Positions 1 through 64,000 of a stretch of DNA of 64,000 nucleotides are shown here, one piece after another. The notes beneath the pieces were generated by a model, which had not been told where the DNA came from, did no database searches, and saw only the letters and a list, made by a program, of their open reading frames with translations. Where the stretch lies: the NCBI RefSeq assembly GCF_001904745.1, contig NZ_MRCD01000015.1:62001-126000 (forward strand), written 5' to 3'. This DNA comes from Calothrix sp. HK-06 (GTDB lineage Bacteria; Cyanobacteriota; Cyanobacteriia; Cyanobacteriales; Nostocaceae). A program made the position numbers and the translations under genes. Position 1 is the stretch's first letter; every line of letters starts with the position of its first letter.

Positions 1-746
1 GGCTGTATGCCATACAACGAAGATAATAATTTATCTAGTAACCACGGTGACGTTGGTGTTAGTAATAAAAATAGTAATACTAAAAATGTTGTTGGATCTT
101 GGTATAAAAACTGTATTGGTTCAAGAAATGGCAACCAGACTAAAGTGTTATTTATAGTTGACGTTATAAAAACGATTATTATTTGTACTACCCAAAACAA
201 AGCTACAAAACTTCCAGCCGTTAATAATCGTAATGGAATTAAATCGAGTTTTTTCTCTTGCCAAGTTTTTGCACGTCCACTCCGGCGCCAATGAATTGTT
301 GGTAGCTTATTTATTTTAACTGGTACTATGCTACTATTATATTCATGATTATCATGATTTGGTATATTATTTGGTGAAATTATAGTTTCGTTGATATTTG
401 GTTTAGAATCATTAAAATCTTCAAATGGGACAAAACCTGTACCCGAATCTTCGATACGCGCGTTAATATCGGTACGATTACGTTTGAGTAACTCTTCTAA
501 CGAACGGTTAGCCCATTCTTGAATTTCAGGGTTATTACTTTGGGCAAGAATCTCAGAAAGAGTCATGGCGCCTGCAATATCACCTGTTTTTGCATATACT
601 ACAACTAAACCAATTTGGGCTTGGACTGCGCGTTGCGGGTTATCGTCCATTGCAACAGTTTCCAAAATCGTCTTAGCTGTTTCCCAATCTTCACTTTTAA
701 CAGCTTCTAACCCTGCTTCTAAAGAAGTCTTTGAATCTCTTGACAT
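1..746 (-). CDS. M48-type metallopeptidase, N-terminal TPR/membrane part (partial, runs off left edge)
   Basis: The minus strand has an open frame from an ATG at 746 to the window edge (about 248 codons, no stop). The translation starts MSRDSKTSLEAGLEAVKSED and shows a TPR-like helical N-terminus (residues 5-90). A low-complexity linker follows, then a W-R-x-S/A-x-R-A-K-x-W segment, then two hydrophobic stretches (about residues 165-190 and 210-230). This arrangement matches cyanobacterial M48 (HtpX-like) peptidases with an N-terminal TPR region and membrane anchor. The HExxH catalytic domain would lie outside the window, so the assignment rests on recall of that family's N-terminus. It lies 53 bases downstream of prfC on the same strand and could be cotranscribed. 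No clear ribosome-binding site was seen. Confidence 0.7.
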   Translation of the reverse strand, partial: MSRDSKTSLEAGLEAVKSEDWETAKTILETVAMDDNPQRAVQAQIGLVVVYAKTGDIAGAMTLSEILAQSNNPEIQEWANRSLEELLKRNRTDINARIEDSGTGFVPFEDFNDSKPNINETIISPNNIPNHDNHEYNSSIVPVKINKLPTIHWRRSGRAKTWQEKKLDLIPLRLLTAGSFVALFWVVQIIIVFITSTINNTLVWLPFLEPIQFLYQDPTTFLVLLFLLLTPTSPWLLDKLLSSLYGIQ

Positions 747-799
747 AACGAGTTTAATATCGCTTGAAGTTGAAGGAATGGGGAATATTCCCCACTCCA

Positions 800-2428
800 T
801 CACGCCTGAACTGATGGTTGTATTGAAGTTACTGGTGCAATTGCACTCAATATTAACTCTGGATGGTCGCCTATAAGTTGCTGGCAGTTCCACTCATTGC
901 GGAATAATAGAACTGGGCGCCCCATACTATCTTTTACAGTAGTGGTATTAAACAAGCGTCCAACTTTTTCAAGTGCTTCCCAACCGTTAGTAACCCAACG
1001 AGCCACACTGTAAGGTAGTACATCAAGAGTAGTTTCTACACCATACTCGTTTTGTAAGCGGAACTGTACGACCTCAAATTGCAACTGACCAACAGCAGCT
1101 AAAATGGGGTCACGTTTGGCTTCATCGGTGGAATACATAATTTGCACCGCTCCTTCTTCGCGCAATTCAGAAACACCTTTTTGAAATTGCTTAAACTTAG
1201 AAGGATTTGGGTTTCGTAGATTTGCAAATAACTCAGGCGAAAAATAGGGTATACCTTCGTATTCTATTTTTTGTCCAGTATAAATTGTATCGCCAATGGC
1301 AAAAACTCCAGGATTATTTAAACCAATTACATCACCTGCATACGCTTCGTCTATAGACTCACGCTCTTGAGCAAACAGTTTTTGTGGACGTGACAACCGC
1401 ACAACTTTTCCTGTACGAGCGTGGTTTACCGTCATATCTTTTTCAAACCTACCCGTACAAACTCGGACGAACGCGATACGGTCACGATGTTTCGGATCCA
1501 TATTCGCTTGTAATTTAAATACAAATCCTGAGAATTCTGGATAAGTTGGTTCAATAGAACCAATATTGCTATCGTGCGAACCTGGTTTTAAAGCATACTC
1601 TAGAAAATTTTCTAGAAATAGCTCAACGCCAAAATTGGTCATGGCACTACCGAAAAACACAGGTGTCATTTTACCCGCGTGTACTAAATCTAAATCTAAC
1701 TCAGGTCCTACCCCATCGAGTAGTTCTAAGTCGTTTTTTAACTGGTAGTACAAATCTTGTTCGAGTAACTCTTCAATGCGGTTATCACCAAGGTCAATAA
1801 CTGTATCTTGGGCTTCGCGACTACCATGAGCGGTACGTTCAAACAAATGTATTTGCTGTTTAAAACGGTCGTATACTCCTTTAAACCTATCCCCCATACC
1901 AATGGGCCAGTTTACAGCATAAGTTTGTAGACCTAGCTCTTGTTCAATTTCATCGAGTAAATCTATAGGTTCGCGTCCTGGACGGTCGAGTTTGTTAACA
2001 AATGTAAAAATTGGAATTCCACGCAGTTTACAAACCTCGAATAACTTCCGCGTTTGTGGCTCTAGACCTTTGGCGACATCTATTAACATTACTGCGTTAT
2101 CAGCAGCCGCTAAAGTTCTATAAGTATCTTCGCTGAAATCTTGGTGTCCTGGTGTATCTAACAAATTGATTTGACAATTGCTGTACTCGAACTGTAACAC
2201 CGTTGAGGTAATAGAAATACCCCGTTGTTGTTCCATTGCCATCCAGTCTGATGTTGCTTTGCGTTGCGAACGTCGAGCTTTAACGGCGCCTGCTTCGTGA
2301 ATAGCACCCCCGTACAGCAAGAGTTTTTCGGTCAGCGTTGTTTTTCCCGCATCAGGGTGAGAAATAATCGCAAAATTTCGGCGCCGTTCAACTGCTTGGC
2401 TAATTTCTGTCTGAAGTTCAGTTGACAT
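800..2428 (-). CDS. prfC: Peptide chain release factor 3
   Basis: RF3 is the translational GTPase that recycles RF1/RF2 from the ribosome after peptide release. The 542-aa protein has the G1 loop HPDAGKTT (residues 24-31), G3 DTPGH (91-95) and G4 NKLDR (145-149). EF-G-like domains II and III follow. Length is close to the usual ~530 aa, with a short cyanobacterial C-terminal tail. The ATG at 2428 gives a normal N-terminus ([20 protein letters not shown]). It probably forms a short transcription unit with the M48-type gene downstream. Confidence 0.97.
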
Positions 2429-2570
2429 AAATGTATTTGCTTGACTAATCCTAATTTAATTTAACTTTTTTGATTTAAGGCTGAACTTTTAATCTTAAAG
2501 CAACAACGCTCATGATAGGGTCTTAATAGCACGATTCCAATCGATTGTTGAGATGTGAGGAAGTAAACGG

Positions 2571-2912
2571 ATGTACGATACTGATAAACGCAAGGTGCTA
2601 TCAGCACTATGTCACGGCGCCATTTTTTTCAGCATGACATTAGTTTCTGTTGCCGTGCCTATTTTTATCACTTTTGTCACCAATGACCCAGTTGTTAGAG
2701 AAAATGCCAAAGAATCTATCAACTTTCATATAAATGTCTGGGTCTATGGATTTATTCTTGGCGTATTGATATCTATGACTTGGGGTGTACTAGTCCCTGT
2801 AGCGGGTATCGGCTTTATAATACATTGGGGTTTAACAATCTTGGCTTTATTCTATGTTTTGAGCGACACACGCAAACCTTTCCGTTATCCTTTAATCTTC
2901 CGTTTGGTCTAA
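2571..2912 (+). CDS. DUF4870 (Tic20-like) small membrane protein
   Basis: A 113-aa protein with three to four hydrophobic segments (about residues 15-35, 50-70 and 75-95). The motif RENAKESINFHINVW is typical of the DUF4870/Tic20-like family of small bacterial membrane proteins of unknown role. A good ribosome-binding site (GAGGAAG) lies about 8 bases before the ATG. It is divergent from prfC, with a 142-base shared promoter region. Assignment is by motif recognition; function is unknown. Confidence 0.8.
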   Translation: MYDTDKRKVLSALCHGAIFFSMTLVSVAVPIFITFVTNDPVVRENAKESINFHINVWVYGFILGVLISMTWGVLVPVAGIGFIIHWGLTILALFYVLSDTRKPFRYPLIFRLV

Positions 2913-3212
2913 ATTGTAACATCCGTCTAGTAATGATTGTTACTGCTTGCCATTAGTTTCTTTCAATGATGCTTCAGCTTTGACGACAGGGGCGTGTTTT
3001 GAGAACTTTTAATAACTTTTGCTTGCATAAATCAGATAAACTCTTCAAGCAATGTAAAATACAAAATTGCCCCACACTACCGGAGCAGCAATAGGGCAGA
3101 GGACAGTTAAGCGCTACATGTTAGTTTGCTTTACTGACGTACAATTCTGCCCTCAGTTTGTGACGCTTTGTTGATTGTCCATTATTCGCGCTTTGAGCAT
3201 TAATAAAAATTT
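2913..3212. other. Intergenic region before hemB
   Basis: 300 bases without a convincing gene. It contains a small dyad GGGCAGA (3094-3100) / TCTGCCC (3146-3152) that could form a long-looped hairpin. It presumably carries the terminator of the DUF4870 gene and the hemB promoter, but no clear -35/-10 pair was recognised. Confidence 0.4.
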
Positions 3213-4193
3213 ATGTTTCCCATCCATCGCCCTCGTCGTTTGCGTACTCATTCTCAATTACGCCGAATGGTACGTGAAACAGTTTTAACGACAAACGATT
3301 TAATTTACCCATTATTTGCTGTACCGGGCGAAGGAATAGCAAAAGAAGTTAAATCGATGCCAGGAGTCTATCAGCTTTCGGTTGATAAAATCGTAGAGGA
3401 AGCTAAAGAAGTTTATGATTTGGGAATTCCGGCAATTATATTGTTTGGGATTCCAGCGGATAAAGATGTTGATGCTACAGGGGCATGGCATGATTGTGGC
3501 ATGATACAAAAAGCTGCAACAGCCGTAAAATCAGCAGTTCCCGATTTGATAGTCATTGCTGATACCTGTTTGTGCGAGTATACAAATCATGGTCATTGTG
3601 GTTACTTGCAAGTTGGTGACTTAAGCGGAAGGGTGCTTAATGACCCTACATTAGAGTTATTAAAGAAAACAGCCGTATCTCAGGCCAAAGCTGGTGCCGA
3701 CATTATAGCTCCTTCGGGAATGATGGATGGTTTCGTGCAAGCCATTCGTAGTGGTTTAGACGAAGCTGGTTTTATTGACACACCAATATTATCCTACGCA
3801 GCAAAATACGCATCAGCATATTACGGCCCATTCCGTGATGCCGCAGAGTCGGCGCCACAATTTGGCGACCGTAGAACATATCAAATGGACCCAGGTAACG
3901 CGCGTGAAGCGATAAAAGAAATTCAACTTGATGTTGCTGAAGGCGCCGATATGCTAATGGTAAAACCAGCATTATCGTACATGGATATTATTTGGCGTGT
4001 AAAAGAAGCCAGTAACCTACCAGTTGCAGCATACAACGTCTCTGGTGAGTACGCGATGGTAAAAGCTGCCGCCTTAAACGGTTGGATTGACGAACAGCGT
4101 GTAGTCATGGAAACCTTAACCAGCTTCAAACGCGCAGGTGCAGACTTAATACTGACTTATCACGCCAAAGACGCAGCACGCTGGCTAAGTTAA
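3213..4193 (+). CDS. hemB: Delta-aminolevulinic acid dehydratase (porphobilinogen synthase)
   Basis: HemB condenses two 5-aminolevulinate molecules to porphobilinogen, the first pyrrole of haem, chlorophyll, phycobilin and cobalamin synthesis. The 326-aa sequence carries the catalytic Schiff-base lysines in [17 protein letters not shown] (Lys198) and [11 protein letters not shown] (Lys251). The metal site is the cysteine-rich zinc type: [14 protein letters not shown] with Cys119, Cys121 and Cys129, not the aspartate-rich magnesium type of plants. Length is normal. It stands alone on the plus strand between two intergenic regions. Confidence 0.97.
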
Positions 4194-4211
4194 AAGTTTA
4201 AAGTGCTGAGT

Positions 4212-4238
4212 GTAGAGACGTAATTAATGCGTCTCTAC
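4212..4238. repeat. GTAGAGACG palindrome (dispersed repeat, likely hemB terminator)
   Basis: Perfect 9-bp inverted repeat GTAGAGACG / CGTCTCTAC around a 9-base loop, 19 bases after the hemB stop. Related palindromes occur at 5063-5092, 41573-41624 and 48838-48869, always close to a gene 3' end. It therefore looks like a dispersed palindromic family that may double as a transcription-terminating or mRNA-stabilising hairpin. Confidence 0.7.
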
Positions 4239-4527
4239 TGGTACGGTTGTGTAGGGATGTAGTTAATTACATCTTCACACAAGCGTACCCCTTTTTATAT
4301 ATTTCGTGAGTTAGAAACTACTTACACTGTTTGCAGATGACAGTGCAATCGTATATGAAATAATATAGGTAAATACAACATTTCAATTTGCGATATTCGC
4401 CAATAGTTGTTTCTATAGAACATCTGCTGGCATATATTGGCATGTGTCGCCTTTGTGCTGCGGATGCTTGTTAATTTATAGTTTTCAATTTAAGCTAGGT
4501 AATATCCGAAGCTTTAAAATAAACTAT

Positions 4528-4552
4528 GTAACTATCCTAATGAGATAGTTAC
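4528..4552. promoter_or_regulatory. Perfect 9-bp dyad upstream of XRE gene (possible operator)
   Basis: GTAACTATC - 7 bases - GATAGTTAC, a perfect 25-bp dyad 80 bases before the start of the XRE-family gene. A second small inverted repeat (GGCTA/TAGCC, 4560-4577) follows. The spacing suits an autoregulatory operator for a dimeric HTH protein, but a hairpin in the leader mRNA is equally possible. Confidence 0.4.
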
Positions 4553-4632
4553 TTAAAATGGCTAGAAGCAAATAGCCTTGAATTGAAAGTGGAATCAGGT
4601 AAATCTATATTAGTAAAAGGGAGCATTGAGAT

Positions 4633-4941
4633 ATGGATATGCAAGTTCTGAGAGAACGGGCAGGGTTAAGTCGTGCGGAAGTAGCCTTCAGACTTGCAAT
4701 CAGCGAAACCAGTGTTCGTAACTGGGAAGCTGGACGTACTGAACCGACCATGACACCAAAGAAATATTTAGACGCGCTGCGATTATTTAAATGCACCCCC
4801 GAAGAATTAGCAGCAGCAAGCGAAAAATCTATTAATCAACGACATAAGCGCAAACCTGGAAGACCAAGGCGTTTTCCTGATACTCAAATCAGCCAGGTAC
4901 CACAAACTATGGCTTTGACTGATACCCCTGTTTTGTACTAA
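4633..4941 (+). CDS. XRE-family helix-turn-helix regulator
   Basis: 102 aa. Residues 4-55 form a Cro/C1-type HTH: ERAGLSRAEVAFRLAIS, then a recognition helix ETSVRNWEAGRTEP. The tail is basic and proline-rich (KRKPGRPRRFPDT), an AT-hook-like patch. Similar short one-domain HTH proteins are common in filamentous cyanobacteria and their targets are unknown. A GGGAG ribosome-binding site precedes the ATG. It is monocistronic, with a possible operator dyad upstream at 4528-4552. Confidence 0.85.
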   Translation: MDMQVLRERAGLSRAEVAFRLAISETSVRNWEAGRTEPTMTPKKYLDALRLFKCTPEELAAASEKSINQRHKRKPGRPRRFPDTQISQVPQTMALTDTPVLY

Positions 4942-4974
4942 TACTCCATTGTTATTAATTTTTGATCAGATGTG

Positions 4975-4995
4975 GCACAGGCATTCTGCCTCTGT
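4975..4995. repeat. GCACAGGCA...TGCCT palindrome copy
   Basis: GCACAGGCATTCTGCCTCTGT is an imperfect palindrome related to copies at 29328-29349, 35491-35512 and 63490-63510. It lies in the gap between convergent genes and is followed by a CCACAGAGACACTGAG-type stretch resembling that near 31790. Confidence 0.55.
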
Positions 4996-5062
4996 AATAA
5001 GTATATTTATCTTTACCACAGAGACACTGAGTACACCGAGAGAAGAGAGTAAAATCACATAT

Positions 5063-5092
5063 TGTAGAGACGTTACATGTAACGTCTTTACA
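5063..5092. repeat. TGTAGAGACGTTAC palindrome (dispersed repeat, likely coaR terminator)
   Basis: Near-perfect 30-bp palindrome TGTAGAGACGTTAC / GTAACGTCTTTACA with one mismatch pair, ending at the last codon of coaR. It is the same family as 4212-4238 and probably forms the hairpin at the coaR 3' end. Confidence 0.65.
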
Positions 5093-6202
5093 TTACGTAT
5101 TTTTTAGATAACAATGGCAATGAGGCTTCTCAATTAATGATTCAATTAGCGCATTTAATGCCACTGCTGCAAGTAATCCACCACCATTTATACCTACAGT
5201 TGTAATATACTCAACACCAGAACGTATCAGGCGCCGTTTTGCAGCAGGTGCATGACTAAAACCAATTGGCATTCCAATAATTAAAGCTGGCTCAAGTTGC
5301 TTTTTCTCAACTAAATTACAAATTGATATTAAAACCGATGGTGCATAACCTACTATTAATATACATCCTGGAGTTGCCTGCTGTAATTTTTCTTGCCATT
5401 TTATCGATGAACAGTATTCTTGTTCAACTTCTGTAAAACTGGTAATATGAGGGTCATCGATAAGAGTGGTAACTTTGGCACCTAGATGTGCAGCACGAGC
5501 TTGGTCAATACCAGCACAGACTGCTGGAACGTCAACAATAATTTCACATTTATTTTGAATAGCACTGCGACTTGATGCAATTGCGTTTTGACTCCAACGT
5601 ACAAAGTCTACTAAACTAACATCACCAGAAGCTATTACTAACTTTGATAATAAATCTACTTCTATTTGTGAACGTGCAGGTAATGGTAGTAACTGCTGCA
5701 ATGATTCATTAAAGTTTTCAGGATGAGCATCAGTTGCTGCATCCAAACCATCCCAAAGTTGCTCGAGCTGTTCCAAAGAAGCACTGGTTTCGACTTCTAA
5801 CTGTTGTAATTGTAACAACGCTTCAGTTTGCACGTTTAAACACGAATGGTCTCTACCCAATAAACCTTCGAGTGCGCTTGCTGTTTGCCGCAGTCTAGTT
5901 AATTGCTGCATCACCGACCGATATTGTTGCTGTAAACTATCAAGTAAATCATTGCTCAACGGCGCCTTTGAGCCAGGTTGTAGTAATTTATGAATATGGT
6001 CAAGTTGGAAACCTTGCGATTTGAGAGCTACAATTCGTCGCAAGTGCAAAATGTCTTTGTCTGTATATAAACGATAATTACCTTGAGACCTAGATGCTTC
6101 TGGTAGTAGTCCTAGTTTATGATAGTGTCTCACCATCCTTGGAGTTAAACCACCACCTACTAATTCCGTTAATTCTTTGATTGTTAAGTTTTGCGCGCGC
6201 AT
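5093..6202 (-). CDS. coaR: CoaR-like cobalt-sensing MerR regulator with precorrin-isomerase domain
   Basis: 369 aa. Residues 5-75 are a MerR-type winged HTH (TPRMVRHYHKLGLLPEASR, YRLYTDKDILHLRRI). A coiled-coil helix follows (about 75-140). The C-terminal ~200 residues resemble precorrin-8X methylmutase (CbiC/CobH): DVPAVCAGID, GYAPSVL and IGMPIGFSHAPAAKRRL. It ends in a Cys-His-Cys motif (362-364). This exact architecture, including the terminal CHC, is that of Synechocystis CoaR, a dual-effector activator of the cobalt exporter gene coaT. In Synechocystis coaR and coaT are neighbours. Here coaT lies about 1.5 kb away, divergently oriented, beyond decayed genes. A ribbon-helix-helix gene ends only 2 bases upstream, so the two are probably one transcript. 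Confidence 0.92.
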   Translation of the reverse strand: MRAQNLTIKELTELVGGGLTPRMVRHYHKLGLLPEASRSQGNYRLYTDKDILHLRRIVALKSQGFQLDHIHKLLQPGSKAPLSNDLLDSLQQQYRSVMQQLTRLRQTASALEGLLGRDHSCLNVQTEALLQLQQLEVETSASLEQLEQLWDGLDAATDAHPENFNESLQQLLPLPARSQIEVDLLSKLVIASGDVSLVDFVRWSQNAIASSRSAIQNKCEIIVDVPAVCAGIDQARAAHLGAKVTTLIDDPHITSFTEVEQEYCSSIKWQEKLQQATPGCILIVGYAPSVLISICNLVEKKQLEPALIIGMPIGFSHAPAAKRRLIRSGVEYITTVGINGGGLLAAVALNALIESLIEKPHCHCYLKNT

Positions 6203-6204
6203 GT

Positions 6205-6423
6205 TTAATTTATTTGACGTTCTTTCTCTCTTGATAAGTATTGATTGAGTGCCTCACGTATTAAATCAGGCACAGTACACTGCTTATCTTCGGCTAACTT
6301 CTTAAGTTCTTCTTTGACTTCTGGATATACTTGTGCTTTTACTTGCTCACTTAATGGCATATCTCTACCATAATTTAACCTGTATTTTGTACCGAAATCT
6401 GGATTTCCCCCAACTCTTGACAT
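6205..6423 (-). CDS. Ribbon-helix-helix (CopG-like) small protein
   Basis: 72 aa. The C-terminal half (LSEQVKAQVYPEVKEELKKL, CTVPDLIREALNQYLSREKE) reads as a beta strand plus two helices, the ribbon-helix-helix DNA-binding fold of CopG/Arc-type regulators and antitoxins. The N-terminus NPDFGTKYRLNYGRD is typical of a cyanobacterial group of such proteins. Its stop is 2 bases before the coaR ATG, so the two are likely cotranscribed. No toxin partner is visible. It could be a solitary regulator or what remains of an accessory cassette. Confidence 0.7.
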   Translation of the reverse strand: MSRVGGNPDFGTKYRLNYGRDMPLSEQVKAQVYPEVKEELKKLAEDKQCTVPDLIREALNQYLSREKERQIN

Positions 6424-6560
6424 GCCATATTCCTCTTTAATTCTCTAATAAATTATACCGCGACACTCACTAACCTAACTTGAATAAATAATTATTTCTA
6501 TTAGTAAAGTACGCTACTATTATGCTATTGTATGAAAATCCATTTTGTCAGGGTTCTACT

Positions 6561-7265
6561 ATGGGTGTTTATTACAACTTCAAAAATGCTGGGACTTCAG
6601 TTTTCTTACGAGAATCTCAAACACCATACATTAAAAATAAATTTATTAAGCCTGAAGTAACACCCCCCAAATCTGTAGAAGAGTTGTCATATGATGAACA
6701 GCGTGAGCGAGAACGCTTGGAAAAAACAGGTAGAACGGTCATTTTATGAAGCAGGACGCTCGTTAAAAATTCTTAGAGATAGCGCGCCTTATATCGCAGT
6801 AGTTATGACACTTTCGAGGAGTACTGTAGACATCGGTTTGGATATAATCGCTCCCGGTCATATCAACTTATGGATGCAGCAACTGCTGTGGACATTCTTG
6901 GAGAATGTCCACAATTTGTGGACATTTTACCAACTGCCGAAGGACAAGTTCGACCGTTAACAAAGCTTGAACCCAAAGAATTACAAGAATGTTGGTCATC
7001 TGCGGTGAAAGTTGCAGGGGGGAAAGTGCCATCTGGCAAAATCGTTAAAAGTATTGTGGACAAAATTCGAGAACGAACAAAAATACCTATACCCTATTCT
7101 GAAGGTGAAGCTTGTATAATTATTTCTAAAGATAATCCTGACCTTAGAGGTAAAAATGGGCATTGGTGCATTGTTACCAATGTGCATGAGTTTAGCTGTC
7201 AAGTCTGCTCTCTAAAACTTACTCAAACCTATCTACTTTCAAGATTCAATAGATTCAACGTTTAG
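6561..7265 (+). pseudogene. ParB-like plasmid-type protein, frameshifted pseudogene
   Basis: One ancestral frame is split into three. Frame A (from ATG 6561) ends DEQRERERLEK. Frame B continues with QVERSFYEAGRSLKILRDS. After about 6790 frame C gives FEEYCRHRFGYNRSRSYQLM, then ILPTAEGQVRPLTKLEP, GGKVPSGKIVKSIVDKI and KDNPDLRGKNGHWCIVT. Joined, these match the order of a cyanobacterial protein family common on plasmids and in mobile regions (RLYR.TH.TFEEYCRxRFG ... RPLTxLEP). At least two frameshifts (about 6730 and 6785-6800) break it and the C-terminus looks lost. Family placement is from recall and a search would settle it. It sits between coaR and coaT. Confidence 0.7.
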
Positions 7266-7371
7266 TTCTTGCTTCAATCTAGGGAGTCGGCTCCTTCTAG
7301 TCCACAAGCGTTTTCCCATTTTTATGGCCTTCAACTGCAAGCCACGGTCACTACGATATCTATTCATGTCT

Positions 7372-7406
7372 AAGAGTGAAAATCTTTATTTAAGCACTCT
7401 TTTTTC
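7372..7406 (+). terminator. Hairpin with T-run after the ParB-like pseudogene
   Basis: AAGAGTG (7372-7378) and CACTCTT (7395-7401) are perfect 7-bp arms around a 16-base loop, followed by five further T's. This resembles an intrinsic terminator for plus-strand transcription from the pseudogene. Confidence 0.5.
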
Positions 7407-7409
7407 TAG

Positions 7410-7569
7410 AAAGAAGCAAAACAAATTACTGAAGATGAACGGGTTATCATTTTGTCTGAAAGAGATGCTGAGAAGGTATTTAGCTTGATTGAAAATCCTC
7501 CTGAACCATTGGGAGCGACTAAAAGCAGCAATAAAGAAGCATAAGGAATTTTTGAATAAGAGCAATTGA
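7410..7569 (+). pseudogene. DUF1778 (TacA-like) antitoxin remnant
   Basis: After a stop at 7407-7409 the frame reads EAKQITEDERVIILSERDAE, then KVFSLIENPPEPLGAT. This is the C-terminal core of DUF1778 antitoxins (VLSERDAExFxxLLENPPxP). Near 7525 the frame shifts by one. The continuation AAIKKHKEFLNKSN ends at 7569 and restores the expected tail. The N-terminal ribbon-helix-helix part is missing. No GNAT toxin gene follows, so this is a decayed toxin-antitoxin locus. Confidence 0.7.
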
Positions 7570-7696
7570 ATAACTGGTAAGTTTTATGATTTTTCTTGTG
7601 GGGTAGGCATCCGAAGCTGCCCTGGATATTGGAACTACATTAGAACGGGCAAGGATGCCCATTCCACAAGGGATTTTATTTTCTAAATTAAAAAGC

Positions 7697-7728
7697 TTGA
7701 CATTGACATTAATGTCAAGGTTTAGGGT
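7697..7728 (+). promoter_or_regulatory. MerR-type coaT operator-promoter
   Basis: A -35 TTGACA (7697-7702) is followed at 20-bp spacing by a -10-like TAGGGT (7723-7728). Between them lies a perfect 16-bp palindrome TTGACATTAATGTCAA (7703-7718). An over-long 19-20 bp spacer filled by a dyad is the hallmark of MerR-family activated promoters, and fits activation of coaT by CoaR. The coaT ATG is 32 bases downstream. Confidence 0.75.
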
Positions 7729-7760
7729 GAGTAGAGGAAATATATTGCTCTACCACTGTT

Positions 7761-9695
7761 ATGACTAGCTACTCTTTTACAAAACTTGATATTAGGCGCC
7801 TCACTACTGAACACCCAGATGCTGTAGCTGCGGGTTGTTGTGCTTTGTTTTTATTTTTAGGTTGGCTTGGGCTTTACTTTGGTTGGGTTGGGTTAGCTTT
7901 GTTACTGTTGCCTGTTGCTTATGTGGTGGGTGGATATGCGAGTGCGAAGGAAGGTTTGACGACGCTTGTTGAAGAGAAAGAGTTTGATGTTGATTTATTA
8001 ATGATTGTTGCTGCACTCGGCGCCGCAGCTTTAGGTTTATGGAAGCGTGAGTATCATTTGATTGTTGATGGTGCTGTGCTAATTCTAATTTTTGCGATTA
8101 GTGGCGCCTTGGAAGGTTACGCAATACAGCGAACTAACCGCGCTATAACTAGTTTGATGCGTTTAACCCCTGATACCGCAAGGGTTATTTCGCGTGGTCA
8201 AGAAAAACAGATTGCCATAAATCAGTTACAAATTGGCGATAAGTTATTAGTTAAACCAGGTGAATTAATTCCTACTGACAGTGTAATAACTGAGGGTGCT
8301 AGTAGTTTAAATGAAGCTTCAATTACGGGTGAATCTTTACCTGTAGAAAAAACTATTGGAGATTATGTTTATGCTGGTACAATTAATGGTACTGGCGCAT
8401 TAGTCGTTCAAGTACACCAACCACCTGAAAGTAGTTTAATTCAAAGAGTAATTCGTTTGGTTGAACAGGCACAAAATGAGGCGCCTGCTTCACAGTTGTT
8501 TATCGAACGCTTTGAGCGCGCTTATGCCAAAGTAATTATTCTATGTGGAATAGTATTGATGACTGTACCGTCAATATTTTTAAATCAAGATTGGGAAACT
8601 ACTATTTATCGCGCGCTGATTTTTTTAGTGGTTGCTTCTCCGTGTGCTTTGATGGCGGCAATTATGCCTGCTTTATTATCTGGTATTGCCACAGGCGCCC
8701 GCAACGGTATTTTGTTTAAAAGTGGCGCCGATTTAGAAATGGTTGGCAAGGTCAGAGCAGTAGCTTTCGATAAAACAGGTACTCTTACTACCGGGCAACC
8801 ACGTGTTCATGAAATTATACCCTCAGATAGATGTAATGTAAATAGTTTATTAATGCTAGCTGCTGCGGTTGAAAGTTTTTCAGAACATCCAATTGGACAA
8901 GCCATTGTTACCTATGGGAATGATAATCAATTAGATATTCCATCTGCAACAAATGTGGTGGCACATACAGGTTTTGGAATTAGTGGTGAAGTTAACTCGA
9001 AACACGTTTTGGTAGGAAAAGTAAGTTTTATACAAACACAAACGGACATACTAATAAACCAAGACTTGATAGAGCATAGTACACGTCTTGAAGCAGAAGG
9101 TAAAACAACTGTTTGGGTAGCTGAGAATGACCAAATACTTGGAATTATTGCAGTCGCTGATACTGTTCGTACAGAAACTGCAATGATGGTAAAACGTTTG
9201 AGAAAATTAGGCGCCGAAATAATTATGTTAACAGGCGATAATCAACGCACTGCTTCATATGTAGCCCAACAACTAGGTATAAAAGAAGTATACGCCTCAC
9301 TGTTACCCGAAGATAAAGTAACCGTGATTAAACGTTTACAACGAGAATATAAAACAGTCGCAATGGTGGGTGATGGAATTAATGATGCACCAGCACTTGC
9401 TACCGCATCAGTTGGTATTGCAATGGGTGTGGCAGGTAGTGATGTTGCTCTAGAAACTGCTGATATTGTTTTGATGGCAGATAAGTTAGAAAAATTGGTT
9501 GTAGCTATTGAGTTAGGTAAACGCGCAATACGGGTAGTTAAACAAAATATTGCGTTTGCACTTACGTCTGTTTTAATACTGTTAGTGATTAATTTTACTG
9601 TTGGTATTACTTTACCTTTGGGTGTGGTTGGACATGAAGGTTCTACAGTGCTTGTAACTTTAAGTGGATTACGATTGCTAAAGAATAGGTCTTAA
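7761..9695 (+). CDS. coaT: Cobalt-exporting P1B-4-type ATPase
   Basis: 644 aa. It pumps Co(II) (possibly other divalent metals) out of the cytoplasm across the inner membrane. Motifs: TGES (189-192, actuator domain), metal-site SPC (293-295), phosphorylation site DKTGT (337-341), TGDN and GDGINDAP in the ATP domain, and a late HEGST (from His625) in the last membrane segment. SPC plus HEG(S/G)T, with no N-terminal CxxC metal-binding domain, is the P1B-4 cobalt signature, and the size matches Synechocystis CoaT. Preceded by a MerR-type operator. Seven GGCGCC hexamers lie within the gene. Its stop overlaps the stop of the convergent gene downstream. Confidence 0.93.
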   Translation: MTSYSFTKLDIRRLTTEHPDAVAAGCCALFLFLGWLGLYFGWVGLALLLLPVAYVVGGYASAKEGLTTLVEEKEFDVDLLMIVAALGAAALGLWKREYHLIVDGAVLILIFAISGALEGYAIQRTNRAITSLMRLTPDTARVISRGQEKQIAINQLQIGDKLLVKPGELIPTDSVITEGASSLNEASITGESLPVEKTIGDYVYAGTINGTGALVVQVHQPPESSLIQRVIRLVEQAQNEAPASQLFIERFERAYAKVIILCGIVLMTVPSIFLNQDWETTIYRALIFLVVASPCALMAAIMPALLSGIATGARNGILFKSGADLEMVGKVRAVAFDKTGTLTTGQPRVHEIIPSDRCNVNSLLMLAAAVESFSEHPIGQAIVTYGNDNQLDIPSATNVVAHTGFGISGEVNSKHVLVGKVSFIQTQTDILINQDLIEHSTRLEAEGKTTVWVAENDQILGIIAVADTVRTETAMMVKRLRKLGAEIIMLTGDNQRTASYVAQQLGIKEVYASLLPEDKVTVIKRLQREYKTVAMVGDGINDAPALATASVGIAMGVAGSDVALETADIVLMADKLEKLVVAIELGKRAIRVVKQNIAFALTSVLILLVINFTVGITLPLGVVGHEGSTVLVTLSGLRLLKNRS

Positions 9696-10255
9696 TGTTT
9701 ATAGCGTACAATTGCTTGTTGTTGTAGGAATGAATTAAGACAATTACCGTCGAGAGCTAGCATTTGGCAAAGTTCTCGAACCTCAGAAATACCAACAATA
9801 ACGCGAACTCTTAAACCGTATTCAGTTCGATATACTTCGTATGAAAAAGGTTTCTCAGCGTCAGCCGTTAAGGCGCCTGCAAAAATAGGTGTTGTACAAA
9901 TTATTGCTTTGGAAGAAGGTGGTACGTAGTAATCAACAAAAAAATCTGAGTCTTTTGAGTCTTGTGTCCAGCCGCTTACAACTGGTTCCGAATCCCATGT
10001 TAAACAGTTTGCATCTAGTCCCTTGTCATTATTGAAACCTTCTTGGATTACAACTTTTTGTGTTGAACTTTGTTGCAGTGCTTTTAATGGGTCGTTTTGG
10101 AACTGGGCTTCAAATTGTTTGACTAAACTTTCTACTTTAATTATGCGCGCTCGTATTATACTGGTGAAGAGGGTGATGTGTAATACAAGTAAAAATGCTC
10201 CTAAGTATGTTGTTAGAATTAAGAACTTTTTTGGTGGGATTGGTTTTTTAGTCAC
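9692..10255 (-). CDS. Unknown single-pass membrane protein
   Basis: 187 aa, starting at a GTG. After a short basic start (TKKPIPPKK) there is one hydrophobic helix (about residues 12-32), then a soluble region with a helical part (45-60) and a beta-rich domain. That domain has two well-spaced cysteine-containing segments (DANCLTWD, AIICTTPIF) and a C-terminal pair (ELCQMLALDGNC). It is probably anchored with the bulk outside the cytoplasm. No family recognised. It is tail-to-tail with coaT, overlapping by 3-4 bases. Confidence 0.65.
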   Translation of the reverse strand: MTKKPIPPKKFLILTTYLGAFLLVLHITLFTSIIRARIIKVESLVKQFEAQFQNDPLKALQQSSTQKVVIQEGFNNDKGLDANCLTWDSEPVVSGWTQDSKDSDFFVDYYVPPSSKAIICTTPIFAGALTADAEKPFSYEVYRTEYGLRVRVIVGISEVRELCQMLALDGNCLNSFLQQQAIVRYKH

Positions 10256-10270
10256 AATTGCTAGTTGTTA

Positions 10271-10324
10271 GTGCGTGACGCTAGAAGAATTATTATATTG
10301 AAATTTGTTGTTAGCGTCACGCAC
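10271..10324. repeat. 54-bp inverted repeat GTGCGTGACGCTA
   Basis: Perfect 13-bp arms GTGCGTGACGCTA (10271-10283) and TAGCGTCACGCAC (10312-10324) around a 28-base AT-rich loop. A palindromic repeat of this kind is common between genes in filamentous cyanobacteria. Confidence 0.75.
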
Positions 10325-10353
10325 CCTACTTTTATGCATCTTTGGATACATTT

Positions 10354-10469
10354 AGGACTTACGCAAAGAAACCTGGTTTCTACGCATTCATTGTCGCAGA
10401 CAAATCGCCATTTTTATTACATGATATCAACGTATATTCCAGGTTTCTAGGTTTTCATGCGTAAGTCCT
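10354..10469. repeat. MITE-like element with 12-bp terminal inverted repeats
   Basis: A 116-bp element bounded by AGGACTTACGCA (10354-10365) and TGCGTAAGTCCT (10458-10469). Inside is a second inverted pair of the GAAACC(C/T)GGTTTC family and the string ACGCATTCATTGTCGCAGAC. A nearly identical motif appears in reverse sense within the 14259-14339 element. It carries no coding capacity and looks like a small non-autonomous mobile repeat. Confidence 0.7.
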
Positions 10470-10499
10470 GACATTAATGAAATTAGATAAGGTGAAATT

Positions 10500-10862
10500 G
10501 TGACTCGTAAATGTTTTATTATTGAAATGGGAATGGGAATTGACCAGCATGGTCAGGAACCAACGGTTGCAGCGGCTAGAGCAGTACGGAATGCAATAGC
10601 TAATAATGCTTTACTTGGTGTCTGGGATGTGGCTGGTTTAACTGACCCAAACCAAATGATAGTCGAAGTACAAATTGCTGTACCTTATCCTGAACAAGTT
10701 CGTGAAGAGGAAGTTTTAGCTGTGCTGCCATTTGGTCAGAAATCACTTCGTGTTGAGGATGGTGGTATGGTAGTTCAGGGTCGCGCTATTCCTGTGCTGA
10801 ACGATAAAAATGATGAGATGTTAATAGCTGTAGCTGCCGTTACAGTTTATATAGATAATTAA
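10500..10862 (+). CDS. Lin0512 family protein
   Basis: 120 aa from a GTG start, with an AAGGTGAA ribosome-binding site just upstream. The sequence (IIEMGMGIDQHGQEPTVAAA, PNQMIVEVQIAVPYPEQV, VLPFG) matches the Lin0512 family of small conserved bacterial proteins of unknown function, and length is typical. It starts 30 bases after the MITE-like element, so the repeat may contribute its promoter region. Confidence 0.85.
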   Translation: MTRKCFIIEMGMGIDQHGQEPTVAAARAVRNAIANNALLGVWDVAGLTDPNQMIVEVQIAVPYPEQVREEEVLAVLPFGQKSLRVEDGGMVVQGRAIPVLNDKNDEMLIAVAAVTVYIDN

Positions 10863-10966
10863 AAATTTTTTATTTTCTTTTTGTACAAGTATCTAGTTAT
10901 CGTTTCCTCTTTATAAAGCAGATGGTCTAATCGTTTAAAGTTCCATCTTCTTGACACGGGGGCTCG

Positions 10967-11403
10967 GTGAGAGTTTATTTTATTGCGCTGAGAATTTGTT
11001 TATTAACTTTTGCAAAAGTTACTACGTTGACTTGTGAGCGTGCATTCGTTAAAGATGATAAATGTCAGATTGTTAAGCACGGGTTTTTATGGTCTGAAGA
11101 AAAAATATCCCTGTTGACCAGTTGAAAGGCGCCCGCATGATAGTTGGTGGACGTAATATTGATTCACATACTTACCAAGTTGTTTTGGTAACGGATAATG
11201 GAGATATTGCTTTTTCTCCAAATACTAATTTTAGCGATAAGAAGGAACAGCAGGAAGCAGCATCTCGAATTGATAATTTTGCGCGTTCTAGGAATAAATC
11301 GGCTTTAAATATAAGTCTCGATGATAGATGGTGGGTTGTTGTAGGACTAATAAGCTTAACTATTGGTTTGTATCCTTATTTGTTCAGAAAAAACCTTGCT
11401 TAA
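10967..11403 (+). pseudogene. Small membrane protein, one-base frameshift at an A-run
   Basis: From a GTG at 10967 the frame encodes a Cys-containing N-terminus (TTLTCERAFVKDDKCQIVKH, GFLWSEEK). It then runs into a stop at 11123-11125. One extra A in the A6 run at 11100-11105 would give EEKNIPVDQLKGARM, joining smoothly to the next frame. That frame contains YQVVLVTDNGDIAFSP and a C-terminal hydrophobic segment and ends at 11403. The combined ~145-aa protein resembles a common cyanobacterial small membrane family of unknown function. It may be a real mutation, slippage at the A-run or a sequencing error. Confidence 0.6.
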
Positions 11404-11415
11404 ATTTAAGTAATT

Positions 11416-11447
11416 AGATTCCCAATTTAATTATAATTTGGGAATCT
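11416..11447. terminator. Hairpin between convergent genes
   Basis: Perfect 10-bp arms AGATTCCCAA (11416-11425) and TTGGGAATCT (11438-11447) with a 12-base AT loop. It lies in the gap between the frameshifted membrane gene and convergent comB, and could terminate both. Confidence 0.65.
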
Positions 11448-11469
11448 TATGTTACTTATTTATAAAGAA

Positions 11470-12207
11470 TTATCCGTATTTTTTCAAAACTCCTGGCTCT
11501 TGCTGCATTGGTAAAACATCTAAAATATCTGTTTGAGAACAGTATTTTAAATCTTCATGACAATCAAGACGCAGTAAACGCTGTCCATGACTAGCATGAT
11601 GCAACAACCCTAATAGGTTTTTCTCCCACTGCGAATACAACGAAATTGCACTAATCATTTCATCGTTACCAGCTAGTTTTTCAATGGGTAAGTTCGTGTG
11701 CTGACAAACACTGTGGGCAATGGCGCCTGCACACACGGTATCTTCAAGAGAGTAAGTACCTTCCCAACCTGAACCAACTATCCAAACATTCTCTGGTTCC
11801 TTGTCCACAACATACTTTACTACCGCAGCACGGTTGATTAGTGCTGCTGCAATTACTGCACCAGCATCCTGAATTTTTTGTAAAGTTCGAGTGCCATTAG
11901 TAGTGCTAATAAATAAACGCCTTCCTTGTACTAGCTCTGGAGTACAATCGAGAGGAGAATTACCCAGTTCAAAACCAGGAACTTTGCCACCACCCCTTTC
12001 TCCAGCGCGTAGCCGTTTAGAGGGATGCCAGTTTTCGCTTTCCTGCATTAATTTATCTAAGTCACTAAAGACTTGCACCGCTTCGCCTCCAGCGGCTAAA
12101 ACTGTGGCTATAGTGCTTGTAGCTCTCAATACATCAACCGCGATAGCACATTCGGGTACTTCGCTATTAGGAACCTGCTCTGGAGTGTGATAAACAAATA
12201 GCTTCAC
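11470..12207 (-). CDS. comB: 2-phosphosulfolactate phosphatase family protein
   Basis: 245 aa. ComB-family enzymes hydrolyse 2-phospho-3-sulfolactate in the coenzyme M pathway of archaea. In cyanobacteria the family is widespread without coenzyme M, so the true substrate is uncertain. Family signatures are [17 protein letters not shown] (about 24-40), [16 protein letters not shown] (69-84) and STTNGTRTL (101-109). Length is typical and the ATG start at 12207 is clean. Monocistronic, convergent with the upstream region's membrane gene. Confidence 0.88.
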
Positions 12208-12528
12208 GCTCTGTATACACCTGAATTTTATGTTTACTACCGAATTTACATTCTAAGCTAGTTAATGTAACCAACTAGAAGCGCAATACCCAAACAATAT
12301 TGTTATGTAGGATATTACTCATGTATCTACCTTATCTCCGCTTGTGCTTTGTGCAACTGCTTTTGAGCGGCTTGACATGTAACCTAAAAAAAGCAGAAAT
12401 ATACTACGTATACGTTTGAAGTGAATTTGCCTCTGACGATAGTAATTTCAAATAGTATGTATAGTGCGCTCGTGCGCTCGTGCTGAGTGAAATTCAAATT
12501 CTAAAACTAAAACAGAATCTATAATTCT
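12208..12528. other. Divergent promoter region comB / BlaI-type regulator
   Basis: 320 bases without a gene. Contains a TTGACA at about 12373 and a short direct repeat of GTGCGCTC (about 12466-12482). No BlaI-type operator (TACANNTGTA) could be assigned with confidence. Confidence 0.35.
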
Positions 12529-12948
12529 ATGGCGCCTTTACCTGATTACCGTCCGAAACAACTTTCAGTGGGTCCACTGGAAGCAGAAATATTAAACATC
12601 GTGTGGCAACTCGGTAGCGTTACAGTTAAAGATGTACACGACCGTATCTTAGCTGACCCCAACCGCGAATTAGCATATACTTCTGTTACTACTGTGCTGC
12701 GTCGTCTGACTGATAAAGGTTGGTTAAAGTGTGATAAATGTGGACGTGCATTTTTTTGGCGCCCATTACTTACAAAACAACAAGCTGAAGTCATTAAAGC
12801 CCACGAACAGCTACAGCGATTTCTTGCTATTGGAAATCCTGACATAATTGCTGCTTTTGCTGATAGTCTTGATGAAGCAGCTAGCACACAAATTCAAGCA
12901 ATCGCAAAACGTATACAAGATGCACGTCAAGCAAGAGAGGAACAGTAA
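12529..12948 (+). CDS. BlaI/MecI-family repressor, PetR-like
   Basis: 139 aa. An N-terminal winged HTH (about residues 13-85: LSVGPLEAEILNIVWQLGSV, YTSVTTVLRRLTDKGWL) is followed by a helical dimerisation region. A CDKC pair (66-69) sits in the wing. BlaI repressors bind DNA as dimers and are inactivated by a partner M56 membrane protease, and such a gene starts 2 bases downstream. In Synechocystis the pair slr0240-slr0241 (PetR-PetP) controls the copper-dependent plastocyanin/cytochrome c6 switch. This pair has the same arrangement and size, so a PetR role is plausible but not proven by sequence alone. Confidence 0.88.
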   Translation: MAPLPDYRPKQLSVGPLEAEILNIVWQLGSVTVKDVHDRILADPNRELAYTSVTTVLRRLTDKGWLKCDKCGRAFFWRPLLTKQQAEVIKAHEQLQRFLAIGNPDIIAAFADSLDEAASTQIQAIAKRIQDARQAREEQ

Positions 12949-12950
12949 TA

Positions 12951-13829
12951 ATGCATCTAATTATCATTTTCGCATCCTTAACCACCACCTGGTTTATACG
13001 ACGTAATGCTTCTATAAATGCTGAATCTTTCCAAAACTTCTCTTCGCGCTGGCACCAAGCTTTATTTTTCTTCCTCTTTCCACCTTTACTAATTTTTACT
13101 ACCGCCATCGCACTATTGTGTATGGGTACCCAAGGTAAAATGGGTATGTGGCAAACTGGCTGTTTAAGCTATGGCTTTGCTATTGGTAGTTTGGTACTGT
13201 TTATTGTTTTATTAGTAAGATTAGCTTATCAAGGGTGGGAATCATTACGTTCTGTAAAAGTCTGTACTGAGACTAAATTAGGTAATCAAAATGTCCGATT
13301 ACTAGATACAGTAGCACTTTTCGCAGGGCAAATAGGTTTTTGGAAGTCGGAGCTTGTCATTAGTAAAGGTTTATTGCAAAGCCTTTCTCCTGCTCATTTA
13401 GAAACAGTTCTTGCTCACGAACAAGGTCATTATTATTACCGCGATACATTTTGGTTTTTTTGGCTTGGTTGGATACGTGAATGCACTGCTTGGTTGCCTA
13501 ACACTGACGCTTTATGGCAAGAGCTTTTAATTTTGCGTGAACTCCGTGCAGATGCTTATGCTGCGAGTAGAGTTGATAATTTACTTTTAGCTGAGTCACT
13601 GTTACTTGTTGTTTCTGGGCAAACGCACTTAGAAAATAACTTTTCATCTTGTGCTGAAATATTTTGTGCTGCTTTAGGTTCGTCCAGTGAGGGTACACGT
13701 TTGGAGCAGCGTATCGAAGCTTTACTTAACCATCAACAGCAATTTACTGATGCACAACCGTGTTCGCAATACTGGCATAACTTTTTACTGGCATTGCTAC
13801 CCTTGATAACTGTATTATTTCATCAATAA
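12951..13829 (+). CDS. M56-family membrane metalloprotease, PetP/BlaR1-like
   Basis: 292 aa. Hydrophobic segments lie at about 1-15, 38-60, 72-92 and at the C-terminus (275-290). The zinc-protease motif HEQGH (156-160) and the downstream ELRADAYA (Glu196, Asp200) define the BlaR1/MecR1-type M56 peptidase. There is no penicillin-binding sensor domain. Starting 2 bases after the BlaI-type gene, it forms a repressor-protease operon. By analogy with Synechocystis PetP it may degrade its repressor in response to copper (inference). Confidence 0.87.
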   Translation: MHLIIIFASLTTTWFIRRNASINAESFQNFSSRWHQALFFFLFPPLLIFTTAIALLCMGTQGKMGMWQTGCLSYGFAIGSLVLFIVLLVRLAYQGWESLRSVKVCTETKLGNQNVRLLDTVALFAGQIGFWKSELVISKGLLQSLSPAHLETVLAHEQGHYYYRDTFWFFWLGWIRECTAWLPNTDALWQELLILRELRADAYAASRVDNLLLAESLLLVVSGQTHLENNFSSCAEIFCAALGSSSEGTRLEQRIEALLNHQQQFTDAQPCSQYWHNFLLALLPLITVLFHQ

Positions 13830-13834
13830 TTGCT

Positions 13835-14116
13835 TTAATGATTTATTTTTGAAGCGTCCATTTTCCAAATGCGCTCCAAAAATTCCACCTCTCTTACTCT
13901 CTTGGACTTTTTCCCCAACCCTGTTTGAGTTATCATGCGTGTAATTGCTAAAAATATTAGCATAATTGCTAACGCGCCTAAATAATCACATACCGTTAGC
14001 GATGCTATGCTATCACTTATTTTTGCTACTGGCGCCTGTTCAGTACGCTGTTGATTTGCTGAAGTGGCACTCTCAAACTGTGAGTTTAAATTAATATTTG
14101 TGTTCGATGAATCCAT
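13835..14116 (-). CDS. Small single-pass membrane protein, unknown
   Basis: 93 aa from the ATG at 14116, chosen because AAGGTGAT precedes it at good spacing. A longer in-frame start at 14176 lacks one. A polar N-terminal part rich in Asn, Ser and Gln is followed by one hydrophobic helix (CDYLGALAIMLIFLAITRMI) and a charged cytoplasmic-type tail (KKSKRVREVEFLERIWKMD). No family recognised. Convergent with the M56 gene, 5 bases apart. Confidence 0.6.
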   Translation of the reverse strand: MDSSNTNINLNSQFESATSANQQRTEQAPVAKISDSIASLTVCDYLGALAIMLIFLAITRMITQTGLGKKSKRVREVEFLERIWKMDASKINH

Positions 14117-14258
14117 TTTTATCACCTTTTTTTGCAGTATGAATCGCTTGGGTAAAATTACTCCCAAATCGAGCAACCATCCCTTATTTACATCTATAGA
14201 GGATGATTGTGGGTTTTATGCGGTTGTTTAGGAAACTTTAAATTTACCAGATTGAAAG

Positions 14259-14339
14259 AGAAACCCGGTTTCTTTATCGAAATCTTGTAATAAAAATACG
14301 ATTTGTCTGCGACAATGAATGCGTATAAACCGGGTTTCT
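14259..14339. repeat. AGAAACCCGGTTTCT paired-palindrome element
   Basis: Two palindromic ends, AGAAACCCGGTTTCT (14259-14273) and AAACCGGGTTTCT (14327-14339), flank an AT-rich core with TTGTCTGCGACAATGAATGC. The same family occurs at 10354-10469, 18207-18273, 21501-21565, 27871-27905, 42532-42598 and 58391-58406. This copy abuts the stop codon of the next gene. Confidence 0.75.
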
Positions 14340-14703
14340 ATAGACCAAAACGTCGGAGAAACCCCCGTTTCTGGTTTTTTGGCTGTTTATTTCTATTTTG
14401 CCCTAATCTAAATCTACTCAAAAATCCTTGACGTTTTTGTTTTTGCTGCACTTTTGACCTACGCTCAGAACGGTTCCGCTTGAACCCAAACCTCTGTAAA
14501 AACCCTTTACGCTGTTTCGTTTGTTTTTTCGCCAGTTCTATTAAAATTTGTTGCTGTCTGACATATTCCTCTATTCCTGACTGAATATTGGATTTTCTAA
14601 TGCTATGCATTGAGTTATCTTTATTCATTACCGCCAATACCGGAGAAGAAACTAAAGAAAATATTAAGATTAAGATTAGTGAGATTTTTCTGGGAAGCTT
14701 CAT
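14338..14703 (-). CDS. Secreted basic protein with GFLxRF repeats
   Basis: 121 aa from the ATG at 14703 (a TTG at 14727 is the alternative). A clear signal peptide (KLPRKISLILILIFSLVSSP, cleavage near VLA) is followed by a very basic Arg/Lys/Gln-rich region. It holds three spaced motifs, GFLQRFGFKR, GFLSRFRLGQ and GFLRRFGL, the last at the very C-terminus. No family recognised. The pattern could be a cationic surface-binding or antimicrobial-like peptide, but that is inference. The stop codon overlaps the end of a dispersed palindromic repeat. Confidence 0.6.
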   Translation of the reverse strand: MKLPRKISLILILIFSLVSSPVLAVMNKDNSMHSIRKSNIQSGIEEYVRQQQILIELAKKQTKQRKGFLQRFGFKRNRSERRSKVQQKQKRQGFLSRFRLGQNRNKQPKNQKRGFLRRFGL

Positions 14704-14762
14704 TTTTATGCTTTTACGTAAATTCAATTCGAGTAGTTTAGCAATTATGCCCGTGTAAGTGT

Positions 14763-15959
14763 ATGAAAATACTGGTATTAAATGCTGGTTCTAGCAGTCA
14801 GAAAAGCTGTTTATACGAAATTCAGGGTGATATTCCTGAAAATCCACCAAAACCTATTTGGTCTGCACAAGTTGAATGGCGCCCCGAACTTGCTAAAATC
14901 AAAATTAAAACAGCAACAGCGCAGTTAGACCAAGAGATATCAGCATCCCATTCTGAAATTATTCCCCATTTACTAAATAGTCTCCATCAAGGCACCACTA
15001 AGGTCATAAACGATTTATCAGAAATAGATGTAGTAGGACATAGAGTTGTTCATGGTGGCAAAAAATACCAAAGTAGTGTAGTTATTACACAGGAAGTCAT
15101 CGATACTATTCAACAGCTAGCAACTCTGGCACCTGCACATAATCCAGTAAACTTAAAAGGCATTGAAGCGATTCAAGAACACTTAGGTGGTATTAAACAA
15201 GTTGCAGTATTTGATACAGCCTTCCACAGCCATATACCTGATGCTGCGGCGATTTTTTCAGGTGCTTACGAATGGGTTTCTCAAGATATACGTCGTTATG
15301 GCTTTCATGGTATTAGCCATCAATATTGTACACAGCGTGCAGCGAAAATTCTTGGTCAAAATTTAGACTCACTACGGTTAATTAACTGTCACCTTGGTAA
15401 CGGTTGCTCGCTGGCAGCAGTTAAAAATGGGCGCAGTATAGATACTACAATGGGTTTTACGCCTTTAGATGGTTTAATGATGGGTAGTCGTTCTGGCGCC
15501 ATCGACCCAGGTCTTTTAATTCATTTACTACGTCAAGAAAATCATACACCTGAAACACTCGATAATCTTCTTAATAAATCATCTGGTTTACTTGGCATTT
15601 CTGGTATTTCCGAGGATATGCGGCAAATACTCGGCGCCATCTCTCAAGGTAACAAACGCGCACAGCTAGCCTACGATATATATATACACCGTCTGAGATA
15701 CTACATTGGTGCCATGCTTGCCAGTTTACAGGGTTTAGACGTTTTAGTATTTACTGCTGGAGTCGGCGAAAACTCTTCAGATGTGCGCTTTTCTGTGTGT
15801 GAAGCTTTCGGTTTCTTAGGATTAATACTAGATAACCAGAAAAACCACAATCACCCTATTGATATAGATATTGCGGCACCTGAAAGCAAAGTCAAAGTTT
15901 TAGTGATACAAACACAAGAAGATTGGCAAATTGCTTGTGAGTGCTTCAAGCTCTATTAA
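14763..15959 (+). CDS. ackA: Acetate kinase
   Basis: 398 aa, the usual length. AckA interconverts acetyl phosphate plus ADP with acetate plus ATP in the cytosol. Signatures: MKILVLNAGSSSQKSCLYEI at the N-terminus (acetokinase box 1), VGHRVVHGGKKY, FDTAFHSHIPDAA, RRYGFHGISHQY (box 2), GNGCSLAAVKNGRSIDTTMG and FTAGVGENSSDVR. No phosphotransacetylase or phosphoketolase gene is adjacent. Divergent from the secreted basic protein. Confidence 0.97.
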   Translation: MKILVLNAGSSSQKSCLYEIQGDIPENPPKPIWSAQVEWRPELAKIKIKTATAQLDQEISASHSEIIPHLLNSLHQGTTKVINDLSEIDVVGHRVVHGGKKYQSSVVITQEVIDTIQQLATLAPAHNPVNLKGIEAIQEHLGGIKQVAVFDTAFHSHIPDAAAIFSGAYEWVSQDIRRYGFHGISHQYCTQRAAKILGQNLDSLRLINCHLGNGCSLAAVKNGRSIDTTMGFTPLDGLMMGSRSGAIDPGLLIHLLRQENHTPETLDNLLNKSSGLLGISGISEDMRQILGAISQGNKRAQLAYDIYIHRLRYYIGAMLASLQGLDVLVFTAGVGENSSDVRFSVCEAFGFLGLILDNQKNHNHPIDIDIAAPESKVKVLVIQTQEDWQIACECFKLY

Positions 15960-16304
15960 ATAAATATTAATTATTACAAAGGATTGTGAATAAATGTAAA
16001 TATAATTTAGTCACTATATACACCATATAAATGTAATATGAGGAATTATAAAGACAACATTAAAATATTAAAATTATAATTCACCCTTAAGATGTAAATC
16101 ACGCAAGTAACTTTTGTTGCATCGGTAGATGGACACATTAGCAGAAAAGTTTTACAATTTGAACAAATTCTGGTAACTGTACTTATTGCTTAATAAATAC
16201 AACCATAGTAAACATTAGTAAAGATTTAAGGGTTAATAATCTTTAAGCCAGGGTTACATTTTAACAAAACTCAAAACCGCTTATTAACAAAGGAAACAAA
16301 TCAA
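15960..16304. other. AT-rich leader region before the 40-aa gene
   Basis: 345 bases without a gene. It includes an imperfect inverted repeat AAAGATTT/TAATCTTT near 16220-16250 and several A/T runs. Probably the ackA 3' region plus the promoter and 5' leader of the small membrane protein. Confidence 0.35.
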
Positions 16305-16427
16305 ATGACCGTAAAGCTAATTTTAGTCGGATTAACAGTAGTGTTTACATTCGCTTGTCTGTTCTTTGGTACCAAGAATGGATTTTACGATACAGACAAC
16401 TACCACGGTAATGGTTCTGCACACTAA
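16305..16427 (+). CDS. 40-aa single-pass membrane protein, possibly photosystem-associated
   Basis: MTVKLILVGLTVVFTFACLF is one transmembrane helix, followed by FGTKNGFYDTDNYHGNGSAH at the C-terminus. AAAGGA lies 9 bases before the ATG, a good ribosome-binding site. The GFYDTDNYHGNGSAH tail looks strongly conserved in style and recalls small thylakoid proteins of cyanobacteria. A Psb35-like photosystem II assembly protein is one possibility, but I am not sure of that name. It is followed at once by a strong hairpin, so it looks like a monocistronic message. Confidence 0.75.
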   Translation: MTVKLILVGLTVVFTFACLFFGTKNGFYDTDNYHGNGSAH

Positions 16428-16442
16428 ACTTTAGTTTTAAAA

Positions 16443-16472
16443 CGCGACATGTATATAACATCACATGTCGCG
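16443..16472 (+). terminator. Strong hairpin after the 40-aa gene
   Basis: Perfect 10-bp arms CGCGACATGT (16443-16452) and ACATGTCGCG (16463-16472) with a 10-base loop, 15 bases after the stop codon. No T-run follows, so it may act as an mRNA-stabilising or weak terminating hairpin. Confidence 0.6.
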
Positions 16473-16530
16473 TGAGCGCATCAGCAATTAGAGCGATAAT
16501 TAGAGCGATTTATTTTAGGGAGGGTTCATA

Positions 16531-18207
16531 ATGAGTGAGCGCATCTCGGTATCCTCTCGGTTTGATACTGGGGAACCGATATGTGAATTGGAATGCTTGC
16601 CGTATGGTGTTCATCATAACGGTGAAGGCGTTTGTTTGTTGGTACGTCTTGGACAATATCGCATTTTACTTGATTGTGGTTTGGATGATGTTTCTCCTTT
16701 AATCAAGGGGTTAAAAAAATCTGCACGTCAAGGTAGTTCACCCTTACCAGCCGATTTCGCTTTAGTTAGTCATGCTCACTCTGACCATGCCAAAGGTTTG
16801 TTACAGCTACATGAAACATTCCCACTTTTACCTATTTACGCTAGCGAGGTAACAAGTAAATTACTTCCGCTTAATTGGTTAGAACGCTCAGACAAAGATA
16901 ATTTGCTTTTTTGTCAAGCTTTGCCGCTGCGTACTCCTATCGAACTTAAAGATGGTTTAGTTGTAGAGTTATTTCCAGCAGGTCATTTACCTGGCGCCGT
17001 TGCCACATTACTAACTTACACTACACCACAGCGTATTTATAAGCTTTTATATACGGGTGATTTTTTCCTATCGAATTCGCGTTTGGTAGAAGGTTTACGG
17101 TTAGAAGAGTTGCGGGGATTAGAGCTAGATGTTCTAATTATTGAAGGTTCATATGGTACCGCGCGTCATTCGCATCGTCGTAACCAAGAAAATCAACTAG
17201 CAGAACGAGTTAATCGGGCAATTGCGGAAGGTTACTCGGTGTTAATGTTGACAGCTGCATTAGGTTTAGGGCAAGAAATGCTAATGCTACTTCGTAGTCA
17301 TCACCATTTTACTGGACGTGATATAGATATTTGGGTTGATGATACTGTTGCTGTTGGCTGTGATGCTTATTTAGAACTTTTGCCACATTTACCAGCATCC
17401 GTCCAAAACTTTGCTCGACATCAACCGTTATTTTGGGATGAACGAGTTCGTCCACGAGTACGACGTTTACATCCTCAGTCACGTTCAATTGTCGGCAAAT
17501 CTTCTTGTATTGTTCTAACTGATTCTCTTCAAGTTGATATTAACGAGTATTGCCAGCTTGACACAGGCCCTTGGTTAATTTTGACACCTGAAAAAGTTGA
17601 CATAAAAATTAACTCTCTTTTATCACGATTAGTGCAGGTAGAAAGTTATCTTCTTGCTCAACACAGCGATGGCCCAGGTACCACTCAATTAATTCACAAC
17701 CTCCGACCGCAACACGTAATGTTCGTTCACGGTTCACCCACTTATCTTGCTGATTTAACAAGTCTTGAAGAATTACAAAATCGTTACCACGTACATTCAC
17801 CAGCAATTGGTGTATTAGTTGAGCTACCAATTGGTGATACCTTTTTACAGCCAGCCCCTCCAGAAACCAATTATGAAGGCGAACTTACAGAGTTAGGGCA
17901 CGTAGTATCTATTACATTACCAGAATCTATTGCCGCAGACCCACGCTGGCGCCAGTTTGCTGACACAGGATTAATTGAAGCTCGTTGGCAAGGTGAAGAA
18001 TTAGTTCTTAGAGGATTGTCGCAACGCGAATTACTGAGTCAAAATAGTGATAAATTTATTTGGCATGACGTTGACTGCTGTGGAACTTGCCGACATCAAC
18101 GAGGTGGACGCTGCTGGAACCCCACTTCTCCTTTATTTAATTTTAGAGTGACGCTCGAAGGGTATTGTCCCGCTTTTGAAAGTTTAAATAAAGAACGCTC
18201 AGATTAA
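16531..18207 (+). CDS. MBL-fold hydrolase (beta-CASP/RNase-like) with C-terminal cysteine cluster
   Basis: 558 aa. A metallo-beta-lactamase domain has the HxHxDH motif HAHSDH (81-86), with further metal ligands in AGHLPGA and LLYTGDFF (about 150-180). The layout resembles the RNA/DNA-processing branch (YSH1/beta-CASP-like) of MBL hydrolases. The distinctive part is the C-terminus, with Cys516, Cys517, Cys520, Cys528 and Cys546 (CCGTCRHQRGGRC ... YCPAF), a likely zinc or Fe-S site. AGGGAGG precedes the ATG. Substrate unknown. Confidence 0.82.
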   Translation: MSERISVSSRFDTGEPICELECLPYGVHHNGEGVCLLVRLGQYRILLDCGLDDVSPLIKGLKKSARQGSSPLPADFALVSHAHSDHAKGLLQLHETFPLLPIYASEVTSKLLPLNWLERSDKDNLLFCQALPLRTPIELKDGLVVELFPAGHLPGAVATLLTYTTPQRIYKLLYTGDFFLSNSRLVEGLRLEELRGLELDVLIIEGSYGTARHSHRRNQENQLAERVNRAIAEGYSVLMLTAALGLGQEMLMLLRSHHHFTGRDIDIWVDDTVAVGCDAYLELLPHLPASVQNFARHQPLFWDERVRPRVRRLHPQSRSIVGKSSCIVLTDSLQVDINEYCQLDTGPWLILTPEKVDIKINSLLSRLVQVESYLLAQHSDGPGTTQLIHNLRPQHVMFVHGSPTYLADLTSLEELQNRYHVHSPAIGVLVELPIGDTFLQPAPPETNYEGELTELGHVVSITLPESIAADPRWRQFADTGLIEARWQGEELVLRGLSQRELLSQNSDKFIWHDVDCCGTCRHQRGGRCWNPTSPLFNFRVTLEGYCPAFESLNKERSD

Positions 18208-18273
18208 AGAAACCGGGCTTTTTATCAAAATTTTCTTAGAACACGCTATTTATCCTGTAAAAATCCGGTTTCT
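18207..18273. repeat. GAAACCGGG element copy at MBL gene 3' end
   Basis: AAGAAACCGGG begins at the gene's stop codon and the partner arm AAATCCGGTTTCT ends at 18273. This is a degraded member of the paired-palindrome family (see 14259-14339). Confidence 0.6.
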
Positions 18274-18279
18274 ATAAGA

Positions 18280-18326
18280 TAACCCCTCTTTACAATATCT
18301 TTATAAAGATACATAAAAAGGGGTTA
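18280..18326. terminator. TAACCCC/GGGGTTA hairpin
   Basis: Arms TAACCCC (18280-18286) and GGGGTTA (18320-18326) extend inward imperfectly. A nested ATCTTTATAAAGAT palindrome sits at the tip, giving a long stem. It could terminate the MBL gene transcript. Confidence 0.5.
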
Positions 18327-18475
18327 GTGCTGTGATTGCGAGGTTTGTGCTGCTTGCGAAAGCAAAAAACTTTTTAGAGAGAGGAGCTTCTTAACTTTTG
18401 GTGGAAATGTACTTATCATGGCGCCTGTGCTTTTTACGACGATAATTCATATAAAACATTTATAGGCGCCGTGAG

Positions 18476-18790
18476 TTATGTTTCAGGATTTGAGTCGGTG
18501 TAATTGTTGGGAATACGTTCAGCTTCGGGACAATCTTCTGTCAAAAGTGGCTCAACGTTACCGCGCGGTACAGAAGCCAATTTTTGCGTTACAGCACCAA
18601 TACTTTCAAGCCGAACCATTTCTTCCCATGAACAAACTTCGTCTTCTTCGTCTGTTTCATATCGGAGAGTCACTAAATCTCCTTCAATGTCTAAAATGCG
18701 GGCACGCTCTATCCAGCGTTGCTGGTCTCGCAAGAAAACACAAACCTCACGCCCATCGCAGCACAATTGATAAATCTTGCGGTGTAGCAT
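18476..18790 (-). CDS. DUF6679 family protein
   Basis: 104 aa. The core (REVCVFLRDQQRWIERARIL, DIEGDLVTLRYETDEEDEV, WEEMVRLESIGAVTQKL) matches a small cyanobacteria-wide family I recall as DUF6679. It is predicted to be a beta-rich cytosolic domain followed by a variable acidic tail. Function unknown. The ATG start is the only sensible one. Confidence 0.8.
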   Translation of the reverse strand: MLHRKIYQLCCDGREVCVFLRDQQRWIERARILDIEGDLVTLRYETDEEDEVCSWEEMVRLESIGAVTQKLASVPRGNVEPLLTEDCPEAERIPNNYTDSNPET

Positions 18791-18936
18791 CTACTGCTTC
18801 TGCCTTTGTTAACGAAGTTAATTTTTTATTGAAAATTCGGGTATTAACCCCGTAGATTGCACCATTTGAAAGTCCGAATTATGACACCTCAAAAGGGCTT
18901 TTACCTGACCCAAGTCTAAGAGTAGCTCGTTTCTCT

Positions 18937-19110
18937 TTAAAGCGGGTCTAGAGTAAGAATATCTACCTCGTAGAAATCGTATAAGTCAGGATTTTTCCTT
19001 ACCAGATTAACCATTACTGGCGAGTCCTTACTTGCGTAACGTAATAAATTATACTCTAAAACAAGAGCGAGTTGCGGTTGCGTGAGTTGCCGACTGGTAG
19101 TTTTTGACAT
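18937..19110 (-). CDS. Small hypothetical protein (57 aa)
   Basis: Open frame from ATG 19110: a basic N-terminus, then LTQPQLALVLEYNLLRYASK and a C-terminal NLVRKNPDLYDFYEVDILTL. It reads like a compact helical protein and has no internal stops, but no strong ribosome-binding site and no recognised family. It may be a genuine short gene or the remnant of a longer one. Confidence 0.4.
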   Translation of the reverse strand: MSKTTSRQLTQPQLALVLEYNLLRYASKDSPVMVNLVRKNPDLYDFYEVDILTLDPL

Positions 19111-19355
19111 CGTTGGGAACTCAGGGGACTATGCTTGAGTAAAACCCCTATGTATATGATCTTAGCTCATTAATCGGCTGTGCTGAATGATATTTAGCAA
19201 CATAAATACAACAGTTTTTAGAGTTCGAGGTTTTTTTGTTAAAGAAGCGTGAAGAATAGGGAGTAAATATAAGCAATTAGATGAATATACCAAGATGATT
19301 ATACAAAATTCAGATATATCTGGTGTATCGGAGCGGTTTCCCGCTATCTATACGA

Positions 19356-19574
19356 TTATCTGTACTGGGCAATCAGTTTAAATAAAAGGTTTGAGGATGC
19401 TTCTCGCTTTACATGACCTGCCTGTAAAGCATCACATAATGTCACCAAAGCTTTTAAGTCTTCGGATTGATAGCTTCTTGTTGCTAACACCTGATGGATA
19501 AGGCCTTCGGACTCAACACTCAAATATCCTGTCTGAAAAGCAGACTCAATTAAGGCGCGAATCATAATTGACAC
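19356..19574 (-). CDS. Conserved small helical protein, unknown
   Basis: 72 aa from a GTG (or ATG at 19565). All-helical composition: IRALIESAFQTGYLSVESEG, then LIHQVLATRSY and LKALVTLCDALQAGHVKREA. I recall similar 70-80 aa proteins (AFQTGYLSVESEGLI) across heterocystous cyanobacteria, with no assigned role. Surrounded by 245 and 259 base gaps with no partner gene. Confidence 0.6.
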   Translation of the reverse strand: MSIMIRALIESAFQTGYLSVESEGLIHQVLATRSYQSEDLKALVTLCDALQAGHVKREASSNLLFKLIAQYR

Positions 19575-19833
19575 AGCACTTCGGTAGTTTGATACTTCTA
19601 CTGTGGAATATTTTTAGCCGTTCTCAACTGATATGAGTCAGTCAACGTTAGTGATTCAATTAGCTTAGTTTATGTGATTAAAATCACATACATTTCCGTA
19701 AAGCAATATATGGTTACAAGCATTACCAATTAGTTTTATATTGTATTACACTAGCCAATTATAGAAGTTACCATGTAGTAAATATAACTTGTTTTTAAGT
19801 AATATTGTTTAGAAAAGTTTGGAACATTGCTCA

Positions 19834-20628
19834 TTAATAAAACAGTCGAAAGTCCTCATCCATTTGACTCAAAAGCGATGTAACACCATTACGACTAAAC
19901 TTTTGCGCTAATTTGCTGCAAGCTGGGCGCTCGGTGGCATAATGTCCAGCGTCTATTAAAATGACTTTATAGTCACGGCTTTCTTGAAAAGCATGAAACT
20001 TACAGTCAGAAGTTAAATAAACCTCGGCGCCACACCGTGCAACATCCAAAATATAACTGGCGCCAGAACCCCCCAAAACCGCGACCCGCTCAACAAGACG
20101 CTCTAAATTAGCAGGTGAGTACATTAAATTTGGGGGTTCAAGACTAGCTCGAATCTTTCTTAATAAATCTTTCAAAGTCATATTTGGTACCAAAGTACCA
20201 ACACGTCCATATCCTAAACCGTTTTGAGTAGGCACTATAGGAGTAGTATCTTTCAATTCGAGAATTTGCGCCAAAACATCAGCAGTACCATCTTCAACTT
20301 GGTCAAAGTTGGTATGCGCCGAATAAATACCTATATTATTGATAAACGCTAACCGTACCATCTCACCAACTGGGTCGGAAGCACATAGAGACTTGGGAGG
20401 GTGAAAAATTAACGGGTGGTGGGCAAATATTAAATTGATATTCGTGCCTGCATTACGAAGCGCAATAGCTTCTTGCATTACCGCCAAAGTTGGCGTCAAA
20501 CACACTAGTACCGTTGCTGTTTCGTGTAACACCCCTGGTTCAACTTGCCAACCACAATTATCCCATTTTTCCTGCCAAGCTGGACTTGCCCAAGCTTCAA
20601 ACCAATTGATTAATTCAGAAATTTTCAT
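19834..20628 (-). CDS. Nif3-like dinuclear metal-centre protein
   Basis: 264 aa, the usual length of the Nif3/YbgI family (often labelled GTP cyclohydrolase 1 type 2). Metal ligands are in the N-terminal LIFAHHPLIFHPP and later in IGIYSAHTNFD and a C-terminal LIDAGHYATERP. The family forms hexamers with a dinuclear metal site, and its physiological reaction is not settled. The start overlaps the 3' end of the upstream unknown gene by 14 bases, indicating cotranscription. Confidence 0.9.
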   Translation of the reverse strand: MKISELINWFEAWASPAWQEKWDNCGWQVEPGVLHETATVLVCLTPTLAVMQEAIALRNAGTNINLIFAHHPLIFHPPKSLCASDPVGEMVRLAFINNIGIYSAHTNFDQVEDGTADVLAQILELKDTTPIVPTQNGLGYGRVGTLVPNMTLKDLLRKIRASLEPPNLMYSPANLERLVERVAVLGGSGASYILDVARCGAEVYLTSDCKFHAFQESRDYKVILIDAGHYATERPACSKLAQKFSRNGVTSLLSQMDEDFRLFY

Positions 20629-21370
20629 TTTGCTGTGGATTAAATAATGTCAACGATACCTGTTCACGTAGCTGGTCGAATGGTTTATCCCATACAGTTG
20701 TAGCATTCCAATTCCATGCATGTATTGGTATAAGTTGATACCGAGATAGATATGTAAGTAATTTATATTCGTCTTTGGGGTCGCGCGAAAAACGAAAAGG
20801 ATTACGATAGCTACGTGTGGAAATGTGGTGGTAGCGTTCGTCATCTATACTGATTCTATGTAATAATTCTTTACCTTTATTATGTAAATAATCTAGAAAA
20901 GCTAAACTAAAGGGTTGAATATTCGCTCGGTTTACAGGGTCTTTTTGTACCCAACGTGCCCAATCAAATCCATAGATAAAATCGTGTAAGTATGGGAAAC
21001 GTATTTCGCTTGAACATCCACACATGGACATTAGCTCTACAACTTTATTGCCAAATGCTTCTAAAAATTTTATTGACCCTTCTTTCGCGCTCACTGCTTG
21101 CTCGAACATACTATACACAATAAAATCATAATCCCAAAAAATATTCTCTGGAAAACTGCGTACTTGTGCGCGGATAATTATTTCTAGGGTATTAAATAAA
21201 CATTGCACAAGCTGGGTATCATCTGTTCTTTCTGCTATAATATTCCCGATATCTCGAAAACTCGTAATTATGTTTTTATGTGGATTTAATGACAATGGTG
21301 TAATTTTATGCTGCTGTATTATTTGGTCAAGAACTTGAAAGCGAGATGATATTAAAGGTTGTTTAGTCAT
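20615..21370 (-). CDS. Conserved cyanobacterial protein, unknown
   Basis: 251 aa, soluble and largely helical. Distinctive segments are ITPLSLNPHKNIITSFRDIG, FWDYDFIVYSMFEQA, RFPYLHDFIYGFDWARWVQK and YRNPFRFSRDPKDEYKLLTY. I recognise it as a protein conserved in Nostocales but know no domain or function. It overlaps the Nif3-like gene, suggesting a two-gene operon and possibly a related role. Confidence 0.75.
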   Translation of the reverse strand: MTKQPLISSRFQVLDQIIQQHKITPLSLNPHKNIITSFRDIGNIIAERTDDTQLVQCLFNTLEIIIRAQVRSFPENIFWDYDFIVYSMFEQAVSAKEGSIKFLEAFGNKVVELMSMCGCSSEIRFPYLHDFIYGFDWARWVQKDPVNRANIQPFSLAFLDYLHNKGKELLHRISIDDERYHHISTRSYRNPFRFSRDPKDEYKLLTYLSRYQLIPIHAWNWNATTVWDKPFDQLREQVSLTLFNPQQNENF

Positions 21371-21500
21371 ATTTAAAACACAATTAACAGCTTATATTTG
21401 TACTAATTATTTGCACTTGTTTAAATAATTATCCTAATGTGAAAATAAACATAAATATATAAACATTTTTTGAAATATATTTCTAAATCTTAAGAAACCG

Positions 21501-21565
21501 AGAAACCGGGTTTCTGCCCAAAATATTTGTTTTTATTACAATATCGTAAAAGAAACCCGGTTTCT
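21501..21565. repeat. AGAAACC(G/C)GGTTTCT element copy
   Basis: Two palindromes, AGAAACCGGGTTTCT (21501-21515) and AGAAACCCGGTTTCT (21551-21565), flank a 35-base AT-rich core. Same family as 14259-14339; lies 40 bases before miaE. Confidence 0.75.
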
Positions 21566-21605
21566 TTTGCCAAAATAAGCATAGTTCGCATTTTAGGTTT
21601 TCATA

Positions 21606-22199
21606 ATGATTCCATTACCAACCATCAACGCTTTAAAGCAACCAACGAGTTCAATTTGGATAGAACAAGCTCTTGCAAACCTCGATACAATTTTGCTCGA
21701 CCATTCCCACTGCGAGCGTAAAGCTGCTGGTGTGGCGTTAAATTTTATGTTCCGCTACCCATCTAATACCAAAATGGTAAGGGAGCTAACGAAAATAGCT
21801 CAAGAAGAACTCGAACACTTTGAGCTAGTCAACCAGTGGCTCGAACGTCGTAATATAGCTTTGGCGCCTTTGCCACCACCACCATATGGAGCTGGTTTAA
21901 AAGCACAAGTTCGTCCTCAAGAACCACATAGATTTTTAGATTCATTACTCGTTACAGGTTTAATTGAAGCGCGTAGTCACGAGCGTTTAGGGTTATTAGC
22001 AGCACATTGCCCAGAACCTGAGTTAGCCAAGTTCTATAAAGGTTTAATGGCATCGGAAGCGCGACACTTTGGCATGTACTGGGTACTCGCGGATACTTAC
22101 TTCGACCGTAAAGTTGTAATGCAGCGACTTGATGAGTTAGCTGTAGTTGAGAGCGAGCTATTAGCAACTTTACACCCAGAACCACGAATTCATAGTTAG
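21606..22199 (+). CDS. miaE: tRNA-(ms2io6A)-hydroxylase-like diiron protein
   Basis: 197 aa. MiaE hydroxylates the isopentenyl group of ms2i6A37 in tRNAs that read UNN codons, using a diiron centre. Ferritin-like helices carry the carboxylate/histidine ligands: LLDHSHCERKAAG, AQEELEHFELV, GLIEARSHERL and SEARHFGMYW. Length and order match cyanobacterial MiaE. Just downstream of a dispersed palindromic repeat. Confidence 0.9.
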   Translation: MIPLPTINALKQPTSSIWIEQALANLDTILLDHSHCERKAAGVALNFMFRYPSNTKMVRELTKIAQEELEHFELVNQWLERRNIALAPLPPPPYGAGLKAQVRPQEPHRFLDSLLVTGLIEARSHERLGLLAAHCPEPELAKFYKGLMASEARHFGMYWVLADTYFDRKVVMQRLDELAVVESELLATLHPEPRIHS

Positions 22200-22214
22200 T
22201 TTTTACTTGCCTAC

Positions 22215-22697
22215 ATGAATCAATATTATAGAGATTATTTAATTCGCTCTTGGGAAAAACATCATCGTATTCCCGCATCCGAAGTTATCCGGTGTGTACT
22301 TGCAGAATATGGTTTAGGTTGGGAACCGGATGGTGCCGATAAAGATGTACTACAAGTTGAGGAATGTTATTTAGCGACTGGTGGTGAGTTCTGGGTGGTT
22401 GAATATCAAAACCAAGTAGTGGGTACAGGCGCCTACTATCCTATTCTTCGTGGACAAAAAGCTGTAGAAATTAGAAAAATGTATTTATTACCGCAAGTTC
22501 GCGGATTTGGTGTCGGAAAATATTTGTTACAACAGTTAGAAGAAACTATCAAGAAGCATGGTTTCGAGCAAATTTGGATAGAAACCGCTAGCGTTCTCGT
22601 TGAAGCTGTCAAACTTTATGAAAATAATGGTTACGAACCAGCTACAGGGGTTGAAACGGCAAGATGCGATAGGGTCTATGTGAAAAAGTTATCGTAG
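22215..22697 (+). CDS. GNAT family N-acetyltransferase
   Basis: 160 aa. It has the acetyl-CoA binding signature KMYLLPQVRGFGVGKYLLQQ (R/Q-x-x-G-x-G/A, residues 94-113) and a C-terminal LYENNGYEPA typical of GNAT folds. The substrate cannot be told. It starts 15 bases after miaE and may be cotranscribed with it. Confidence 0.87.
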   Translation: MNQYYRDYLIRSWEKHHRIPASEVIRCVLAEYGLGWEPDGADKDVLQVEECYLATGGEFWVVEYQNQVVGTGAYYPILRGQKAVEIRKMYLLPQVRGFGVGKYLLQQLEETIKKHGFEQIWIETASVLVEAVKLYENNGYEPATGVETARCDRVYVKKLS

Positions 22698-22698
22698 G

Positions 22699-22749
22699 AG
22701 CGGGTTTAGGAAATTTTTCTTTATAACTAGGATATAGTAAACCCGCCCG
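22699..22749. repeat. GCGGGTTTA...TAAACCCGC dispersed element
   Basis: Inverted arms GAGCGGGTTTA and TAAACCCGCCC, about 30 bases apart and followed by GTAC. Related elements are at 40150-40205 and 53151-53234, all in short intergenic gaps. Confidence 0.6.
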
Positions 22750-22770
22750 TACAGGAGGCAGAGGTGCGGA

Positions 22771-23454
22771 ATGTTGATTAAAAGTTTTTTCAATTTATTT
22801 CTGAAATCGAATTGTCCAATTTGTCAGCGTGCGACATCGAGCGAATTATGTCCTAACTGTACGAAGCAACTGCAAAAATGTCAGATAAATGACGCAAGTG
22901 TTTTTTGGAAGCCACCTGTAAGAGTTTTTGCTTGGGGTGCCTATGGTGGTATTCTCAAACGAGCGATTGCGGTGATGAAATACGAAAAACATCCAGAAGT
23001 TGGTCGTTTGCTCGGTCAATGGTTAGGACAACAATGGTTAGAAAACGTACCATTACAGTCGGCAGATCGAAAATTTGTAGTTGTTCCCATACCTATCCAC
23101 CCTGAAAAATTAAAAAAACGGGGTTTTAACCAAGCTGCGGTAATTGCCAAAGGCTTTTGTGATGTGACTGGATATCACATTAAAGAAGATTTACTGCTAA
23201 GAGTGCAAGATACCCAAACAATGCACAGCTTATCGCTTTTCGAGCGCCAAAAAAACTTAACAGGCGCCTTCACAGTTAAAAATTTACACACTCATCCAAA
23301 GCGTGTACTAATTATTGATGATATATATACAACAGGCACCACCGCTTCGGAAGCAGTAATAACACTGAATTATGCTGGAATAGAAGTCATCGGTGTTGCA
23401 GCAACCGCAATAACAATAAAAGACTCTCTGCGTTCAAGAAATGGTTTGGAGTAA
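22771..23454 (+). CDS. ComF family protein (phosphoribosyltransferase-like)
   Basis: 227 aa. An N-terminal zinc ribbon of two CxxC pairs (CPICQRATSSELCPNC, 15-30) is followed by a type I phosphoribosyltransferase domain ending in the PRPP loop VLIIDDIYTTGTTASEA (about 183-199). Related ComF proteins assist DNA uptake in naturally competent bacteria; a competence role here is inference. An AGGAGGCAGAGG ribosome-binding region precedes the ATG. Confidence 0.92.
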   Translation: MLIKSFFNLFLKSNCPICQRATSSELCPNCTKQLQKCQINDASVFWKPPVRVFAWGAYGGILKRAIAVMKYEKHPEVGRLLGQWLGQQWLENVPLQSADRKFVVVPIPIHPEKLKKRGFNQAAVIAKGFCDVTGYHIKEDLLLRVQDTQTMHSLSLFERQKNLTGAFTVKNLHTHPKRVLIIDDIYTTGTTASEAVITLNYAGIEVIGVAATAITIKDSLRSRNGLE

Positions 23455-23548
23455 TTAAGATAAGAGAAATATTAAGCACCTAGGCAACTCAGGTTGTGAA
23501 TTATTATAATTAACCAAATATATGCTCTTTATTAGAAAAGGTACTGTA

Positions 23549-24007
23549 ATGATTAGTAAAACTGTAGCGGTGTTCAGGCAATTATTAGTCATGAGTACCA
23601 CATTACTAACGATTGGGATAAGTGCAACCGCAAGTTTTGCTCAGGTAAATAAAGTCTATAGTCCTTTACCCTTGCCATCAACTTACGAAGTTACAGACTC
23701 GCTAACAGACAGAGACATCCCTACAGGTCAAGGTGGTTTTGCACGCGATTATACAGTCAAGTTGAACAAAGGTGAAAATTTAGCGGTAGACCTAGCTTCA
23801 GACAGTTTTGACAGCATTATTACTTTACTTGGCCCCAACGGCAGCACTATCGCAGAAAACGACGATGGTCCAGATGGCAGCAGTAATTCATTATTGTTTA
23901 CTCGGATAAGCGAAACTGGAAGCTATATTGTCCGCGTGCGTTCATTCGGAGAAACCGGAGTTGGTGCATTTAAATTAAAAGTAACGCGATTACAACCGAT
24001 TAAATAA
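23549..24007 (+). CDS. Secreted PPC-domain protein
   Basis: 152 aa from the ATG at 23549, chosen because AAGG precedes it and it yields a normal signal peptide (TTLLTIGISATASFAQ). The mature part is a single bacterial pre-peptidase C-terminal (PPC) beta-sandwich: FARDYTVKLNKGENLAVDLA, SFDSIITLLGPNGSTIAEND and GSYIVRVRS. PPC domains usually accompany secreted enzymes, but here the domain stands alone and is probably extracellular or periplasmic. Confidence 0.82.
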   Translation: MISKTVAVFRQLLVMSTTLLTIGISATASFAQVNKVYSPLPLPSTYEVTDSLTDRDIPTGQGGFARDYTVKLNKGENLAVDLASDSFDSIITLLGPNGSTIAENDDGPDGSSNSLLFTRISETGSYIVRVRSFGETGVGAFKLKVTRLQPIK

Positions 24008-24028
24008 AGAGTAACTCCTAACTTCTAA

Positions 24029-24841
24029 CTAAATTATTGTGAGCGTACATAAAAATAGTGCTTCTGTCCATTCGACAACTGCACCATAGGTATCGCCTGT
24101 GTGTCCACCTAATTTATAGTTAAACCAGGCGCCTGTGATGAAAGATAGAATGATACCAGCTAGTACTGTGAATGGTACAAAAATCCGATTCTGAGGATGT
24201 AGAAGCGCTGCCAGGATGGTTATTGCCAAGAGTAATAGTAATCCGGGTAGTAAATCGAATGGTGAATTTATAGCTTCTTTATGAAAAGCTCCTTTCCCAG
24301 TCGGTTTTAAATAGCTGTAGCGTAAAATAGTTAATACTTGTGCCCAACGTCCCCAACCACATGCTGCAATAATTGCAAACCATCGATTTTGCGGGTTGAG
24401 GTCGGTTAGTGCTGCTGTTTTTAATAGTAATATTAATATACCAGCCATTGCCCCAAAGGCGCCTGTAGCACTATCTGCCATTACTTCTAAGCGTCGTTCT
24501 TGGTTTGTCACTGCTAATCCATCGGCAGTGTCCATTGCACCATCTAAATGCAAACCCCCTGTAATGTAAACCCAAAGCGCAACTACCAACACACTGCGGG
24601 TGAATGTTGGTACATCTAATAACGTTAAACCAATATCAATTAGCAACAGTAGCATAGCTATTACTAACCCAACTACTGGCGCCAACCGTGCTACCCGTTT
24701 AAAATCTAATCCTTCTATGTATGGCAATGGTATTGATGTATAAAATATCATACTAGATACAAAACTTAACAATAAGTCTTTACACCACTGGCAAATATTT
24801 GTCATATTAGTTACATTGATAATGCCGTTAATAAATTTCAA
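24029..24841 (-). CDS. cobS: Adenosylcobinamide-GDP ribazoletransferase (cobalamin synthase)
   Basis: 270 aa. CobS, an integral membrane enzyme, joins adenosylcobinamide-GDP and alpha-ribazole in the last steps of cobalamin synthesis. Hallmarks are FYTSIPLP near the N-terminus, [17 protein letters not shown] (metal-binding Asp-rich motif), the [14 protein letters not shown] region and the C-terminal [10 protein letters not shown]. Several hydrophobic helices fit the family. A shorter start (Met13, 24805) is plausible. No cobalamin riboswitch was found upstream. Confidence 0.93.
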
Positions 24842-25193
24842 GATATGAGTAATTAAACGTATAGTTTATACATGGGTAACAAAATCATTTTTAAAGCTTT
24901 CGATAAGATTGTTTTGTAAAAGGAACTCAGCACTGAAAATTTTGTTATGCTTGTGCCATAAGCAAGAACACAATCTAAAGTATAAAAAAATACTTTAGTA
25001 AAAGTATGTTGAATGACACACAGTTTTATGTTACTGACTTTGGCTAATAATAAATTACAATTTATTAGGTGAATACCCTACATTTAACAAATTAATATAG
25101 ATAATAATTAAAGTGCAGGGGGTCAACAAAGCTGTAACATTTTCTTTAGTTAGCATTGTTGTAAATTGTTTTTGAGCGGTCTTATTTTCTACT
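24842..25193. other. Divergent promoter region, nothing recognised
   Basis: 352 AT-rich bases between divergent cobS and the next gene. No ORF, repeat family member or conserved riboswitch box was recognised. Confidence 0.35.
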
Positions 25194-25664
25194 ATGACTC
25201 ATCATCTACCTGATACTAAAATACCAGCCCCGTGCATAATAGATACGGGCGTAATTGTCAATAAATTGGATATGCGACGACTGCTAACTGATTTAGGTCG
25301 CGTCCGCTATATTTACCTTTTGGATGGTGAGGTACATACAGAGGGTGAGGGAGATGTAATGGAGGTATTCGCGAATCCTTCTCGTTCGACCTTGGTAGCA
25401 AATCAAGCGCTTTATTTAAATGTTTGCAGCTTTGACTACCTCGAACTCAGACAAACCCCAGAAAAGCAAACTCACTTCGACTTGGTGCAAGAAGGATGGC
25501 GCCTGCGTATAATTCCTTTATCGACTCCTTTACAGGAGAGGCGTGACCGTAGTATGAATGTAAATACGATTGAGGCGATGATGGAGCAGGTGCTTTCGGC
25601 GCGTTGGATGCAGAATTTGATGATGATAGCTCTGATATGTTTTAAAGCAGATAAAAATAATTAA
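25194..25664 (+). CDS. Conserved cyanobacterial protein with frameshifted C-terminus
   Basis: 156 aa. The body (IIDTGVIVNKLDMRRLLTDL, GRVRYIYLLDGEVHTEGEGD, VMEVFANPSRSTLVAN) matches a protein conserved in cyanobacteria, of unknown function. The encoded end (ARWMQNLMMIALICFKADKN) is unlike the family. Adding one G at TTGGATG (25604-25610) gives ARWDAEFDDDSSDMF and a stop, the expected acidic tail. So the last ~19 residues are probably read in a shifted frame. Followed by an intrinsic terminator and tgt. Confidence 0.7.
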   Translation: MTHHLPDTKIPAPCIIDTGVIVNKLDMRRLLTDLGRVRYIYLLDGEVHTEGEGDVMEVFANPSRSTLVANQALYLNVCSFDYLELRQTPEKQTHFDLVQEGWRLRIIPLSTPLQERRDRSMNVNTIEAMMEQVLSARWMQNLMMIALICFKADKNN

Positions 25665-25707
25665 CTTTATACATTTTTTAAAATTCTTTTAAAATAACCT
25701 CTGTGTG

Positions 25708-25734
25708 GACTTCTTTAAGAAGTCTGTTTTTTTA
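25708..25734 (+). terminator. Intrinsic terminator before tgt
   Basis: GACTTCT-TTA-AGAAGTC is a perfect 7-bp stem with a 3-base loop (25708-25724). It is followed by TG and seven T's, a textbook rho-independent terminator separating the 25194 gene from tgt. Confidence 0.85.
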
Positions 25735-25744
25735 TAGAGGTTGA

Positions 25745-26902
<1,158 letters not shown>

Positions 26903-27060
26903 ATAATTAGGCTTTGTTTTATGGAAATAACTTATCCGTTCATCTATGGATTCTTAACTTTTGTAAACTCAACACTCAGCACTTAGCGCTTTGGTACTCA
27001 TAACATGTTAAGATACATCTCAAATATTAAAGCTGTGTTGGATAGGTGGATTTAATTAAC

Positions 27061-27198
27061 ATGGAACCTACATTACTGTTGGCAAAGTTGCCTGAAGCAT
27101 ACCAAATTTTCGACCCATTGGTAGATGTTCTACCAATTATCCCTGTATTCTTCTTACTATTAGCCTTTGTTTGGCAAGCTGCCGTAGGTTTTCGGTAA
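27061..27198 (+). CDS. psbK: Photosystem II protein K
   Basis: 45 aa: [20 protein letters not shown], then [20 protein letters not shown] and VGFR. PsbK is a one-helix subunit of the photosystem II core near CP43. The N-terminal ~8 residues are normally processed away, leaving KLPEAY. The sequence matches the family along its whole length. A GGTGG motif lies upstream of the ATG. It follows tgt, as in other cyanobacteria. Confidence 0.96.
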
Positions 27199-27346
27199 GT
27201 TAGTTTTAAATTAATTTGCATCCAGACAGGTAAATAATGCCTGTCTTATTTTTTAATTTAAATCTTTACATAGGTTAATATTAATTAATATAAGTTAACA
27301 CTTAGATATAATAGTGTACGAAGTAAAATAGACCGCTTGTGAGGTA

Positions 27347-27652
27347 ATGGGTATGGGTAACATGAATTTCGTGAAGGAGAGTAAAGAAGTAATAGCAGCA
27401 AACGGTGCCAATATGCGGCTAAGTGCAATGCAAAATGGGATAGATATATATAAAGTCTGGGGAAAAATGATGAACTGTGGTGGTTATGGACAATGCGGTA
27501 CATGCATTGTGGAAATCACAGAAGGAATAGAAAATCTATCACCACGTACAGACGCAGAAAATCGGATTTTAAAGAAAAAGCCAGAAAACTACCGTCTAGC
27601 TTGTCAAACTTTGGTAAATGGACCAGTTAGCATAATCACCAAGCCGAAATAA
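27347..27652 (+). CDS. 2Fe-2S ferredoxin-like protein
   Basis: 101 aa. Cys44, Cys50, Cys53 and Cys86 ([10 protein letters not shown] ... RLACQTLV) give the CX5CX2C...C pattern of adrenodoxin/bacterial-type [2Fe-2S] domains, not the CX4CX2C plant type. It lies between psbK and psbM on the same strand, suggesting an electron-transfer or assembly role linked to photosynthesis (inference). Starts at Met1, Met3 or Met6 are possible. Confidence 0.85.
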
Positions 27653-27748
27653 AACAAGTCTACTCTTTGAATATATTTTTTACTTCCACATTGTAGTTAA
27701 TGCTATCCTAAAATTGTTAAGTGGATAACAGAGAGGGGCTTCGCTGCT

Positions 27749-27868
27749 ATGCAAACTAATGATTTGGGGTTTATTGCGAGCATTTTGTTCGTATTGGTTC
27801 CTGCGGTCTTTTTAATTCTTCTTTACACCGTCACCGCAAGTCGTGAAGGTGGAAGAAAAGATTCTTAA
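27749..27868 (+). CDS. psbM: Photosystem II protein M
   Basis: 39 aa: [20 protein letters not shown], then [19 protein letters not shown]. PsbM is a one-helix subunit at the photosystem II dimer interface. The N-terminal NDLGFIA and the FVLVP(A/S)VFLIxLY helix are diagnostic. The tail is slightly longer and more basic than in Thermosynechococcus. GAGAGGGG lies upstream as ribosome-binding site. Confidence 0.94.
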
Positions 27869-27870
27869 CT

Positions 27871-27905
27871 AAGAAACCTGGTTTCTTGAAGAAACCAGGT
27901 TTCTT
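27871..27905. terminator. Perfect GAAACC hairpin between psbM and usp
   Basis: AAGAAACCTGGTTTCTT (27871-27887) and AAGAAACCAGGTTTCTT (27889-27905) are exact reverse complements, giving a 17-bp stem. It belongs to the dispersed GAAACC(C/T)GGTTTC family. It lies 2 bases after the psbM stop and 8 bases before the usp stop, so it may end both convergent transcripts. Confidence 0.75.
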
Positions 27906-27913
27906 ATTGGAAA

Positions 27914-28801
27914 TTAAGCTGCTTCTGTGCGTGCGAGTAACACAGGACATGTCGCATTAACACGAACATAGTCTGAAAGAGAGGCGCCTAACAAGCGGTC
28001 TAAATCAACAAAGCTTTTAGCAATAGAAGGACGACGGTCAGGAGAACCCATTAGTAATAGGTCTATATTATTTTCTTCTGCCAAGCGACAAATTTCTTGA
28101 CCTGCTCGACCACTAGTAGTAGCAATTGCCTCTTGTCCAGAAGTACCACTACTCGAAACACAACGAACAGGTACACCATACTTTTTAGCTTCAGCAGCAG
28201 CAGCAGCTAAAACAGGGTTATCAGCAGGATTAAAGTCAGGTTTATTAGATTTGCCCATCCAGTCGGTATTAACATTGGCAAGAAACAACTCTGCTCCTTT
28301 TAAATCTTGCATTAAAAACAAAGCTAACTTTAAGCAGTGTTTAGCAGAATCAGAACCATTCATTGCCACCATGACCCGGTTAATCTTTTTAACGTATATA
28401 TCATCTTTAACGAGTAGCATGGGACGTGATGATAATTGAAAAACGTATTGACTAACCGAGTTAGACAAAATTGACTGTAATCGCTTTAACCCACGCGAAC
28501 CCATAATAATTAAATCCGCTTCGATTTCATCTGCCACTTGACAAACTACATCTTTAGGTTCACCCTGACGTAAAATTGAAGAAACGCGACTAGGGTCTAA
28601 GTTGAGATACTGAATTGCATTTGCTAATATTTTGCCACCTTCTTCCCACTTAGCAGTCATAGACTCCGCAGTTGTTTGACCCGGTACTACGTGTAAAACA
28701 GTTATTTTCGCGCGCTTTGCAGCAGGCAATTCAGCGAAAGTTTTGAGCATTTCTTCTGCGTGTCCCAATCCGGAGACAGCTAGTAATATTTTTTCTATCA
28801 T
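27914..28801 (-). CDS. Universal stress protein, two Usp domains
   Basis: 295 aa with two tandem UspA-like domains (about 1-135 and 140-293). Nucleotide-binding motifs are IIMGSRGLKRLQSILSNSVS in domain 1 and LLMGSPDRRPSIAKSF ... LGASLSDYV in domain 2. Domain 1 keeps the canonical G-x2-G-x9-G-S/N pattern and domain 2 is more divergent, with an insertion. Such proteins bind ATP and act in stress responses. A structured inverted repeat lies just upstream (28845-28927). Confidence 0.92.
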   Translation of the reverse strand: MIEKILLAVSGLGHAEEMLKTFAELPAAKRAKITVLHVVPGQTTAESMTAKWEEGGKILANAIQYLNLDPSRVSSILRQGEPKDVVCQVADEIEADLIIMGSRGLKRLQSILSNSVSQYVFQLSSRPMLLVKDDIYVKKINRVMVAMNGSDSAKHCLKLALFLMQDLKGAELFLANVNTDWMGKSNKPDFNPADNPVLAAAAAEAKKYGVPVRCVSSSGTSGQEAIATTSGRAGQEICRLAEENNIDLLLMGSPDRRPSIAKSFVDLDRLLGASLSDYVRVNATCPVLLARTEAA

Positions 28802-28844
28802 CTTACTTGTTTACGTTCACAGTTTGGGTAGTAATCGGTTTTTT

Positions 28845-28927
28845 GCGTAAATAAACACTATTAAACAACAGCCAAAGTATTACTGGCTGCTTATTAATAC
28901 ATGTTTTCCTTATATGTTTATTTACGC
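28845..28927. promoter_or_regulatory. Nested inverted repeat upstream of the usp gene
   Basis: Perfect 13-bp outer arms GCGTAAATAAACA (28845-28857) and TGTTTATTTACGC (28915-28927) enclose an inner hairpin CAGCCA (28869-28874) / TGGCTG (28884-28889). It begins 44 bases upstream of the usp ATG, so it could be a structured 5' leader or operator, or a short mobile repeat. Confidence 0.5.
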
Positions 28928-29464
28928 AGAATTATTGTTTATTTTGTTTAGGTTACAGCAGATAAACTACTTAAATTACAGGAGTAAATAGTGCCTTATA
29001 AATGTACTATTCACAAACTGTGTGCATTCATTGTTCAATTATGTTTATCCACTCACTTTTTAGTATACTCTATTATTTTCCACTATTAAGTTTAACAATT
29101 GTTATCTACGCTATTAGCCTTAATCTATATTTGCCAATTTTAATTAACCAAAATTATAAAATTTGTTGCAATTTGCACTAATAAAATAGCTAATAATTAA
29201 CTTTTGTAAAAAATAACTCAAACTTTTCTAGCTTTCTGTTACACAAATGTTAACTTTTCTTTAAAGTGTTTAAGCTAGCTTCATATTAAAATTAATTAAC
29301 AATACGAATCGCTTCGTTTGTATTGTAGCACAGGCATCTTGCCTGTACAGTTTAAGTAATTATTTTTACCACATAGGTACAGAGGAAGGAGAATTGGCGC
29401 CTAATAAATGTAAAAATGTAAGTTGTATGGCGGGCAATGCCCACCATACAGAGGTGTGAGGTTT
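28928..29464. other. Gene-free AT-rich region with two dispersed palindromes
   Basis: About 540 bases without a supported ORF. It contains an imperfect ACAATACGAA/TTTGTATTGT hairpin (about 29301-29326). After it come the GCACAGGCATCTTGCCTGTACA palindrome (29328-29349) and the TGTATGGCGGGC/GCCCACCATACA palindrome (29424-29450). The rest is A/T rich and unremarkable. Confidence 0.5.
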
Positions 29465-31570
29465 TTAGGCTGCTTGTGGCACCAACCCATTATGACGAAG
29501 TAAAGGTTCGGTGCTTGGTTCGCGTCCTCTAAAGTTTTTGAATACTTCCATTGGGTGTTTGCTTCCACCTAATGCGAGTACGGTTTCGCGGTAGCGTTTT
29601 CCTGTATCTTTTACTGCTGCTTCGCTTTCTAAGCCAGCTTCTTCAAATGCGGCGAAAGCGTCTGCACTTAATACTTCTGCCCATTTATAACTGTAGTAAC
29701 CGGATGCATATCCACCTGCGAAGATGTGACCGAAGGCACATAAAAATGCATCTTCTGGTAAGGGTGGAATAACGGTGGTTGTTTTAGCAAGACGTGCGCG
29801 CAAGTCTTTTGCTTTTTCTTCACCACCTGGCTGATAGCTGTTATGAAGTTCTAAGTCTACTAAACTAAAGTGTACTTGGCGTAATGTTGATGTACCACTC
29901 ATGTAATTCTTGGCGGCGAGTAGCTTTTGGTAGTAATGTTCGGGTAATGTTTCACCTGTTTCGTAGTGTTTCGCCATGCCAAACAATGTTGGACGCTCGT
30001 AACACCAGTTTTCCATAAATTGGCTAGGGAGTTCAACGGCATCCCATTCAACGTTGTTAATACCTGCTGCACTTACATAATCTACTTTTGTAAGCATGTG
30101 GTGCAAACCGTGTCCAAACTCGTGGAATAAAGTTTCGACTTCGTTAAATGTCATTAAGCTGGGTTTACCATCAATAGGTGGAGTTTGATTACATACCAAG
30201 TACGCTACAGGTAAACGAGTTGTGCTTGTACCATTTTGGGTTATCTTTGCCCGGTTAATACAAGTATCCATCCAGGCACCACCACGTTTTTCAGCGGGAC
30301 GGCTATATGGGTCAAGGTAGAAGTAAGCAATAGGGGAACCTTTATCATCAGCTATTTGGAAGTAGCGAACATCAGGATGCCAAACGGGTGCTTGCCCATC
30401 AGCAGGAGTAACAGTTACACCAAATAATCTTTGTACTAACCCAAACAAACCATCAAGAACTTGAGGTAATGGGAAGTAAGGACGCAATTCTTCTGCTGTA
30501 AAATCAAATTTAGCTTCGCGCTGACGTTCTGCCCAAAAACTAATATCCCAATGTTTTAAGTCTGATGCTTCGGCGGCGCCTTTTGACGCTGCAAATTCTT
30601 TTAATTCTTCTAATTCTTTGACTGCTGCATCATAAGAAGCTGCACGTAGTTCTTCTAGTAATTTTTGTACAGCTTCAACACTTGGCGCCATTTTGCTCTT
30701 TAAGCTAACCTCGGCATAATTCTTATAACCCAGTAAATGTGCAAGTTCAGTACGTAATTCTAAAATACGCTCAATAAGAGGATTATTATCTAATTCACCC
30801 GAAGACGCACGTGTAGAAAATGCTTTATATACTTTTTCGCGTAAATCACGACGAGTACTATGCTGTAAAAACGGACCATAGCTAGGAAAATCAAGCGTAA
30901 TTACCCAAGGGCCATCTTCAGGTGTAGCATTTTCTTGTCCCGTAGCACGCGCAGCTTGGGCAGCAAGACTTACTAAACTTGGTGGTAAACCTTGTATCTC
31001 GTCTTTGCTTGTCAACTTCAAACTAAAAGCTTTAGTCGCATCAAGCACATGGTTAGAAAACTTCGTCGAAAGTTCCGCTAACTCCATTTGAATAGCATTG
31101 AAACGTTCACGTGCTTCACCATTTAGACCAATACCCGATAGTTCAGCGTCACGAATAGCAGAGTCAACAATACGCTTTTGAGCAGGTTCAAGCGTTGCCC
31201 ATGTATCACTGTTACGTAGAGATTTAAAAGCGCTGTAAACAGGTTGACTTTGGCTCAGTTTGTTAGAAAACTGTACTACTTTTGGTTGAACTGTTTCATA
31301 AGCTTCGCGCAACTCATTACTATTTTTAACACCCATAAGGTGACTTACGGCGCCCCAAGTCCAGTACAGACGTTCAGAAATTTTTTCTAATGGTTGAACT
31401 AAACCACTCCAAGTTGGCTGTACGTTACTTTCTAACTTAGTAAGTTCTGTATCGAGTTCAGTTATCAACTCAGTTACCGCTGGTACCACGTGTTCGGGTT
31501 TAATTTCTGAGAAGGGCGGTAAACCGGAACCTTTCAATAAAGGATTATTAGATATAGTTGCTGTACTCAT
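29465..31570 (-). CDS. prlC: M3 family oligopeptidase A
   Basis: 701 aa. The thimet-oligopeptidase-like zinc protease digests short cytosolic peptides, including cleaved signal and transit peptides. The active site HEFGH is at residues 483-487 (FHEFGHGLHHML), followed by the downstream zinc-ligand Glu region (VEWDAVELPSQFMENW). An FxAGGYASGYYSYKWAEVLSAD stretch near the C-terminus is also typical. Length equals the family norm. Monocistronic. Confidence 0.93.
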   Translation of the reverse strand: MSTATISNNPLLKGSGLPPFSEIKPEHVVPAVTELITELDTELTKLESNVQPTWSGLVQPLEKISERLYWTWGAVSHLMGVKNSNELREAYETVQPKVVQFSNKLSQSQPVYSAFKSLRNSDTWATLEPAQKRIVDSAIRDAELSGIGLNGEARERFNAIQMELAELSTKFSNHVLDATKAFSLKLTSKDEIQGLPPSLVSLAAQAARATGQENATPEDGPWVITLDFPSYGPFLQHSTRRDLREKVYKAFSTRASSGELDNNPLIERILELRTELAHLLGYKNYAEVSLKSKMAPSVEAVQKLLEELRAASYDAAVKELEELKEFAASKGAAEASDLKHWDISFWAERQREAKFDFTAEELRPYFPLPQVLDGLFGLVQRLFGVTVTPADGQAPVWHPDVRYFQIADDKGSPIAYFYLDPYSRPAEKRGGAWMDTCINRAKITQNGTSTTRLPVAYLVCNQTPPIDGKPSLMTFNEVETLFHEFGHGLHHMLTKVDYVSAAGINNVEWDAVELPSQFMENWCYERPTLFGMAKHYETGETLPEHYYQKLLAAKNYMSGTSTLRQVHFSLVDLELHNSYQPGGEEKAKDLRARLAKTTTVIPPLPEDAFLCAFGHIFAGGYASGYYSYKWAEVLSADAFAAFEEAGLESEAAVKDTGKRYRETVLALGGSKHPMEVFKNFRGREPSTEPLLRHNGLVPQAA

Positions 31571-31862
31571 AGAATTTGTGTGACGAAGCTAGCTCAAAAT
31601 TGATTATTCTTATAATGTAACGATTATGGCTGAATTTTTAACTACCAGATAGCCGAACCTGGCAACGGATGCAACGGTGAGTCCACTTGGCTGTGTCGGC
31701 TTCCGTCCCGCCAAAATGGCGAACCCGAAGGGATGTAACGGATGGTTGTAGCACATTTGTCCTCAGATGTGCAGTGATATATGTATTTTTACCACAGACA
31801 CACAGAGACACAGAGAGGGACTGCTACTCTGTATTACTGAGTGATATTTATCAAAACGCCTA
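31571..31862. other. Intergenic region with repeat debris
   Basis: About 290 bases. Contains a CGAACCTGGCAACGGATGCAACGG-type direct repeat with ATGTAACGGATGG, the string GGCGAACCCGAAGGGA seen in many filamentous cyanobacterial spacers, and a CCACAGACACACAGAGACAC stretch similar to the one near 5016. No gene. Confidence 0.4.
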
Positions 31863-32123
31863 ATGAGTAAGAAACTAAACAAAATAGACATGCTTCTATT
31901 AAAATCTTTAGCTGAAAAACCGCTTTATGGGTTAAAGATTGAAGAAGAATTTAACAAACTTTATAATTCTGATTTAACCATTAACAGCCTTTATCCTAAC
32001 CTTGAGTGGTTAGAGAAAAACGAGTTTATTTCCTCGTGGTGGGTAGAGGAAGAATTTCAGGGAGGAAAAAGGCGCCGATGTTATGAATTGACCGAGAAAG
32101 GCAAGCAAGCTTTAGTAAAGTAG
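31863..32123 (+). CDS. PadR-family transcriptional regulator
   Basis: 86 aa covering just the PadR winged HTH: LLLKSLAEKPLYGLKIEEEF, INSLYPNLEWLEKNEFISSW, then KRRRCYELTEKGKQAL. The C-terminal dimerisation extension found in longer PadR proteins is absent. Target unknown and no operon partner: the next plus-strand gene is 300 bases away. Confidence 0.83.
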   Translation: MSKKLNKIDMLLLKSLAEKPLYGLKIEEEFNKLYNSDLTINSLYPNLEWLEKNEFISSWWVEEEFQGGKRRRCYELTEKGKQALVK

Positions 32124-32423
32124 CGAGTGGTGCCGATATAAATAATGTTTTTGTACCAGAAGAAGTTATATAAAGCACTTAAAGTAATTAAGTACTTTAC
32201 ATTCACTATTTGAAGAATTTAGCCTCTAATTATAAACATTATGGTGCCAAAAAGATTTTGTACTGGGGTATTACTTTCCTCTGTCCCAAGACATATAAAA
32301 GCATTTCTATCTTTTAACAGTGAAATTGGTGAGTCAGATTTTTTAGTCTAGTAATAACAATCAGGTGATTTAAATAACCTACCTGGTTTTAACGACAACG
32401 TATTATTAGAGTTTAAATAAATT
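32124..32423. other. Intergenic region, nothing recognised
   Basis: 300 bases of AT-rich sequence with only short frames (one of 37 codons from about 32240). No repeat-family member or RNA motif was recognised. Confidence 0.3.
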
Positions 32424-32651
32424 ATGGTTAGAGAAGAAGTGGCGCCTCGTAGTAAGACTATTTCTCGAAAACATCTGATAAATAGTTTACTCACAGGTTT
32501 ACTAATAGGTACATTAGTAGGGGCGCCGATAGGTTGGTTCGTGCATCGCTTCTACTCTCAGCAAAAGTTAGCACAGTATTTACTCTGTCGCGAACGAAAT
32601 CTTAATCAGCCAGCAGCAGTTATTGATAATCTTTGCGGGACTTTATACTAG
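32424..32651 (+). CDS. Conserved small single-pass membrane protein
   Basis: 75 aa. A basic N-terminus (RSKTISRKH) is followed by one glycine-rich helix (LLTGLLIGTLVGAPIGWFVH), then RFYSQQKLAQYLLCRERNLN and a C-terminal ...NLCGTLY. I recall near-identical layouts (GAPxGWFxHRFYxQQRLAQ) in other Nostocales, with no known function. GGCGCC occurs twice in this short gene. Confidence 0.7.
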   Translation: MVREEVAPRSKTISRKHLINSLLTGLLIGTLVGAPIGWFVHRFYSQQKLAQYLLCRERNLNQPAAVIDNLCGTLY

Positions 32652-32739
32652 TAGTTTGATTCAATACTTTATATTTCCGTCTTCCTTGATTGATGAGTCG
32701 GGAATTTTGCATTTTTACTCTGCATCCCCCTCTGTTCAT

Positions 32740-33861
32740 TTAATTTTTCTTGCGAGCAACGTCTTGCTCAGAAAAACTAATTTCTCCTTTCTGGCTAATG
32801 CTTATTTTAGTATTAGGGAAACTGCGTTTTGTTAAAGACTTGACTAAATCAATAGTTTTTCCGTACTTATCTACTTGAGGAATTCCGGTTTTATCTAATT
32901 GAATTGAATCAATTTTAGCCGATACAAAATCACCGTCTTGGTTTATTTTAGCTTCGAGAATTAGAGAATCTCCTTTTTCGGCAGTTGTTGAGAATGTTTT
33001 ATATCCTAGGAAGTTTCCTAATGAGTATGCGATAAATTTACCTTTGTATACTTCCATTGCGCGCGGAACGTGTGGACCGTGACCCAAAATTAAATCGGCG
33101 CCTGCATCTACCATACTTCGAGCAAATAATATAGAGTTACCTCGATTTTCTCCATAGAAATATTCGGTTTGATTACGAACATTAAGTGCATCACTACCTT
33201 CGGCGCCAACGTGCATTGATATAATAACTATCTTGGCTTTTTGTCTTGCTTGCTTAACGAGTGCTTTGGCTTTTTGAATATCTTGGACAGTATTACAGTA
33301 CTCGTAAAAACAAAATCCTATCCAAGCAACAGGAATATTTTTAACTTTAGTGTAAAGAATTTGATTTTTGGCGCCTACTGTTTTGACCCCAGCAGTATTC
33401 AAATTATTAACTGTATCAGAAAACCCTTTTCTACCAAAATCCATTGCATGGTTATTAGCAACACTCATTACATCAAAGCCAACTTGCGAAAACAAACTTG
33501 CATATTCTGGTGGAGAACGGAAAGCAAACACCGCTCCTTTTGTTATATCTTTGGTAGTGTAAGGATGGTTCGTTAAAGTACTTTCATAGTTACCAAATAG
33601 AATATCTGAATTTTTCAGCTTGTCTCTAACTTGTTTAGGAAAAAGCTGATTAACATTTCTAGGAAGACGGTAATCTGGAAAATTTGTTCCAGCTACAATA
33701 TCTCCCACAGCTTTGATTGTTATGTACTTATCTTCAACCTTTTCTGATGGTTTTTTGTTGTTTATGTTAGAACTATTAGAGGGGGTAAATGATGAAGTTA
33801 GCAGTGAAATAACTAATAAAGCTGTCAAGTGAATAAAATAGTTTTGTTTAAAAAAAGTCAT
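32740..33861 (-). CDS. CapA family protein (poly-gamma-glutamate synthesis-like metallophosphatase fold)
   Basis: 373 aa with an N-terminal signal/anchor (HLTALLVISLLTSSFTPS) and a CapA/PGA_cap domain: AVGDIVAGTNF, DILFGNYESTLT, VANNHAMDFGRKG, SMHVGAEG and LILGHGPHVPRAMEVYKGKF. CapA proteins are needed for poly-gamma-glutamate capsule in Bacillus. In cyanobacteria the family is common without capB/capC, so the substrate is unknown. Probably acts outside the cytoplasm. Confidence 0.87.
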   Translation of the reverse strand: MTFFKQNYFIHLTALLVISLLTSSFTPSNSSNINNKKPSEKVEDKYITIKAVGDIVAGTNFPDYRLPRNVNQLFPKQVRDKLKNSDILFGNYESTLTNHPYTTKDITKGAVFAFRSPPEYASLFSQVGFDVMSVANNHAMDFGRKGFSDTVNNLNTAGVKTVGAKNQILYTKVKNIPVAWIGFCFYEYCNTVQDIQKAKALVKQARQKAKIVIISMHVGAEGSDALNVRNQTEYFYGENRGNSILFARSMVDAGADLILGHGPHVPRAMEVYKGKFIAYSLGNFLGYKTFSTTAEKGDSLILEAKINQDGDFVSAKIDSIQLDKTGIPQVDKYGKTIDLVKSLTKRSFPNTKISISQKGEISFSEQDVARKKN

Positions 33862-34163
33862 AGATATACGCAGCTATAGCCAAGCTTCCCAATAGTGTTT
33901 AATTGTTAAAACACCCGTAATTTGTTACTTTCCGGAATAATGAATGTAAAGATCATACATGTACGGTCTCAACTATTAAAATTGTATTTAACAAATTTGC
34001 AATACGCTTGAGTGAAGATACGTATTCTATTTACTATGATTAGAGAATAATATAAAAACTCTAAATTTTTTTAAGAAAATCTCATTATCTGTAGGGTGGG
34101 CAATGCCCACCTTACGTGTTACTAATATCAGGTTCTGTTGTGGGGACTAAACATGTCACGTCT
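33862..34163. other. Intergenic region with GGCAATGCCCACC palindrome
   Basis: About 300 bases. It holds GTAGGGTGGGC/GCCCACCTTAC (34091-34115), a relative of the palindromes at 29424-29450 and 45062-45086. A half-copy of the GTAGAGACGT family (CACGTCTCTACA) follows near 34157. No gene. Confidence 0.5.
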
Positions 34164-35450
34164 CTACATTTGAACGGATGAAAAATATAGACGGTGCAGT
34201 TGACACCTTGGCGCCACTTCATCTTCTAGCGTCTGTACTAAACCAAGACTATGCAATTTGAATTTGATTAAACTTGGTAACTTTACGTAGTTAGAAGCAG
34301 TTGCAACCTGTTTCATCGCAGCTAATAACTCTGGCTGTTCGGTAAGAATAAGTAACTGGCGCCGTAAATAGTCTTTATAAATTCCTGTGTCTGTTGCGGC
34401 TGTTTGCAAAACTTGTGCTAAGTCAACATCACCACACGCAATATAATAAAGGGCAAGGCGAACTAAAAACGGATGTCCCCCTATCATAGACATTAACTGT
34501 TCTACCTCAGTATCACCCCATTCAAGTTGATGGCACCGTGCTAACTCGAATATTTGTTCATGGCTAAATTCTGGTAACTCAATAGGTAAACCCACATTAA
34601 AAGGAGATTGGTTAATATCCAAAGGTACGTAAACTTCGGTTGAGTGAACAATAATCAAGCGTAACTTTTTCCAAATATCTCGACGTTTAGCTTCTTCATG
34701 CAGCGCGCGTAACAGTCCAAAAAAATCTCTATATATATCTGAATATTCAAAAACCCTATCAACTTCATCTAAACCCAAAGTCAACGGTTTATCAAGACTT
34801 GGTAGTAAATACTCTTCAAAATAAGCCTTGCAAGCCATATTACTGCCTAAGATACTAGCTAAGTCCCAATAATTATCTAGCTGGTTTTGAATATTTACAC
34901 TTTTAGCAACACTTGCACAGAACCAACGCAGGAATTTATCAGCAGTAGTAAAAATTTGTTGTGAAGCAAGTTGAAAATCTAACGTTACAGCATAACTACC
35001 ATGAGATTGCGATTCATTAAGAATTCTTGCCATTAAAGACGTTTTACCCATTTGTCTAGGCGCCTTAATTCGTATCAAAGAACCAAGTTTCCTAATTTCC
35101 TCATAGCAACGTGCTTCTATAGGAGGACGGTTGATATAAAAAGGAGAAGTTAACTCAACTTGACCCTCTGGTAGTTCTAATTGATATTGTGTATTTTGCT
35201 GCTGTGAAGGGACAATAGATTCGTTATCGGAAGAAAAATTAGCAACATCCTGCCATTCGAGTCCAAGCGCGCGGCAAATTTCAGTAAAGTTAAGAAAATC
35301 TACAGGTCTGCCATTAAGAAAACTGCTAACCGTAGATTGTGATATTTGTAAACTCTCTGCTAAATCAGTTTGACGGATGTAACCATTACGGGGTAATGCT
35401 GATTTTACCTGTGATATACACTCTGGACGGACTCGAATTGAACGTGGCAT
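34164..35450 (-). CDS. HTH + AAA-like ATPase protein
   Basis: 428 aa. An N-terminal XRE/lambda-type HTH (20-68: IRQTDLAESLQISQSTVSSF) is followed by a linker, then an AAA-like domain (PF14516-type) with Walker A APRQMGKTS (130-138) and Walker B LGLDEVDRV (225-233). The C-terminal part (about 270-428) is helical. Such AAA-like proteins in cyanobacteria often carry sensor or WD40 repeats and resemble STAND regulators; here the partner is a DNA-binding domain. Its ATPase core resembles that of the gene at 35894. Role unknown. Confidence 0.8.
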   Translation of the reverse strand: MPRSIRVRPECISQVKSALPRNGYIRQTDLAESLQISQSTVSSFLNGRPVDFLNFTEICRALGLEWQDVANFSSDNESIVPSQQQNTQYQLELPEGQVELTSPFYINRPPIEARCYEEIRKLGSLIRIKAPRQMGKTSLMARILNESQSHGSYAVTLDFQLASQQIFTTADKFLRWFCASVAKSVNIQNQLDNYWDLASILGSNMACKAYFEEYLLPSLDKPLTLGLDEVDRVFEYSDIYRDFFGLLRALHEEAKRRDIWKKLRLIIVHSTEVYVPLDINQSPFNVGLPIELPEFSHEQIFELARCHQLEWGDTEVEQLMSMIGGHPFLVRLALYYIACGDVDLAQVLQTAATDTGIYKDYLRRQLLILTEQPELLAAMKQVATASNYVKLPSLIKFKLHSLGLVQTLEDEVAPRCQLHRLYFSSVQM

Positions 35451-35490
35451 TTTGGCGCCGGGATTTATTTACTTAGACAATGGTATCAAT

Positions 35491-35512
35491 GGACAGGCAG
35501 GATGCCTATCCT
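35491..35512. repeat. GGACAGGCAGGATGCCTATCC palindrome copy
   Basis: Imperfect palindrome of the CAGGCA...TGCCT family, between the HTH-AAA gene and the GNAT fragment. Confidence 0.5.
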
Positions 35513-35552
35513 ACAAGATGAATTATAATGTTGTCATGACATTGTCTGTATA

Positions 35553-35819
35553 ATGATGCACAATGAGGCGCCAACTCGTGTTACTAAAGGATTAGCAAAA
35601 CATCCTATACCAGTAATGATATTGGCTCGTTTGGCAGTATCCAAGCAAAAACAGGGAAAAGGCATAGGTAAAGGATTATTAAAAGATGCATTAAAGCGTA
35701 CTTATCAAGTAGCTGATATAGCAGGAATAAGAGCATTACTTGTTCATGCCAAAGATGATAAAGCGCGCACATGGTATGAAAAGTTTGATAAAAGTCACAA
35801 ATCGATACCAAGTCAATAG
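35553..35819 (+). pseudogene. TacT/AtaT-like GNAT toxin, truncated
   Basis: 88 codons encoding only the C-terminal half of a TacT-type acetyltransferase toxin: EAPTRVTKGLAKHPIPVMIL, LAVSKQKQGKGIGKGLLKDA (acetyl-CoA loop) and GIRALLVHAKDDKARTWYEK. The normal ~80-residue N-terminal half is absent. The C-terminus ends early (FDKSHKSIPSQ) where the family continues F-x-x-S-P-x-x-P-x-H-L. No DUF1778 antitoxin gene precedes it. A decayed DUF1778 piece does exist at 7410-7569, 28 kb away. Confidence 0.7.
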
Positions 35820-35893
35820 CAACTCGATATTCTCAACCCTAAACTCAGGCGCCGTTAAGTTCTAATGTAAGTAGTTCATCAACAGAACTACTT

Positions 35894-38845
35894 ATGAGCA
35901 ATGATTATACATATAAAGTCGGTGGCAGTTTATCGGAAGAGGCGCCTAGTTATGTAGTGCGTCAAGCAGATGACAAGCTGTATCAAAATTTGAAGCTTGG
36001 TGGGTTTTGCTATGTTTTAAACTCTCGCCAAATGGGCAAGACTAGCTTACTTGTGCGGACAATGCGTAAGCTAGAGGCTTCGGGTGTATATTGTACAACC
36101 ATTGATGTTTCTGGACGCGGTAGCCAAAATATTCAACCAGAGCAGTGGTACGCAAGTATTGTTTATACTTTAGTAGCAAACTTTCAGCTAGCTAATGCTA
36201 GTGAGTTCATGCGTGGGTGGTGGCAAGAGCGTTTGAGTATTTCACCTGTACAAAGGTTCGGTGAATTTATCGAAGAAGTTTTGCTCAACAAAATTTCAGG
36301 CGATATTGTTGTATTTATCGATGAAATTGATAGTATACTTAGCCTTCAATTTGAGAGTGATGACTTTTTTGCTTTAATTAGAAGTTGCTATGAAAAGCGC
36401 AGTTTGAATTCTAATTATAAGCGTTTGACTTTTGCTTTAATAGGTGTTGCAACTCCGAGTGACTTAATTTCTGATAAAACACGCACACCCTTTAATATTG
36501 GTTGTGCCATTCAATTATATGGTTTTAAAGTCGATGAAGCGGTGCCTCTATTAAAGGGTTTACATTGTGTTGAAAATCCATTAACAGTATTGCAAGAGGT
36601 TTTAGCATGGACTAATGGACAACCATTTTTAACGCAAAAGCTATGTAATTCTATTTATAATCAACATCAAAAATTTATCTCAGTTGAAAATATTGTCAAA
36701 ACTCAAATAATTACCAACTGGGAATCACAAGACGAACCACCGCATCTTAAAACAATTAGGGATAGAATTAGTGCGCGAGAAACACGTGCAGGCTCACTAC
36801 TGGGATTATATCAAAGCATTTTACGTAATGGCGCCGTGCCAATTGATGATAGTCCAGAACAAATCGAATTGCGTTTATCTGGGTTAGTTGTAGAAGAGTC
36901 TGGATATTTAAAGGTTTACAACAAAATTTACGCTTCAATATTTAACTTACATTGGGTAGAAAAAATGCTAAATAACTTACGTCCATATTCCGAAGTATTT
37001 ACAGCATGGGTAGCTTCAAATTATCAAGATGAATCACGTTTACTACAAGGTAAAGCTTTACAAGATGCACTTTTATGGGCAAATGGTAAAAACTTAAGTA
37101 ACGATGACTATAGATTTTTATCGGCAAGTCAAGAACTTGAAAAACAAGAATTTGAAAATGCTCTAGCTGTTAAAGAAGAAGAAAGTCGAATATTAGCGCA
37201 AGCAAATGATACATTATATAAAGCACAGAATAAAGCTAGAAAGCAAATACGTGTAGGCGCCTCTGTATTAACTATATCTTTAATTGGCACAGTAATTGCT
37301 AGCTTCATGTCATTCAAAGCAACTCAACACGCACAATATGTCCAAGAAGTTAGTACATTAGAACAGACAGGTGTAGCAACATTACGTCAATTTGAAAATA
37401 AGCAAATTGAACCTTTGATATCAGCAATGGAAACTGGGCAAAAGCTAAGACAACTAGTTAGAAGCCAAAATTTAAGTGATTATCCTACAACTACTCCAAT
37501 TCTCGCTTTACAAACAATAGTTGATAAAATTACCGAACGTACACAATTAACAGGACATAAAAACAATATTACTGATGCTAACTGGAGCAAAGACGGTAAA
37601 TATATAGCTACAACTAGTCTAAATAATATAAGTATATGGGATACTTCTGGTAAATTACAAACTGAAATCAATAATTACCAAGGAGGTCTTGTTAATATTC
37701 GCTGGAACCCTAACGGAAAATTTATTCTTAGCGCGAATTTAAAAGTTGCACAAATTTGGGATTTATCAAATAAATCTTCACTCAACGTTAAAACTCAAAA
37801 CATGTTACCTCAAGTTGATTGGAGTTTGGATAGTAATTTTATTTATCTTTCCACAAGTGGCAAAAATATTTATATATCAGATAATACAGGTAAACGTCTA
37901 ACAACATTAATAGGACACACAGAACTTGTTAACAGTGTAAGATTTATTGCAAACGGAAGAATGATAGCTTCCACTTCACTTGATAAAACTACCCGTATAT
38001 GGGATATATCTGGTAAAAGTATAGCTATACTGCAAAAGTTCAATACTCTATCTTTGATTCAAATTAGTGCAGATAGAAAATATATAGTTGGTTTTCCTGA
38101 AGATAATAGTAGTATCTTCTATATATGGGATGCCAATGGTAAGCTGCTTTCTAAAATACCAAAAGAAAATTTTTACGTATCATTAAATGGCAACTACATA
38201 ATAAAAAATCCTTTTAATGGAGGTGACAACATTGCTCGTATATTGAATTTCAAAGGTCAACAAATAGCCAAACTAAAAGGACATACGCAACCGATTTTTA
38301 ATGTAAGTATCAGTCCTGATGGTCAAAATTTTGTTACAACTTCATTCGACAATACTGCCCGTATTTGGGATTTAACAGGAAAACAATTAGCTAAACTTGA
38401 AGGTCATCAAGATCATGTAACAGGCGCCGAATTTAGTCCGAACGGAAAACTTATTGTCACTGCTTCCGCCGATACCACAGCGCGCGTTTGGAATATTTCA
38501 GGTAAATTTTTATTTGAACTGCCAAATCGAGATTATGTTTCAAGTGCCCAATTTACCAAAGACGGAAAACATATTATTACAAGCGCTGGAAATAAAGTTC
38601 GAGTTTGGGATTTATCAGGCAGACAAATAGCAGAATATGAACATGAAACAAGTCTTGCTGGAGTAGAACCAAGTCCCGATGGCAAAAAAATTATGACGAT
38701 AACTTTACTTAATAATCGTGTTCGTACTTGGCGCCTTGATAACTTAGACACTTTACTTACAAGAGGTTGTGACTGGTTGCAAGATTATCTCGCTACCCAT
38801 CCTACTGCACGTGAAAGATTAAAAGTGTGTAATACAAAAATCTAG
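35894..38845 (+). CDS. AAA-like ATPase with transmembrane helix and WD40 repeats (STAND-like)
   Basis: 983 aa. Residues 1-360 are an AAA-like domain with Walker A LNSRQMGKTS (42-51) and Walker B VFIDEIDSI (140-148). A winged-helix-like region and a coiled coil (about 400-445) follow, then one membrane helix (about 450-475: VLTISLIGTVIASFMSFKAT). A WD40 propeller (about 540-960) has repeats such as LKGHTQPIFNVSISPDGQNF and LEGHQDHVTGAEFSPNGKLI. The C-terminal DNLDTLLTRGCDWLQDYLAT tail is typical of cyanobacterial WD40 proteins. Probably a signalling NTPase whose propeller senses a ligand. A second copy of the 3' end lies at 39839-39979. Confidence 0.88.
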   Translation: MSNDYTYKVGGSLSEEAPSYVVRQADDKLYQNLKLGGFCYVLNSRQMGKTSLLVRTMRKLEASGVYCTTIDVSGRGSQNIQPEQWYASIVYTLVANFQLANASEFMRGWWQERLSISPVQRFGEFIEEVLLNKISGDIVVFIDEIDSILSLQFESDDFFALIRSCYEKRSLNSNYKRLTFALIGVATPSDLISDKTRTPFNIGCAIQLYGFKVDEAVPLLKGLHCVENPLTVLQEVLAWTNGQPFLTQKLCNSIYNQHQKFISVENIVKTQIITNWESQDEPPHLKTIRDRISARETRAGSLLGLYQSILRNGAVPIDDSPEQIELRLSGLVVEESGYLKVYNKIYASIFNLHWVEKMLNNLRPYSEVFTAWVASNYQDESRLLQGKALQDALLWANGKNLSNDDYRFLSASQELEKQEFENALAVKEEESRILAQANDTLYKAQNKARKQIRVGASVLTISLIGTVIASFMSFKATQHAQYVQEVSTLEQTGVATLRQFENKQIEPLISAMETGQKLRQLVRSQNLSDYPTTTPILALQTIVDKITERTQLTGHKNNITDANWSKDGKYIATTSLNNISIWDTSGKLQTEINNYQGGLVNIRWNPNGKFILSANLKVAQIWDLSNKSSLNVKTQNMLPQVDWSLDSNFIYLSTSGKNIYISDNTGKRLTTLIGHTELVNSVRFIANGRMIASTSLDKTTRIWDISGKSIAILQKFNTLSLIQISADRKYIVGFPEDNSSIFYIWDANGKLLSKIPKENFYVSLNGNYIIKNPFNGGDNIARILNFKGQQIAKLKGHTQPIFNVSISPDGQNFVTTSFDNTARIWDLTGKQLAKLEGHQDHVTGAEFSPNGKLIVTASADTTARVWNISGKFLFELPNRDYVSSAQFTKDGKHIITSAGNKVRVWDLSGRQIAEYEHETSLAGVEPSPDGKKIMTITLLNNRVRTWRLDNLDTLLTRGCDWLQDYLATHPTARERLKVCNTKI

Positions 38846-38893
38846 GTGTATTTGTAATATGGATGTATAGCTTTACCTAAGTCACAACAACCC

Positions 38894-39745
38894 ATGACTG
38901 ATAAGACTCAATACTTGTTGGAATTAGTAAAACACAATGTTAAAGCGTATATAGCTAACCCGAAAACGAAAGCTGTAATGGTTACAGGTTCAGTAGCAGA
39001 AGGTTTGTGCGATGAATACTCAGATTGCGATGTGATGCTTTATTACTCGGAATTGCCTTCAGAAGAGGAGTTGACGAGAGCGCGTCAGCAAAATCAGGTA
39101 GAGTTTATCGGGATTTTAGGCAACAGACAAGAGGGTGCATTTGGTGAGAGTTTTTTAGTAAACGGGGTTGAATGTCAGTTTGCTCATGCGACGATTGCAC
39201 AATGGGAAAAGGAAATTTCAAGCATCTTAGAAGAGTTTGATGTTCAATCGCCAATTATTAAAGCAATGTCAGGAACACTAGTCGGAATTCCTTTATACGG
39301 CGAAACGCTGATTCAGCAGTGGAAAGCGAGAGTTGCAAATTACCCGGATGGGCTTGCACAAACGATGGTAGAGCATTATCTTAGATTTGTTGCAATTTGG
39401 GGAATGCAGTCCAAGCTTGCTAAACGGGATACAACGCTTTGGTACTACCAAATCCTAGTTGAATCAGCCCAAAATATACTTGGTGTGTTGTCTGGGTTAA
39501 ACCGTTTGTATTACTCAACATTTCAATTTAAGCGAATGGGTAGATTTGTTGAACAAATGAAGATAGCCCCTCTTAATCTTGCCTCTCGTCTCGAAGGTTT
39601 ATTTTATCATGAAGCTCCTATAGCCGTTAATGAACTTGAAGCATTGGTTCAAGAAACTATAGAACTTGTAGAAATTCATATGCCCCAAGTGGATACTTCC
39701 GAAGCAAAACGGAAATTAGGGTGGAGACAGCAACCGGAGAGTTGA
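38894..39745 (+). CDS. Nucleotidyltransferase-fold protein
   Basis: 283 aa. The N-terminal MVTGSVAEGLCDEYSDCDVM has the GS-x10-D-x-D signature of the DNA-polymerase-beta-like nucleotidyltransferase fold (aminoglycoside nucleotidyltransferase/MNT type). A helical C-terminal region like DUF4037-type proteins follows. The substrate could be a nucleotide, antibiotic or protein. It starts 48 bases after the WD40 gene. It is bracketed by that gene's end and a copy of the same end, so it may have arrived by insertion or tandem rearrangement. Confidence 0.8.
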   Translation: MTDKTQYLLELVKHNVKAYIANPKTKAVMVTGSVAEGLCDEYSDCDVMLYYSELPSEEELTRARQQNQVEFIGILGNRQEGAFGESFLVNGVECQFAHATIAQWEKEISSILEEFDVQSPIIKAMSGTLVGIPLYGETLIQQWKARVANYPDGLAQTMVEHYLRFVAIWGMQSKLAKRDTTLWYYQILVESAQNILGVLSGLNRLYYSTFQFKRMGRFVEQMKIAPLNLASRLEGLFYHEAPIAVNELEALVQETIELVEIHMPQVDTSEAKRKLGWRQQPES

Positions 39746-39838
39746 TTGGCGTAGAAATTCTCAATGCCAGTAATTACATCCGAGATTTTATTTTGGAATC
39801 TTTTCAGGGTAAGCTGTTGAACTTGGTCAAGAGCGAAG

Positions 39839-39979
39839 TATAATACTATCCGCGTGTGGCGCCTCGATAACTTAGATGGGTTAATCACCAGAGGTTGTGA
39901 CTGGTTGCAAGATTATCTCGCTACTCATCCGACTGCGCGCGAAAGATTAAAAGTGTGTAATACAAAATTTAAGGTGTAG
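39839..39979 (+). pseudogene. Duplicate 3' end of a WD40 gene
   Basis: The frame reads YNTIRVWRLDNLDGLITRGC, then DWLQDYLATHPTARERLKVC and NTKFKV before a stop at 39977-39979. It is nearly identical to the last ~36 codons of the WD40 gene at 35894-38845, also at the DNA level, where GAGGTTGTGACTGGTTGCAA is shared exactly. No start or upstream WD40 sequence remains, so it is a relic of a lost tandem paralogue or a duplicated end. Confidence 0.85.
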
Positions 39980-40149
39980 CTACAAAATATAAATCAACTA
40001 TAAATCTTGTGGGATGGGCATCGTCGCTGTACGGCGCCTGCTCATATCTTGGCAATTACCAAACCTCACAGCAACAGTGCATCTAATTATACAGATCAAT
40101 TCTTAAATCTCTCTTGTGGAACAGGCTTTCCTGCCTGTTCTTACATCTA

Positions 40150-40205
40150 GGGCGGGTTTAGTTATATCTTAATAGATAGTACAAAATTTAGGTTAACCCG
40201 CCCGT
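40150..40205. repeat. GGGCGGGTTTA...TTAACCCGCCC element
   Basis: Inverted GGGCGGGTTTA / TTAACCCGCCC ends followed by GTACC, about 56 bp. Related to 22699-22749 and 53151-53234. Immediately upstream of the SRPBCC gene. Confidence 0.6.
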
Positions 40206-40214
40206 ACCAGGCAG

Positions 40215-40664
40215 ATGTTGCAATTTAAATATTCTTCGTTAATTGAGGCGCCTGTTGAAGTTGTTTGGCAATTCCACGAGCGCGCGGATATATTACAATT
40301 ACTTACTCCACCTTGGCAACCTATTCAAGTCGTGCGTCGTGAAGGTGGTCTGGGTATTGGTGCAATTACGGAGTTCCGAATGTTTCTGGGACTACTACCT
40401 TTAACTTGGTTGGCACGACATACTGAGTATGAACAGTACTGTTTTTTTACTGATGAACAGCTTTCGGGGCCATTTGAGTTTTGGCAGCACCGACATTTGT
40501 TTGATGCAGAACGTAATAAAACCAGATTAACTGATGCTATCTCGTTTTCTATGCCTGGTGGTGAAACTATTGAATTTATGAGTGGTTGGATAGTACAAGC
40601 TCAACTTGAAGCTACGTTTCGCTATCGTCATGAAATAACTAAGCGAGAATGCGAATCTACTTAA
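40215..40664 (+). CDS. SRPBCC family (START-like) ligand-binding protein
   Basis: 149 aa. It has the SRPBCC pattern FKYSSLIEAPVEVVWQFHER near the start and a C-terminal helix after FEFWQHRHLFDAERNKTRLT and DAISFSMPGG. Proteins of this cyclase/dehydrase-like fold bind hydrophobic ligands, and the ligand cannot be told here. Followed by an intrinsic terminator. Confidence 0.85.
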   Translation: MLQFKYSSLIEAPVEVVWQFHERADILQLLTPPWQPIQVVRREGGLGIGAITEFRMFLGLLPLTWLARHTEYEQYCFFTDEQLSGPFEFWQHRHLFDAERNKTRLTDAISFSMPGGETIEFMSGWIVQAQLEATFRYRHEITKRECEST

Positions 40665-40708
40665 CCGAAAAATTATATTTTATTTCCTTTTATTAAAGAA
40701 TATATGAA

Positions 40709-40745
40709 CGTCTGGGGTATTTAGTTGCTCTAGACGCTTTTTTTT
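40709..40745 (+). terminator. Intrinsic terminator of the SRPBCC gene
   Basis: CGTCT (40709-40713) pairs with AGACG (40732-40736), with partial pairing inside, and is followed by C and eight T's. It lies 45 bases after the stop codon. Confidence 0.7.
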
Positions 40746-40858
40746 ACGATACTAACTCAATTATCACAACAGTAAAAACACTTATAAAACCCTGAAGTTC
40801 TTTAATCTTGATTTAAATTCGCTCCGTAACATTACTTAAATAAATCTTAAAAATTAAT

Positions 40859-41569
40859 ATGTTGAGTAAATCTGCTTGGCGCCTCGGATTCAATCTGACT
40901 TACGCTGGTATATTGGCTTTGCTGCTTTTTCCTGTGACTCGAACTATGGCAGAGTCGTCTATATTACAGTTCAATAGAGCAACGGGAATTTGTCCGATTC
41001 AAAACTCGTTTCCTAAGCGCAGCTTTGAAACTTCAAAATACAAGCTTTATATCTGTTTAGGAGATACTAAGAATCCTTTAGGTTATTACGTGCGTGTTAC
41101 AAAGAGCGATGATATTAAAATTACACTGCCTATTGTCCGTAAGAACGGTGAGACTTATATTGCTAAACTAGGAGAAATTAGTCACATCGTCTCGCCTTAT
41201 GAGTTTATGGTAAGTAAATTGGGGCGTATTCAAAATCGGGAAAGAGTGATTAGCGCAATTTCAGGTGATGGGCAACTTCTTGTCAGCGCTTGTCCACAAG
41301 GTGAAAATGTTCTTATTGAGGCTGTGACTAAAAGCTTTATTGTATATATATGTGGCAACGATAAACCCGGAAGTTATGTTGGTGTGGCAAGAATAGGTAA
41401 CGAAAAAGTCACTATTCCTTTACAGAATCTCAAACCTGATGGCGCCTTTCTTCAACAAAACTATTTAGCAGTTAAGGGTAATACTCGTTTTATCTTAACT
41501 CGCGAGACTTTAGAAATAATGGTGGGTGATGCCACTGTTGTTAAAGAAAAAGTAATTCGATGGCAATAA
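40859..41569 (+). CDS. Secreted protein with duplicated beta domain, unknown
   Basis: 236 aa. Signal peptide (LTYAGILALLLFPVTRTMAE), then two related modules: YKLYICLGDTKNPLGYYVRV ... IKITLP (about 60-95) and FIVYICGNDKPGSYVGVARI ... KVTIPL (about 160-195). Each has a C-(x)n-Y-I-C pattern (CPIQ.../YICLG; CPQGE.../YICGN), probably one disulfide each. This internal duplication defines the protein, but no named family is recognised. Likely periplasmic or extracellular. Confidence 0.7.
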   Translation: MLSKSAWRLGFNLTYAGILALLLFPVTRTMAESSILQFNRATGICPIQNSFPKRSFETSKYKLYICLGDTKNPLGYYVRVTKSDDIKITLPIVRKNGETYIAKLGEISHIVSPYEFMVSKLGRIQNRERVISAISGDGQLLVSACPQGENVLIEAVTKSFIVYICGNDKPGSYVGVARIGNEKVTIPLQNLKPDGAFLQQNYLAVKGNTRFILTRETLEIMVGDATVVKEKVIRWQ

Positions 41570-41572
41570 CAT

Positions 41573-41624
41573 TGTAGAGACGTGATTAATCCCTACGGGA
41601 AATCCTTCGGATTACACGTCTACA
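41573..41624. repeat. TGTAGAGACGTGATTAATCC palindrome (family of 4212-4238)
   Basis: TGTAGAGACGTGATTAATCC (41573-41592) and GGATTACACGTCTACA (41609-41624) pair imperfectly around CCTACGGGAAATCCTTCGG-like sequence. It lies between the convergent 40859 gene and the SDR gene, so it is a likely bidirectional terminator. Confidence 0.65.
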
Positions 41625-41626
41625 TT

Positions 41627-42448
41627 TTATTTGTCTTTGTTTTTGAGGGCTTGTCGCGAAGCCCATTGCACGAAACCTGGCAAAAGACGATACATTCCTT
41701 GTGAGACGTTGGCAGAACCTACCATGACCTCTGATTTTTGGTTGCTTACTGCATCCCAAATTGCATTTGCTACATCTTTGGGTTTCTCTACGACTGGAAC
41801 ATTTGTAATTTGACCTAATTGTTCACGACGTTTCCGCGTGTCTTCTTCATCTTTACCGCGAAAAATTGCTCGCTCTAGTAAACTACTGGCTATTAAGTTT
41901 GGGTAAATACCACAAACCTGAATACCTTTTGGTTTCAGTTCTGCTTGCAGTGCTTCGGTTAACCCGGTTACAGCAAATTTACTAGTACAGTATGCTGCCA
42001 TATAAGGTGTAGGTACTTTCCCCCCTATCGAACTCAGATTGACTATTGTTCCTTTTCCGCGTTCGAGGAAATGCGGTAGTAATGCATTTATTGTATGAAT
42101 ATATCCCCACAAATTCGTATCGATGATTTGATGCCAGTCATCTAATGAAAAATCCTCTACTGTTCCTGTTGCGAATATACCAGCATTATTTACCAGTACA
42201 TCAATAGTGCCAAAATGCGCTAATGCTTTATCTACAAGCGCTTTAACTTGCTCGGAGTCACGAACATCGCAACTAACAGTCAAAACATCATTGTTGTTAC
42301 CAAGATTTTTTATTTCTTGCGCTGCTGCTTCCAGTACATCAGGTCTACGTGCAGCTAGTACTAAGTTATATCTTTTACGTGCGAACAAAAGTGCAGTCTG
42401 TTTACCTATTCCTTGCGAGGCGCCTGTTATTAGTATTGTCGGACTCAT
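41627..42448 (-). CDS. Short-chain dehydrogenase/reductase
   Basis: 273 aa. Classical SDR: cofactor loop TGASQGIGKQ (about 8-17), NNAGI (87-91), active-site Ser in NLSSIGG and Tyr-x-x-x-Lys in AAYCTSKFA. The Arg-rich start of strand 2 (LAARRPD) suggests NADP(H) preference (inference). Substrate unknown. Confidence 0.92.
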   Translation of the reverse strand: MSPTILITGASQGIGKQTALLFARKRYNLVLAARRPDVLEAAAQEIKNLGNNNDVLTVSCDVRDSEQVKALVDKALAHFGTIDVLVNNAGIFATGTVEDFSLDDWHQIIDTNLWGYIHTINALLPHFLERGKGTIVNLSSIGGKVPTPYMAAYCTSKFAVTGLTEALQAELKPKGIQVCGIYPNLIASSLLERAIFRGKDEEDTRKRREQLGQITNVPVVEKPKDVANAIWDAVSNQKSEVMVGSANVSQGMYRLLPGFVQWASRQALKNKDK

Positions 42449-42531
42449 AATGATTTTTCTAAAAGTACATCTTTTATAAGTGTGGTGAACTAGCCTATAG
42501 AAACCTTCTTACTAAAGTTAGATTAAATCTT

Positions 42532-42598
42532 AGAAACCGGGTTTCTTCCCTGAAACTTGTAATAAAAATAAAGATTTTGCGTAGAAACCCGGTTTCTT
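42532..42598. repeat. AGAAACC(G/C)GGTTTCT element copy
   Basis: AGAAACCGGGTTTCT (42532-42546) and AGAAACCCGGTTTCTT (42583-42598) flank a 36-base core containing TTGTAATAAAAATAAAGATT. Same family as 14259-14339 and 21501-21565. It lies in the divergent SDR/crtW region, which otherwise shows no gene. Confidence 0.75.
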
Positions 42599-42907
42599 AA
42601 CGCACAGAGTTTCACGAAGCATTATATATTTATGTTAAATATATTTGATATTTTGAATACTTATTCAAGTTGTCCTATCTAGTTCCCATCAGCTTTAAGA
42701 ATGACAAAACAGTATCCAAAAGTTACAAATATGTGAGTTTTTTTAAGATAAATCTTGAAACTACAGACAGAGAGTTAAATTCTGGTAAATACTTAGTATT
42801 AGACTAAATGTTATTTCTTTTTTATAGTGGGTTATACAAAATACTTAGCCCATCTGCAAAACAATGTTAACATTTTTACTCTCGTACTCAATAATTACCG
42901 TACATCA

Positions 42908-43726
42908 ATGCTACAAAAATCAATTGTATACCCATCACAAATACCTTTGGAAAATAGTATACATCCTTACCGAGGCATAACTACAGCTATTGCTATTATG
43001 GGTATATGGGCGGTTAGTTTAATTTTATTAATGAACGTAAATGTTCAAGAAACTAATATCATCGCTTTAGTTGCTGGAGTGTTATGCCAAACTTTTTGTT
43101 ACACAGGACTTTTTATTACGGCACACGACGCAATGCATGGAGCAGTTAACTCTCATAATATTAAATTGAATCATTCTATCGGTTCATTATGTTTATTTTT
43201 ATACGGTGCTTTATCGTATAAAACACTATTGAAAAAACACTGGCAACATCATCAACATCCTGGTACAGAAAATGACCCAGATTTTCATGATGGAAAACAC
43301 CAAAATATGATTGCATGGTATTTTCATTTTATGAAGGGGTATTGGAGTTGGAAGCAAATTATTATAATAACGATTGTTTATAATTCACTTGCTTACGTTG
43401 CTCATGTACCACAAATAAATCTTATTTTATTTTGGGTAACACCTTCACTACTAAGTTCATTACAATTATTTTATTTTGGTACTTTTGAACCTCATAGTCA
43501 ACCAATTACTGGATATACAGATTCTTCTCATACCCGTACAATTTCTCGTCCTGCATGGTTATCTTTCTTAACTTGCTATCATTTCGGATACCACAAAGAA
43601 CATCATCAATACCCGAATGTCCCTTGGTGGCAGTTATCTAAAGTTCATCAACAAACTGACTTGCTACAACTTTTGGACGTAGACAAAGATAAGCAAGAGG
43701 TCCAAACAACGGCGCCAGTGCAATAA
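42908..43726 (+). CDS. crtW: Beta-carotene ketolase (CrtW type)
   Basis: 272 aa from the ATG at 42908; a GTG at 42827 would add 27 residues not expected from CrtW alignment. CrtW adds 4-keto groups to beta-ionone rings (echinenone, canthaxanthin). The membrane-bound di-iron histidine boxes are FITAHDAMHG, KKHWQHHQHPGTENDPDFH and CYHFGYHKEHHQYP, with FGTFEPH before the last. The 3' end overlaps a convergent membrane-protein gene by 89 bases. Confidence 0.92.
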   Translation: MLQKSIVYPSQIPLENSIHPYRGITTAIAIMGIWAVSLILLMNVNVQETNIIALVAGVLCQTFCYTGLFITAHDAMHGAVNSHNIKLNHSIGSLCLFLYGALSYKTLLKKHWQHHQHPGTENDPDFHDGKHQNMIAWYFHFMKGYWSWKQIIIITIVYNSLAYVAHVPQINLILFWVTPSLLSSLQLFYFGTFEPHSQPITGYTDSSHTRTISRPAWLSFLTCYHFGYHKEHHQYPNVPWWQLSKVHQQTDLLQLLDVDKDKQEVQTTAPVQ

Positions 43727-44306
43727 AAAGATATAATTGTCCCATCTGCTCTTTATTCCAGTTGCGACGAGCTATATCATCATCAAGAATACTCGTTGGA
43801 AACAGTAGATAAAATAAGCAGAAAGCAAGACTCATTCCATGAATGAATTTATCCTGCATGAACTGGTCAATAAAAGCATCCCAGTTGCCAAAAATAAAAG
43901 CGTAAAGAAATAAACCAAGAGTTGTAACTGTTAGGGAGTAAGCAAAAAAGCGCGAGTCGAGAAAGTTCAAAAATTTATCTTTCTCACCACTAAAGCTTTG
44001 ATTCGATTCGCGTAACGCCAAATATGGTATTAAACCTATAACACCCGATGCTACCGAAGCAATGGCAAAAGGATAAAATCGTATTGATTGCATTCGACCA
44101 TCAAAAAATAACAGACTACTATATATAAATAGCCAAATCCCCACAAGAGAAAACAATGATAAAATAACGGGGTTTACCTGCGTCCATTGAAGCGTAACAA
44201 TATTAACTAGTAGTTTTATAGTCGCTTCTAGATGCAGTGGTGGGGCAAGAAAAACTACATAAAGAATAAATCCTGCCCATAATAACCACAATGCACTCCT
44301 ATTCAT
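43638..44306 (-). CDS. Multi-pass membrane protein, tandem paralogue 1
   Basis: 222 aa with about six hydrophobic helices. It shares motifs along its length with the next gene upstream: LLWAGFILYVVFLAPP, SLVGIWLFIYSSLLFFDGR, IPYLALR, SRFFAYSLTV, KFIHGMSLAFCLFYLLF and APLFGPLAYLCLR. The family is conserved in cyanobacteria and plant plastids as an uncharacterised membrane protein (recall, not certain). Its C-terminal coding region overlaps the end of crtW antisense. Confidence 0.75.
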   Translation of the reverse strand: MNRSALWLLWAGFILYVVFLAPPLHLEATIKLLVNIVTLQWTQVNPVILSLFSLVGIWLFIYSSLLFFDGRMQSIRFYPFAIASVASGVIGLIPYLALRESNQSFSGEKDKFLNFLDSRFFAYSLTVTTLGLFLYAFIFGNWDAFIDQFMQDKFIHGMSLAFCLFYLLFPTSILDDDIARRNWNKEQMGQLYLFIALAPLFGPLAYLCLRPKVVASQFVDEL

Positions 44307-44319
44307 AAGATTTTTTATT

Positions 44320-45003
44320 TTATGTTATAGCTGGTTTTTGTTGACTTTGATTAATACTGCTACCGACTTCGGGTAAAGGTTTTCTTACACATAAGTATAT
44401 CAAGGCGCCGAATAAAGGTACTAATGCAGTTAACCAAAATAATCCTTTATTATCTGTCATTCCCCGACGTGCCATGTCGTCTTCAACTAAACTAGAGAAC
44501 AACAAACATAGCAAGCAAAAGTCTAAACTCATTACATGAATAAATCGACTTGTTTGCCATTGCTGTGCAAAGTCACCCCAGTTTCCTTGGCTAATTCCAT
44601 AAAAAACTAGAATAATTGCACCAACAGATAGTAAAATTGCTGTGATACGAGAGTCTAATATTTTAATAAAAGCATTTTTCTGACCGATAAATTCAGGGTT
44701 CGCTGTACGCAAACCAAGGTAGGGTAGTAATGCAAAGGCGCCTACTCCAAATGAAAACGTTGCAAATGGCCAAGCTGGTACTTTTTGTCCTCTACCATCA
44801 ATAAATACCAAACACGCATAAATCATGGGCCATACTCCCATGATATTGAATAAGGCAACTATCAAAGGATTGATTCCTTCCCATTGACCAGTCGATAGAT
44901 TTTTGATTAATTCAAATGTGTCGGGTTGGTCAGGAGGTGCGAATATAAAGGCGTAGCTAGTAAATCCTAGCCAGATTAACCAAAATGTTATTTTTCTTAG
45001 CAT
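44320..45003 (-). CDS. Multi-pass membrane protein, tandem paralogue 2
   Basis: 227 aa from the ATG at 45003 (AAAGG about 10 bases upstream; a TTG at 45030 is less likely). Same plan as its neighbour: FWLIWLGFTSYAFIFAPP, NIMGVWPMIYACLVFIDGR, LPYLGLRTANPEF, SRITAILLSVG, RFIHVMSLDFCLLCLLF and VPLFGALIYLCVRK. The two genes are 13 bases apart and clearly arose by duplication. Both probably act in the thylakoid or cytoplasmic membrane; function unknown. Confidence 0.75.
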   Translation of the reverse strand: MLRKITFWLIWLGFTSYAFIFAPPDQPDTFELIKNLSTGQWEGINPLIVALFNIMGVWPMIYACLVFIDGRGQKVPAWPFATFSFGVGAFALLPYLGLRTANPEFIGQKNAFIKILDSRITAILLSVGAIILVFYGISQGNWGDFAQQWQTSRFIHVMSLDFCLLCLLFSSLVEDDMARRGMTDNKGLFWLTALVPLFGALIYLCVRKPLPEVGSSINQSQQKPAIT

Positions 45004-45061
45004 ATATAGATAATACCTTTTAGCAATCAAGGCTTATCTATCTTAAGTAATATTTTGATTC

Positions 45062-45086
45062 GTATGGTGGGCACTGCCCACCATAC
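45062..45086. repeat. GTATGGTGGGC/GCCCACCATAC palindrome
   Basis: Near-perfect 25-bp palindrome between the hrcA stop and the paralogue gene. Copies at 29424-29450 and 34091-34115. Confidence 0.65.
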
Positions 45087-45087
45087 A

Positions 45088-46167
45088 CTAACTAATTGCT
45101 TCGCTGAGATATTCTGAGGCAGCAGTTACTACGGCAATAGCATTTTCGTAATCTAATCTTGTTGGTCCAAGTACTCCTATACTTCCTACTGGCACAGAAC
45201 CACGTCGGTAGATGGATGATATTAATGTACACCCACGTATTGGTTCTAATGGATTTTCCGCGCCAATGCGAATTGTGATTTTTGGTTTACCTGGTTCTTC
45301 TAACCCGTCGGTTTCTTCAAAAATTAGGCGCCAAAGTTGCTCTTGTTCTTCTTCTAAAAGCTGAATAATCGTTTGTACTTGCTGTAACTGCGAAAATTCA
45401 GGTTGACGCAATACCTCAGAGACCCCACGCACCATAATTTGTGTACGTTCAGAAGCAACTTTACGATGGTTTAATTCTGATAGCGATGTTTTTAAGTATT
45501 CTCCATAATGATGAAATTCGCGGTCGAGTTGTGTCCAGTCTAAGTTTGCTAACTCAAGCGTGCTTTTTCCACGCAAATGACTGTTCAAGAAATTAGAAAC
45601 TATCTGCAACTCACGGTCTATTAACTCCAGATCACGCTTGCTTCCATCGGGTGCTGGTGGTATGTCTAATAAAGTGGAGTGCGTCTCATACCCCTCTGTC
45701 ACCACTATTAACATTACTTTCCCAGCTTCGATTTGTACCAGTTGCAAATGACGCAACACGGCGCCGCCATTTTGTGGCATCGTAATTAATGTTATGCAGC
45801 CGCTCAAAGTCGAAAGTATTTGCGCTGCACCATGCAATAGCGCTTCTAAACTCCAATCTTCCCACTTTAAACGTGTTTGTAGCGCTTGCTCAACTTGTAA
45901 AGTTATCGCTTCACTTGGCGCCGTTAAATTGTTTACATAAATACGATATCCTGAATCTGAAGGGACTCTACCCGCTGAGGTATGTGGTTGATACAGCAAC
46001 CCAGCTTTCTCAAGCACCCCCATCACATTCCGAATTGTCGCAGAGCTAACACCAAGATTATACTCTTCTAGCAAGGCTTTTGAACCAACTGGCTCGGCTG
46101 TGGCAATGTAGTGTCGCACCGTTGCCCAAAGTATATGCTGTTGTCGATTTGTTAATTGAACTGGCAT
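45088..46167 (-). CDS. hrcA: Heat-inducible transcription repressor HrcA
   Basis: 359 aa. HrcA represses groESL-type heat-shock genes by binding the CIRCE element. N-terminal winged helix: [40 protein letters not shown] and [20 protein letters not shown]. The GAF-like central and C-terminal domains end in [20 protein letters not shown]. Length is standard. No CIRCE sequence (TTAGCACTC-N9-GAGTGCTAA) was seen in its own upstream region, so autoregulation through CIRCE is not apparent. Confidence 0.95.
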
Positions 46168-46695
46168 AGGATGTGTTTACTGAAGGCAAATCTTAATTAA
46201 AAGTTTTAAAGCTTAAATCTATCTGAACAATACTTTCGGGTACGTAGAATTTAAAATATTAATTCTAAGATTAATATTTCATTAAGAAAGATACCAAATC
46301 TATACCCGATTTTTAAGAAAAGTCAAATAAAGTTACATTTGTATATAGTAATTTAGTTTTTATTGATATATTAAGTATATTATGATACCATGCCTCTGGG
46401 AATTTTCTTAGTACTAGTAGATGCAGCAGCTTTACTAGCCCTTAAGTCTAATGTACATATATAGATGAAGAAATGACCATCTACTGAAAGTAAGGTCTTT
46501 TTACTTACTGGTATTTAATTGTGCGAATTGGGACTTTAGCCGTTGATATACTCTATATAATTTCATAAGTGGTTACAAAACGCTGTATTGTTAAATACTA
46601 AAATACACGTCTGTTTATGCTTGCTGCCTCAGTAATAGTGCTGACTATAACGGAAAGAAGTTAAATATTACACAAGTATAACGTACATAAAATCA
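46168..46695. other. 528-base gene-free region between hrcA and the rhodanese gene
   Basis: AT-rich, with no supported ORF. The only in-frame ATG peptide of note (about 46391-46465, 24 codons) lacks a ribosome-binding site. It presumably holds the hrcA promoter and perhaps a small RNA. No conserved structure was recognised. Confidence 0.35.
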
Positions 46696-47052
46696 TTAGT
46701 ATTGAGGAATAGAAGGGTCAACTAAGCTTGAATAAGCTGCTATACCACCTGTAATATTTTTTACATTGGTAAAACCTTGATTTACAAGCCATTGGCACAT
46801 TTGAGCAGAACGAACCCCATGATGGCACAGCACAAGGGTTTCCGATTCACAATCAAATTGTGTATGTATCTGCTCTCCCCAAGCTGCAAATTCACTCAAA
46901 GGCAAGTTGACAAAACCCTCAATTCGAGCGATATCTATTTCTTGAGGTTCACGAACATCAATCAGCTGAATCTTGTCGGCGCCTGATAACAAGCGTTCTT
47001 GTAATTGTTCGACGCTAACTTGAGAAAAGGGTGAGTCTGGATATTGCGCCAT
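46696..47052 (-). CDS. Rhodanese-like domain protein
   Basis: 118 aa from the ATG at 47052. The frame stays open upstream to 47226, but that part is low-complexity CCCCTTTCCCC-rich DNA and unlikely to be coding. Single rhodanese domain: IQLIDVREPQEIDIARI, the NLPL segment and the active-site loop LCHHGVRSAQM with the catalytic Cys. It transfers sulfur, or serves as a sulfur-carrier or regulatory domain; substrate unknown. Divergent from the DUF3352 gene. Confidence 0.88.
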   Translation of the reverse strand: MAQYPDSPFSQVSVEQLQERLLSGADKIQLIDVREPQEIDIARIEGFVNLPLSEFAAWGEQIHTQFDCESETLVLCHHGVRSAQMCQWLVNQGFTNVKNITGGIAAYSSLVDPSIPQY

Positions 47053-47213
47053 CTTGTTACTGAACTTTTTATTAACCACTATTTTTCTTATCTTTACACA
47101 AATAGCTTCGTTACTTCGTATCTTTTCCCTACATTTTCTGCTTTCAATACCCCCTTTCCCCTTTTTCCTTTCCCCTTTACCCTTAAAGTTGTTGGCAGTG
47201 GGTAATAGAGTAT

Positions 47214-48836
47214 ATGACGAAATCATTCCTTCGTCTTTTTGCAGTAAGTTTGGTTATGCTGCTTTTGAATGTGGCATACTGTGCTTCTGTATTAGCAGCA
47301 AGTCCATTTGGTAAGGATAGTGTAACAGAAGCATCCCTCTCAATATTCGTATCAAAGCAGGCGCCTGTAATGATATCTATATTGAATCCAGAAAAGTTAC
47401 AGTCGTTAGACAAAGGTGAGAACTCGTTCCTGAAAAGCGATTTTTTCAAGAATTCTGGCATTGATTTTCGCAAAGACGTTCAACCTTGGCTAGGAAACGA
47501 AGTTACACTTGCTGTCACTAGCTTAGATTTTGACCGTGACCCCGATAACGGTAAGTCACCTGGATATTTACTCGCAATGACCACTAAATCACCAGAAAAA
47601 AGCCGCGAGTTTGTGCAGTTATTTTTCTCGAAACGAGTTTTAGCAGGTGCAGACTTAAGTGTGGAAGACTTTGCAGGTATAAAAGTTATCACTGATGCAC
47701 CAAAAGATAAGGAAACGTTAGCGGGTGCAGTAGTTGGTGATAAATATGTTTTGTTTGCGAACGACCCCAAAGTCCTGCGTGAAGCGATAAATAACGCTCA
47801 AGCACCCGATTTAAGTTTAACTTCTTCAAAGAAATATCAGGATATTAGTCAGCTATCAGCAAAATCTTATGGTGCAGCGTTTTTAAATCTTCCAATTGTG
47901 GCAGAATGGCTTGGTTTAAAGCTACCGATACAAAACTTTGATGAGCAACTTGTAACGTTGGTGCCAGTTTCAAAAGGTTTGCTTGCTCAAACAGTAGCAC
48001 TACCAACTCAAGAATTGAAGGCGCCGTTAGAGTTATTATCAAAACCTGTAAATGCGCTCAAATATATTCCAGCAAACGTTGGTATTGCTGTTGGGAGTAA
48101 AAACTTAAGCACTTTACCCAAAAGTAATTTAGCTTTATTTGAGCAACAACTAGGAAGTGCGTTAGGAATTAAGCTTAATATCAACGATATTGTGCAACAA
48201 GACTTCAAAGCTCAGAAGCGTTGGGGAGTAGACTTACCAAAAGATATCTTTGATTGGGTACAAGGTGAATATGCTATTGGCTTGATATCATCACCTCAAC
48301 AATCACCTGAATGGATTTTTGTTACCGAAAAGGCGCCTTCTACACAAGAGGGTATCGCAAAACTCGATGCAATAGCAGCTAAAAACGGGTTAAGTGTTAC
48401 TGAGTTCAACCTACTTGACCAACATATTGTTGCTTGGACACAGTTAAAAGCTGCCAACTCCAGTAAAAATGGAACTAAACCATCTTTTAGCCTCGAAGCA
48501 AAAGCCTACGGAGTACATACAACTTTAGAGAACTATGAAATTTTCACTTCATCCTTAGAGACTATGTACGAAGTTCTTTCAATCAAGGATAATACATTAT
48601 TAGAAAACCGCAATTTTAAGAATTGTATCGCTGCGCTTCCTGAAACAAACGCTGGCTATGTTTACATAGATTGGGCAGCTAGTCAAGAAATTTTAGAGCG
48701 TCAGCTACCTGTACTTAAACTACTCAAAGTAGTCGCTAAACCTTTCTTCAATAATTTGCGCTCATTAACCGTCACTAACTACGGTGATGATGCTAACTCA
48801 CTTAAAGGTGATGTGTTTTTTCAACTTGAAGAATAA
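47214..48836 (+). CDS. DUF3352 domain protein, exported
   Basis: 540 aa. Signal peptide (LFAVSLVMLLLNVAYCASVL, then AA), followed by the DUF3352 domain, a family almost confined to cyanobacteria: APVMISILNPEKLQSLDKG, WLGNEVTLAVTSLDFD, GVDLPKDIFDWVQGEYAIGL and NAGYVYIDWAASQE. Probably periplasmic or lumenal; function unknown. Ends in a strong palindromic hairpin. Confidence 0.87.
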   Translation: MTKSFLRLFAVSLVMLLLNVAYCASVLAASPFGKDSVTEASLSIFVSKQAPVMISILNPEKLQSLDKGENSFLKSDFFKNSGIDFRKDVQPWLGNEVTLAVTSLDFDRDPDNGKSPGYLLAMTTKSPEKSREFVQLFFSKRVLAGADLSVEDFAGIKVITDAPKDKETLAGAVVGDKYVLFANDPKVLREAINNAQAPDLSLTSSKKYQDISQLSAKSYGAAFLNLPIVAEWLGLKLPIQNFDEQLVTLVPVSKGLLAQTVALPTQELKAPLELLSKPVNALKYIPANVGIAVGSKNLSTLPKSNLALFEQQLGSALGIKLNINDIVQQDFKAQKRWGVDLPKDIFDWVQGEYAIGLISSPQQSPEWIFVTEKAPSTQEGIAKLDAIAAKNGLSVTEFNLLDQHIVAWTQLKAANSSKNGTKPSFSLEAKAYGVHTTLENYEIFTSSLETMYEVLSIKDNTLLENRNFKNCIAALPETNAGYVYIDWAASQEILERQLPVLKLLKVVAKPFFNNLRSLTVTNYGDDANSLKGDVFFQLEE

Positions 48837-48837
48837 G

Positions 48838-48869
48838 TGTAGAAACGCGAGGAACATCGCGTTTCTACA
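48838..48869 (+). terminator. TGTAGAAACGCGA hairpin after DUF3352 gene
   Basis: Perfect 13-bp arms TGTAGAAACGCGA (48838-48850) and TCGCGTTTCTACA (48857-48869) with a 6-base loop, 1 base after the stop codon. It is a variant of the GTAGAGACG palindrome family and probably acts as the gene's terminator. Confidence 0.75.
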
Positions 48870-48969
48870 TTGTGACAGATACTAATCTGACACAGCCCTT
48901 AAGTTCTTCAAGGTGTTTTATAGTTATGATATGTATATAACTTTACTCATACACCGTTGAAGGGCTGCT

Positions 48970-49500
48970 ATGAACAAACGTCAATATCGACTATTGTCAG
49001 CCTCGCGAATCAACCAATTTCTGTACAGAAATGCTTGGTCAAAAGGCGGATGGCTTTTGGGTATACTTACGGTCATTATCTCACTTCCAGTAATGGCTGA
49101 TACGGCAAACTTTGGCACAATTAGTTTGGCGCCAGGTTTTGATAACACTACAGCTTCATTATCAGGGTATACAGGTGGTTCTTATTCGCTATCCGCAATA
49201 ACAAACCGAGATGCCAACAACAAAGCTTGTATTGGGTTTGCTGACCCAACACCCGACCATATAGTAGTTTTACAAAAAGATTTTTCTAATTTAAGAATTA
49301 CTGTAGATAGTGATGGTTCAGACACCACACTTTTAGTTCAGGCGCCAGACGGTAAAATTTACTGCGGTGATGACACTGGTAGACGTAAAGATGCCAGCGT
49401 CGTATTAACCGGATGGAAACAAGGAAGTTACAAAGTCTGGGTGGGTACTTTTAACCCAGGCGCCAAACTAAATTATACCTTAACTGTACAACAACCTTAA
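48970..49500 (+). CDS. Secreted PPC-like beta-sandwich protein
   Basis: 176 aa. A long N-region is followed by a signal sequence (WLLGILTVIISLPVMAD). The mature domain has features of a PPC-type sandwich: HIVVLQKDFSNLRITVDSDG, DTTLLVQAPDGKIYCGDDTG and GSYKVWVGTFNPGAKLNYTL. Two cysteines (KACIGF, IYCGDD) may form a disulfide. Exported; partner and ligand unknown. Confidence 0.78.
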   Translation: MNKRQYRLLSASRINQFLYRNAWSKGGWLLGILTVIISLPVMADTANFGTISLAPGFDNTTASLSGYTGGSYSLSAITNRDANNKACIGFADPTPDHIVVLQKDFSNLRITVDSDGSDTTLLVQAPDGKIYCGDDTGRRKDASVVLTGWKQGSYKVWVGTFNPGAKLNYTLTVQQP

Positions 49501-49535
49501 TTATATTGTGGGATGGGCGTCCTCGCCCGTCCCCA

Positions 49536-49719
49536 TCAAACACCCAATTCTTTCAATCTAGCTTTCGCATCATTATAATTACCCTCCTCTAAATATTTTT
49601 TTTAATATATAATAGGTGGAATTTTTCTCTTCTATATCATCCACAATATAGTTTTCACCTACTTTATCTTGACTCAATACTTGGATAATTCGGTAGCGCA
49701 AACCTAAGACTTGAGACAT
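49536..49719 (-). pseudogene. Fragment resembling a Ser/Thr-kinase N-terminus or short repeat protein, frameshifted
   Basis: From ATG 49719: MSQVLGLRYRIIQVLSQDKV, then GENYIVDDIEEKNSTYYILK and a stop at 49579. With a one-base shift at AGAGGAGGGT the frame continues EGNYNDAKARLKELGV to a stop at 49536. The GLRYRIIQVLSQ start is reminiscent of cyanobacterial protein-kinase N-termini (GGRYRIIxVLGxGGFGxTY), but the glycine-rich loop is lost. Either a decayed fragment or a small protein with one frameshift. Confidence 0.45.
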
Positions 49720-49830
49720 TGGTAATATCTATATAGTTACTTGCTTTCTTATTTTAAGAAACTCTAATAAAATGATAATAATTAGATGTGTTTCTAGAAA
49801 CAATCTAATTTAATAATTTAGAATATTTAA

Positions 49831-49980
49831 AATCCCCCCTAATCCTCTTAATAAGGGGGAAAAGAGGTGTTTTTAGCTCCTTAAAATTTAAACATGCTTC
49901 ACTGCGTTCAGCATGACAACGTTTATTAAGAACAGAAAGAGATATTTTTAGTCCCCCTTATTAAGGGGGGTTGGGAGAAT
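49831..49980. repeat. CCCCCTTATTAAGGGGG inverted-repeat element
   Basis: TCCCCCCTAATCCTCTTAAT plus AAGGGGGA at 49833-49860 is mirrored by TCCCCCTTATTAAGGGGGG at 49952-49970 and GGTTGGGA after it. Between them is ~90 bases with CACTGCGTTCAGCATGAC. Non-coding; a small inverted-repeat (MITE-like) element in the putA promoter region. Confidence 0.6.
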
Positions 49981-50151
49981 TAAGTAATTATTAGCACAAT
50001 GTCAATAGAGTTTTTACTTAAATGACAATCAGAAAAAGAATCTTATTGTTTTTCTTGAACAACTGTGGTGCGAAATCGATGGAGAAGCCAAAATAGAAGA
50101 ACAAGCTTTAATATACAAAGTCTTAGTTCAAATACAGGAGTCTGTACAAAA

Positions 50152-53130
50152 GTGGTTTTACAAGCACAAACAAGCAATTACGAGACTAAAACTCAAGAAA
50201 TTGCTAAACAGCTTCTCGCAGCTACCCAAGAAAATCGTTCATTTTTGGCAAATCTCCGCGACCAAATGCGCTGGGATGATAAATTGCTAGCTTGGGCAAT
50301 GAGTAATCCCGGTTTACGGGTGCAGCTATTCCGTTTTATTGATACTCTACCTGCGTTACATGATAAATCTGAAATTGCCGCGCATTTACAGGAATATCTT
50401 GGTGATGAGTCAGTAGAACTACCTGCTGCGCTCAAAGGCATGTTAAACTTTGCCAATCCCAATTCGGCGCCAGGTCAGTTAGCAGCAACTACAGTTATTA
50501 CAGCTACCGAAACACTAGCGCATAAGTATATTTCTGGTGAAAACACCAAGCAGGTGTTAAAAACCATTGAACGTTTGCGTAAAGATAAAATGGCGTTCAC
50601 GGTAGATTTACTCGGTGAAGCTGTTATTACCGAAACCGAAGCTGTATCTTATCTTGAGCGTTACATCGACTTGATGCAGCAGTTAACCGAAGCGTCTAAG
50701 AATTGGAATAAAGTTCCATTAATTGACGAAGCTGATGGAATATCAATACCCCAGGTACAAGTATCGGTAAAATTAACCGCGTTTTACTCGCAGTTTGACC
50801 CATTAAATGCTACGGGTAGTGAAGAAAAAGTTAGTGAGCGTATCCGAATTTTACTACGACGTGCAGCACAACTAGGCGCCTCTGTTCACTTTGATATGGA
50901 ACAGTACGCTTACAAGGATATTACTTTTAGTATCCTCAAGAAGATTTTGATGGAAGACGAATTTCGCTCTCGAACTGATGTTGGGATGACGGTTCAAGCT
51001 TACCTTCGCGACAGTGAGCAAGATGCACGTGATTTAATCGCTTGGGCAAAACAGCGAGGATATCCGGTTACAATTCGTTTAGTGAAAGGCGCCTATTGGG
51101 ATCAAGAAACGATAAAGTCGATGCAAAAGCATTGGCAACAACCAGTTTACAACGATAAAGCCGCAACTGATGCCAATTTTGAAGCAATAACTCAGTTGCT
51201 GCTCGAAAACCATCAATATATATATGCTGCTATCGGTAGTCATAACGTTCGTTCACTTTCCCGTGCCATAGCTATTGCCGAAAGCTTAAACGTAAAGAAA
51301 CGCAGCTTTGAAATGCAGGTTCTTTACGGTATGGGAGATAAAATTGCCAAATCCCTCGCTGATAAAGGCTATAGAGTACGAGTGTATTGCCCTTATGGCG
51401 AATTACTGCCTGGAATGGCGTATTTAATTCGTAGGTTACTAGAAAACACTGCGAATAGTTCGTTTTTACGCCAAAACATGGAAAACCGACCAGCAGAGGA
51501 ATTATTAGCGGCACCTAAAGTTAATCTAGAAAAAGACACAATACATAATACCAATACAAACGGGTTTGTTGGCGCCGCAGATACAGACTATTCGCTTGTA
51601 GATACGAGAGAACGTGCGTCATCAGATTTGACTAAAGTCAAAAATAACCTTGGAAAAACTTATTTACCTTTAATTAACGGTGAGTACGTGCAAACCGACG
51701 AAGTTGTTGACTCGGTGAACCCATCGAACAAAAGCGAAGTTGTTGGTAAAATTGGACTTGCCAGCGTTGAACAAGCTGAAACTGCTATGAAAGCTGCCGC
51801 AAATGCATTTAAAGTGTGGCGAAAAACACCCGTAAGTGAGCGTGCAGCAATATTGCGGAAAGCAGCAGATTTAATGGAAAATCGGCGCCCAGAATTATCA
51901 GCATGGATAGTCTTAGAAGTCGGTAAACCTGTTCGAGAAGCCGATGGTGAGGTTTCAGAAGCAATTGATTTCTGCCGCTATTACGCGCTAGAAATGGAGC
52001 GGTTAGATAAAGGTGTTAATTATGACATCGCAGGTGAAACAAATAGATATATCTATCAACCCCGTGGTATTACGGTAGTTATTTCACCGTGGAATTTCCC
52101 ACTTGCTATTGCCGCAGGAATGACATTAGCTGCGCTAGTAGCTGGAAATTCAACCATACTCAAACCAGCAGAAACATCTTCGATAATCGCTGCGAAATTC
52201 GCCGAAATTATGGTTGAAGCAGGAATACCCAAAGGTGTATTTCAATATTTACCTGGTAAAGGTTCTAAAGTTGGTGCCTATTTAGTCAATCATATAGGTA
52301 CACACATCATTGCTTTTACTGGTTCACAAGAAGTAGGGTGCCGTATATACGCAGACGCTGCAACTGTAAAACCTGGGCAAAAGCACATGAAGCGTGTTAT
52401 CGCTGAAATGGGAGGCAAAAACGCCATTATTGTCGATGAAAGTGCCGATTTAGATGCTGCTGTCGTTGGTGTTGTGCAATCAGCATTTGGTTATAGTGGA
52501 CAAAAATGTTCTGCTTGTTCACGAGTCATAGTTCTAGAACCAGTATACGAAACCTTTGTACAGCGATTTGTTGAAGCTACCAAATCATTAAACATCGGTG
52601 CCGCAGAATTGCCAAGTACCCAAGTAGGTCCAGTCATCGACGCAAATGCTCAAGCACGTATCTTAGAATATATCGAAAAAGGAAAAGCCGAATCGAGCAT
52701 CGCACTAGAAATGGAGGCGCCGGATAATGGATACTACATAGGTCCCGTCATCTTTAAAGACGTACCTGCTAATGGTATCACCGCTCAACAAGAAATATTT
52801 GGCCCAGTAGTAGCAGTAATTAAAGCCAAAGACTTCCAAGAAGCATTACAAATAGCCAACGGTACCGACTATGCTTTAACAGGTGGAATATACTCCCGTA
52901 CACCCTCACATATCGAACAAGCACAAACCGACTTTGAAGTAGGAAACTTATACATCAACCGCACCATTACAGGAGCAATAGTAGCAAGACAACCATTCGG
53001 AGGATTCAAACTATCAGGAGTTGGTTCCAAAGCAGGAGGTCCCGATTACCTATTACAATTTCTAGAACCAAAAACTGTAACCGAAAACATTCAGCGTCAA
53101 GGTTTCGCACCAATAGAAGGAGCAGATTAA
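50152..53130 (+). CDS. putA: Bifunctional proline dehydrogenase / L-glutamate-gamma-semialdehyde dehydrogenase
   Basis: 992 aa from the GTG at 50152, preceded by AGGAG; the frame is open further upstream but without support. It oxidises proline to glutamate in two steps. The N-terminal half is an FAD-dependent PRODH barrel (VQVSVKLTAFYSQFDP, VHFDMEQYAYKDIT, VTIRLVKGAYWDQE and RVYCPYGELLPGMAYLIRRL). The C-terminal half is an aldehyde dehydrogenase: VVISPWNFPLAIAAGM, AFTGSQEVG, Glu in IAEMGGKN, Cys in SGQKCSAC and EIFGPVVAV. There is no N-terminal DNA-binding domain as in enterobacterial PutA. Confidence 0.95.
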   Translation: MVLQAQTSNYETKTQEIAKQLLAATQENRSFLANLRDQMRWDDKLLAWAMSNPGLRVQLFRFIDTLPALHDKSEIAAHLQEYLGDESVELPAALKGMLNFANPNSAPGQLAATTVITATETLAHKYISGENTKQVLKTIERLRKDKMAFTVDLLGEAVITETEAVSYLERYIDLMQQLTEASKNWNKVPLIDEADGISIPQVQVSVKLTAFYSQFDPLNATGSEEKVSERIRILLRRAAQLGASVHFDMEQYAYKDITFSILKKILMEDEFRSRTDVGMTVQAYLRDSEQDARDLIAWAKQRGYPVTIRLVKGAYWDQETIKSMQKHWQQPVYNDKAATDANFEAITQLLLENHQYIYAAIGSHNVRSLSRAIAIAESLNVKKRSFEMQVLYGMGDKIAKSLADKGYRVRVYCPYGELLPGMAYLIRRLLENTANSSFLRQNMENRPAEELLAAPKVNLEKDTIHNTNTNGFVGAADTDYSLVDTRERASSDLTKVKNNLGKTYLPLINGEYVQTDEVVDSVNPSNKSEVVGKIGLASVEQAETAMKAAANAFKVWRKTPVSERAAILRKAADLMENRRPELSAWIVLEVGKPVREADGEVSEAIDFCRYYALEMERLDKGVNYDIAGETNRYIYQPRGITVVISPWNFPLAIAAGMTLAALVAGNSTILKPAETSSIIAAKFAEIMVEAGIPKGVFQYLPGKGSKVGAYLVNHIGTHIIAFTGSQEVGCRIYADAATVKPGQKHMKRVIAEMGGKNAIIVDESADLDAAVVGVVQSAFGYSGQKCSACSRVIVLEPVYETFVQRFVEATKSLNIGAAELPSTQVGPVIDANAQARILEYIEKGKAESSIALEMEAPDNGYYIGPVIFKDVPANGITAQQEIFGPVVAVIKAKDFQEALQIANGTDYALTGGIYSRTPSHIEQAQTDFEVGNLYINRTITGAIVARQPFGGFKLSGVGSKAGGPDYLLQFLEPKTVTENIQRQGFAPIEGAD

Positions 53131-53150
53131 CAAACATCGCCATTACCGTA

Positions 53151-53234
53151 GGGGCGGGTTAACCCATATCCTCCAATAATACTAAATCTCCTAAACCCCC
53201 CCTAAACCCGCCCCCATCACAAGGCGGGTTTACA
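53151..53234. repeat. GGGCGGGTTAACCC / AAACCCGCC element
   Basis: GGGGCGGGTTAACCC at 53151-53165, CTAAACCCGCCCCC near 53202-53215 and AAGGCGGGTTTAC at 53221-53233. It is a rearranged member of the GGGCGGGTTTA family (22699-22749, 40150-40205), lying between putA and the GNAT gene. Confidence 0.55.
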
Positions 53235-53261
53235 AACATTCAAACATCCCCTTTAGCACAA

Positions 53262-53699
53262 ATGACCAACATCATCATCAAACAAGCAAATTCCCCCAAA
53301 GAATTTGAAGCAATTCGTCAAATTAGAGAAATAGTGTTTCAAAAAGAACAAGGAGTTGATGCCAAATTAGATTTCGACGGTAAAGACGAAACTTCCGACC
53401 GATTAATTGCGTCATTGAACGGTAACTTTATCGGTACTGTTAGAATTCGATATTTAGGCGCCAATCTTGCCAAAATCGAAAGATTAGCAGTATTAGAAAC
53501 AGCACGAGGATACGGAATTGGAAAGAAACTAATGCTACACGCTCTCGATATTATCAAGAGTAAAAATATACCAGAAGTTGTAATTCACGCTCAAGAATAT
53601 ATTAAAAGTTTGCATGAACAAATCGGATTTCAAATTGAAGGTGATGTCTTTGAAGAAGCGGGCATTCGTCATGTAAAAATGAGAAAATTGCTCGAATAA
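53262..53699 (+). CDS. GNAT family acetyltransferase (ElaA/YjcF-like)
   Basis: 145 aa. N-terminal IRQIREIVFQKEQGVDAKLD followed by FDGKDETSDR is the pattern of YjcF/ElaA-type GNATs. The acetyl-CoA loop is KIERLAVLETARGYGIGKKL. The C-terminus has GFQIEGDVFEEAGIRHVKM. Substrate unknown. The next gene starts 23 bases later and may be in the same transcript. Confidence 0.88.
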   Translation: MTNIIIKQANSPKEFEAIRQIREIVFQKEQGVDAKLDFDGKDETSDRLIASLNGNFIGTVRIRYLGANLAKIERLAVLETARGYGIGKKLMLHALDIIKSKNIPEVVIHAQEYIKSLHEQIGFQIEGDVFEEAGIRHVKMRKLLE

Positions 53700-53722
53700 A
53701 TGTAATCATCTTAGGTGATGCA

Positions 53723-56263
53723 GTGATTAAACGTTTTGTGATTCCTAGAAATGCCTTAATATTACTAATTATTTGGGGTTTAGGCGCCATATGCGACCGA
53801 GTATGGTTATCATTAGACACCTCAATTCCAGGATGGGACCAATCTGAATATTTGACGGGAACGTTAAATTATTTGCGCGCATTACAAAATATTCATTTGG
53901 ACAGTAGTGAATGGTGGCAAAGCTTCTGGCTACTATCTTCAAAAATTCCACCGCTCACTTATATTATTACAGGCTTTACACAAATCATTTTCGGAGCCGG
54001 ACAAGACGAAGCTATGTTGGTAATGCTGCTGTTTAGTGCAGTATTAATTGTTTCAGTATATAGTTTAGGCAAAGTATTATTTAATGCCACTATTGGACTT
54101 TGGGCAGCTGCTTTATGTCAACTTTTACCTGGACTATACAGGCTCAGACTTCAATTTCTTTTAGATTACCCAGTTGCTGCGACTGTTACTTTTTGTTTCT
54201 TTTGCTTGACTTGGTGGAATCATCCATCACAGTCTGGGAAACTAACTATTTTATCGTTTGCTAAAAGCTGGTGTAAAGTCATTTTATTTGGTGCCTCACT
54301 CGGATTCGCATTATTAATCAAACAAACTGCACTATTATTTCTAATTGTTCCAATTATATGGGTAGTAATTGGCACCTTACGTAAGCATCAGTGGGGTAAA
54401 TCAATCGAATTAGCTGGTGGGATCTGGATATCTAGCTTGATATTTGGTGGTTGGTACCGCACTAACTGGTTAATAATTTTGACAGCAGGGAAACGGGCAA
54501 CTATTGACTCAGCAATCGCAGAAGGAGACCCACCATTAAATACTCTCCAAGCTTGGATGTTTTACTGGCAGCAATTACCCTATCAAGTATCATTACCTTT
54601 ATTACTAGTACCCATATTCTGTTTATTACTTTACTGGGCAAGGTTTGCGGAAAAAAATATTAAAGACTCAGAAAGGCTAAAAATAGGTTATTCGCTACGT
54701 TGGTTAAGTATATTTATAGTAGCTGCATATTTGCTGACTTCTTTAAATATCAATAAAGATGAACGCTATATAGTACCGTATTTACCTGTACTATCTATAC
54801 TTTTGGCATATGGGTTGACAAGAACTCAAAGTATTTTAGGAAAACGTATTCGTTGGGGAACTTTGGGTTTAGCAGTTTTATTAATGTTGTCTAATTTATT
54901 TCCTGTAGTTAGTACATCAGTGCTAACTACAACTTTGAGTCCAAACGGTAAATATCGTCCTGACTCGCAACCTCCATTACCCCATAAAGAAGTAATTGCA
55001 GAAATTATCCGTACTGAACCATATTTACGTTCGACCTTGGGAGTGTTGCCTTCGACATCGAAAATAAACCAACATAATCTTAATTATTATGGGGCCTTAG
55101 CAAAATTTCAAGTATATGGGCGCCAAGTCGGAGTAAGAAAAAGACAAATAGAGCAAGATACTCGCTCACTGGGATGGTTTATTACAAAAACAGGTGAACA
55201 AGGTTCTGTACCATCATCACAAAAAGATATTGTTCAGGCAGTAGAAACATCACCTGACTTTGAACTGCACTCACAATGGCAGTTGAGTGACGGTAGTTTG
55301 CGACTATATCATCGAAAATCTCCATCCGTCGAAGTCATATCACGACCACTTGAATATTCATCGCTAGATATATATCGAGAAAAAAGTGTTGCTCCAGTTC
55401 CCATAACTTTAACGAATGTTACCCTTCCTAAAACTGCTCCTGCTGGAGTGAGTGTACCAGTTACCTACAAATGGTCAGGTTCTTGGGATGAATTCAAAAA
55501 CGGATTAGTACTACTGACTTGGCACAAGCAAGATAAAACCATTAATACAAATACAAGCTTTTCACATGACCATGCATTAGGTATGGGAAATTTATATACA
55601 GGAATCAAAAAACCCGAAGGTACTTTCCAAGTAATTGAACGTACAGCAATGTTGCCACCTGCTGGTATTGAACCAGGTAATTACATTCTGCAAGCGACCT
55701 TCTTAAATATAATTTCTGGAGAAACTTATCCAATTTATACACCAGGTATTAATTTCAATATTGACCCTAACTCTCAAAGTACACAGGCGCCTGAATTAGA
55801 TTTAGTAACACAACTAAATAATTTGTCAGCAAATTTACCTAAAGGTACTGAAGCAGTAGAAAAAATATTTGCTGAAGTTGCACGCATCAATCAATACGAC
55901 CCCATACAAGATTACTTATCGCAAGCACGACTTGCTGCTGAGTATCGATTAGACCATATAGGCGCCAATTCTAACTTAGCGTATTCAGTTGCGCTCACAA
56001 ACGTGCTACAAAGAAGGATAAAAGGCGCCATTTCATCTTTACAAAGAGTAACTCAAATCGATGCACAAAATCCATTTGCATGGGCATATCTAGCATTTGT
56101 GCGTCTGTATAATTGGCAACCTAAACAAGCAGAAGCAGCATTGAAACCAGCATTAGAAATGAATCCCAACCAACGTGAATTTAAAGCATTAGCAGGAGTA
56201 GCAGCACTTATGCGACTCAACATCATCAAAGCTTGGCAAAACTTAAAAGAGTTAGTTGTTTAA
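53723..56263 (+). CDS. GT39-like membrane glycosyltransferase with C-terminal TPR region
   Basis: 846 aa from a GTG with AGGTGAT upstream. The first loop carries an Asp-rich motif (SIPGWDQSEYLTGTLNYLRA), as in ArnT/PMT-like GT-C glycosyltransferases. About ten membrane helices follow (to ~residue 410). A large extracytoplasmic region with a beta domain (about 540-690) comes next, then TPR-like helices at the end (ALTNVLQRRIKGAISSLQRV, PKQAEAALKPALEMNPNQ). It probably transfers a sugar from a lipid-linked donor; acceptor unknown. Confidence 0.8.
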   Translation: MIKRFVIPRNALILLIIWGLGAICDRVWLSLDTSIPGWDQSEYLTGTLNYLRALQNIHLDSSEWWQSFWLLSSKIPPLTYIITGFTQIIFGAGQDEAMLVMLLFSAVLIVSVYSLGKVLFNATIGLWAAALCQLLPGLYRLRLQFLLDYPVAATVTFCFFCLTWWNHPSQSGKLTILSFAKSWCKVILFGASLGFALLIKQTALLFLIVPIIWVVIGTLRKHQWGKSIELAGGIWISSLIFGGWYRTNWLIILTAGKRATIDSAIAEGDPPLNTLQAWMFYWQQLPYQVSLPLLLVPIFCLLLYWARFAEKNIKDSERLKIGYSLRWLSIFIVAAYLLTSLNINKDERYIVPYLPVLSILLAYGLTRTQSILGKRIRWGTLGLAVLLMLSNLFPVVSTSVLTTTLSPNGKYRPDSQPPLPHKEVIAEIIRTEPYLRSTLGVLPSTSKINQHNLNYYGALAKFQVYGRQVGVRKRQIEQDTRSLGWFITKTGEQGSVPSSQKDIVQAVETSPDFELHSQWQLSDGSLRLYHRKSPSVEVISRPLEYSSLDIYREKSVAPVPITLTNVTLPKTAPAGVSVPVTYKWSGSWDEFKNGLVLLTWHKQDKTINTNTSFSHDHALGMGNLYTGIKKPEGTFQVIERTAMLPPAGIEPGNYILQATFLNIISGETYPIYTPGINFNIDPNSQSTQAPELDLVTQLNNLSANLPKGTEAVEKIFAEVARINQYDPIQDYLSQARLAAEYRLDHIGANSNLAYSVALTNVLQRRIKGAISSLQRVTQIDAQNPFAWAYLAFVRLYNWQPKQAEAALKPALEMNPNQREFKALAGVAALMRLNIIKAWQNLKELVV

Positions 56264-56281
56264 CTCAGCACGAGCGCACTT

Positions 56282-58270
56282 TTAACTTAAATACTTAACT
56301 AGGACTGACTCTAATTGAAAAATACCGATAGGTTTGCTCAAACAGTCCACAGCACCTGCTTGTAAAAATCTTTCCCTATCCCCCATTCCCATTGTTGTCA
56401 TCACAACTACAGGAATTTCTTGTAAACCTTGCTGTCGCTTTAAACTTATTAGTAAATCAAGTCCGTTTACATCTCCAGGTAAATGCACATCAAGTAAAAT
56501 TAAATTGGGTTTAAATATATGAACTCGTGTAATAAATCTTTCTGCTGTCAGCATTAATTCGACTTCATAGCCTATTGTTTGTAAGTAATCTTGCACTAAT
56601 ATAGCTGTATGTCCATCGTCTTCTACTAACAAAATGCGTTTAACAGCTTGTCCTGAAGATGTATTTGGGTAAACATAATCTTTATGTGCTGAATCTGATT
56701 CCAATGTTACATCAGGAACTGAGTCATTTTGCACATTGCTTTGTTGCGGTTGTGCTGGTAGTAATAAAGTAAACCTACTTCCTACACCTAAAGTTGATTC
56801 TACCGTCAAATCCCCACCATGTAAACGCGCCAGCTTTCGTGTTAATGCTAATCCTAAACCAGTACCTTCATACTGGCGATTAAGTTGATTATCAAGTTGC
56901 CTAAATGGTTCAAACAATGATTGAAAATTGCTAGGTTCTATACCTATACCAGTATCAGTAACAATAAATGCAATTCCATGCTCTACTTGTTTTACTTCTA
57001 ATGATATTGTACCGGATTGAGTAAACTTAATTGCATTTGTTAATAAGTTTAACAGCATTTGCTTGAGGCGCCGTTCATCTGCTATACAAGTTTCTAAACC
57101 TGTTTCTATATTATCGACAAGTTGTAACTTTCTGATATTCGCACTTTCTAACACTGTTGAAATAACGTTTCTGACAATATCGGATATAGATAAAGAAATC
57201 AATATCAATTCTTCTCTACCCGCTTCGACTTTCGACAAATCTAAAATATCATTAATTAATGCAAGCAAATGTTCACCGCTTGTATATATACAATTAATAT
57301 ACTCATGCTGCTTCTCATTTAATGTCCCTACCACTTCTTGCTGAAGTAATTGTGATAACCCCATAATTGCATTTAAAGGAGTTCGTAGTTCATGACTCAT
57401 AGTAGCTAAAAAAGCACTTTTTGCCTTACTGCCAGCTTCAGCAGCTTCTTTACTTTCTCTAAGTTTTAATTCAGTTCTTTTACGTTCTGTAACATCTTCA
57501 ACCATTGCCAGAAAAAAACTTGCCTCGTTCGTTGTAGTGTTAACTAAAGAAACATTAAGATGTGCCCAAACTAAGCGACCATCTTTATGTAAAAACTGTT
57601 GCTCCATTTCAAAGCGTTCTTGACTATTTGTAAACAATTGATAATTTAGCTTAGTTTGTGCCGTAATATCTTCTTCACAAATAAAATCTACTAACTCTTT
57701 AGAGCAAAGTTCTTTGTAGTTATACCCTAATATATGGCAAAGCGCGGGATTTACATCAATTATCCGTGCGTTCATATCTAATAAACCTATTCCAATCGAA
57801 GAACGCTCAAAAATAGCTCTTAACTGCGCTTCATTTTTGGATAAAAACTTTAATGATCTTGAAGAGCGTTGTTCAACAGCACGTAATAAAGTACGTCGTA
57901 AAGATTGTGGAGTTATCTCACTTTTAATTAAATAATCATCTGCTCCTGCTGCAATTGCTCTTTGTAACAGATTTTCATCATCCTTATCACTTATCACAAT
58001 AATTACTATGTTTGTATTAAATGCATTTATCAGTTCTATATAATCTAAATCAGAAATATTATTGAAATATAAATCTAATATAACAGCATCAATATTGAAA
58101 TTCATATTTTCTAATATTGATAAAATGTTACTAAAATTATTGTCTTTTTCTATAATCTCTATGTAACTATTGGCGCCTGCTTGTTCAAAAATATCTTCCA
58201 ATTTATTAGATTGGGTGCGAGAATTTTCAACGCTAGCAAACAGTATTATTTTTATTGGTTGATACACCAT
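56282..58270 (-). CDS. Hybrid histidine kinase (REC-PAS-HisKA-HATPase-REC)
   Basis: 662 aa from the ATG at 58270; a TTG at 58303 is the alternative. Order: a divergent N-terminal receiver (DAVILDLYFN, ending DDYLIKSE), a PAS domain with PAC (ERSSIGIGLLDMNARIIDVN ... DVTERKR) and a phosphoacceptor H-box SHELRTPLNA. An ATPase domain (NLLTNAIKFT, DTGIGI, GTGLGLALTRKL) and a C-terminal receiver (LLVEDD, Asp in LILLDVHLP, Lys in CLSKPIG) complete it. No membrane segment, so it is a cytosolic sensor; signal unknown. The orientation converges with the GT39 gene. Confidence 0.92.
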   Translation of the reverse strand: MVYQPIKIILFASVENSRTQSNKLEDIFEQAGANSYIEIIEKDNNFSNILSILENMNFNIDAVILDLYFNNISDLDYIELINAFNTNIVIIVISDKDDENLLQRAIAAGADDYLIKSEITPQSLRRTLLRAVEQRSSRSLKFLSKNEAQLRAIFERSSIGIGLLDMNARIIDVNPALCHILGYNYKELCSKELVDFICEEDITAQTKLNYQLFTNSQERFEMEQQFLHKDGRLVWAHLNVSLVNTTTNEASFFLAMVEDVTERKRTELKLRESKEAAEAGSKAKSAFLATMSHELRTPLNAIMGLSQLLQQEVVGTLNEKQHEYINCIYTSGEHLLALINDILDLSKVEAGREELILISLSISDIVRNVISTVLESANIRKLQLVDNIETGLETCIADERRLKQMLLNLLTNAIKFTQSGTISLEVKQVEHGIAFIVTDTGIGIEPSNFQSLFEPFRQLDNQLNRQYEGTGLGLALTRKLARLHGGDLTVESTLGVGSRFTLLLPAQPQQSNVQNDSVPDVTLESDSAHKDYVYPNTSSGQAVKRILLVEDDGHTAILVQDYLQTIGYEVELMLTAERFITRVHIFKPNLILLDVHLPGDVNGLDLLISLKRQQGLQEIPVVVMTTMGMGDRERFLQAGAVDCLSKPIGIFQLESVLVKYLS

Positions 58271-58390
58271 GCTTTTCACCAACGGAACAATAGTATAAAG
58301 CAATTTAGAAATTATGTTAATATTTCTTCATTAAAATAATTTGTCGATAAACAGATAGTATCAATAATTACATGAAAACTATATTACTCC

Positions 58391-58406
58391 AAGAAACCGG
58401 GTTTCT
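58391..58406. repeat. Solo AAGAAACCGGGTTTCT palindrome
   Basis: A single 16-bp arm of the paired-palindrome family, in the promoter region between the divergent hybrid kinase and cobalamin-binding gene. The second arm is missing. Confidence 0.6.
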
Positions 58407-58531
58407 AGGATTTTGATAGTACTCCGGCGCCACAGCTTGATATTTTTGAAGTAACATGCCTGAAGAAAGATATACAAGAGATATAATTTTGGCACAATTA
58501 AATAAATAATAGCTGTCGTGGAGGTGTTGCA

Positions 58532-59461
58532 ATGAAGGAAAGCGTTAGAATCGTATCGCTAATTCCTAGTGGTACAGAAATACTGGCTTCACTCGGACTT
58601 ATAGACAAAATTGTTGGCAGATCCCACGAGTGCGACTATCCAGAAGAAGTGCAAAATCTTCCTGTTTGTACCCAAGCACGACTGAATACAAATGCTCAGA
58701 GTCAAGAAATTCACTCAGAAGTCAATAATTTGCTACAAAATGCTCTGAGTATTTACCAAATTAAAACAGATATTTTAGAGAAATTACAGCCTACTCACAT
58801 TGTGACTCAAGACCAATGCGATATTTGTGCTGTCAGTTTGAACGATGTAGAGAAAGCAGTTGCAAACTTAACCAATAGTCCACCAAAAATTATTTCCCTA
58901 CAACCCAATGTTCTTAAAGATGTTTGGACCGATATTGAAAATGTAGGACATGTGTTCGATGTTGATTCGCTCAAAGTTATTGAAAATTTAGAAGCGCGCG
59001 TTAAAATAGTTCAACAACGTACTAAAGGTCTTTCTGCGACTGAAGTGTTACCAAGTGTGGCATGTATTGAATGGACAGACCCACTAATGGTAGCTGCAAA
59101 CTGGATTCCAGAATTAGTTGAATTAGCTGGTGGAAGACCATTATTTGGTGTAACGGGTCAAGACTCTACTCAACTAAAGTGGGAGAATTTGATAGAAAGT
59201 AACCCAGATATAGTTATTTTCATGCCTTGTGGATTTGATTTGAATCGAACTCGAACAGAAACGCAGCTACTTATAAGTCGTCCCGAATGGCAAAAATTAC
59301 ATTGTGCCAAATCTGGAAGAGTCTATATTACAGATGGAAATGCTTACTTTAACCGTCCTGGTCCAAGGTTAGTTGAGTCGTTAGAAGTTCTAGCTGAAAT
59401 ATTACACCCAGAGATATTCCAATATGGCTATAAAGGAAAAGCCTGGGATGTTTTACAGTAA
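58532..59461 (+). CDS. Cobalamin-binding (BtuF-like) protein without signal peptide
   Basis: 309 aa. A periplasmic-binding-protein fold of the BtuF/FecB class: RIVSLIPSGTEILASLGLID at the start, GRSHECDYPEEV, LQPTHIVTQDQCDICAVS, PELVELAGGRPLFG and ESNPDIVIFMPCGFD. There is no signal peptide or lipobox and no ABC permease or ATPase gene nearby, so it may act in the cytosol (corrinoid or haem binding) rather than in import. GGAGGTG precedes the ATG. Ligand is inferred from family naming only. Confidence 0.85.
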   Translation: MKESVRIVSLIPSGTEILASLGLIDKIVGRSHECDYPEEVQNLPVCTQARLNTNAQSQEIHSEVNNLLQNALSIYQIKTDILEKLQPTHIVTQDQCDICAVSLNDVEKAVANLTNSPPKIISLQPNVLKDVWTDIENVGHVFDVDSLKVIENLEARVKIVQQRTKGLSATEVLPSVACIEWTDPLMVAANWIPELVELAGGRPLFGVTGQDSTQLKWENLIESNPDIVIFMPCGFDLNRTRTETQLLISRPEWQKLHCAKSGRVYITDGNAYFNRPGPRLVESLEVLAEILHPEIFQYGYKGKAWDVLQ

Positions 59462-59525
59462 ACGCAAGTTGGTTACGCGCTTCGCGTAACCCAACAATTA
59501 ACTCATAGCTCCTAAATCTTAACTT

Positions 59526-59834
59526 TTAACTTAAGTTTTGACTTACTGCTGCGGTATTAACCCATTCAATTAAAGGTTTTAAGTTATTTGGAACAGCGGA
59601 TTCACCGACACTTACAGTATGAGTTTCTCCGTTGTTTTCTACTGTTAAACGATAAAAAAAACTATCTGGTTTAGGGGAAGATGAATCGATATAATCAGGC
59701 AAGTTATAAAAATCTGAGTCTTGCAGTAGTTGCGGAAGTTGCTTTGCTGTCTCTTGGGGAATAGCTGTTGTATCAACTTTTGTGGTTTTTGACATACCAG
59801 CGAAGCCACCAGTACGCTCTAAATAAACTCGCAT
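59526..59834 (-). CDS. Emfourin-like protealysin inhibitor
   Basis: 102 aa. It begins MRVYLERTGGFAGMSKTTKV, the N-terminal R-x-GGFAG pattern of emfourin (M4in), a small protein inhibitor of protealysin-like M4 metalloproteases. The rest (FYNLPDYIDSSSPKPDSFFY, RLTVENNGETHTVSV) fits the ~100-aa inhibitor fold. It lies 107 bases downstream of an M4 protease gene on the same strand, as in known protealysin-emfourin operons. No signal peptide, like its protease partner. Confidence 0.87.
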   Translation of the reverse strand: MRVYLERTGGFAGMSKTTKVDTTAIPQETAKQLPQLLQDSDFYNLPDYIDSSSPKPDSFFYRLTVENNGETHTVSVGESAVPNNLKPLIEWVNTAAVSQNLS

Positions 59835-59941
59835 ATTATATAATGACAGTGTTTTATGATAAAAAACTGGGAAGATAGGTTCATTATCTCCCAGCTAAAT
59901 AACACAAAGCAAACACAATAATAAAATTTAGCAATTCTGAC

Positions 59942-61033
59942 TTATTTTAGAGATACACCTACTTGTTCCCATGCATTTTGTACAGCTTTTTGTTCGTTGC
60001 TGCCTTCTCCATAAAGTTCTGCTGCAACTTGAGATATCAGAAGTGCAGCACTTTTAAAATCTGAACTTGAACGAAGACGGTCACGCAAAGCGATATACCA
60101 AATTTTTCCTGCTTTTTCCCAAGCATAACCACCAATAGCTGTTGCCGCTAGATAAAATGCTCTGTTGGGAATTCCAGAATTAATGTGTACTCCACCATTA
60201 TCCTTGATGCCAGAGTAAAGGTCTTTGTAGTGTGCAGGTTGAGGGTCTTTGCCTAAAACAGGGTCATCATAAGCTGTTCCAGGTTCTTTCATCGAACGAA
60301 TGCCAACACCCTTAACTTTTTCGGTAAATAAACCCTCACCAATAATCCAATCTGCTTGGTCTGCGGTTTGTTTTTTCACCCATTGTTTAACTAAGGTGCC
60401 AAAAACATCTGACATTGACTCATTCAAGGCGCCTGATTCACCAAAATACTTAAGACTAGCTTCACATTGCGTTACACCATGCGTTAACTCATGAGCTATA
60501 ACATCTATACATTTAGTAAAACGCTGAAATATTTCGCCATCACCATCACCATACACCATTTGGTCGCCATTCCAAAAAGCGTTATCGTACTTTACGCCAT
60601 AATGTACAGTTGAATCAAGACGTAAGCCTTTATCATCAATTGAGTTACGCTCTAATACCTCGTAGTAAAAATCGTAAGTCGAACCTGCTGAGTCATACGC
60701 TTCGTTTACTGCTTCGTCGCTACTTGGTGGGTCTCCTTCTGCACGTACCAGTTTACCTGGAAGTAGTTGCATTGTTGCTGCATCATATACAGTACGGCGT
60801 TTTTCTCCAGGTGATACCGCAAAATTGACGTTACCTACAACTCGGCGCCGTCCACGAAATTCTGATGATAAATTTAATGTATGAAATGCCCAGTCACGCA
60901 TTTGCTCACTACCGTTAACCACTAAATTTTCCAGCATGTGTGGTGGAACAACACAGTAGATAGAGCAATATGTATTATTTTTATGCTTTTGGCACCCAAT
61001 CCAACCAAATCCTAATTTTTTACTTTTAGCCAT
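59942..61033 (-). CDS. Protealysin-like M4 metalloprotease
   Basis: 363 aa. A short protealysin-type propeptide (residues 1-62) carries the inhibitory PPHML motif (30-34). The thermolysin-like domain has HELTH (181-185), zinc ligand Glu205 in GALNESMSD and catalytic His283 in NGGVHINSGIPN. No signal peptide, as in protealysins. The propeptide has extra cysteines (Cys14, Cys23, Cys27). The downstream emfourin gene supplies a dedicated inhibitor. Protease-inhibitor pairs of this kind have been linked to bacterial interactions with other cells; the role here is open. Confidence 0.93.
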   Translation of the reverse strand: MAKSKKLGFGWIGCQKHKNNTYCSIYCVVPPHMLENLVVNGSEQMRDWAFHTLNLSSEFRGRRRVVGNVNFAVSPGEKRRTVYDAATMQLLPGKLVRAEGDPPSSDEAVNEAYDSAGSTYDFYYEVLERNSIDDKGLRLDSTVHYGVKYDNAFWNGDQMVYGDGDGEIFQRFTKCIDVIAHELTHGVTQCEASLKYFGESGALNESMSDVFGTLVKQWVKKQTADQADWIIGEGLFTEKVKGVGIRSMKEPGTAYDDPVLGKDPQPAHYKDLYSGIKDNGGVHINSGIPNRAFYLAATAIGGYAWEKAGKIWYIALRDRLRSSSDFKSAALLISQVAAELYGEGSNEQKAVQNAWEQVGVSLK

Positions 61034-61168
61034 TTGATTAAATTCTCCTTATAATCCAAACTCAATTAACAGCCTGATTTTAGGCACAGGTGTCCCCTAA
61101 TACCAAGCTTCGGTTAGAAAACGTAATTATAAACTTGACCTTAACTGGCCGCCTGGGGGTCAGACCCA

Positions 61169-62650
61169 TCAGTGTAAAAGTCTTTTCTTCAAATCATCAT
61201 ATTTATCTTGACTAAGACGATATACCTCTGGTTGAGGTTTTCCAACTAAATGCCCTTGGATATAACTAACACCGACTTCCCTAAGTGAGCGTAAGCTAAT
61301 AGGTGTAGTTTCATCAATTCCTTCTACAATAACTTTAGCTGGGTTCAAATTATTTGCTCCAACTAAATCGTGAACAAAGCGGATAATAATATCGCTAGAA
61401 TGGTTATAAAGAAGTTCACGGTCAATTTTAACGTGGGATGGATTTAAACCTGCTAATCTTGATACAGAAGCATAACCAACACCAAAATCATCGATCGCAA
61501 AGCGAATTTTGAGTTTGCTTACATATTCTATTAATTGATTTTTAAAATTTTGAAGTGGATTTTTTAATCTTATTCCATCAGCCAATTGTGGTAAATCTGT
61601 TTTTTCAGAAATTTCTAAAACTAAATTTCTTGGGGATATTACTTTATCTTTAATGATTTTTCTTACGGTTTCAAAATATTCCATTCGCATTAACGACTCT
61701 GGGTAAACATTTACTGATAAAGGAACAACTTCACCTGCACGTCTTTGCACTGATTTCCGAGCATGACGATAACGTTCTGTTGCGACATCTAGAAAATGCT
61801 GGTCAAGCACAACGGTAAAATTAGAACCCCATAGCTCTGCTGCTGTAAATAAATCTGAAGGCACCATATGGTTTTTAGGATTGCGTGCTAAAGCTTCCCA
61901 ACCACTTATAAATAAATCCTCTGGTTCAATATGTAAAACTGGCTCAAAATACATCACCATTTGTTTTAACCGCTGACTAAATAGGTCAAATCTTCTGTGA
62001 TATAATGATGATGATACAAAGCCATAATTAAATTTTAAGCTATCTAATATACTTGCTTCAAGGAGTTCGGCTTCGTTATATAATAAACTAGCTTCATAAA
62101 AACTCGAAATAATTTTACCGAATACTTCTGTTAAATATTCAGATACAACTAATCCATAGACTACCATTATCTCAGCTTTAGGTACTGTTTTAATAGGTAA
62201 TGCTATAAATACTTTTAAGGCGCCTTGATTATCATTGTACCTACTATATATACCGAATTGGGCTGGATTAAAAATATACTCGTCATTAATTACAGGTAAA
62301 ATGCTATGAGTTATAACATCTTCACAATCTTTTGCTTCTATCTCAGTAGAATTACTTTGCGACTTAACACCCCAAGTTAATTGATGATTTTCAAGTATAA
62401 AACAATTGGAGGCGCCTGAAGCAGCAACAATAGCATTAAGGGCTGTAATTGATGCACTCGAATGGGCATTCGATTTAAATTTAACAATCAATTCATCAAT
62501 AAAGTCTTCGTAATACTCTAAATGGCTATGTAAATATTTAGGTTGCTGGTTAAAAATACTTACCTCTTCTGATTCGTCAAGAAAGTCTAATCTTATATTA
62601 CCCAAATCTTTTTCACCTGTAGACTGTTGAGAATGTTGCAATTGATTCAT
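61169..62650 (-). CDS. EAL-domain protein (c-di-GMP phosphodiesterase-like) with GAF-like N-terminus
   Basis: 493 aa from the ATG at 62650 (GTG 62671 possible). Residues ~60-210 look like a GAF-type sensor (SASITALNAIVAASGASNCF). The C-terminal EAL domain keeps GWEALAR, the Asn in SVNVYPESL, LVLEISEKT, AIDDFGVGYASVSRL, VKIDREL, VEGIDE and IQGHLVGKP. Most catalytic metal and base residues are thus present, so it probably hydrolyses c-di-GMP. Cytosolic; signal unknown. Confidence 0.87.
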   Translation of the reverse strand: MNQLQHSQQSTGEKDLGNIRLDFLDESEEVSIFNQQPKYLHSHLEYYEDFIDELIVKFKSNAHSSASITALNAIVAASGASNCFILENHQLTWGVKSQSNSTEIEAKDCEDVITHSILPVINDEYIFNPAQFGIYSRYNDNQGALKVFIALPIKTVPKAEIMVVYGLVVSEYLTEVFGKIISSFYEASLLYNEAELLEASILDSLKFNYGFVSSSLYHRRFDLFSQRLKQMVMYFEPVLHIEPEDLFISGWEALARNPKNHMVPSDLFTAAELWGSNFTVVLDQHFLDVATERYRHARKSVQRRAGEVVPLSVNVYPESLMRMEYFETVRKIIKDKVISPRNLVLEISEKTDLPQLADGIRLKNPLQNFKNQLIEYVSKLKIRFAIDDFGVGYASVSRLAGLNPSHVKIDRELLYNHSSDIIIRFVHDLVGANNLNPAKVIVEGIDETTPISLRSLREVGVSYIQGHLVGKPQPEVYRLSQDKYDDLKKRLLH

Positions 62651-62928
62651 AACTTTTATAAGTGCTAGCACTATTTTATACTATCCCTCTTAGTTAACAC
62701 AGGAAACTCAAGGGGTAAAGTACAACTAAAAAGAAGTTACTTGACGGAAAAATCGAACCTATTGCCATCTAACGTACTTAGTTCTAATAATATCTTAGCT
62801 ATTTAGGTATAGATTTGAATTTGAATCAAATTATTTGCAACAATACAATAAAATGTAATATTATTTGAATCAAAAACTTAAAATTGAGTTTATAATCTCA
62901 ATTATGGTTTATTGCAGATTTTAGCTTT

Positions 62929-63248
62929 ATGTACAGCAAAGATACAGAAAAATCGATTACTATCAGGATTGATCAAGGTTTAATTTGTTTGTTAATACCC
63001 GAACAATGAAATAACCGTAAGCAAGTAAGGTTAGCTCTAGGTTTGCCTGATACTCCAGAAGGGCACGGTTTATTGGACAAATTTTGTAAAAAATAGACAT
63101 GTCCAATTATTAAGTCATGGGTTCCAGTCCAGAAACAACGCGCCATACCATTATCACTTCTATGATCAATGCTGAAATGGAAATTAGGTATTTAGCTCAA
63201 TTGGTTTGCAATTCACCAGAAATAATTTATAAACATTATATTGGGTAA
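62929..63248 (+). pseudogene. Tyrosine recombinase (integrase) remnant next to tRNA-Ser
   Basis: N-terminal piece: from ATG 62929, SKDTEKSITIRIDQGLICLL, an in-frame TGA where Arg/Gln would be expected, then NRKQVRLALGLPDTPEGHGL. Most of the middle is missing. C-terminal piece (from about 63117): SPETTRHTIITSMINAEMEI, RYLAQLVCNSPEIIYKHYIG, stop at 63246. RHT, the LAQL..xSPE helix and the KHYIG tyrosine are the catalytic-end signature of phage-type integrases. It lies about 0.3 kb beyond the 3' end of tRNA-Ser, the usual place for an integrated element's integrase. Confidence 0.75.
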
Positions 63249-63489
63249 AACATGGAGGCTTAATAATTACTCCACTAAACTTAGATGTTTAGCTCTTAGC
63301 TAGACTTTATCCATTTTTATGCGACGTTCTAAACGTAGGCTGAAACCTTTATGGGACAGTAGTTTTACTTTTTCGATGGAGAGCGTAAACTAGTGACATT
63401 GAAAAAGTTTTTGCCGTCATCTAGGTTTTTTGCCGATAAAGGAAACAAAGTTTTTAATTTTGGATAAAGTCGAGTTTAGATATAACATT

Positions 63490-63510
63490 GCACAGGCAAG
63501 ATGCCTGTGC
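63490..63510. repeat. GCACAGGCAAGATGCCTGTGC palindrome
   Basis: Perfect 21-bp palindrome with a 3-base centre (GCACAGGCA-AGA-TGCCTGTGC), the best copy of the family also at 4975, 29328 and 35491. It lies 33 bases beyond the tRNA-Ser 3' end and may terminate its transcript. Confidence 0.7.
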
Positions 63511-63542
63511 TACAAGTCAATTACAATAGATTGTATAAATTC

Positions 63543-63628
63543 GGAGAGAGAGGGATTCGAACCCTCGTTAAAGTTTCCCCTAAACAACATTTCCAGTGTT
63601 GCGCCTTCAACCACTCGGCCATCTCTCC
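63543..63628 (-). tRNA. tRNA-Ser (anticodon GGA)
   Basis: Minus-strand sequence starts GGAGAGATGGCCGAGTGG and ends GGTTCGAATCCCTCTCTCTC plus C. The acceptor stem GGAGAGA/TCTCTCC pairs fully. The anticodon stem CAACA/TGTTG encloses CTGGAAA, giving anticodon GGA (reads UCC/UCU). The long variable arm is typical of serine tRNAs. 86 nt, with CCA not encoded. Its 3' side faces the integrase remnant. Confidence 0.96.
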
Positions 63629-63732
63629 AAGATGCCACAAGTTAATACTATACAATTGAAATTGAAAAACTGCAATAATATTTTGACTGAAATGCAAAAA
63701 TTTCTATAAATCGCCCAAAACTCAAGATTACA

Positions 63733-64000
63733 ATGTCGCAAAAACACACTATTACGGTACATGACCGCCAAAAAGGCGTTACTCATACCTTTCAGGTTCC
63801 CGATGACCGTTATATTCTTCACACTGCTGAACATCAAGGTAACTCGCTACCGTTTTCTTGCCGTAACGGCGCCTGTACAACTTGTGCGGTGCGTGTATTA
63901 TCAGGAGATATTCATCAGCCAGAGGCAATAGGTTTATCGCTGGAGCTACAAAACAAAGGTTATGCTTTGTTATGTGTTAGCTATGCACGCTCTGATTTGG
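63733..64000 (+). CDS. Plant-type [2Fe-2S] ferredoxin (partial, runs off right edge)
   Basis: 89 codons visible. Cys43, Cys48, Cys51 and Cys81 (CRNGACTTCAVRV ... LLCVSYA) give the CX4CX2CX29C spacing of plant/cyanobacterial photosynthetic-type ferredoxins. The start (SQKHTITVHDRQKGVTHTFQ) is more divergent than PetF, so this is likely one of the minor ferredoxins, an electron carrier between photosystem I or reductases and unknown partners. The stop lies beyond the window. Confidence 0.9.
   Translation, partial: MSQKHTITVHDRQKGVTHTFQVPDDRYILHTAEHQGNSLPFSCRNGACTTCAVRVLSGDIHQPEAIGLSLELQNKGYALLCVSYARSDL

Follow-up and report, generated by a model that had tools for sequence, protein, structure and literature searches.

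Throughout the genus of Calothrix sp. HK-06, sampled here as its own genome and those of six relatives, the palindrome GGCGCC is grossly over-represented and HIP1 (GCGATCGC) is at or near background. HIP1 is the dense, GC-rich palindrome of most cyanobacteria and is likewise tied to methyltransferases, although the word is a different one. We put at roughly two in three the probability that GGCGCC is an alternate HIP passed down from the genus ancestor, accompanied by a methyltransferase orphaned by the loss of its endonuclease, and that its sites decay and are rapidly restored. An earlier account of this peculiarity exists for Calothrix PCC 7103, a congener of the organism studied here. Elhai (2015, PMC4390886), who reported GGCGCC as an alternate HIP in PCC 7103 and D253, treated exceptional HIPs as sporadic rather than clade-forming. 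The spread of the word across the clade is new, as is better evidence on how the sites are maintained.

The window, a 64,000-nucleotide stretch of one HK-06 contig, contains 102 copies of GGCGCC (Table 1), compared with 3.05 expected from base composition and 4.0 under an order-2 Markov model (observed/expected, O/E, 25.7). One hundred simulations under that model yielded a mean of 3.75 copies and a maximum of 8. A maximal-order model raises the expectation to 52.6, but this control is uninformative because most occurrences of the constituent 5-mers are themselves parts of GGCGCC. The original prediction, made from the letters of the window, held that GGCGCC occurs throughout at far above the expected number, and counts of 102 against about 4 bear this out. 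The seven copies that it located in a gene called coaT, starting at 7795, 8019, 8103, 8480, 8694, 8724 and 9210, are all in those places and fall in a single ORF for a heavy-metal P-type ATPase. GGCGCC is the most frequent palindromic hexamer of the window, followed by GCGCGC with 17 copies, and the extended words AGGCGCCT and TGGCGCCA occur 22 and 7 times. The HIP1 octamer, reported as unseen, has 0 copies in the window, as does GCGATCG, and the stray CGATCGC noticed near 61490 is the single copy of that fragment.

Table 1. Positions of GGCGCC and related words in the 64 kb window.
Feature	Positions	Strand	Remarks
GGCGCC sites (102), whole window	284..63873		Per successive 8 kb: 11, 15, 9, 11, 18, 13, 16, 9
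Seven GGCGCC copies in heavy-metal P-type ATPase ORF 7761-9695	7795..9215		
GGTGCC/GGCACC sites (27; 14 + 13)	3693..61865		Candidate deamination products; relative mostly has GGCGCC at the same place
Lone CGATCGC, HIP1-like fragment	61492..61498		

The excess extends to the entire 9.99 Mb genome, where the count of GGCGCC is again not near expectation (15,449 copies, or 1,546 per Mb, versus 6 of the reversed word CCGCGG). Since CCGCGG is itself depleted, the Markov ratio is the fairer comparison, and in 420 kb of congeners it stands at 22.8. HIP1 is not abundant elsewhere in the genome either, with only 88 copies (about 9 per Mb) versus 66 of its reversed word. All seven genomes of the genus are rich in GGCGCC, at 1,150-1,711 per Mb or one site every ~600 to 900 bases, which is the density near one per kb typical of a HIP. 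HIP1 occurs 31-163 times per genome (3.6-22.6 per Mb) and its reversed word 37-75 times. The proposal that GGCGCC acts as an alternate HIP in place of HIP1 is supported by these counts, and because the excess is found in seven of seven genomes it is clade-wide and not sporadic as argued in PMC4390886.

Base composition or codon bias does not account for the word. Within the window 86 of the 102 sites lie in ORFs, divided among the three frames as 47, 16 and 23, and at 47 of the 86 the word encodes Gly-Ala in frame, as codon bias would have it. However, an O/E of 23-26 remains after order-2 Markov correction, and eight of the nine classes of one-letter neighbors of GGCGCC in the congeners fall below expectation (O/E 0.18-0.64). 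The sole class above it (1.68) is GGTGCC/GGCACC, the deamination product. Composition and codon bias are refuted as the source of GGCGCC.

Among 528 other genomes counted from the phylum, GGCGCC was as dense only where CCGCGG was at most fivefold rarer. A second, independent GGCGCC lineage was sought in 386 phylum genomes, and several candidates were rejected. The strongest of them, genome G395, has 2,493 GGCGCC and 38 CCGCGG, but a 33 kb sample held 8 copies where 7.1 were expected, with CGATCG in excess. Genome G259 is rich in copies but also in G+C (55% in a 41 kb sample, with an O/E of 2.2). Samples from genus g22 and from genome G022, enriched relative to CCGCGG, lie below Markov expectation (O/E 0.28-0.75); the reversed-word control is misleading there because CCGCGG itself is avoided.

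The likely partner of GGCGCC is an orphan C5 methyltransferase, of GRCGYC type by homology, whose gene occupies one conserved locus in all seven genomes and has identical neighbors in six of them. In HK-06 itself the gene is split over two contig ends with the same neighbors, and residues 88-208 are not seen in the assembly. It is homology that points to an enzyme able to modify the word. The protein matches PF00145, and the C5 methyltransferase motifs PCQ, ENV and QxRxR are invariant in 14 aligned proteins. The presumed recognition stretch is well conserved (27 of 39 residues invariant, versus 119 of 313 overall). Outside the genus, a second gene, in some cases in pieces, adjoins the homologue at 12 of 20 loci, and all three of these adjacent genes that were scanned encode the endonuclease RE_HindVP (PF09519). 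Of 192 family genomes, 42 carry RE_HindVP and 39 of these also carry a whole or partial homologue of the methyltransferase. RE_HindVP was found in none of the seven genomes of the genus, and it is in this respect that the methyltransferase gene is an orphan. In one relative that has the endonuclease, no GRCGYC occurs in an 80 kb sample for which about 15 were expected. These relationships suggest that the orphan has GRCGYC specificity and that a GRCGYC restriction-modification system lost its endonuclease in an ancestor, which would have left the m5C methyltransferase at its fixed locus. The anticipated orphan methyltransferase thus has a likely candidate, which should cover GGCGCC; an enzyme acting on GGCGCC only was not among the C5 methyltransferases found, the predicted target being GRCGYC, while the enrichment among GRCGYC forms is limited to GGCGCC.

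The orphan alone is insufficient to produce an alternate HIP, as the methyltransferase also occurs without RE_HindVP in ten genomes from outside the genus, and the four members of g22 sampled among them have GGCGCC below expectation. A 370-aa methyltransferase (CL1) was rejected as the cause of the switch; it is present in all seven genomes but also in 146 of the 192 family genomes counted together. Additionally, a C5 methyltransferase family present in five of five outgroup genomes has no full-length match above 35% among the methyltransferase stretches of the genus and is a candidate for a lost CGATCG enzyme. HIP1 is described in PMC4390886 as accompanied by GATC and CGATCG enzymes.

The loss and restoration of sites were followed in a seven-genome alignment of the single 64 kb region. 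Sites are lost mainly by C-to-T change at the central CpG, with 25 of 37 private losses being GGTGCC or GGCACC, as predicted by deamination of m5C. This mutation spectrum suggests that the sites are methylated in vivo, and both the spectrum and the avoidance of GRCGYC in relatives agree with an enzyme that would methylate GRCGYC at its central C; the related M.BsaHI is described in PMC2413257 as methylating the central C. Against the 37 private losses there were no private gains in the alignment, a count that is biased because the tree is nearly a star and a T state that lasts only briefly will seldom form the consensus, and a likelihood model was therefore used. Under this model the T>C restoration rate is 17.9-27.5 at GGCGCC versus 1.9-2.1 for both main sets of CpG controls (delta lnL 9.9-12.6), or about 8-14 times faster; against a small GC-rich control set of 82 characters, with a rate of 4.4, the difference is reduced to some fourfold. 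When the root frequency of GGCGCC was left free, the fit set it oddly close to 0, but fixed roots led to the same conclusion. Restoration above background is shown within the model. GGCGCC arose from non-TG/CA states at a rate of 0-0.33, compared with 0.66-0.81 in controls, and a site-creating ratchet is thus not seen at work. Conservation in all aligned genomes was found for 40 of 132 GGCGCC sites, none of 12 other GRCGYC sites and 16 of 227 other palindromic NNCGNN sites.

The absence of private gains and the near-zero creation from non-TG/CA states are also what would be seen if GGCGCC had been produced in bulk in an ancestor and were now simply decaying. We consider this relic scenario improbable, as the fit worsens by 19.4 lnL units without restoration and by 11.4 with restoration at the control rate. 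Moreover, the TG/CA state does not accumulate: at the GGCGCC sites of genome G127 it is found in 8 of 101 in G101, which has a longer branch, compared with 17 of 113, 18 of 100, 13 of 104 and 7 of 107 in four close genomes. The favored reading is instead that methylated sites would decay by C-to-T at the central CpG and that at GGCGCC, where the methylated C would be preceded by G on both strands, T would be turned back to C far above the background rate, yielding a see-saw between C and T of roughly 5:1 to 10:1.

Several agents of restoration can be weighed. Very-short-patch repair by the Vsr endonuclease, which has been proposed for CCWGG in E. coli, would return T to C, and the spectrum and direction of mutation fit T:G repair. 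Vsr (PF03852) was found in none of the seven genomes by a search that was positive in 5 of 14 named control genomes, so there is little chance that it is the agent here. Caulobacter, as described in PMC12907096, couples the solitary m5C methyltransferase ScmA, which has thousands of genomic targets as the present enzyme may, with the Vsr-like protein VsrA, and it differs both in its target and in the lack of PF03852 in our genus. If GGCGCC were a signal for DNA uptake and spread through biased natural transformation, a similar picture would result, with 1 to 2 copies per kb and sites restored from donor DNA. Known uptake words are longer than GGCGCC, a six-base palindrome whose flanks vary in the window with no fixed extension, and this origin is very improbable, even if a paper on uptake words (PMC1939737) also contains the term HIP1.

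The main alternative is direct selection, in which weak selection for a function of each site in chromosome organization, replication or gene control keeps GGCGCC, and methylation reads the sites without causing their number. GGCGCC is conserved above other hexamers with at least five G/C (0.88 versus 0.67 relative to G127, 0.73 versus 0.38 to G101 and 0.45 versus 0.20 to G076), and selection would also yield fast T>C restoration. There are weak signs of regular spacing in the window (CV 0.75, versus 0.98 for random placement) and in seven of ten aligned blocks (CV 0.71-0.90), and gaps under 200 bases make up 19.7% against 26.9% expected. However, the remaining three blocks have a CV of 0.99-1.20, the CV pooled over all ten is 1.00, well within the spread of 138 control hexamers, 63 of which do not exceed it, and distance to the neighboring site does not predict loss of GGCGCC (p = 0.21). 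Selection would also have to act effectively on each of about 15,000 sites per genome, most of which, judging from the window, are in ORFs and in all three frames. We regard it as rather unlikely. The restoring agent is most likely mismatch repair or gene conversion with a bias that depends on methylation, of the kind that Elhai proposed. We tentatively suggest, as a possibility short of even odds, that methylation of the central C of GGCGCC to m5C designates which strand is retained, such that fixed deaminated sites return to C and this drive, not site function, maintains about 15,000 copies over the lifetime of the genus.

The findings agree with those for Calothrix PCC 7103 and D253 in the word itself, in having lost HIP1 (14 per Mb in that study and 14.1 in the matching genome G115), in the presence of GRCGYC-type methyltransferases and in the depletion of other GRCGYC forms. 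According to PMC4390886 the strain has two GRCGYC methyltransferases, and for none of the enzymes with this specificity had the base that they methylate been established. In the present work GGCGCC extends over the genus, the orphan has a conserved locus, and the case for the methylated base and for restoration is built on data. The orphan resembles the GRCGYC enzymes of the BsaHI/HgiDI/HindVP family, as presented by Neely and Roberts (2008, PMC2413257), in its presumed recognition stretch and in outside homologues that often adjoin RE_HindVP genes, but this genus lacks RE_HindVP and has one form of the target enriched, not avoided.

For the question of why HIP sequences exist, a genus that has swapped one word for another is a natural experiment, in which HIP1 and GGCGCC lineages can be set side by side as to word, enzyme, mutation route and restoration. 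In PMC4390886 the persistence of HIP1 alone was used to infer selection for HIP1, and a genus-wide GGCGCC contradicts the argument that exceptional HIPs arise often and only HIP1 persists. If a methylation-coupled drive does maintain GGCGCC, HIP1 would represent this same drive coupled to a different methyltransferase, and a change of word would be set by which orphan methyltransferase a lineage keeps.

GGCGCC was originally predicted to stand in for HIP1 (GCGATCGC), the usual highly iterated palindrome of cyanobacteria, and the sequence observations behind this claim proved accurate. The window contains 102 copies of GGCGCC where base composition predicts 3.05 and an order-2 Markov model 4.0, and the maximum in 100 order-2 simulations was 8. 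All seven positions quoted within one gene, noted as coaT, are correct, and the gene encodes a heavy-metal P-type ATPase. HIP1 is indeed missing from the 64-kb window, where the single stray CGATCGC was located (see table). The genome-wide count of GCGATCGC, set as a test beforehand, came to just 88 in 9,990,453 bases (243 contigs), which hold 15,449 copies of GGCGCC. Both the reversed-word control CCGCGG and RCCGGY words fall far below expectation in the window as well as in the congeners (O/E 0-0.09); together with the scarcity of GATC and GGCC in the window (16 each), this suggests further methylation or restriction pressures.

A PF00145 profile search for C5 methyltransferases gave 10 matches in the HK-06 genome and 89 rows across the genus, represented by this genome and six congeners, namely Calothrix PCC 7103, Dulcicalothrix desertica PCC 7102, Calothrix PCC 7716, Calothrix NIES-4105 and the Calothrix MAGs G076 and G030. 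Sixty ORFs from the stretches read first fell into 14 clusters, two of which, CL0 and CL1, occur in all seven genomes; CL1 was rejected as family-wide (146/192 genomes). Six genomes carry a CL0 copy of 313-335 aa with identical neighbours, as judged by ORF starts: it lies between a RuBisCO-like gene and one with S-layer and glycosyl-hydrolase-like domains, both assigned from a domain scan in a single genome. The HK-06 copy is cut by two contig ends (C29 and C207), with residues 1-87 and 209-313 visible, and its fragments adjoin the same neighbours. Relatives of CL0 at E 1e-30 or better were found in 54 of the 185 family genomes outside the genus (44 scored full-length; 10 partial, broken or, in one, distant only). 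One gene family adjoins them at 12 of the 20 outside loci fetched, and all three members scanned are the endonuclease RE_HindVP (PF09519), which a profile search found in 42 of all 192 family genomes and in none of the seven of the genus.

Additional CL0 copies on contig C60 of HK-06 have DnaB-like helicase and integrase-family genes nearby, a setting that resembles a plasmid or phage-like element. A 658-aa C5 methyltransferase lies between pyrC and the CL0-side RuBisCO-like gene in HK-06, PCC 7103 and Dulcicalothrix desertica PCC 7102 (stretches L012, L051 and L052), with a 435-aa neighbour without Pfam match in PCC 7103; it has another location in NIES-4105 and the MAG G076, and is absent among the matches listed for the MAG G030 and PCC 7716.

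Locations of the stray motif, additional CL0 copies and a HIP1-rich stretch (L, sequence stretch; C, contig; G000, HK-06; G138, PCC 7716; G115, PCC 7103)
Feature	Location	Strand	Remark
CGATCGC	window, 61492		single copy in window
Second CL0 copy	L013:7060-8046 (G000:C60)		83% identical to PCC 7103 core copy
Partial CL0	L013:6008-6670 (G000:C60)		alongside second copy
Two-piece CL0 copy	L079 (G138:C2:304000-313000)		385 kb contig; beside homologue of DpdA (deoxypurine in DNA)
HIP1-rich stretch	L215 (G115:C7:640000-659999)		final 6 kb: 6 HIP1, 0 GGCGCC

An alignment of 14 CL0 proteins (six syntenic genus copies, one extra HK-06 copy and seven from outside) has 119 of 313 residues invariant overall; for residues 209-247, the expected place of the recognition domain, the figure is 27 of 39. 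PMC2413257 groups BsaHI and HgiDI with the putative HindVP enzymes in a single family and states that BsaHI recognizes GRCGYC, the central C of which is methylated by M.BsaHI. The predicted orphan methyltransferase for GGCGCC has a candidate present throughout the genus without its usual partner, but the specificity of the BsaHI family is broader than GGCGCC.

G049 has the methyltransferase-endonuclease pair, and an 80 kb sample of it contains no GGCGCC, GGCGTC or GACGTC (4.5, 7.6 and 3.2 expected). When outside genomes were grouped by gene content, median GGCGCC per Mb was 0.73 where the methyltransferase is full and the endonuclease intact (22 genomes), 0.81 where the endonuclease is partial (12), 15.0 where there is a methyltransferase only (10) and 4.55 where there is neither gene (129), 12 genomes with other partial combinations being left out. 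Kinship ignored, the full pair differs from neither gene at p = 0.0002 and from methyltransferase alone at p = 0.007; pairing accompanies GGCGCC avoidance. The median of 15.0 is not readable as enrichment, because the four sampled among these ten genomes, all of genus g22 outside the Calothrix clade and without RE_HindVP, have O/E of 0.47 (G021, 140 kb) and 0.28 (G070, G096 and G112 pooled, 59.5 kb). As these samples lie below expectation, an absent endonuclease is insufficient to raise GGCGCC or make an alternate HIP.

The window was aligned to four congeners over 54-60 kb (94% identity), to NIES-4105 over 55 kb (85%) and to G076 over 24 kb (80%), and in all six comparisons GGCGCC was better conserved than the pooled other hexamers with at least five G/C. 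The five close genomes have 37 private losses of GGCGCC (16 to GGTGCC, 9 to GGCACC, 12 other) and, in the aligned window, no private gains; with NIES-4105 concordant, 16 of 21 losses gave GGTGCC or GGCACC. C3 changed to T at 9/229 sites (3.9%) and G4 to A at 8/229 (3.5%), compared with 1.6% at other CpG, and the remaining four positions had 6 events altogether. Small as the numbers are, this is the spectrum that putative m5C at the central C predicts.

Sites were assigned to three states (GGCGCC itself, the derivative with TG or CA, and all else), and a model conditioned on one GGCGCC or more was fitted to 132 GGCGCC sites and 4,808 control NNCGNN characters from one 64 kb region in seven genomes. 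At GGCGCC and in controls, respectively, C>T was 2.8 and 1.4, C>O 1.6 and 3.2, and T>C 27.5 and 2.1. Fixing T>C at GGCGCC costs 11.4 lnL at the control rate and 19.4 lnL at zero; its value was 17.9-19.8 under other root frequencies and 17-36 (5-95%) over 25 bootstraps. For 860 GC-flanked controls T>C was 1.9, which costs 9.9-12.6 lnL when imposed on GGCGCC; 227 other palindromic NNCGNN characters gave 2.7, and the top control, a small GC-rich set (82), gave 4.4 vs 18.8 for GGCGCC fitted alongside it. Forty of the 132 GGCGCC sites are conserved in all aligned genomes, as are none of 12 other GRCGYC forms (too few to fit), and congener O/E is 0.09 for GACGTC and 0.47 for GGCGTC. Together, as far as these numbers go, the fits, site conservation and low O/E argue that only GGCGCC would be rebuilt among the enzyme's presumed targets. 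Elhai's rule that the methylated C must follow G (PMC4390886) predicts this asymmetry with the other GRCGYC forms, but the three-state fit puts creation of GGCGCC from other states near zero.

Most likely, the orphan methyltransferase CL0 persists without an endonuclease and methylates the central C of GGCGCC, and the methylated sites would decay through deamination and be restored with a bias toward GGCGCC. Selection, in place of repair or gene conversion, may be the restoring agent; because the present data fit both, the favoured reading and its rivals overlap in confidence. A profile search of the genus genomes gave no match to Vsr (PF03852).

HIP1 density in PCC 7103 is 14.1 per Mb and agrees with the 14 per Mb given in PMC4390886, so that each figure cross-checks the other. 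One C5 methyltransferase family, from 30 of 45 matching rows, occurs in all five outgroup genomes examined (46-70% identity among them), three of which were checked and have excess CGATCG (O/E 6.8-7.7); we infer that it is the CGATCG enzyme. Full-length matches to this family in the genus stretches reach 35% at best. Fragments of ~105-165 aa at 40-47%, beyond short conserved motifs, were found in NIES-4105, G030, PCC 7716 and PCC 7102 and are possibly its remnants; Elhai reported a truncated CGATCG methyltransferase in PCC 7103 (PMC4390886). Some residual GCGATCGC of the genus is clustered in GGCGCC-poor stretches (L215, L217, L219 and L220), possibly recent imports from HIP1 cyanobacteria; these stretches were picked for their HIP1, and L218 has HIP1 and GGCGCC in one bin.

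All seven genomes of the genus, within the 192 of the family, contain 7,475-20,380 copies of GGCGCC (1,150-1,711 per Mb), and its O/E is 22.8 in 420 kb of congeners. The remaining 185 have at most 1,053, and the top one has 1,270 of the reversed word. Together with a phylum count of 386 genomes, 43 of which also figure in the family count, this makes 535 different genomes, and 528 of them lie outside the genus; GGCGCC exceeds 1,000 per Mb in 22 of the 528, at GGCGCC/CCGCGG ratios of 1.2 to 5.0, and the ratio is >1,800 in the genus, where CCGCGG itself is depleted. A literature search, with most subscription journals outside its reach, found no later work on GGCGCC as an HIP. Exceptional HIPs are sporadic and not clade-forming according to Elhai (2015; PMC4390886), whereas GGCGCC is dense in all seven genomes of this genus, so the GGCGCC alternate HIP is a character of the clade.
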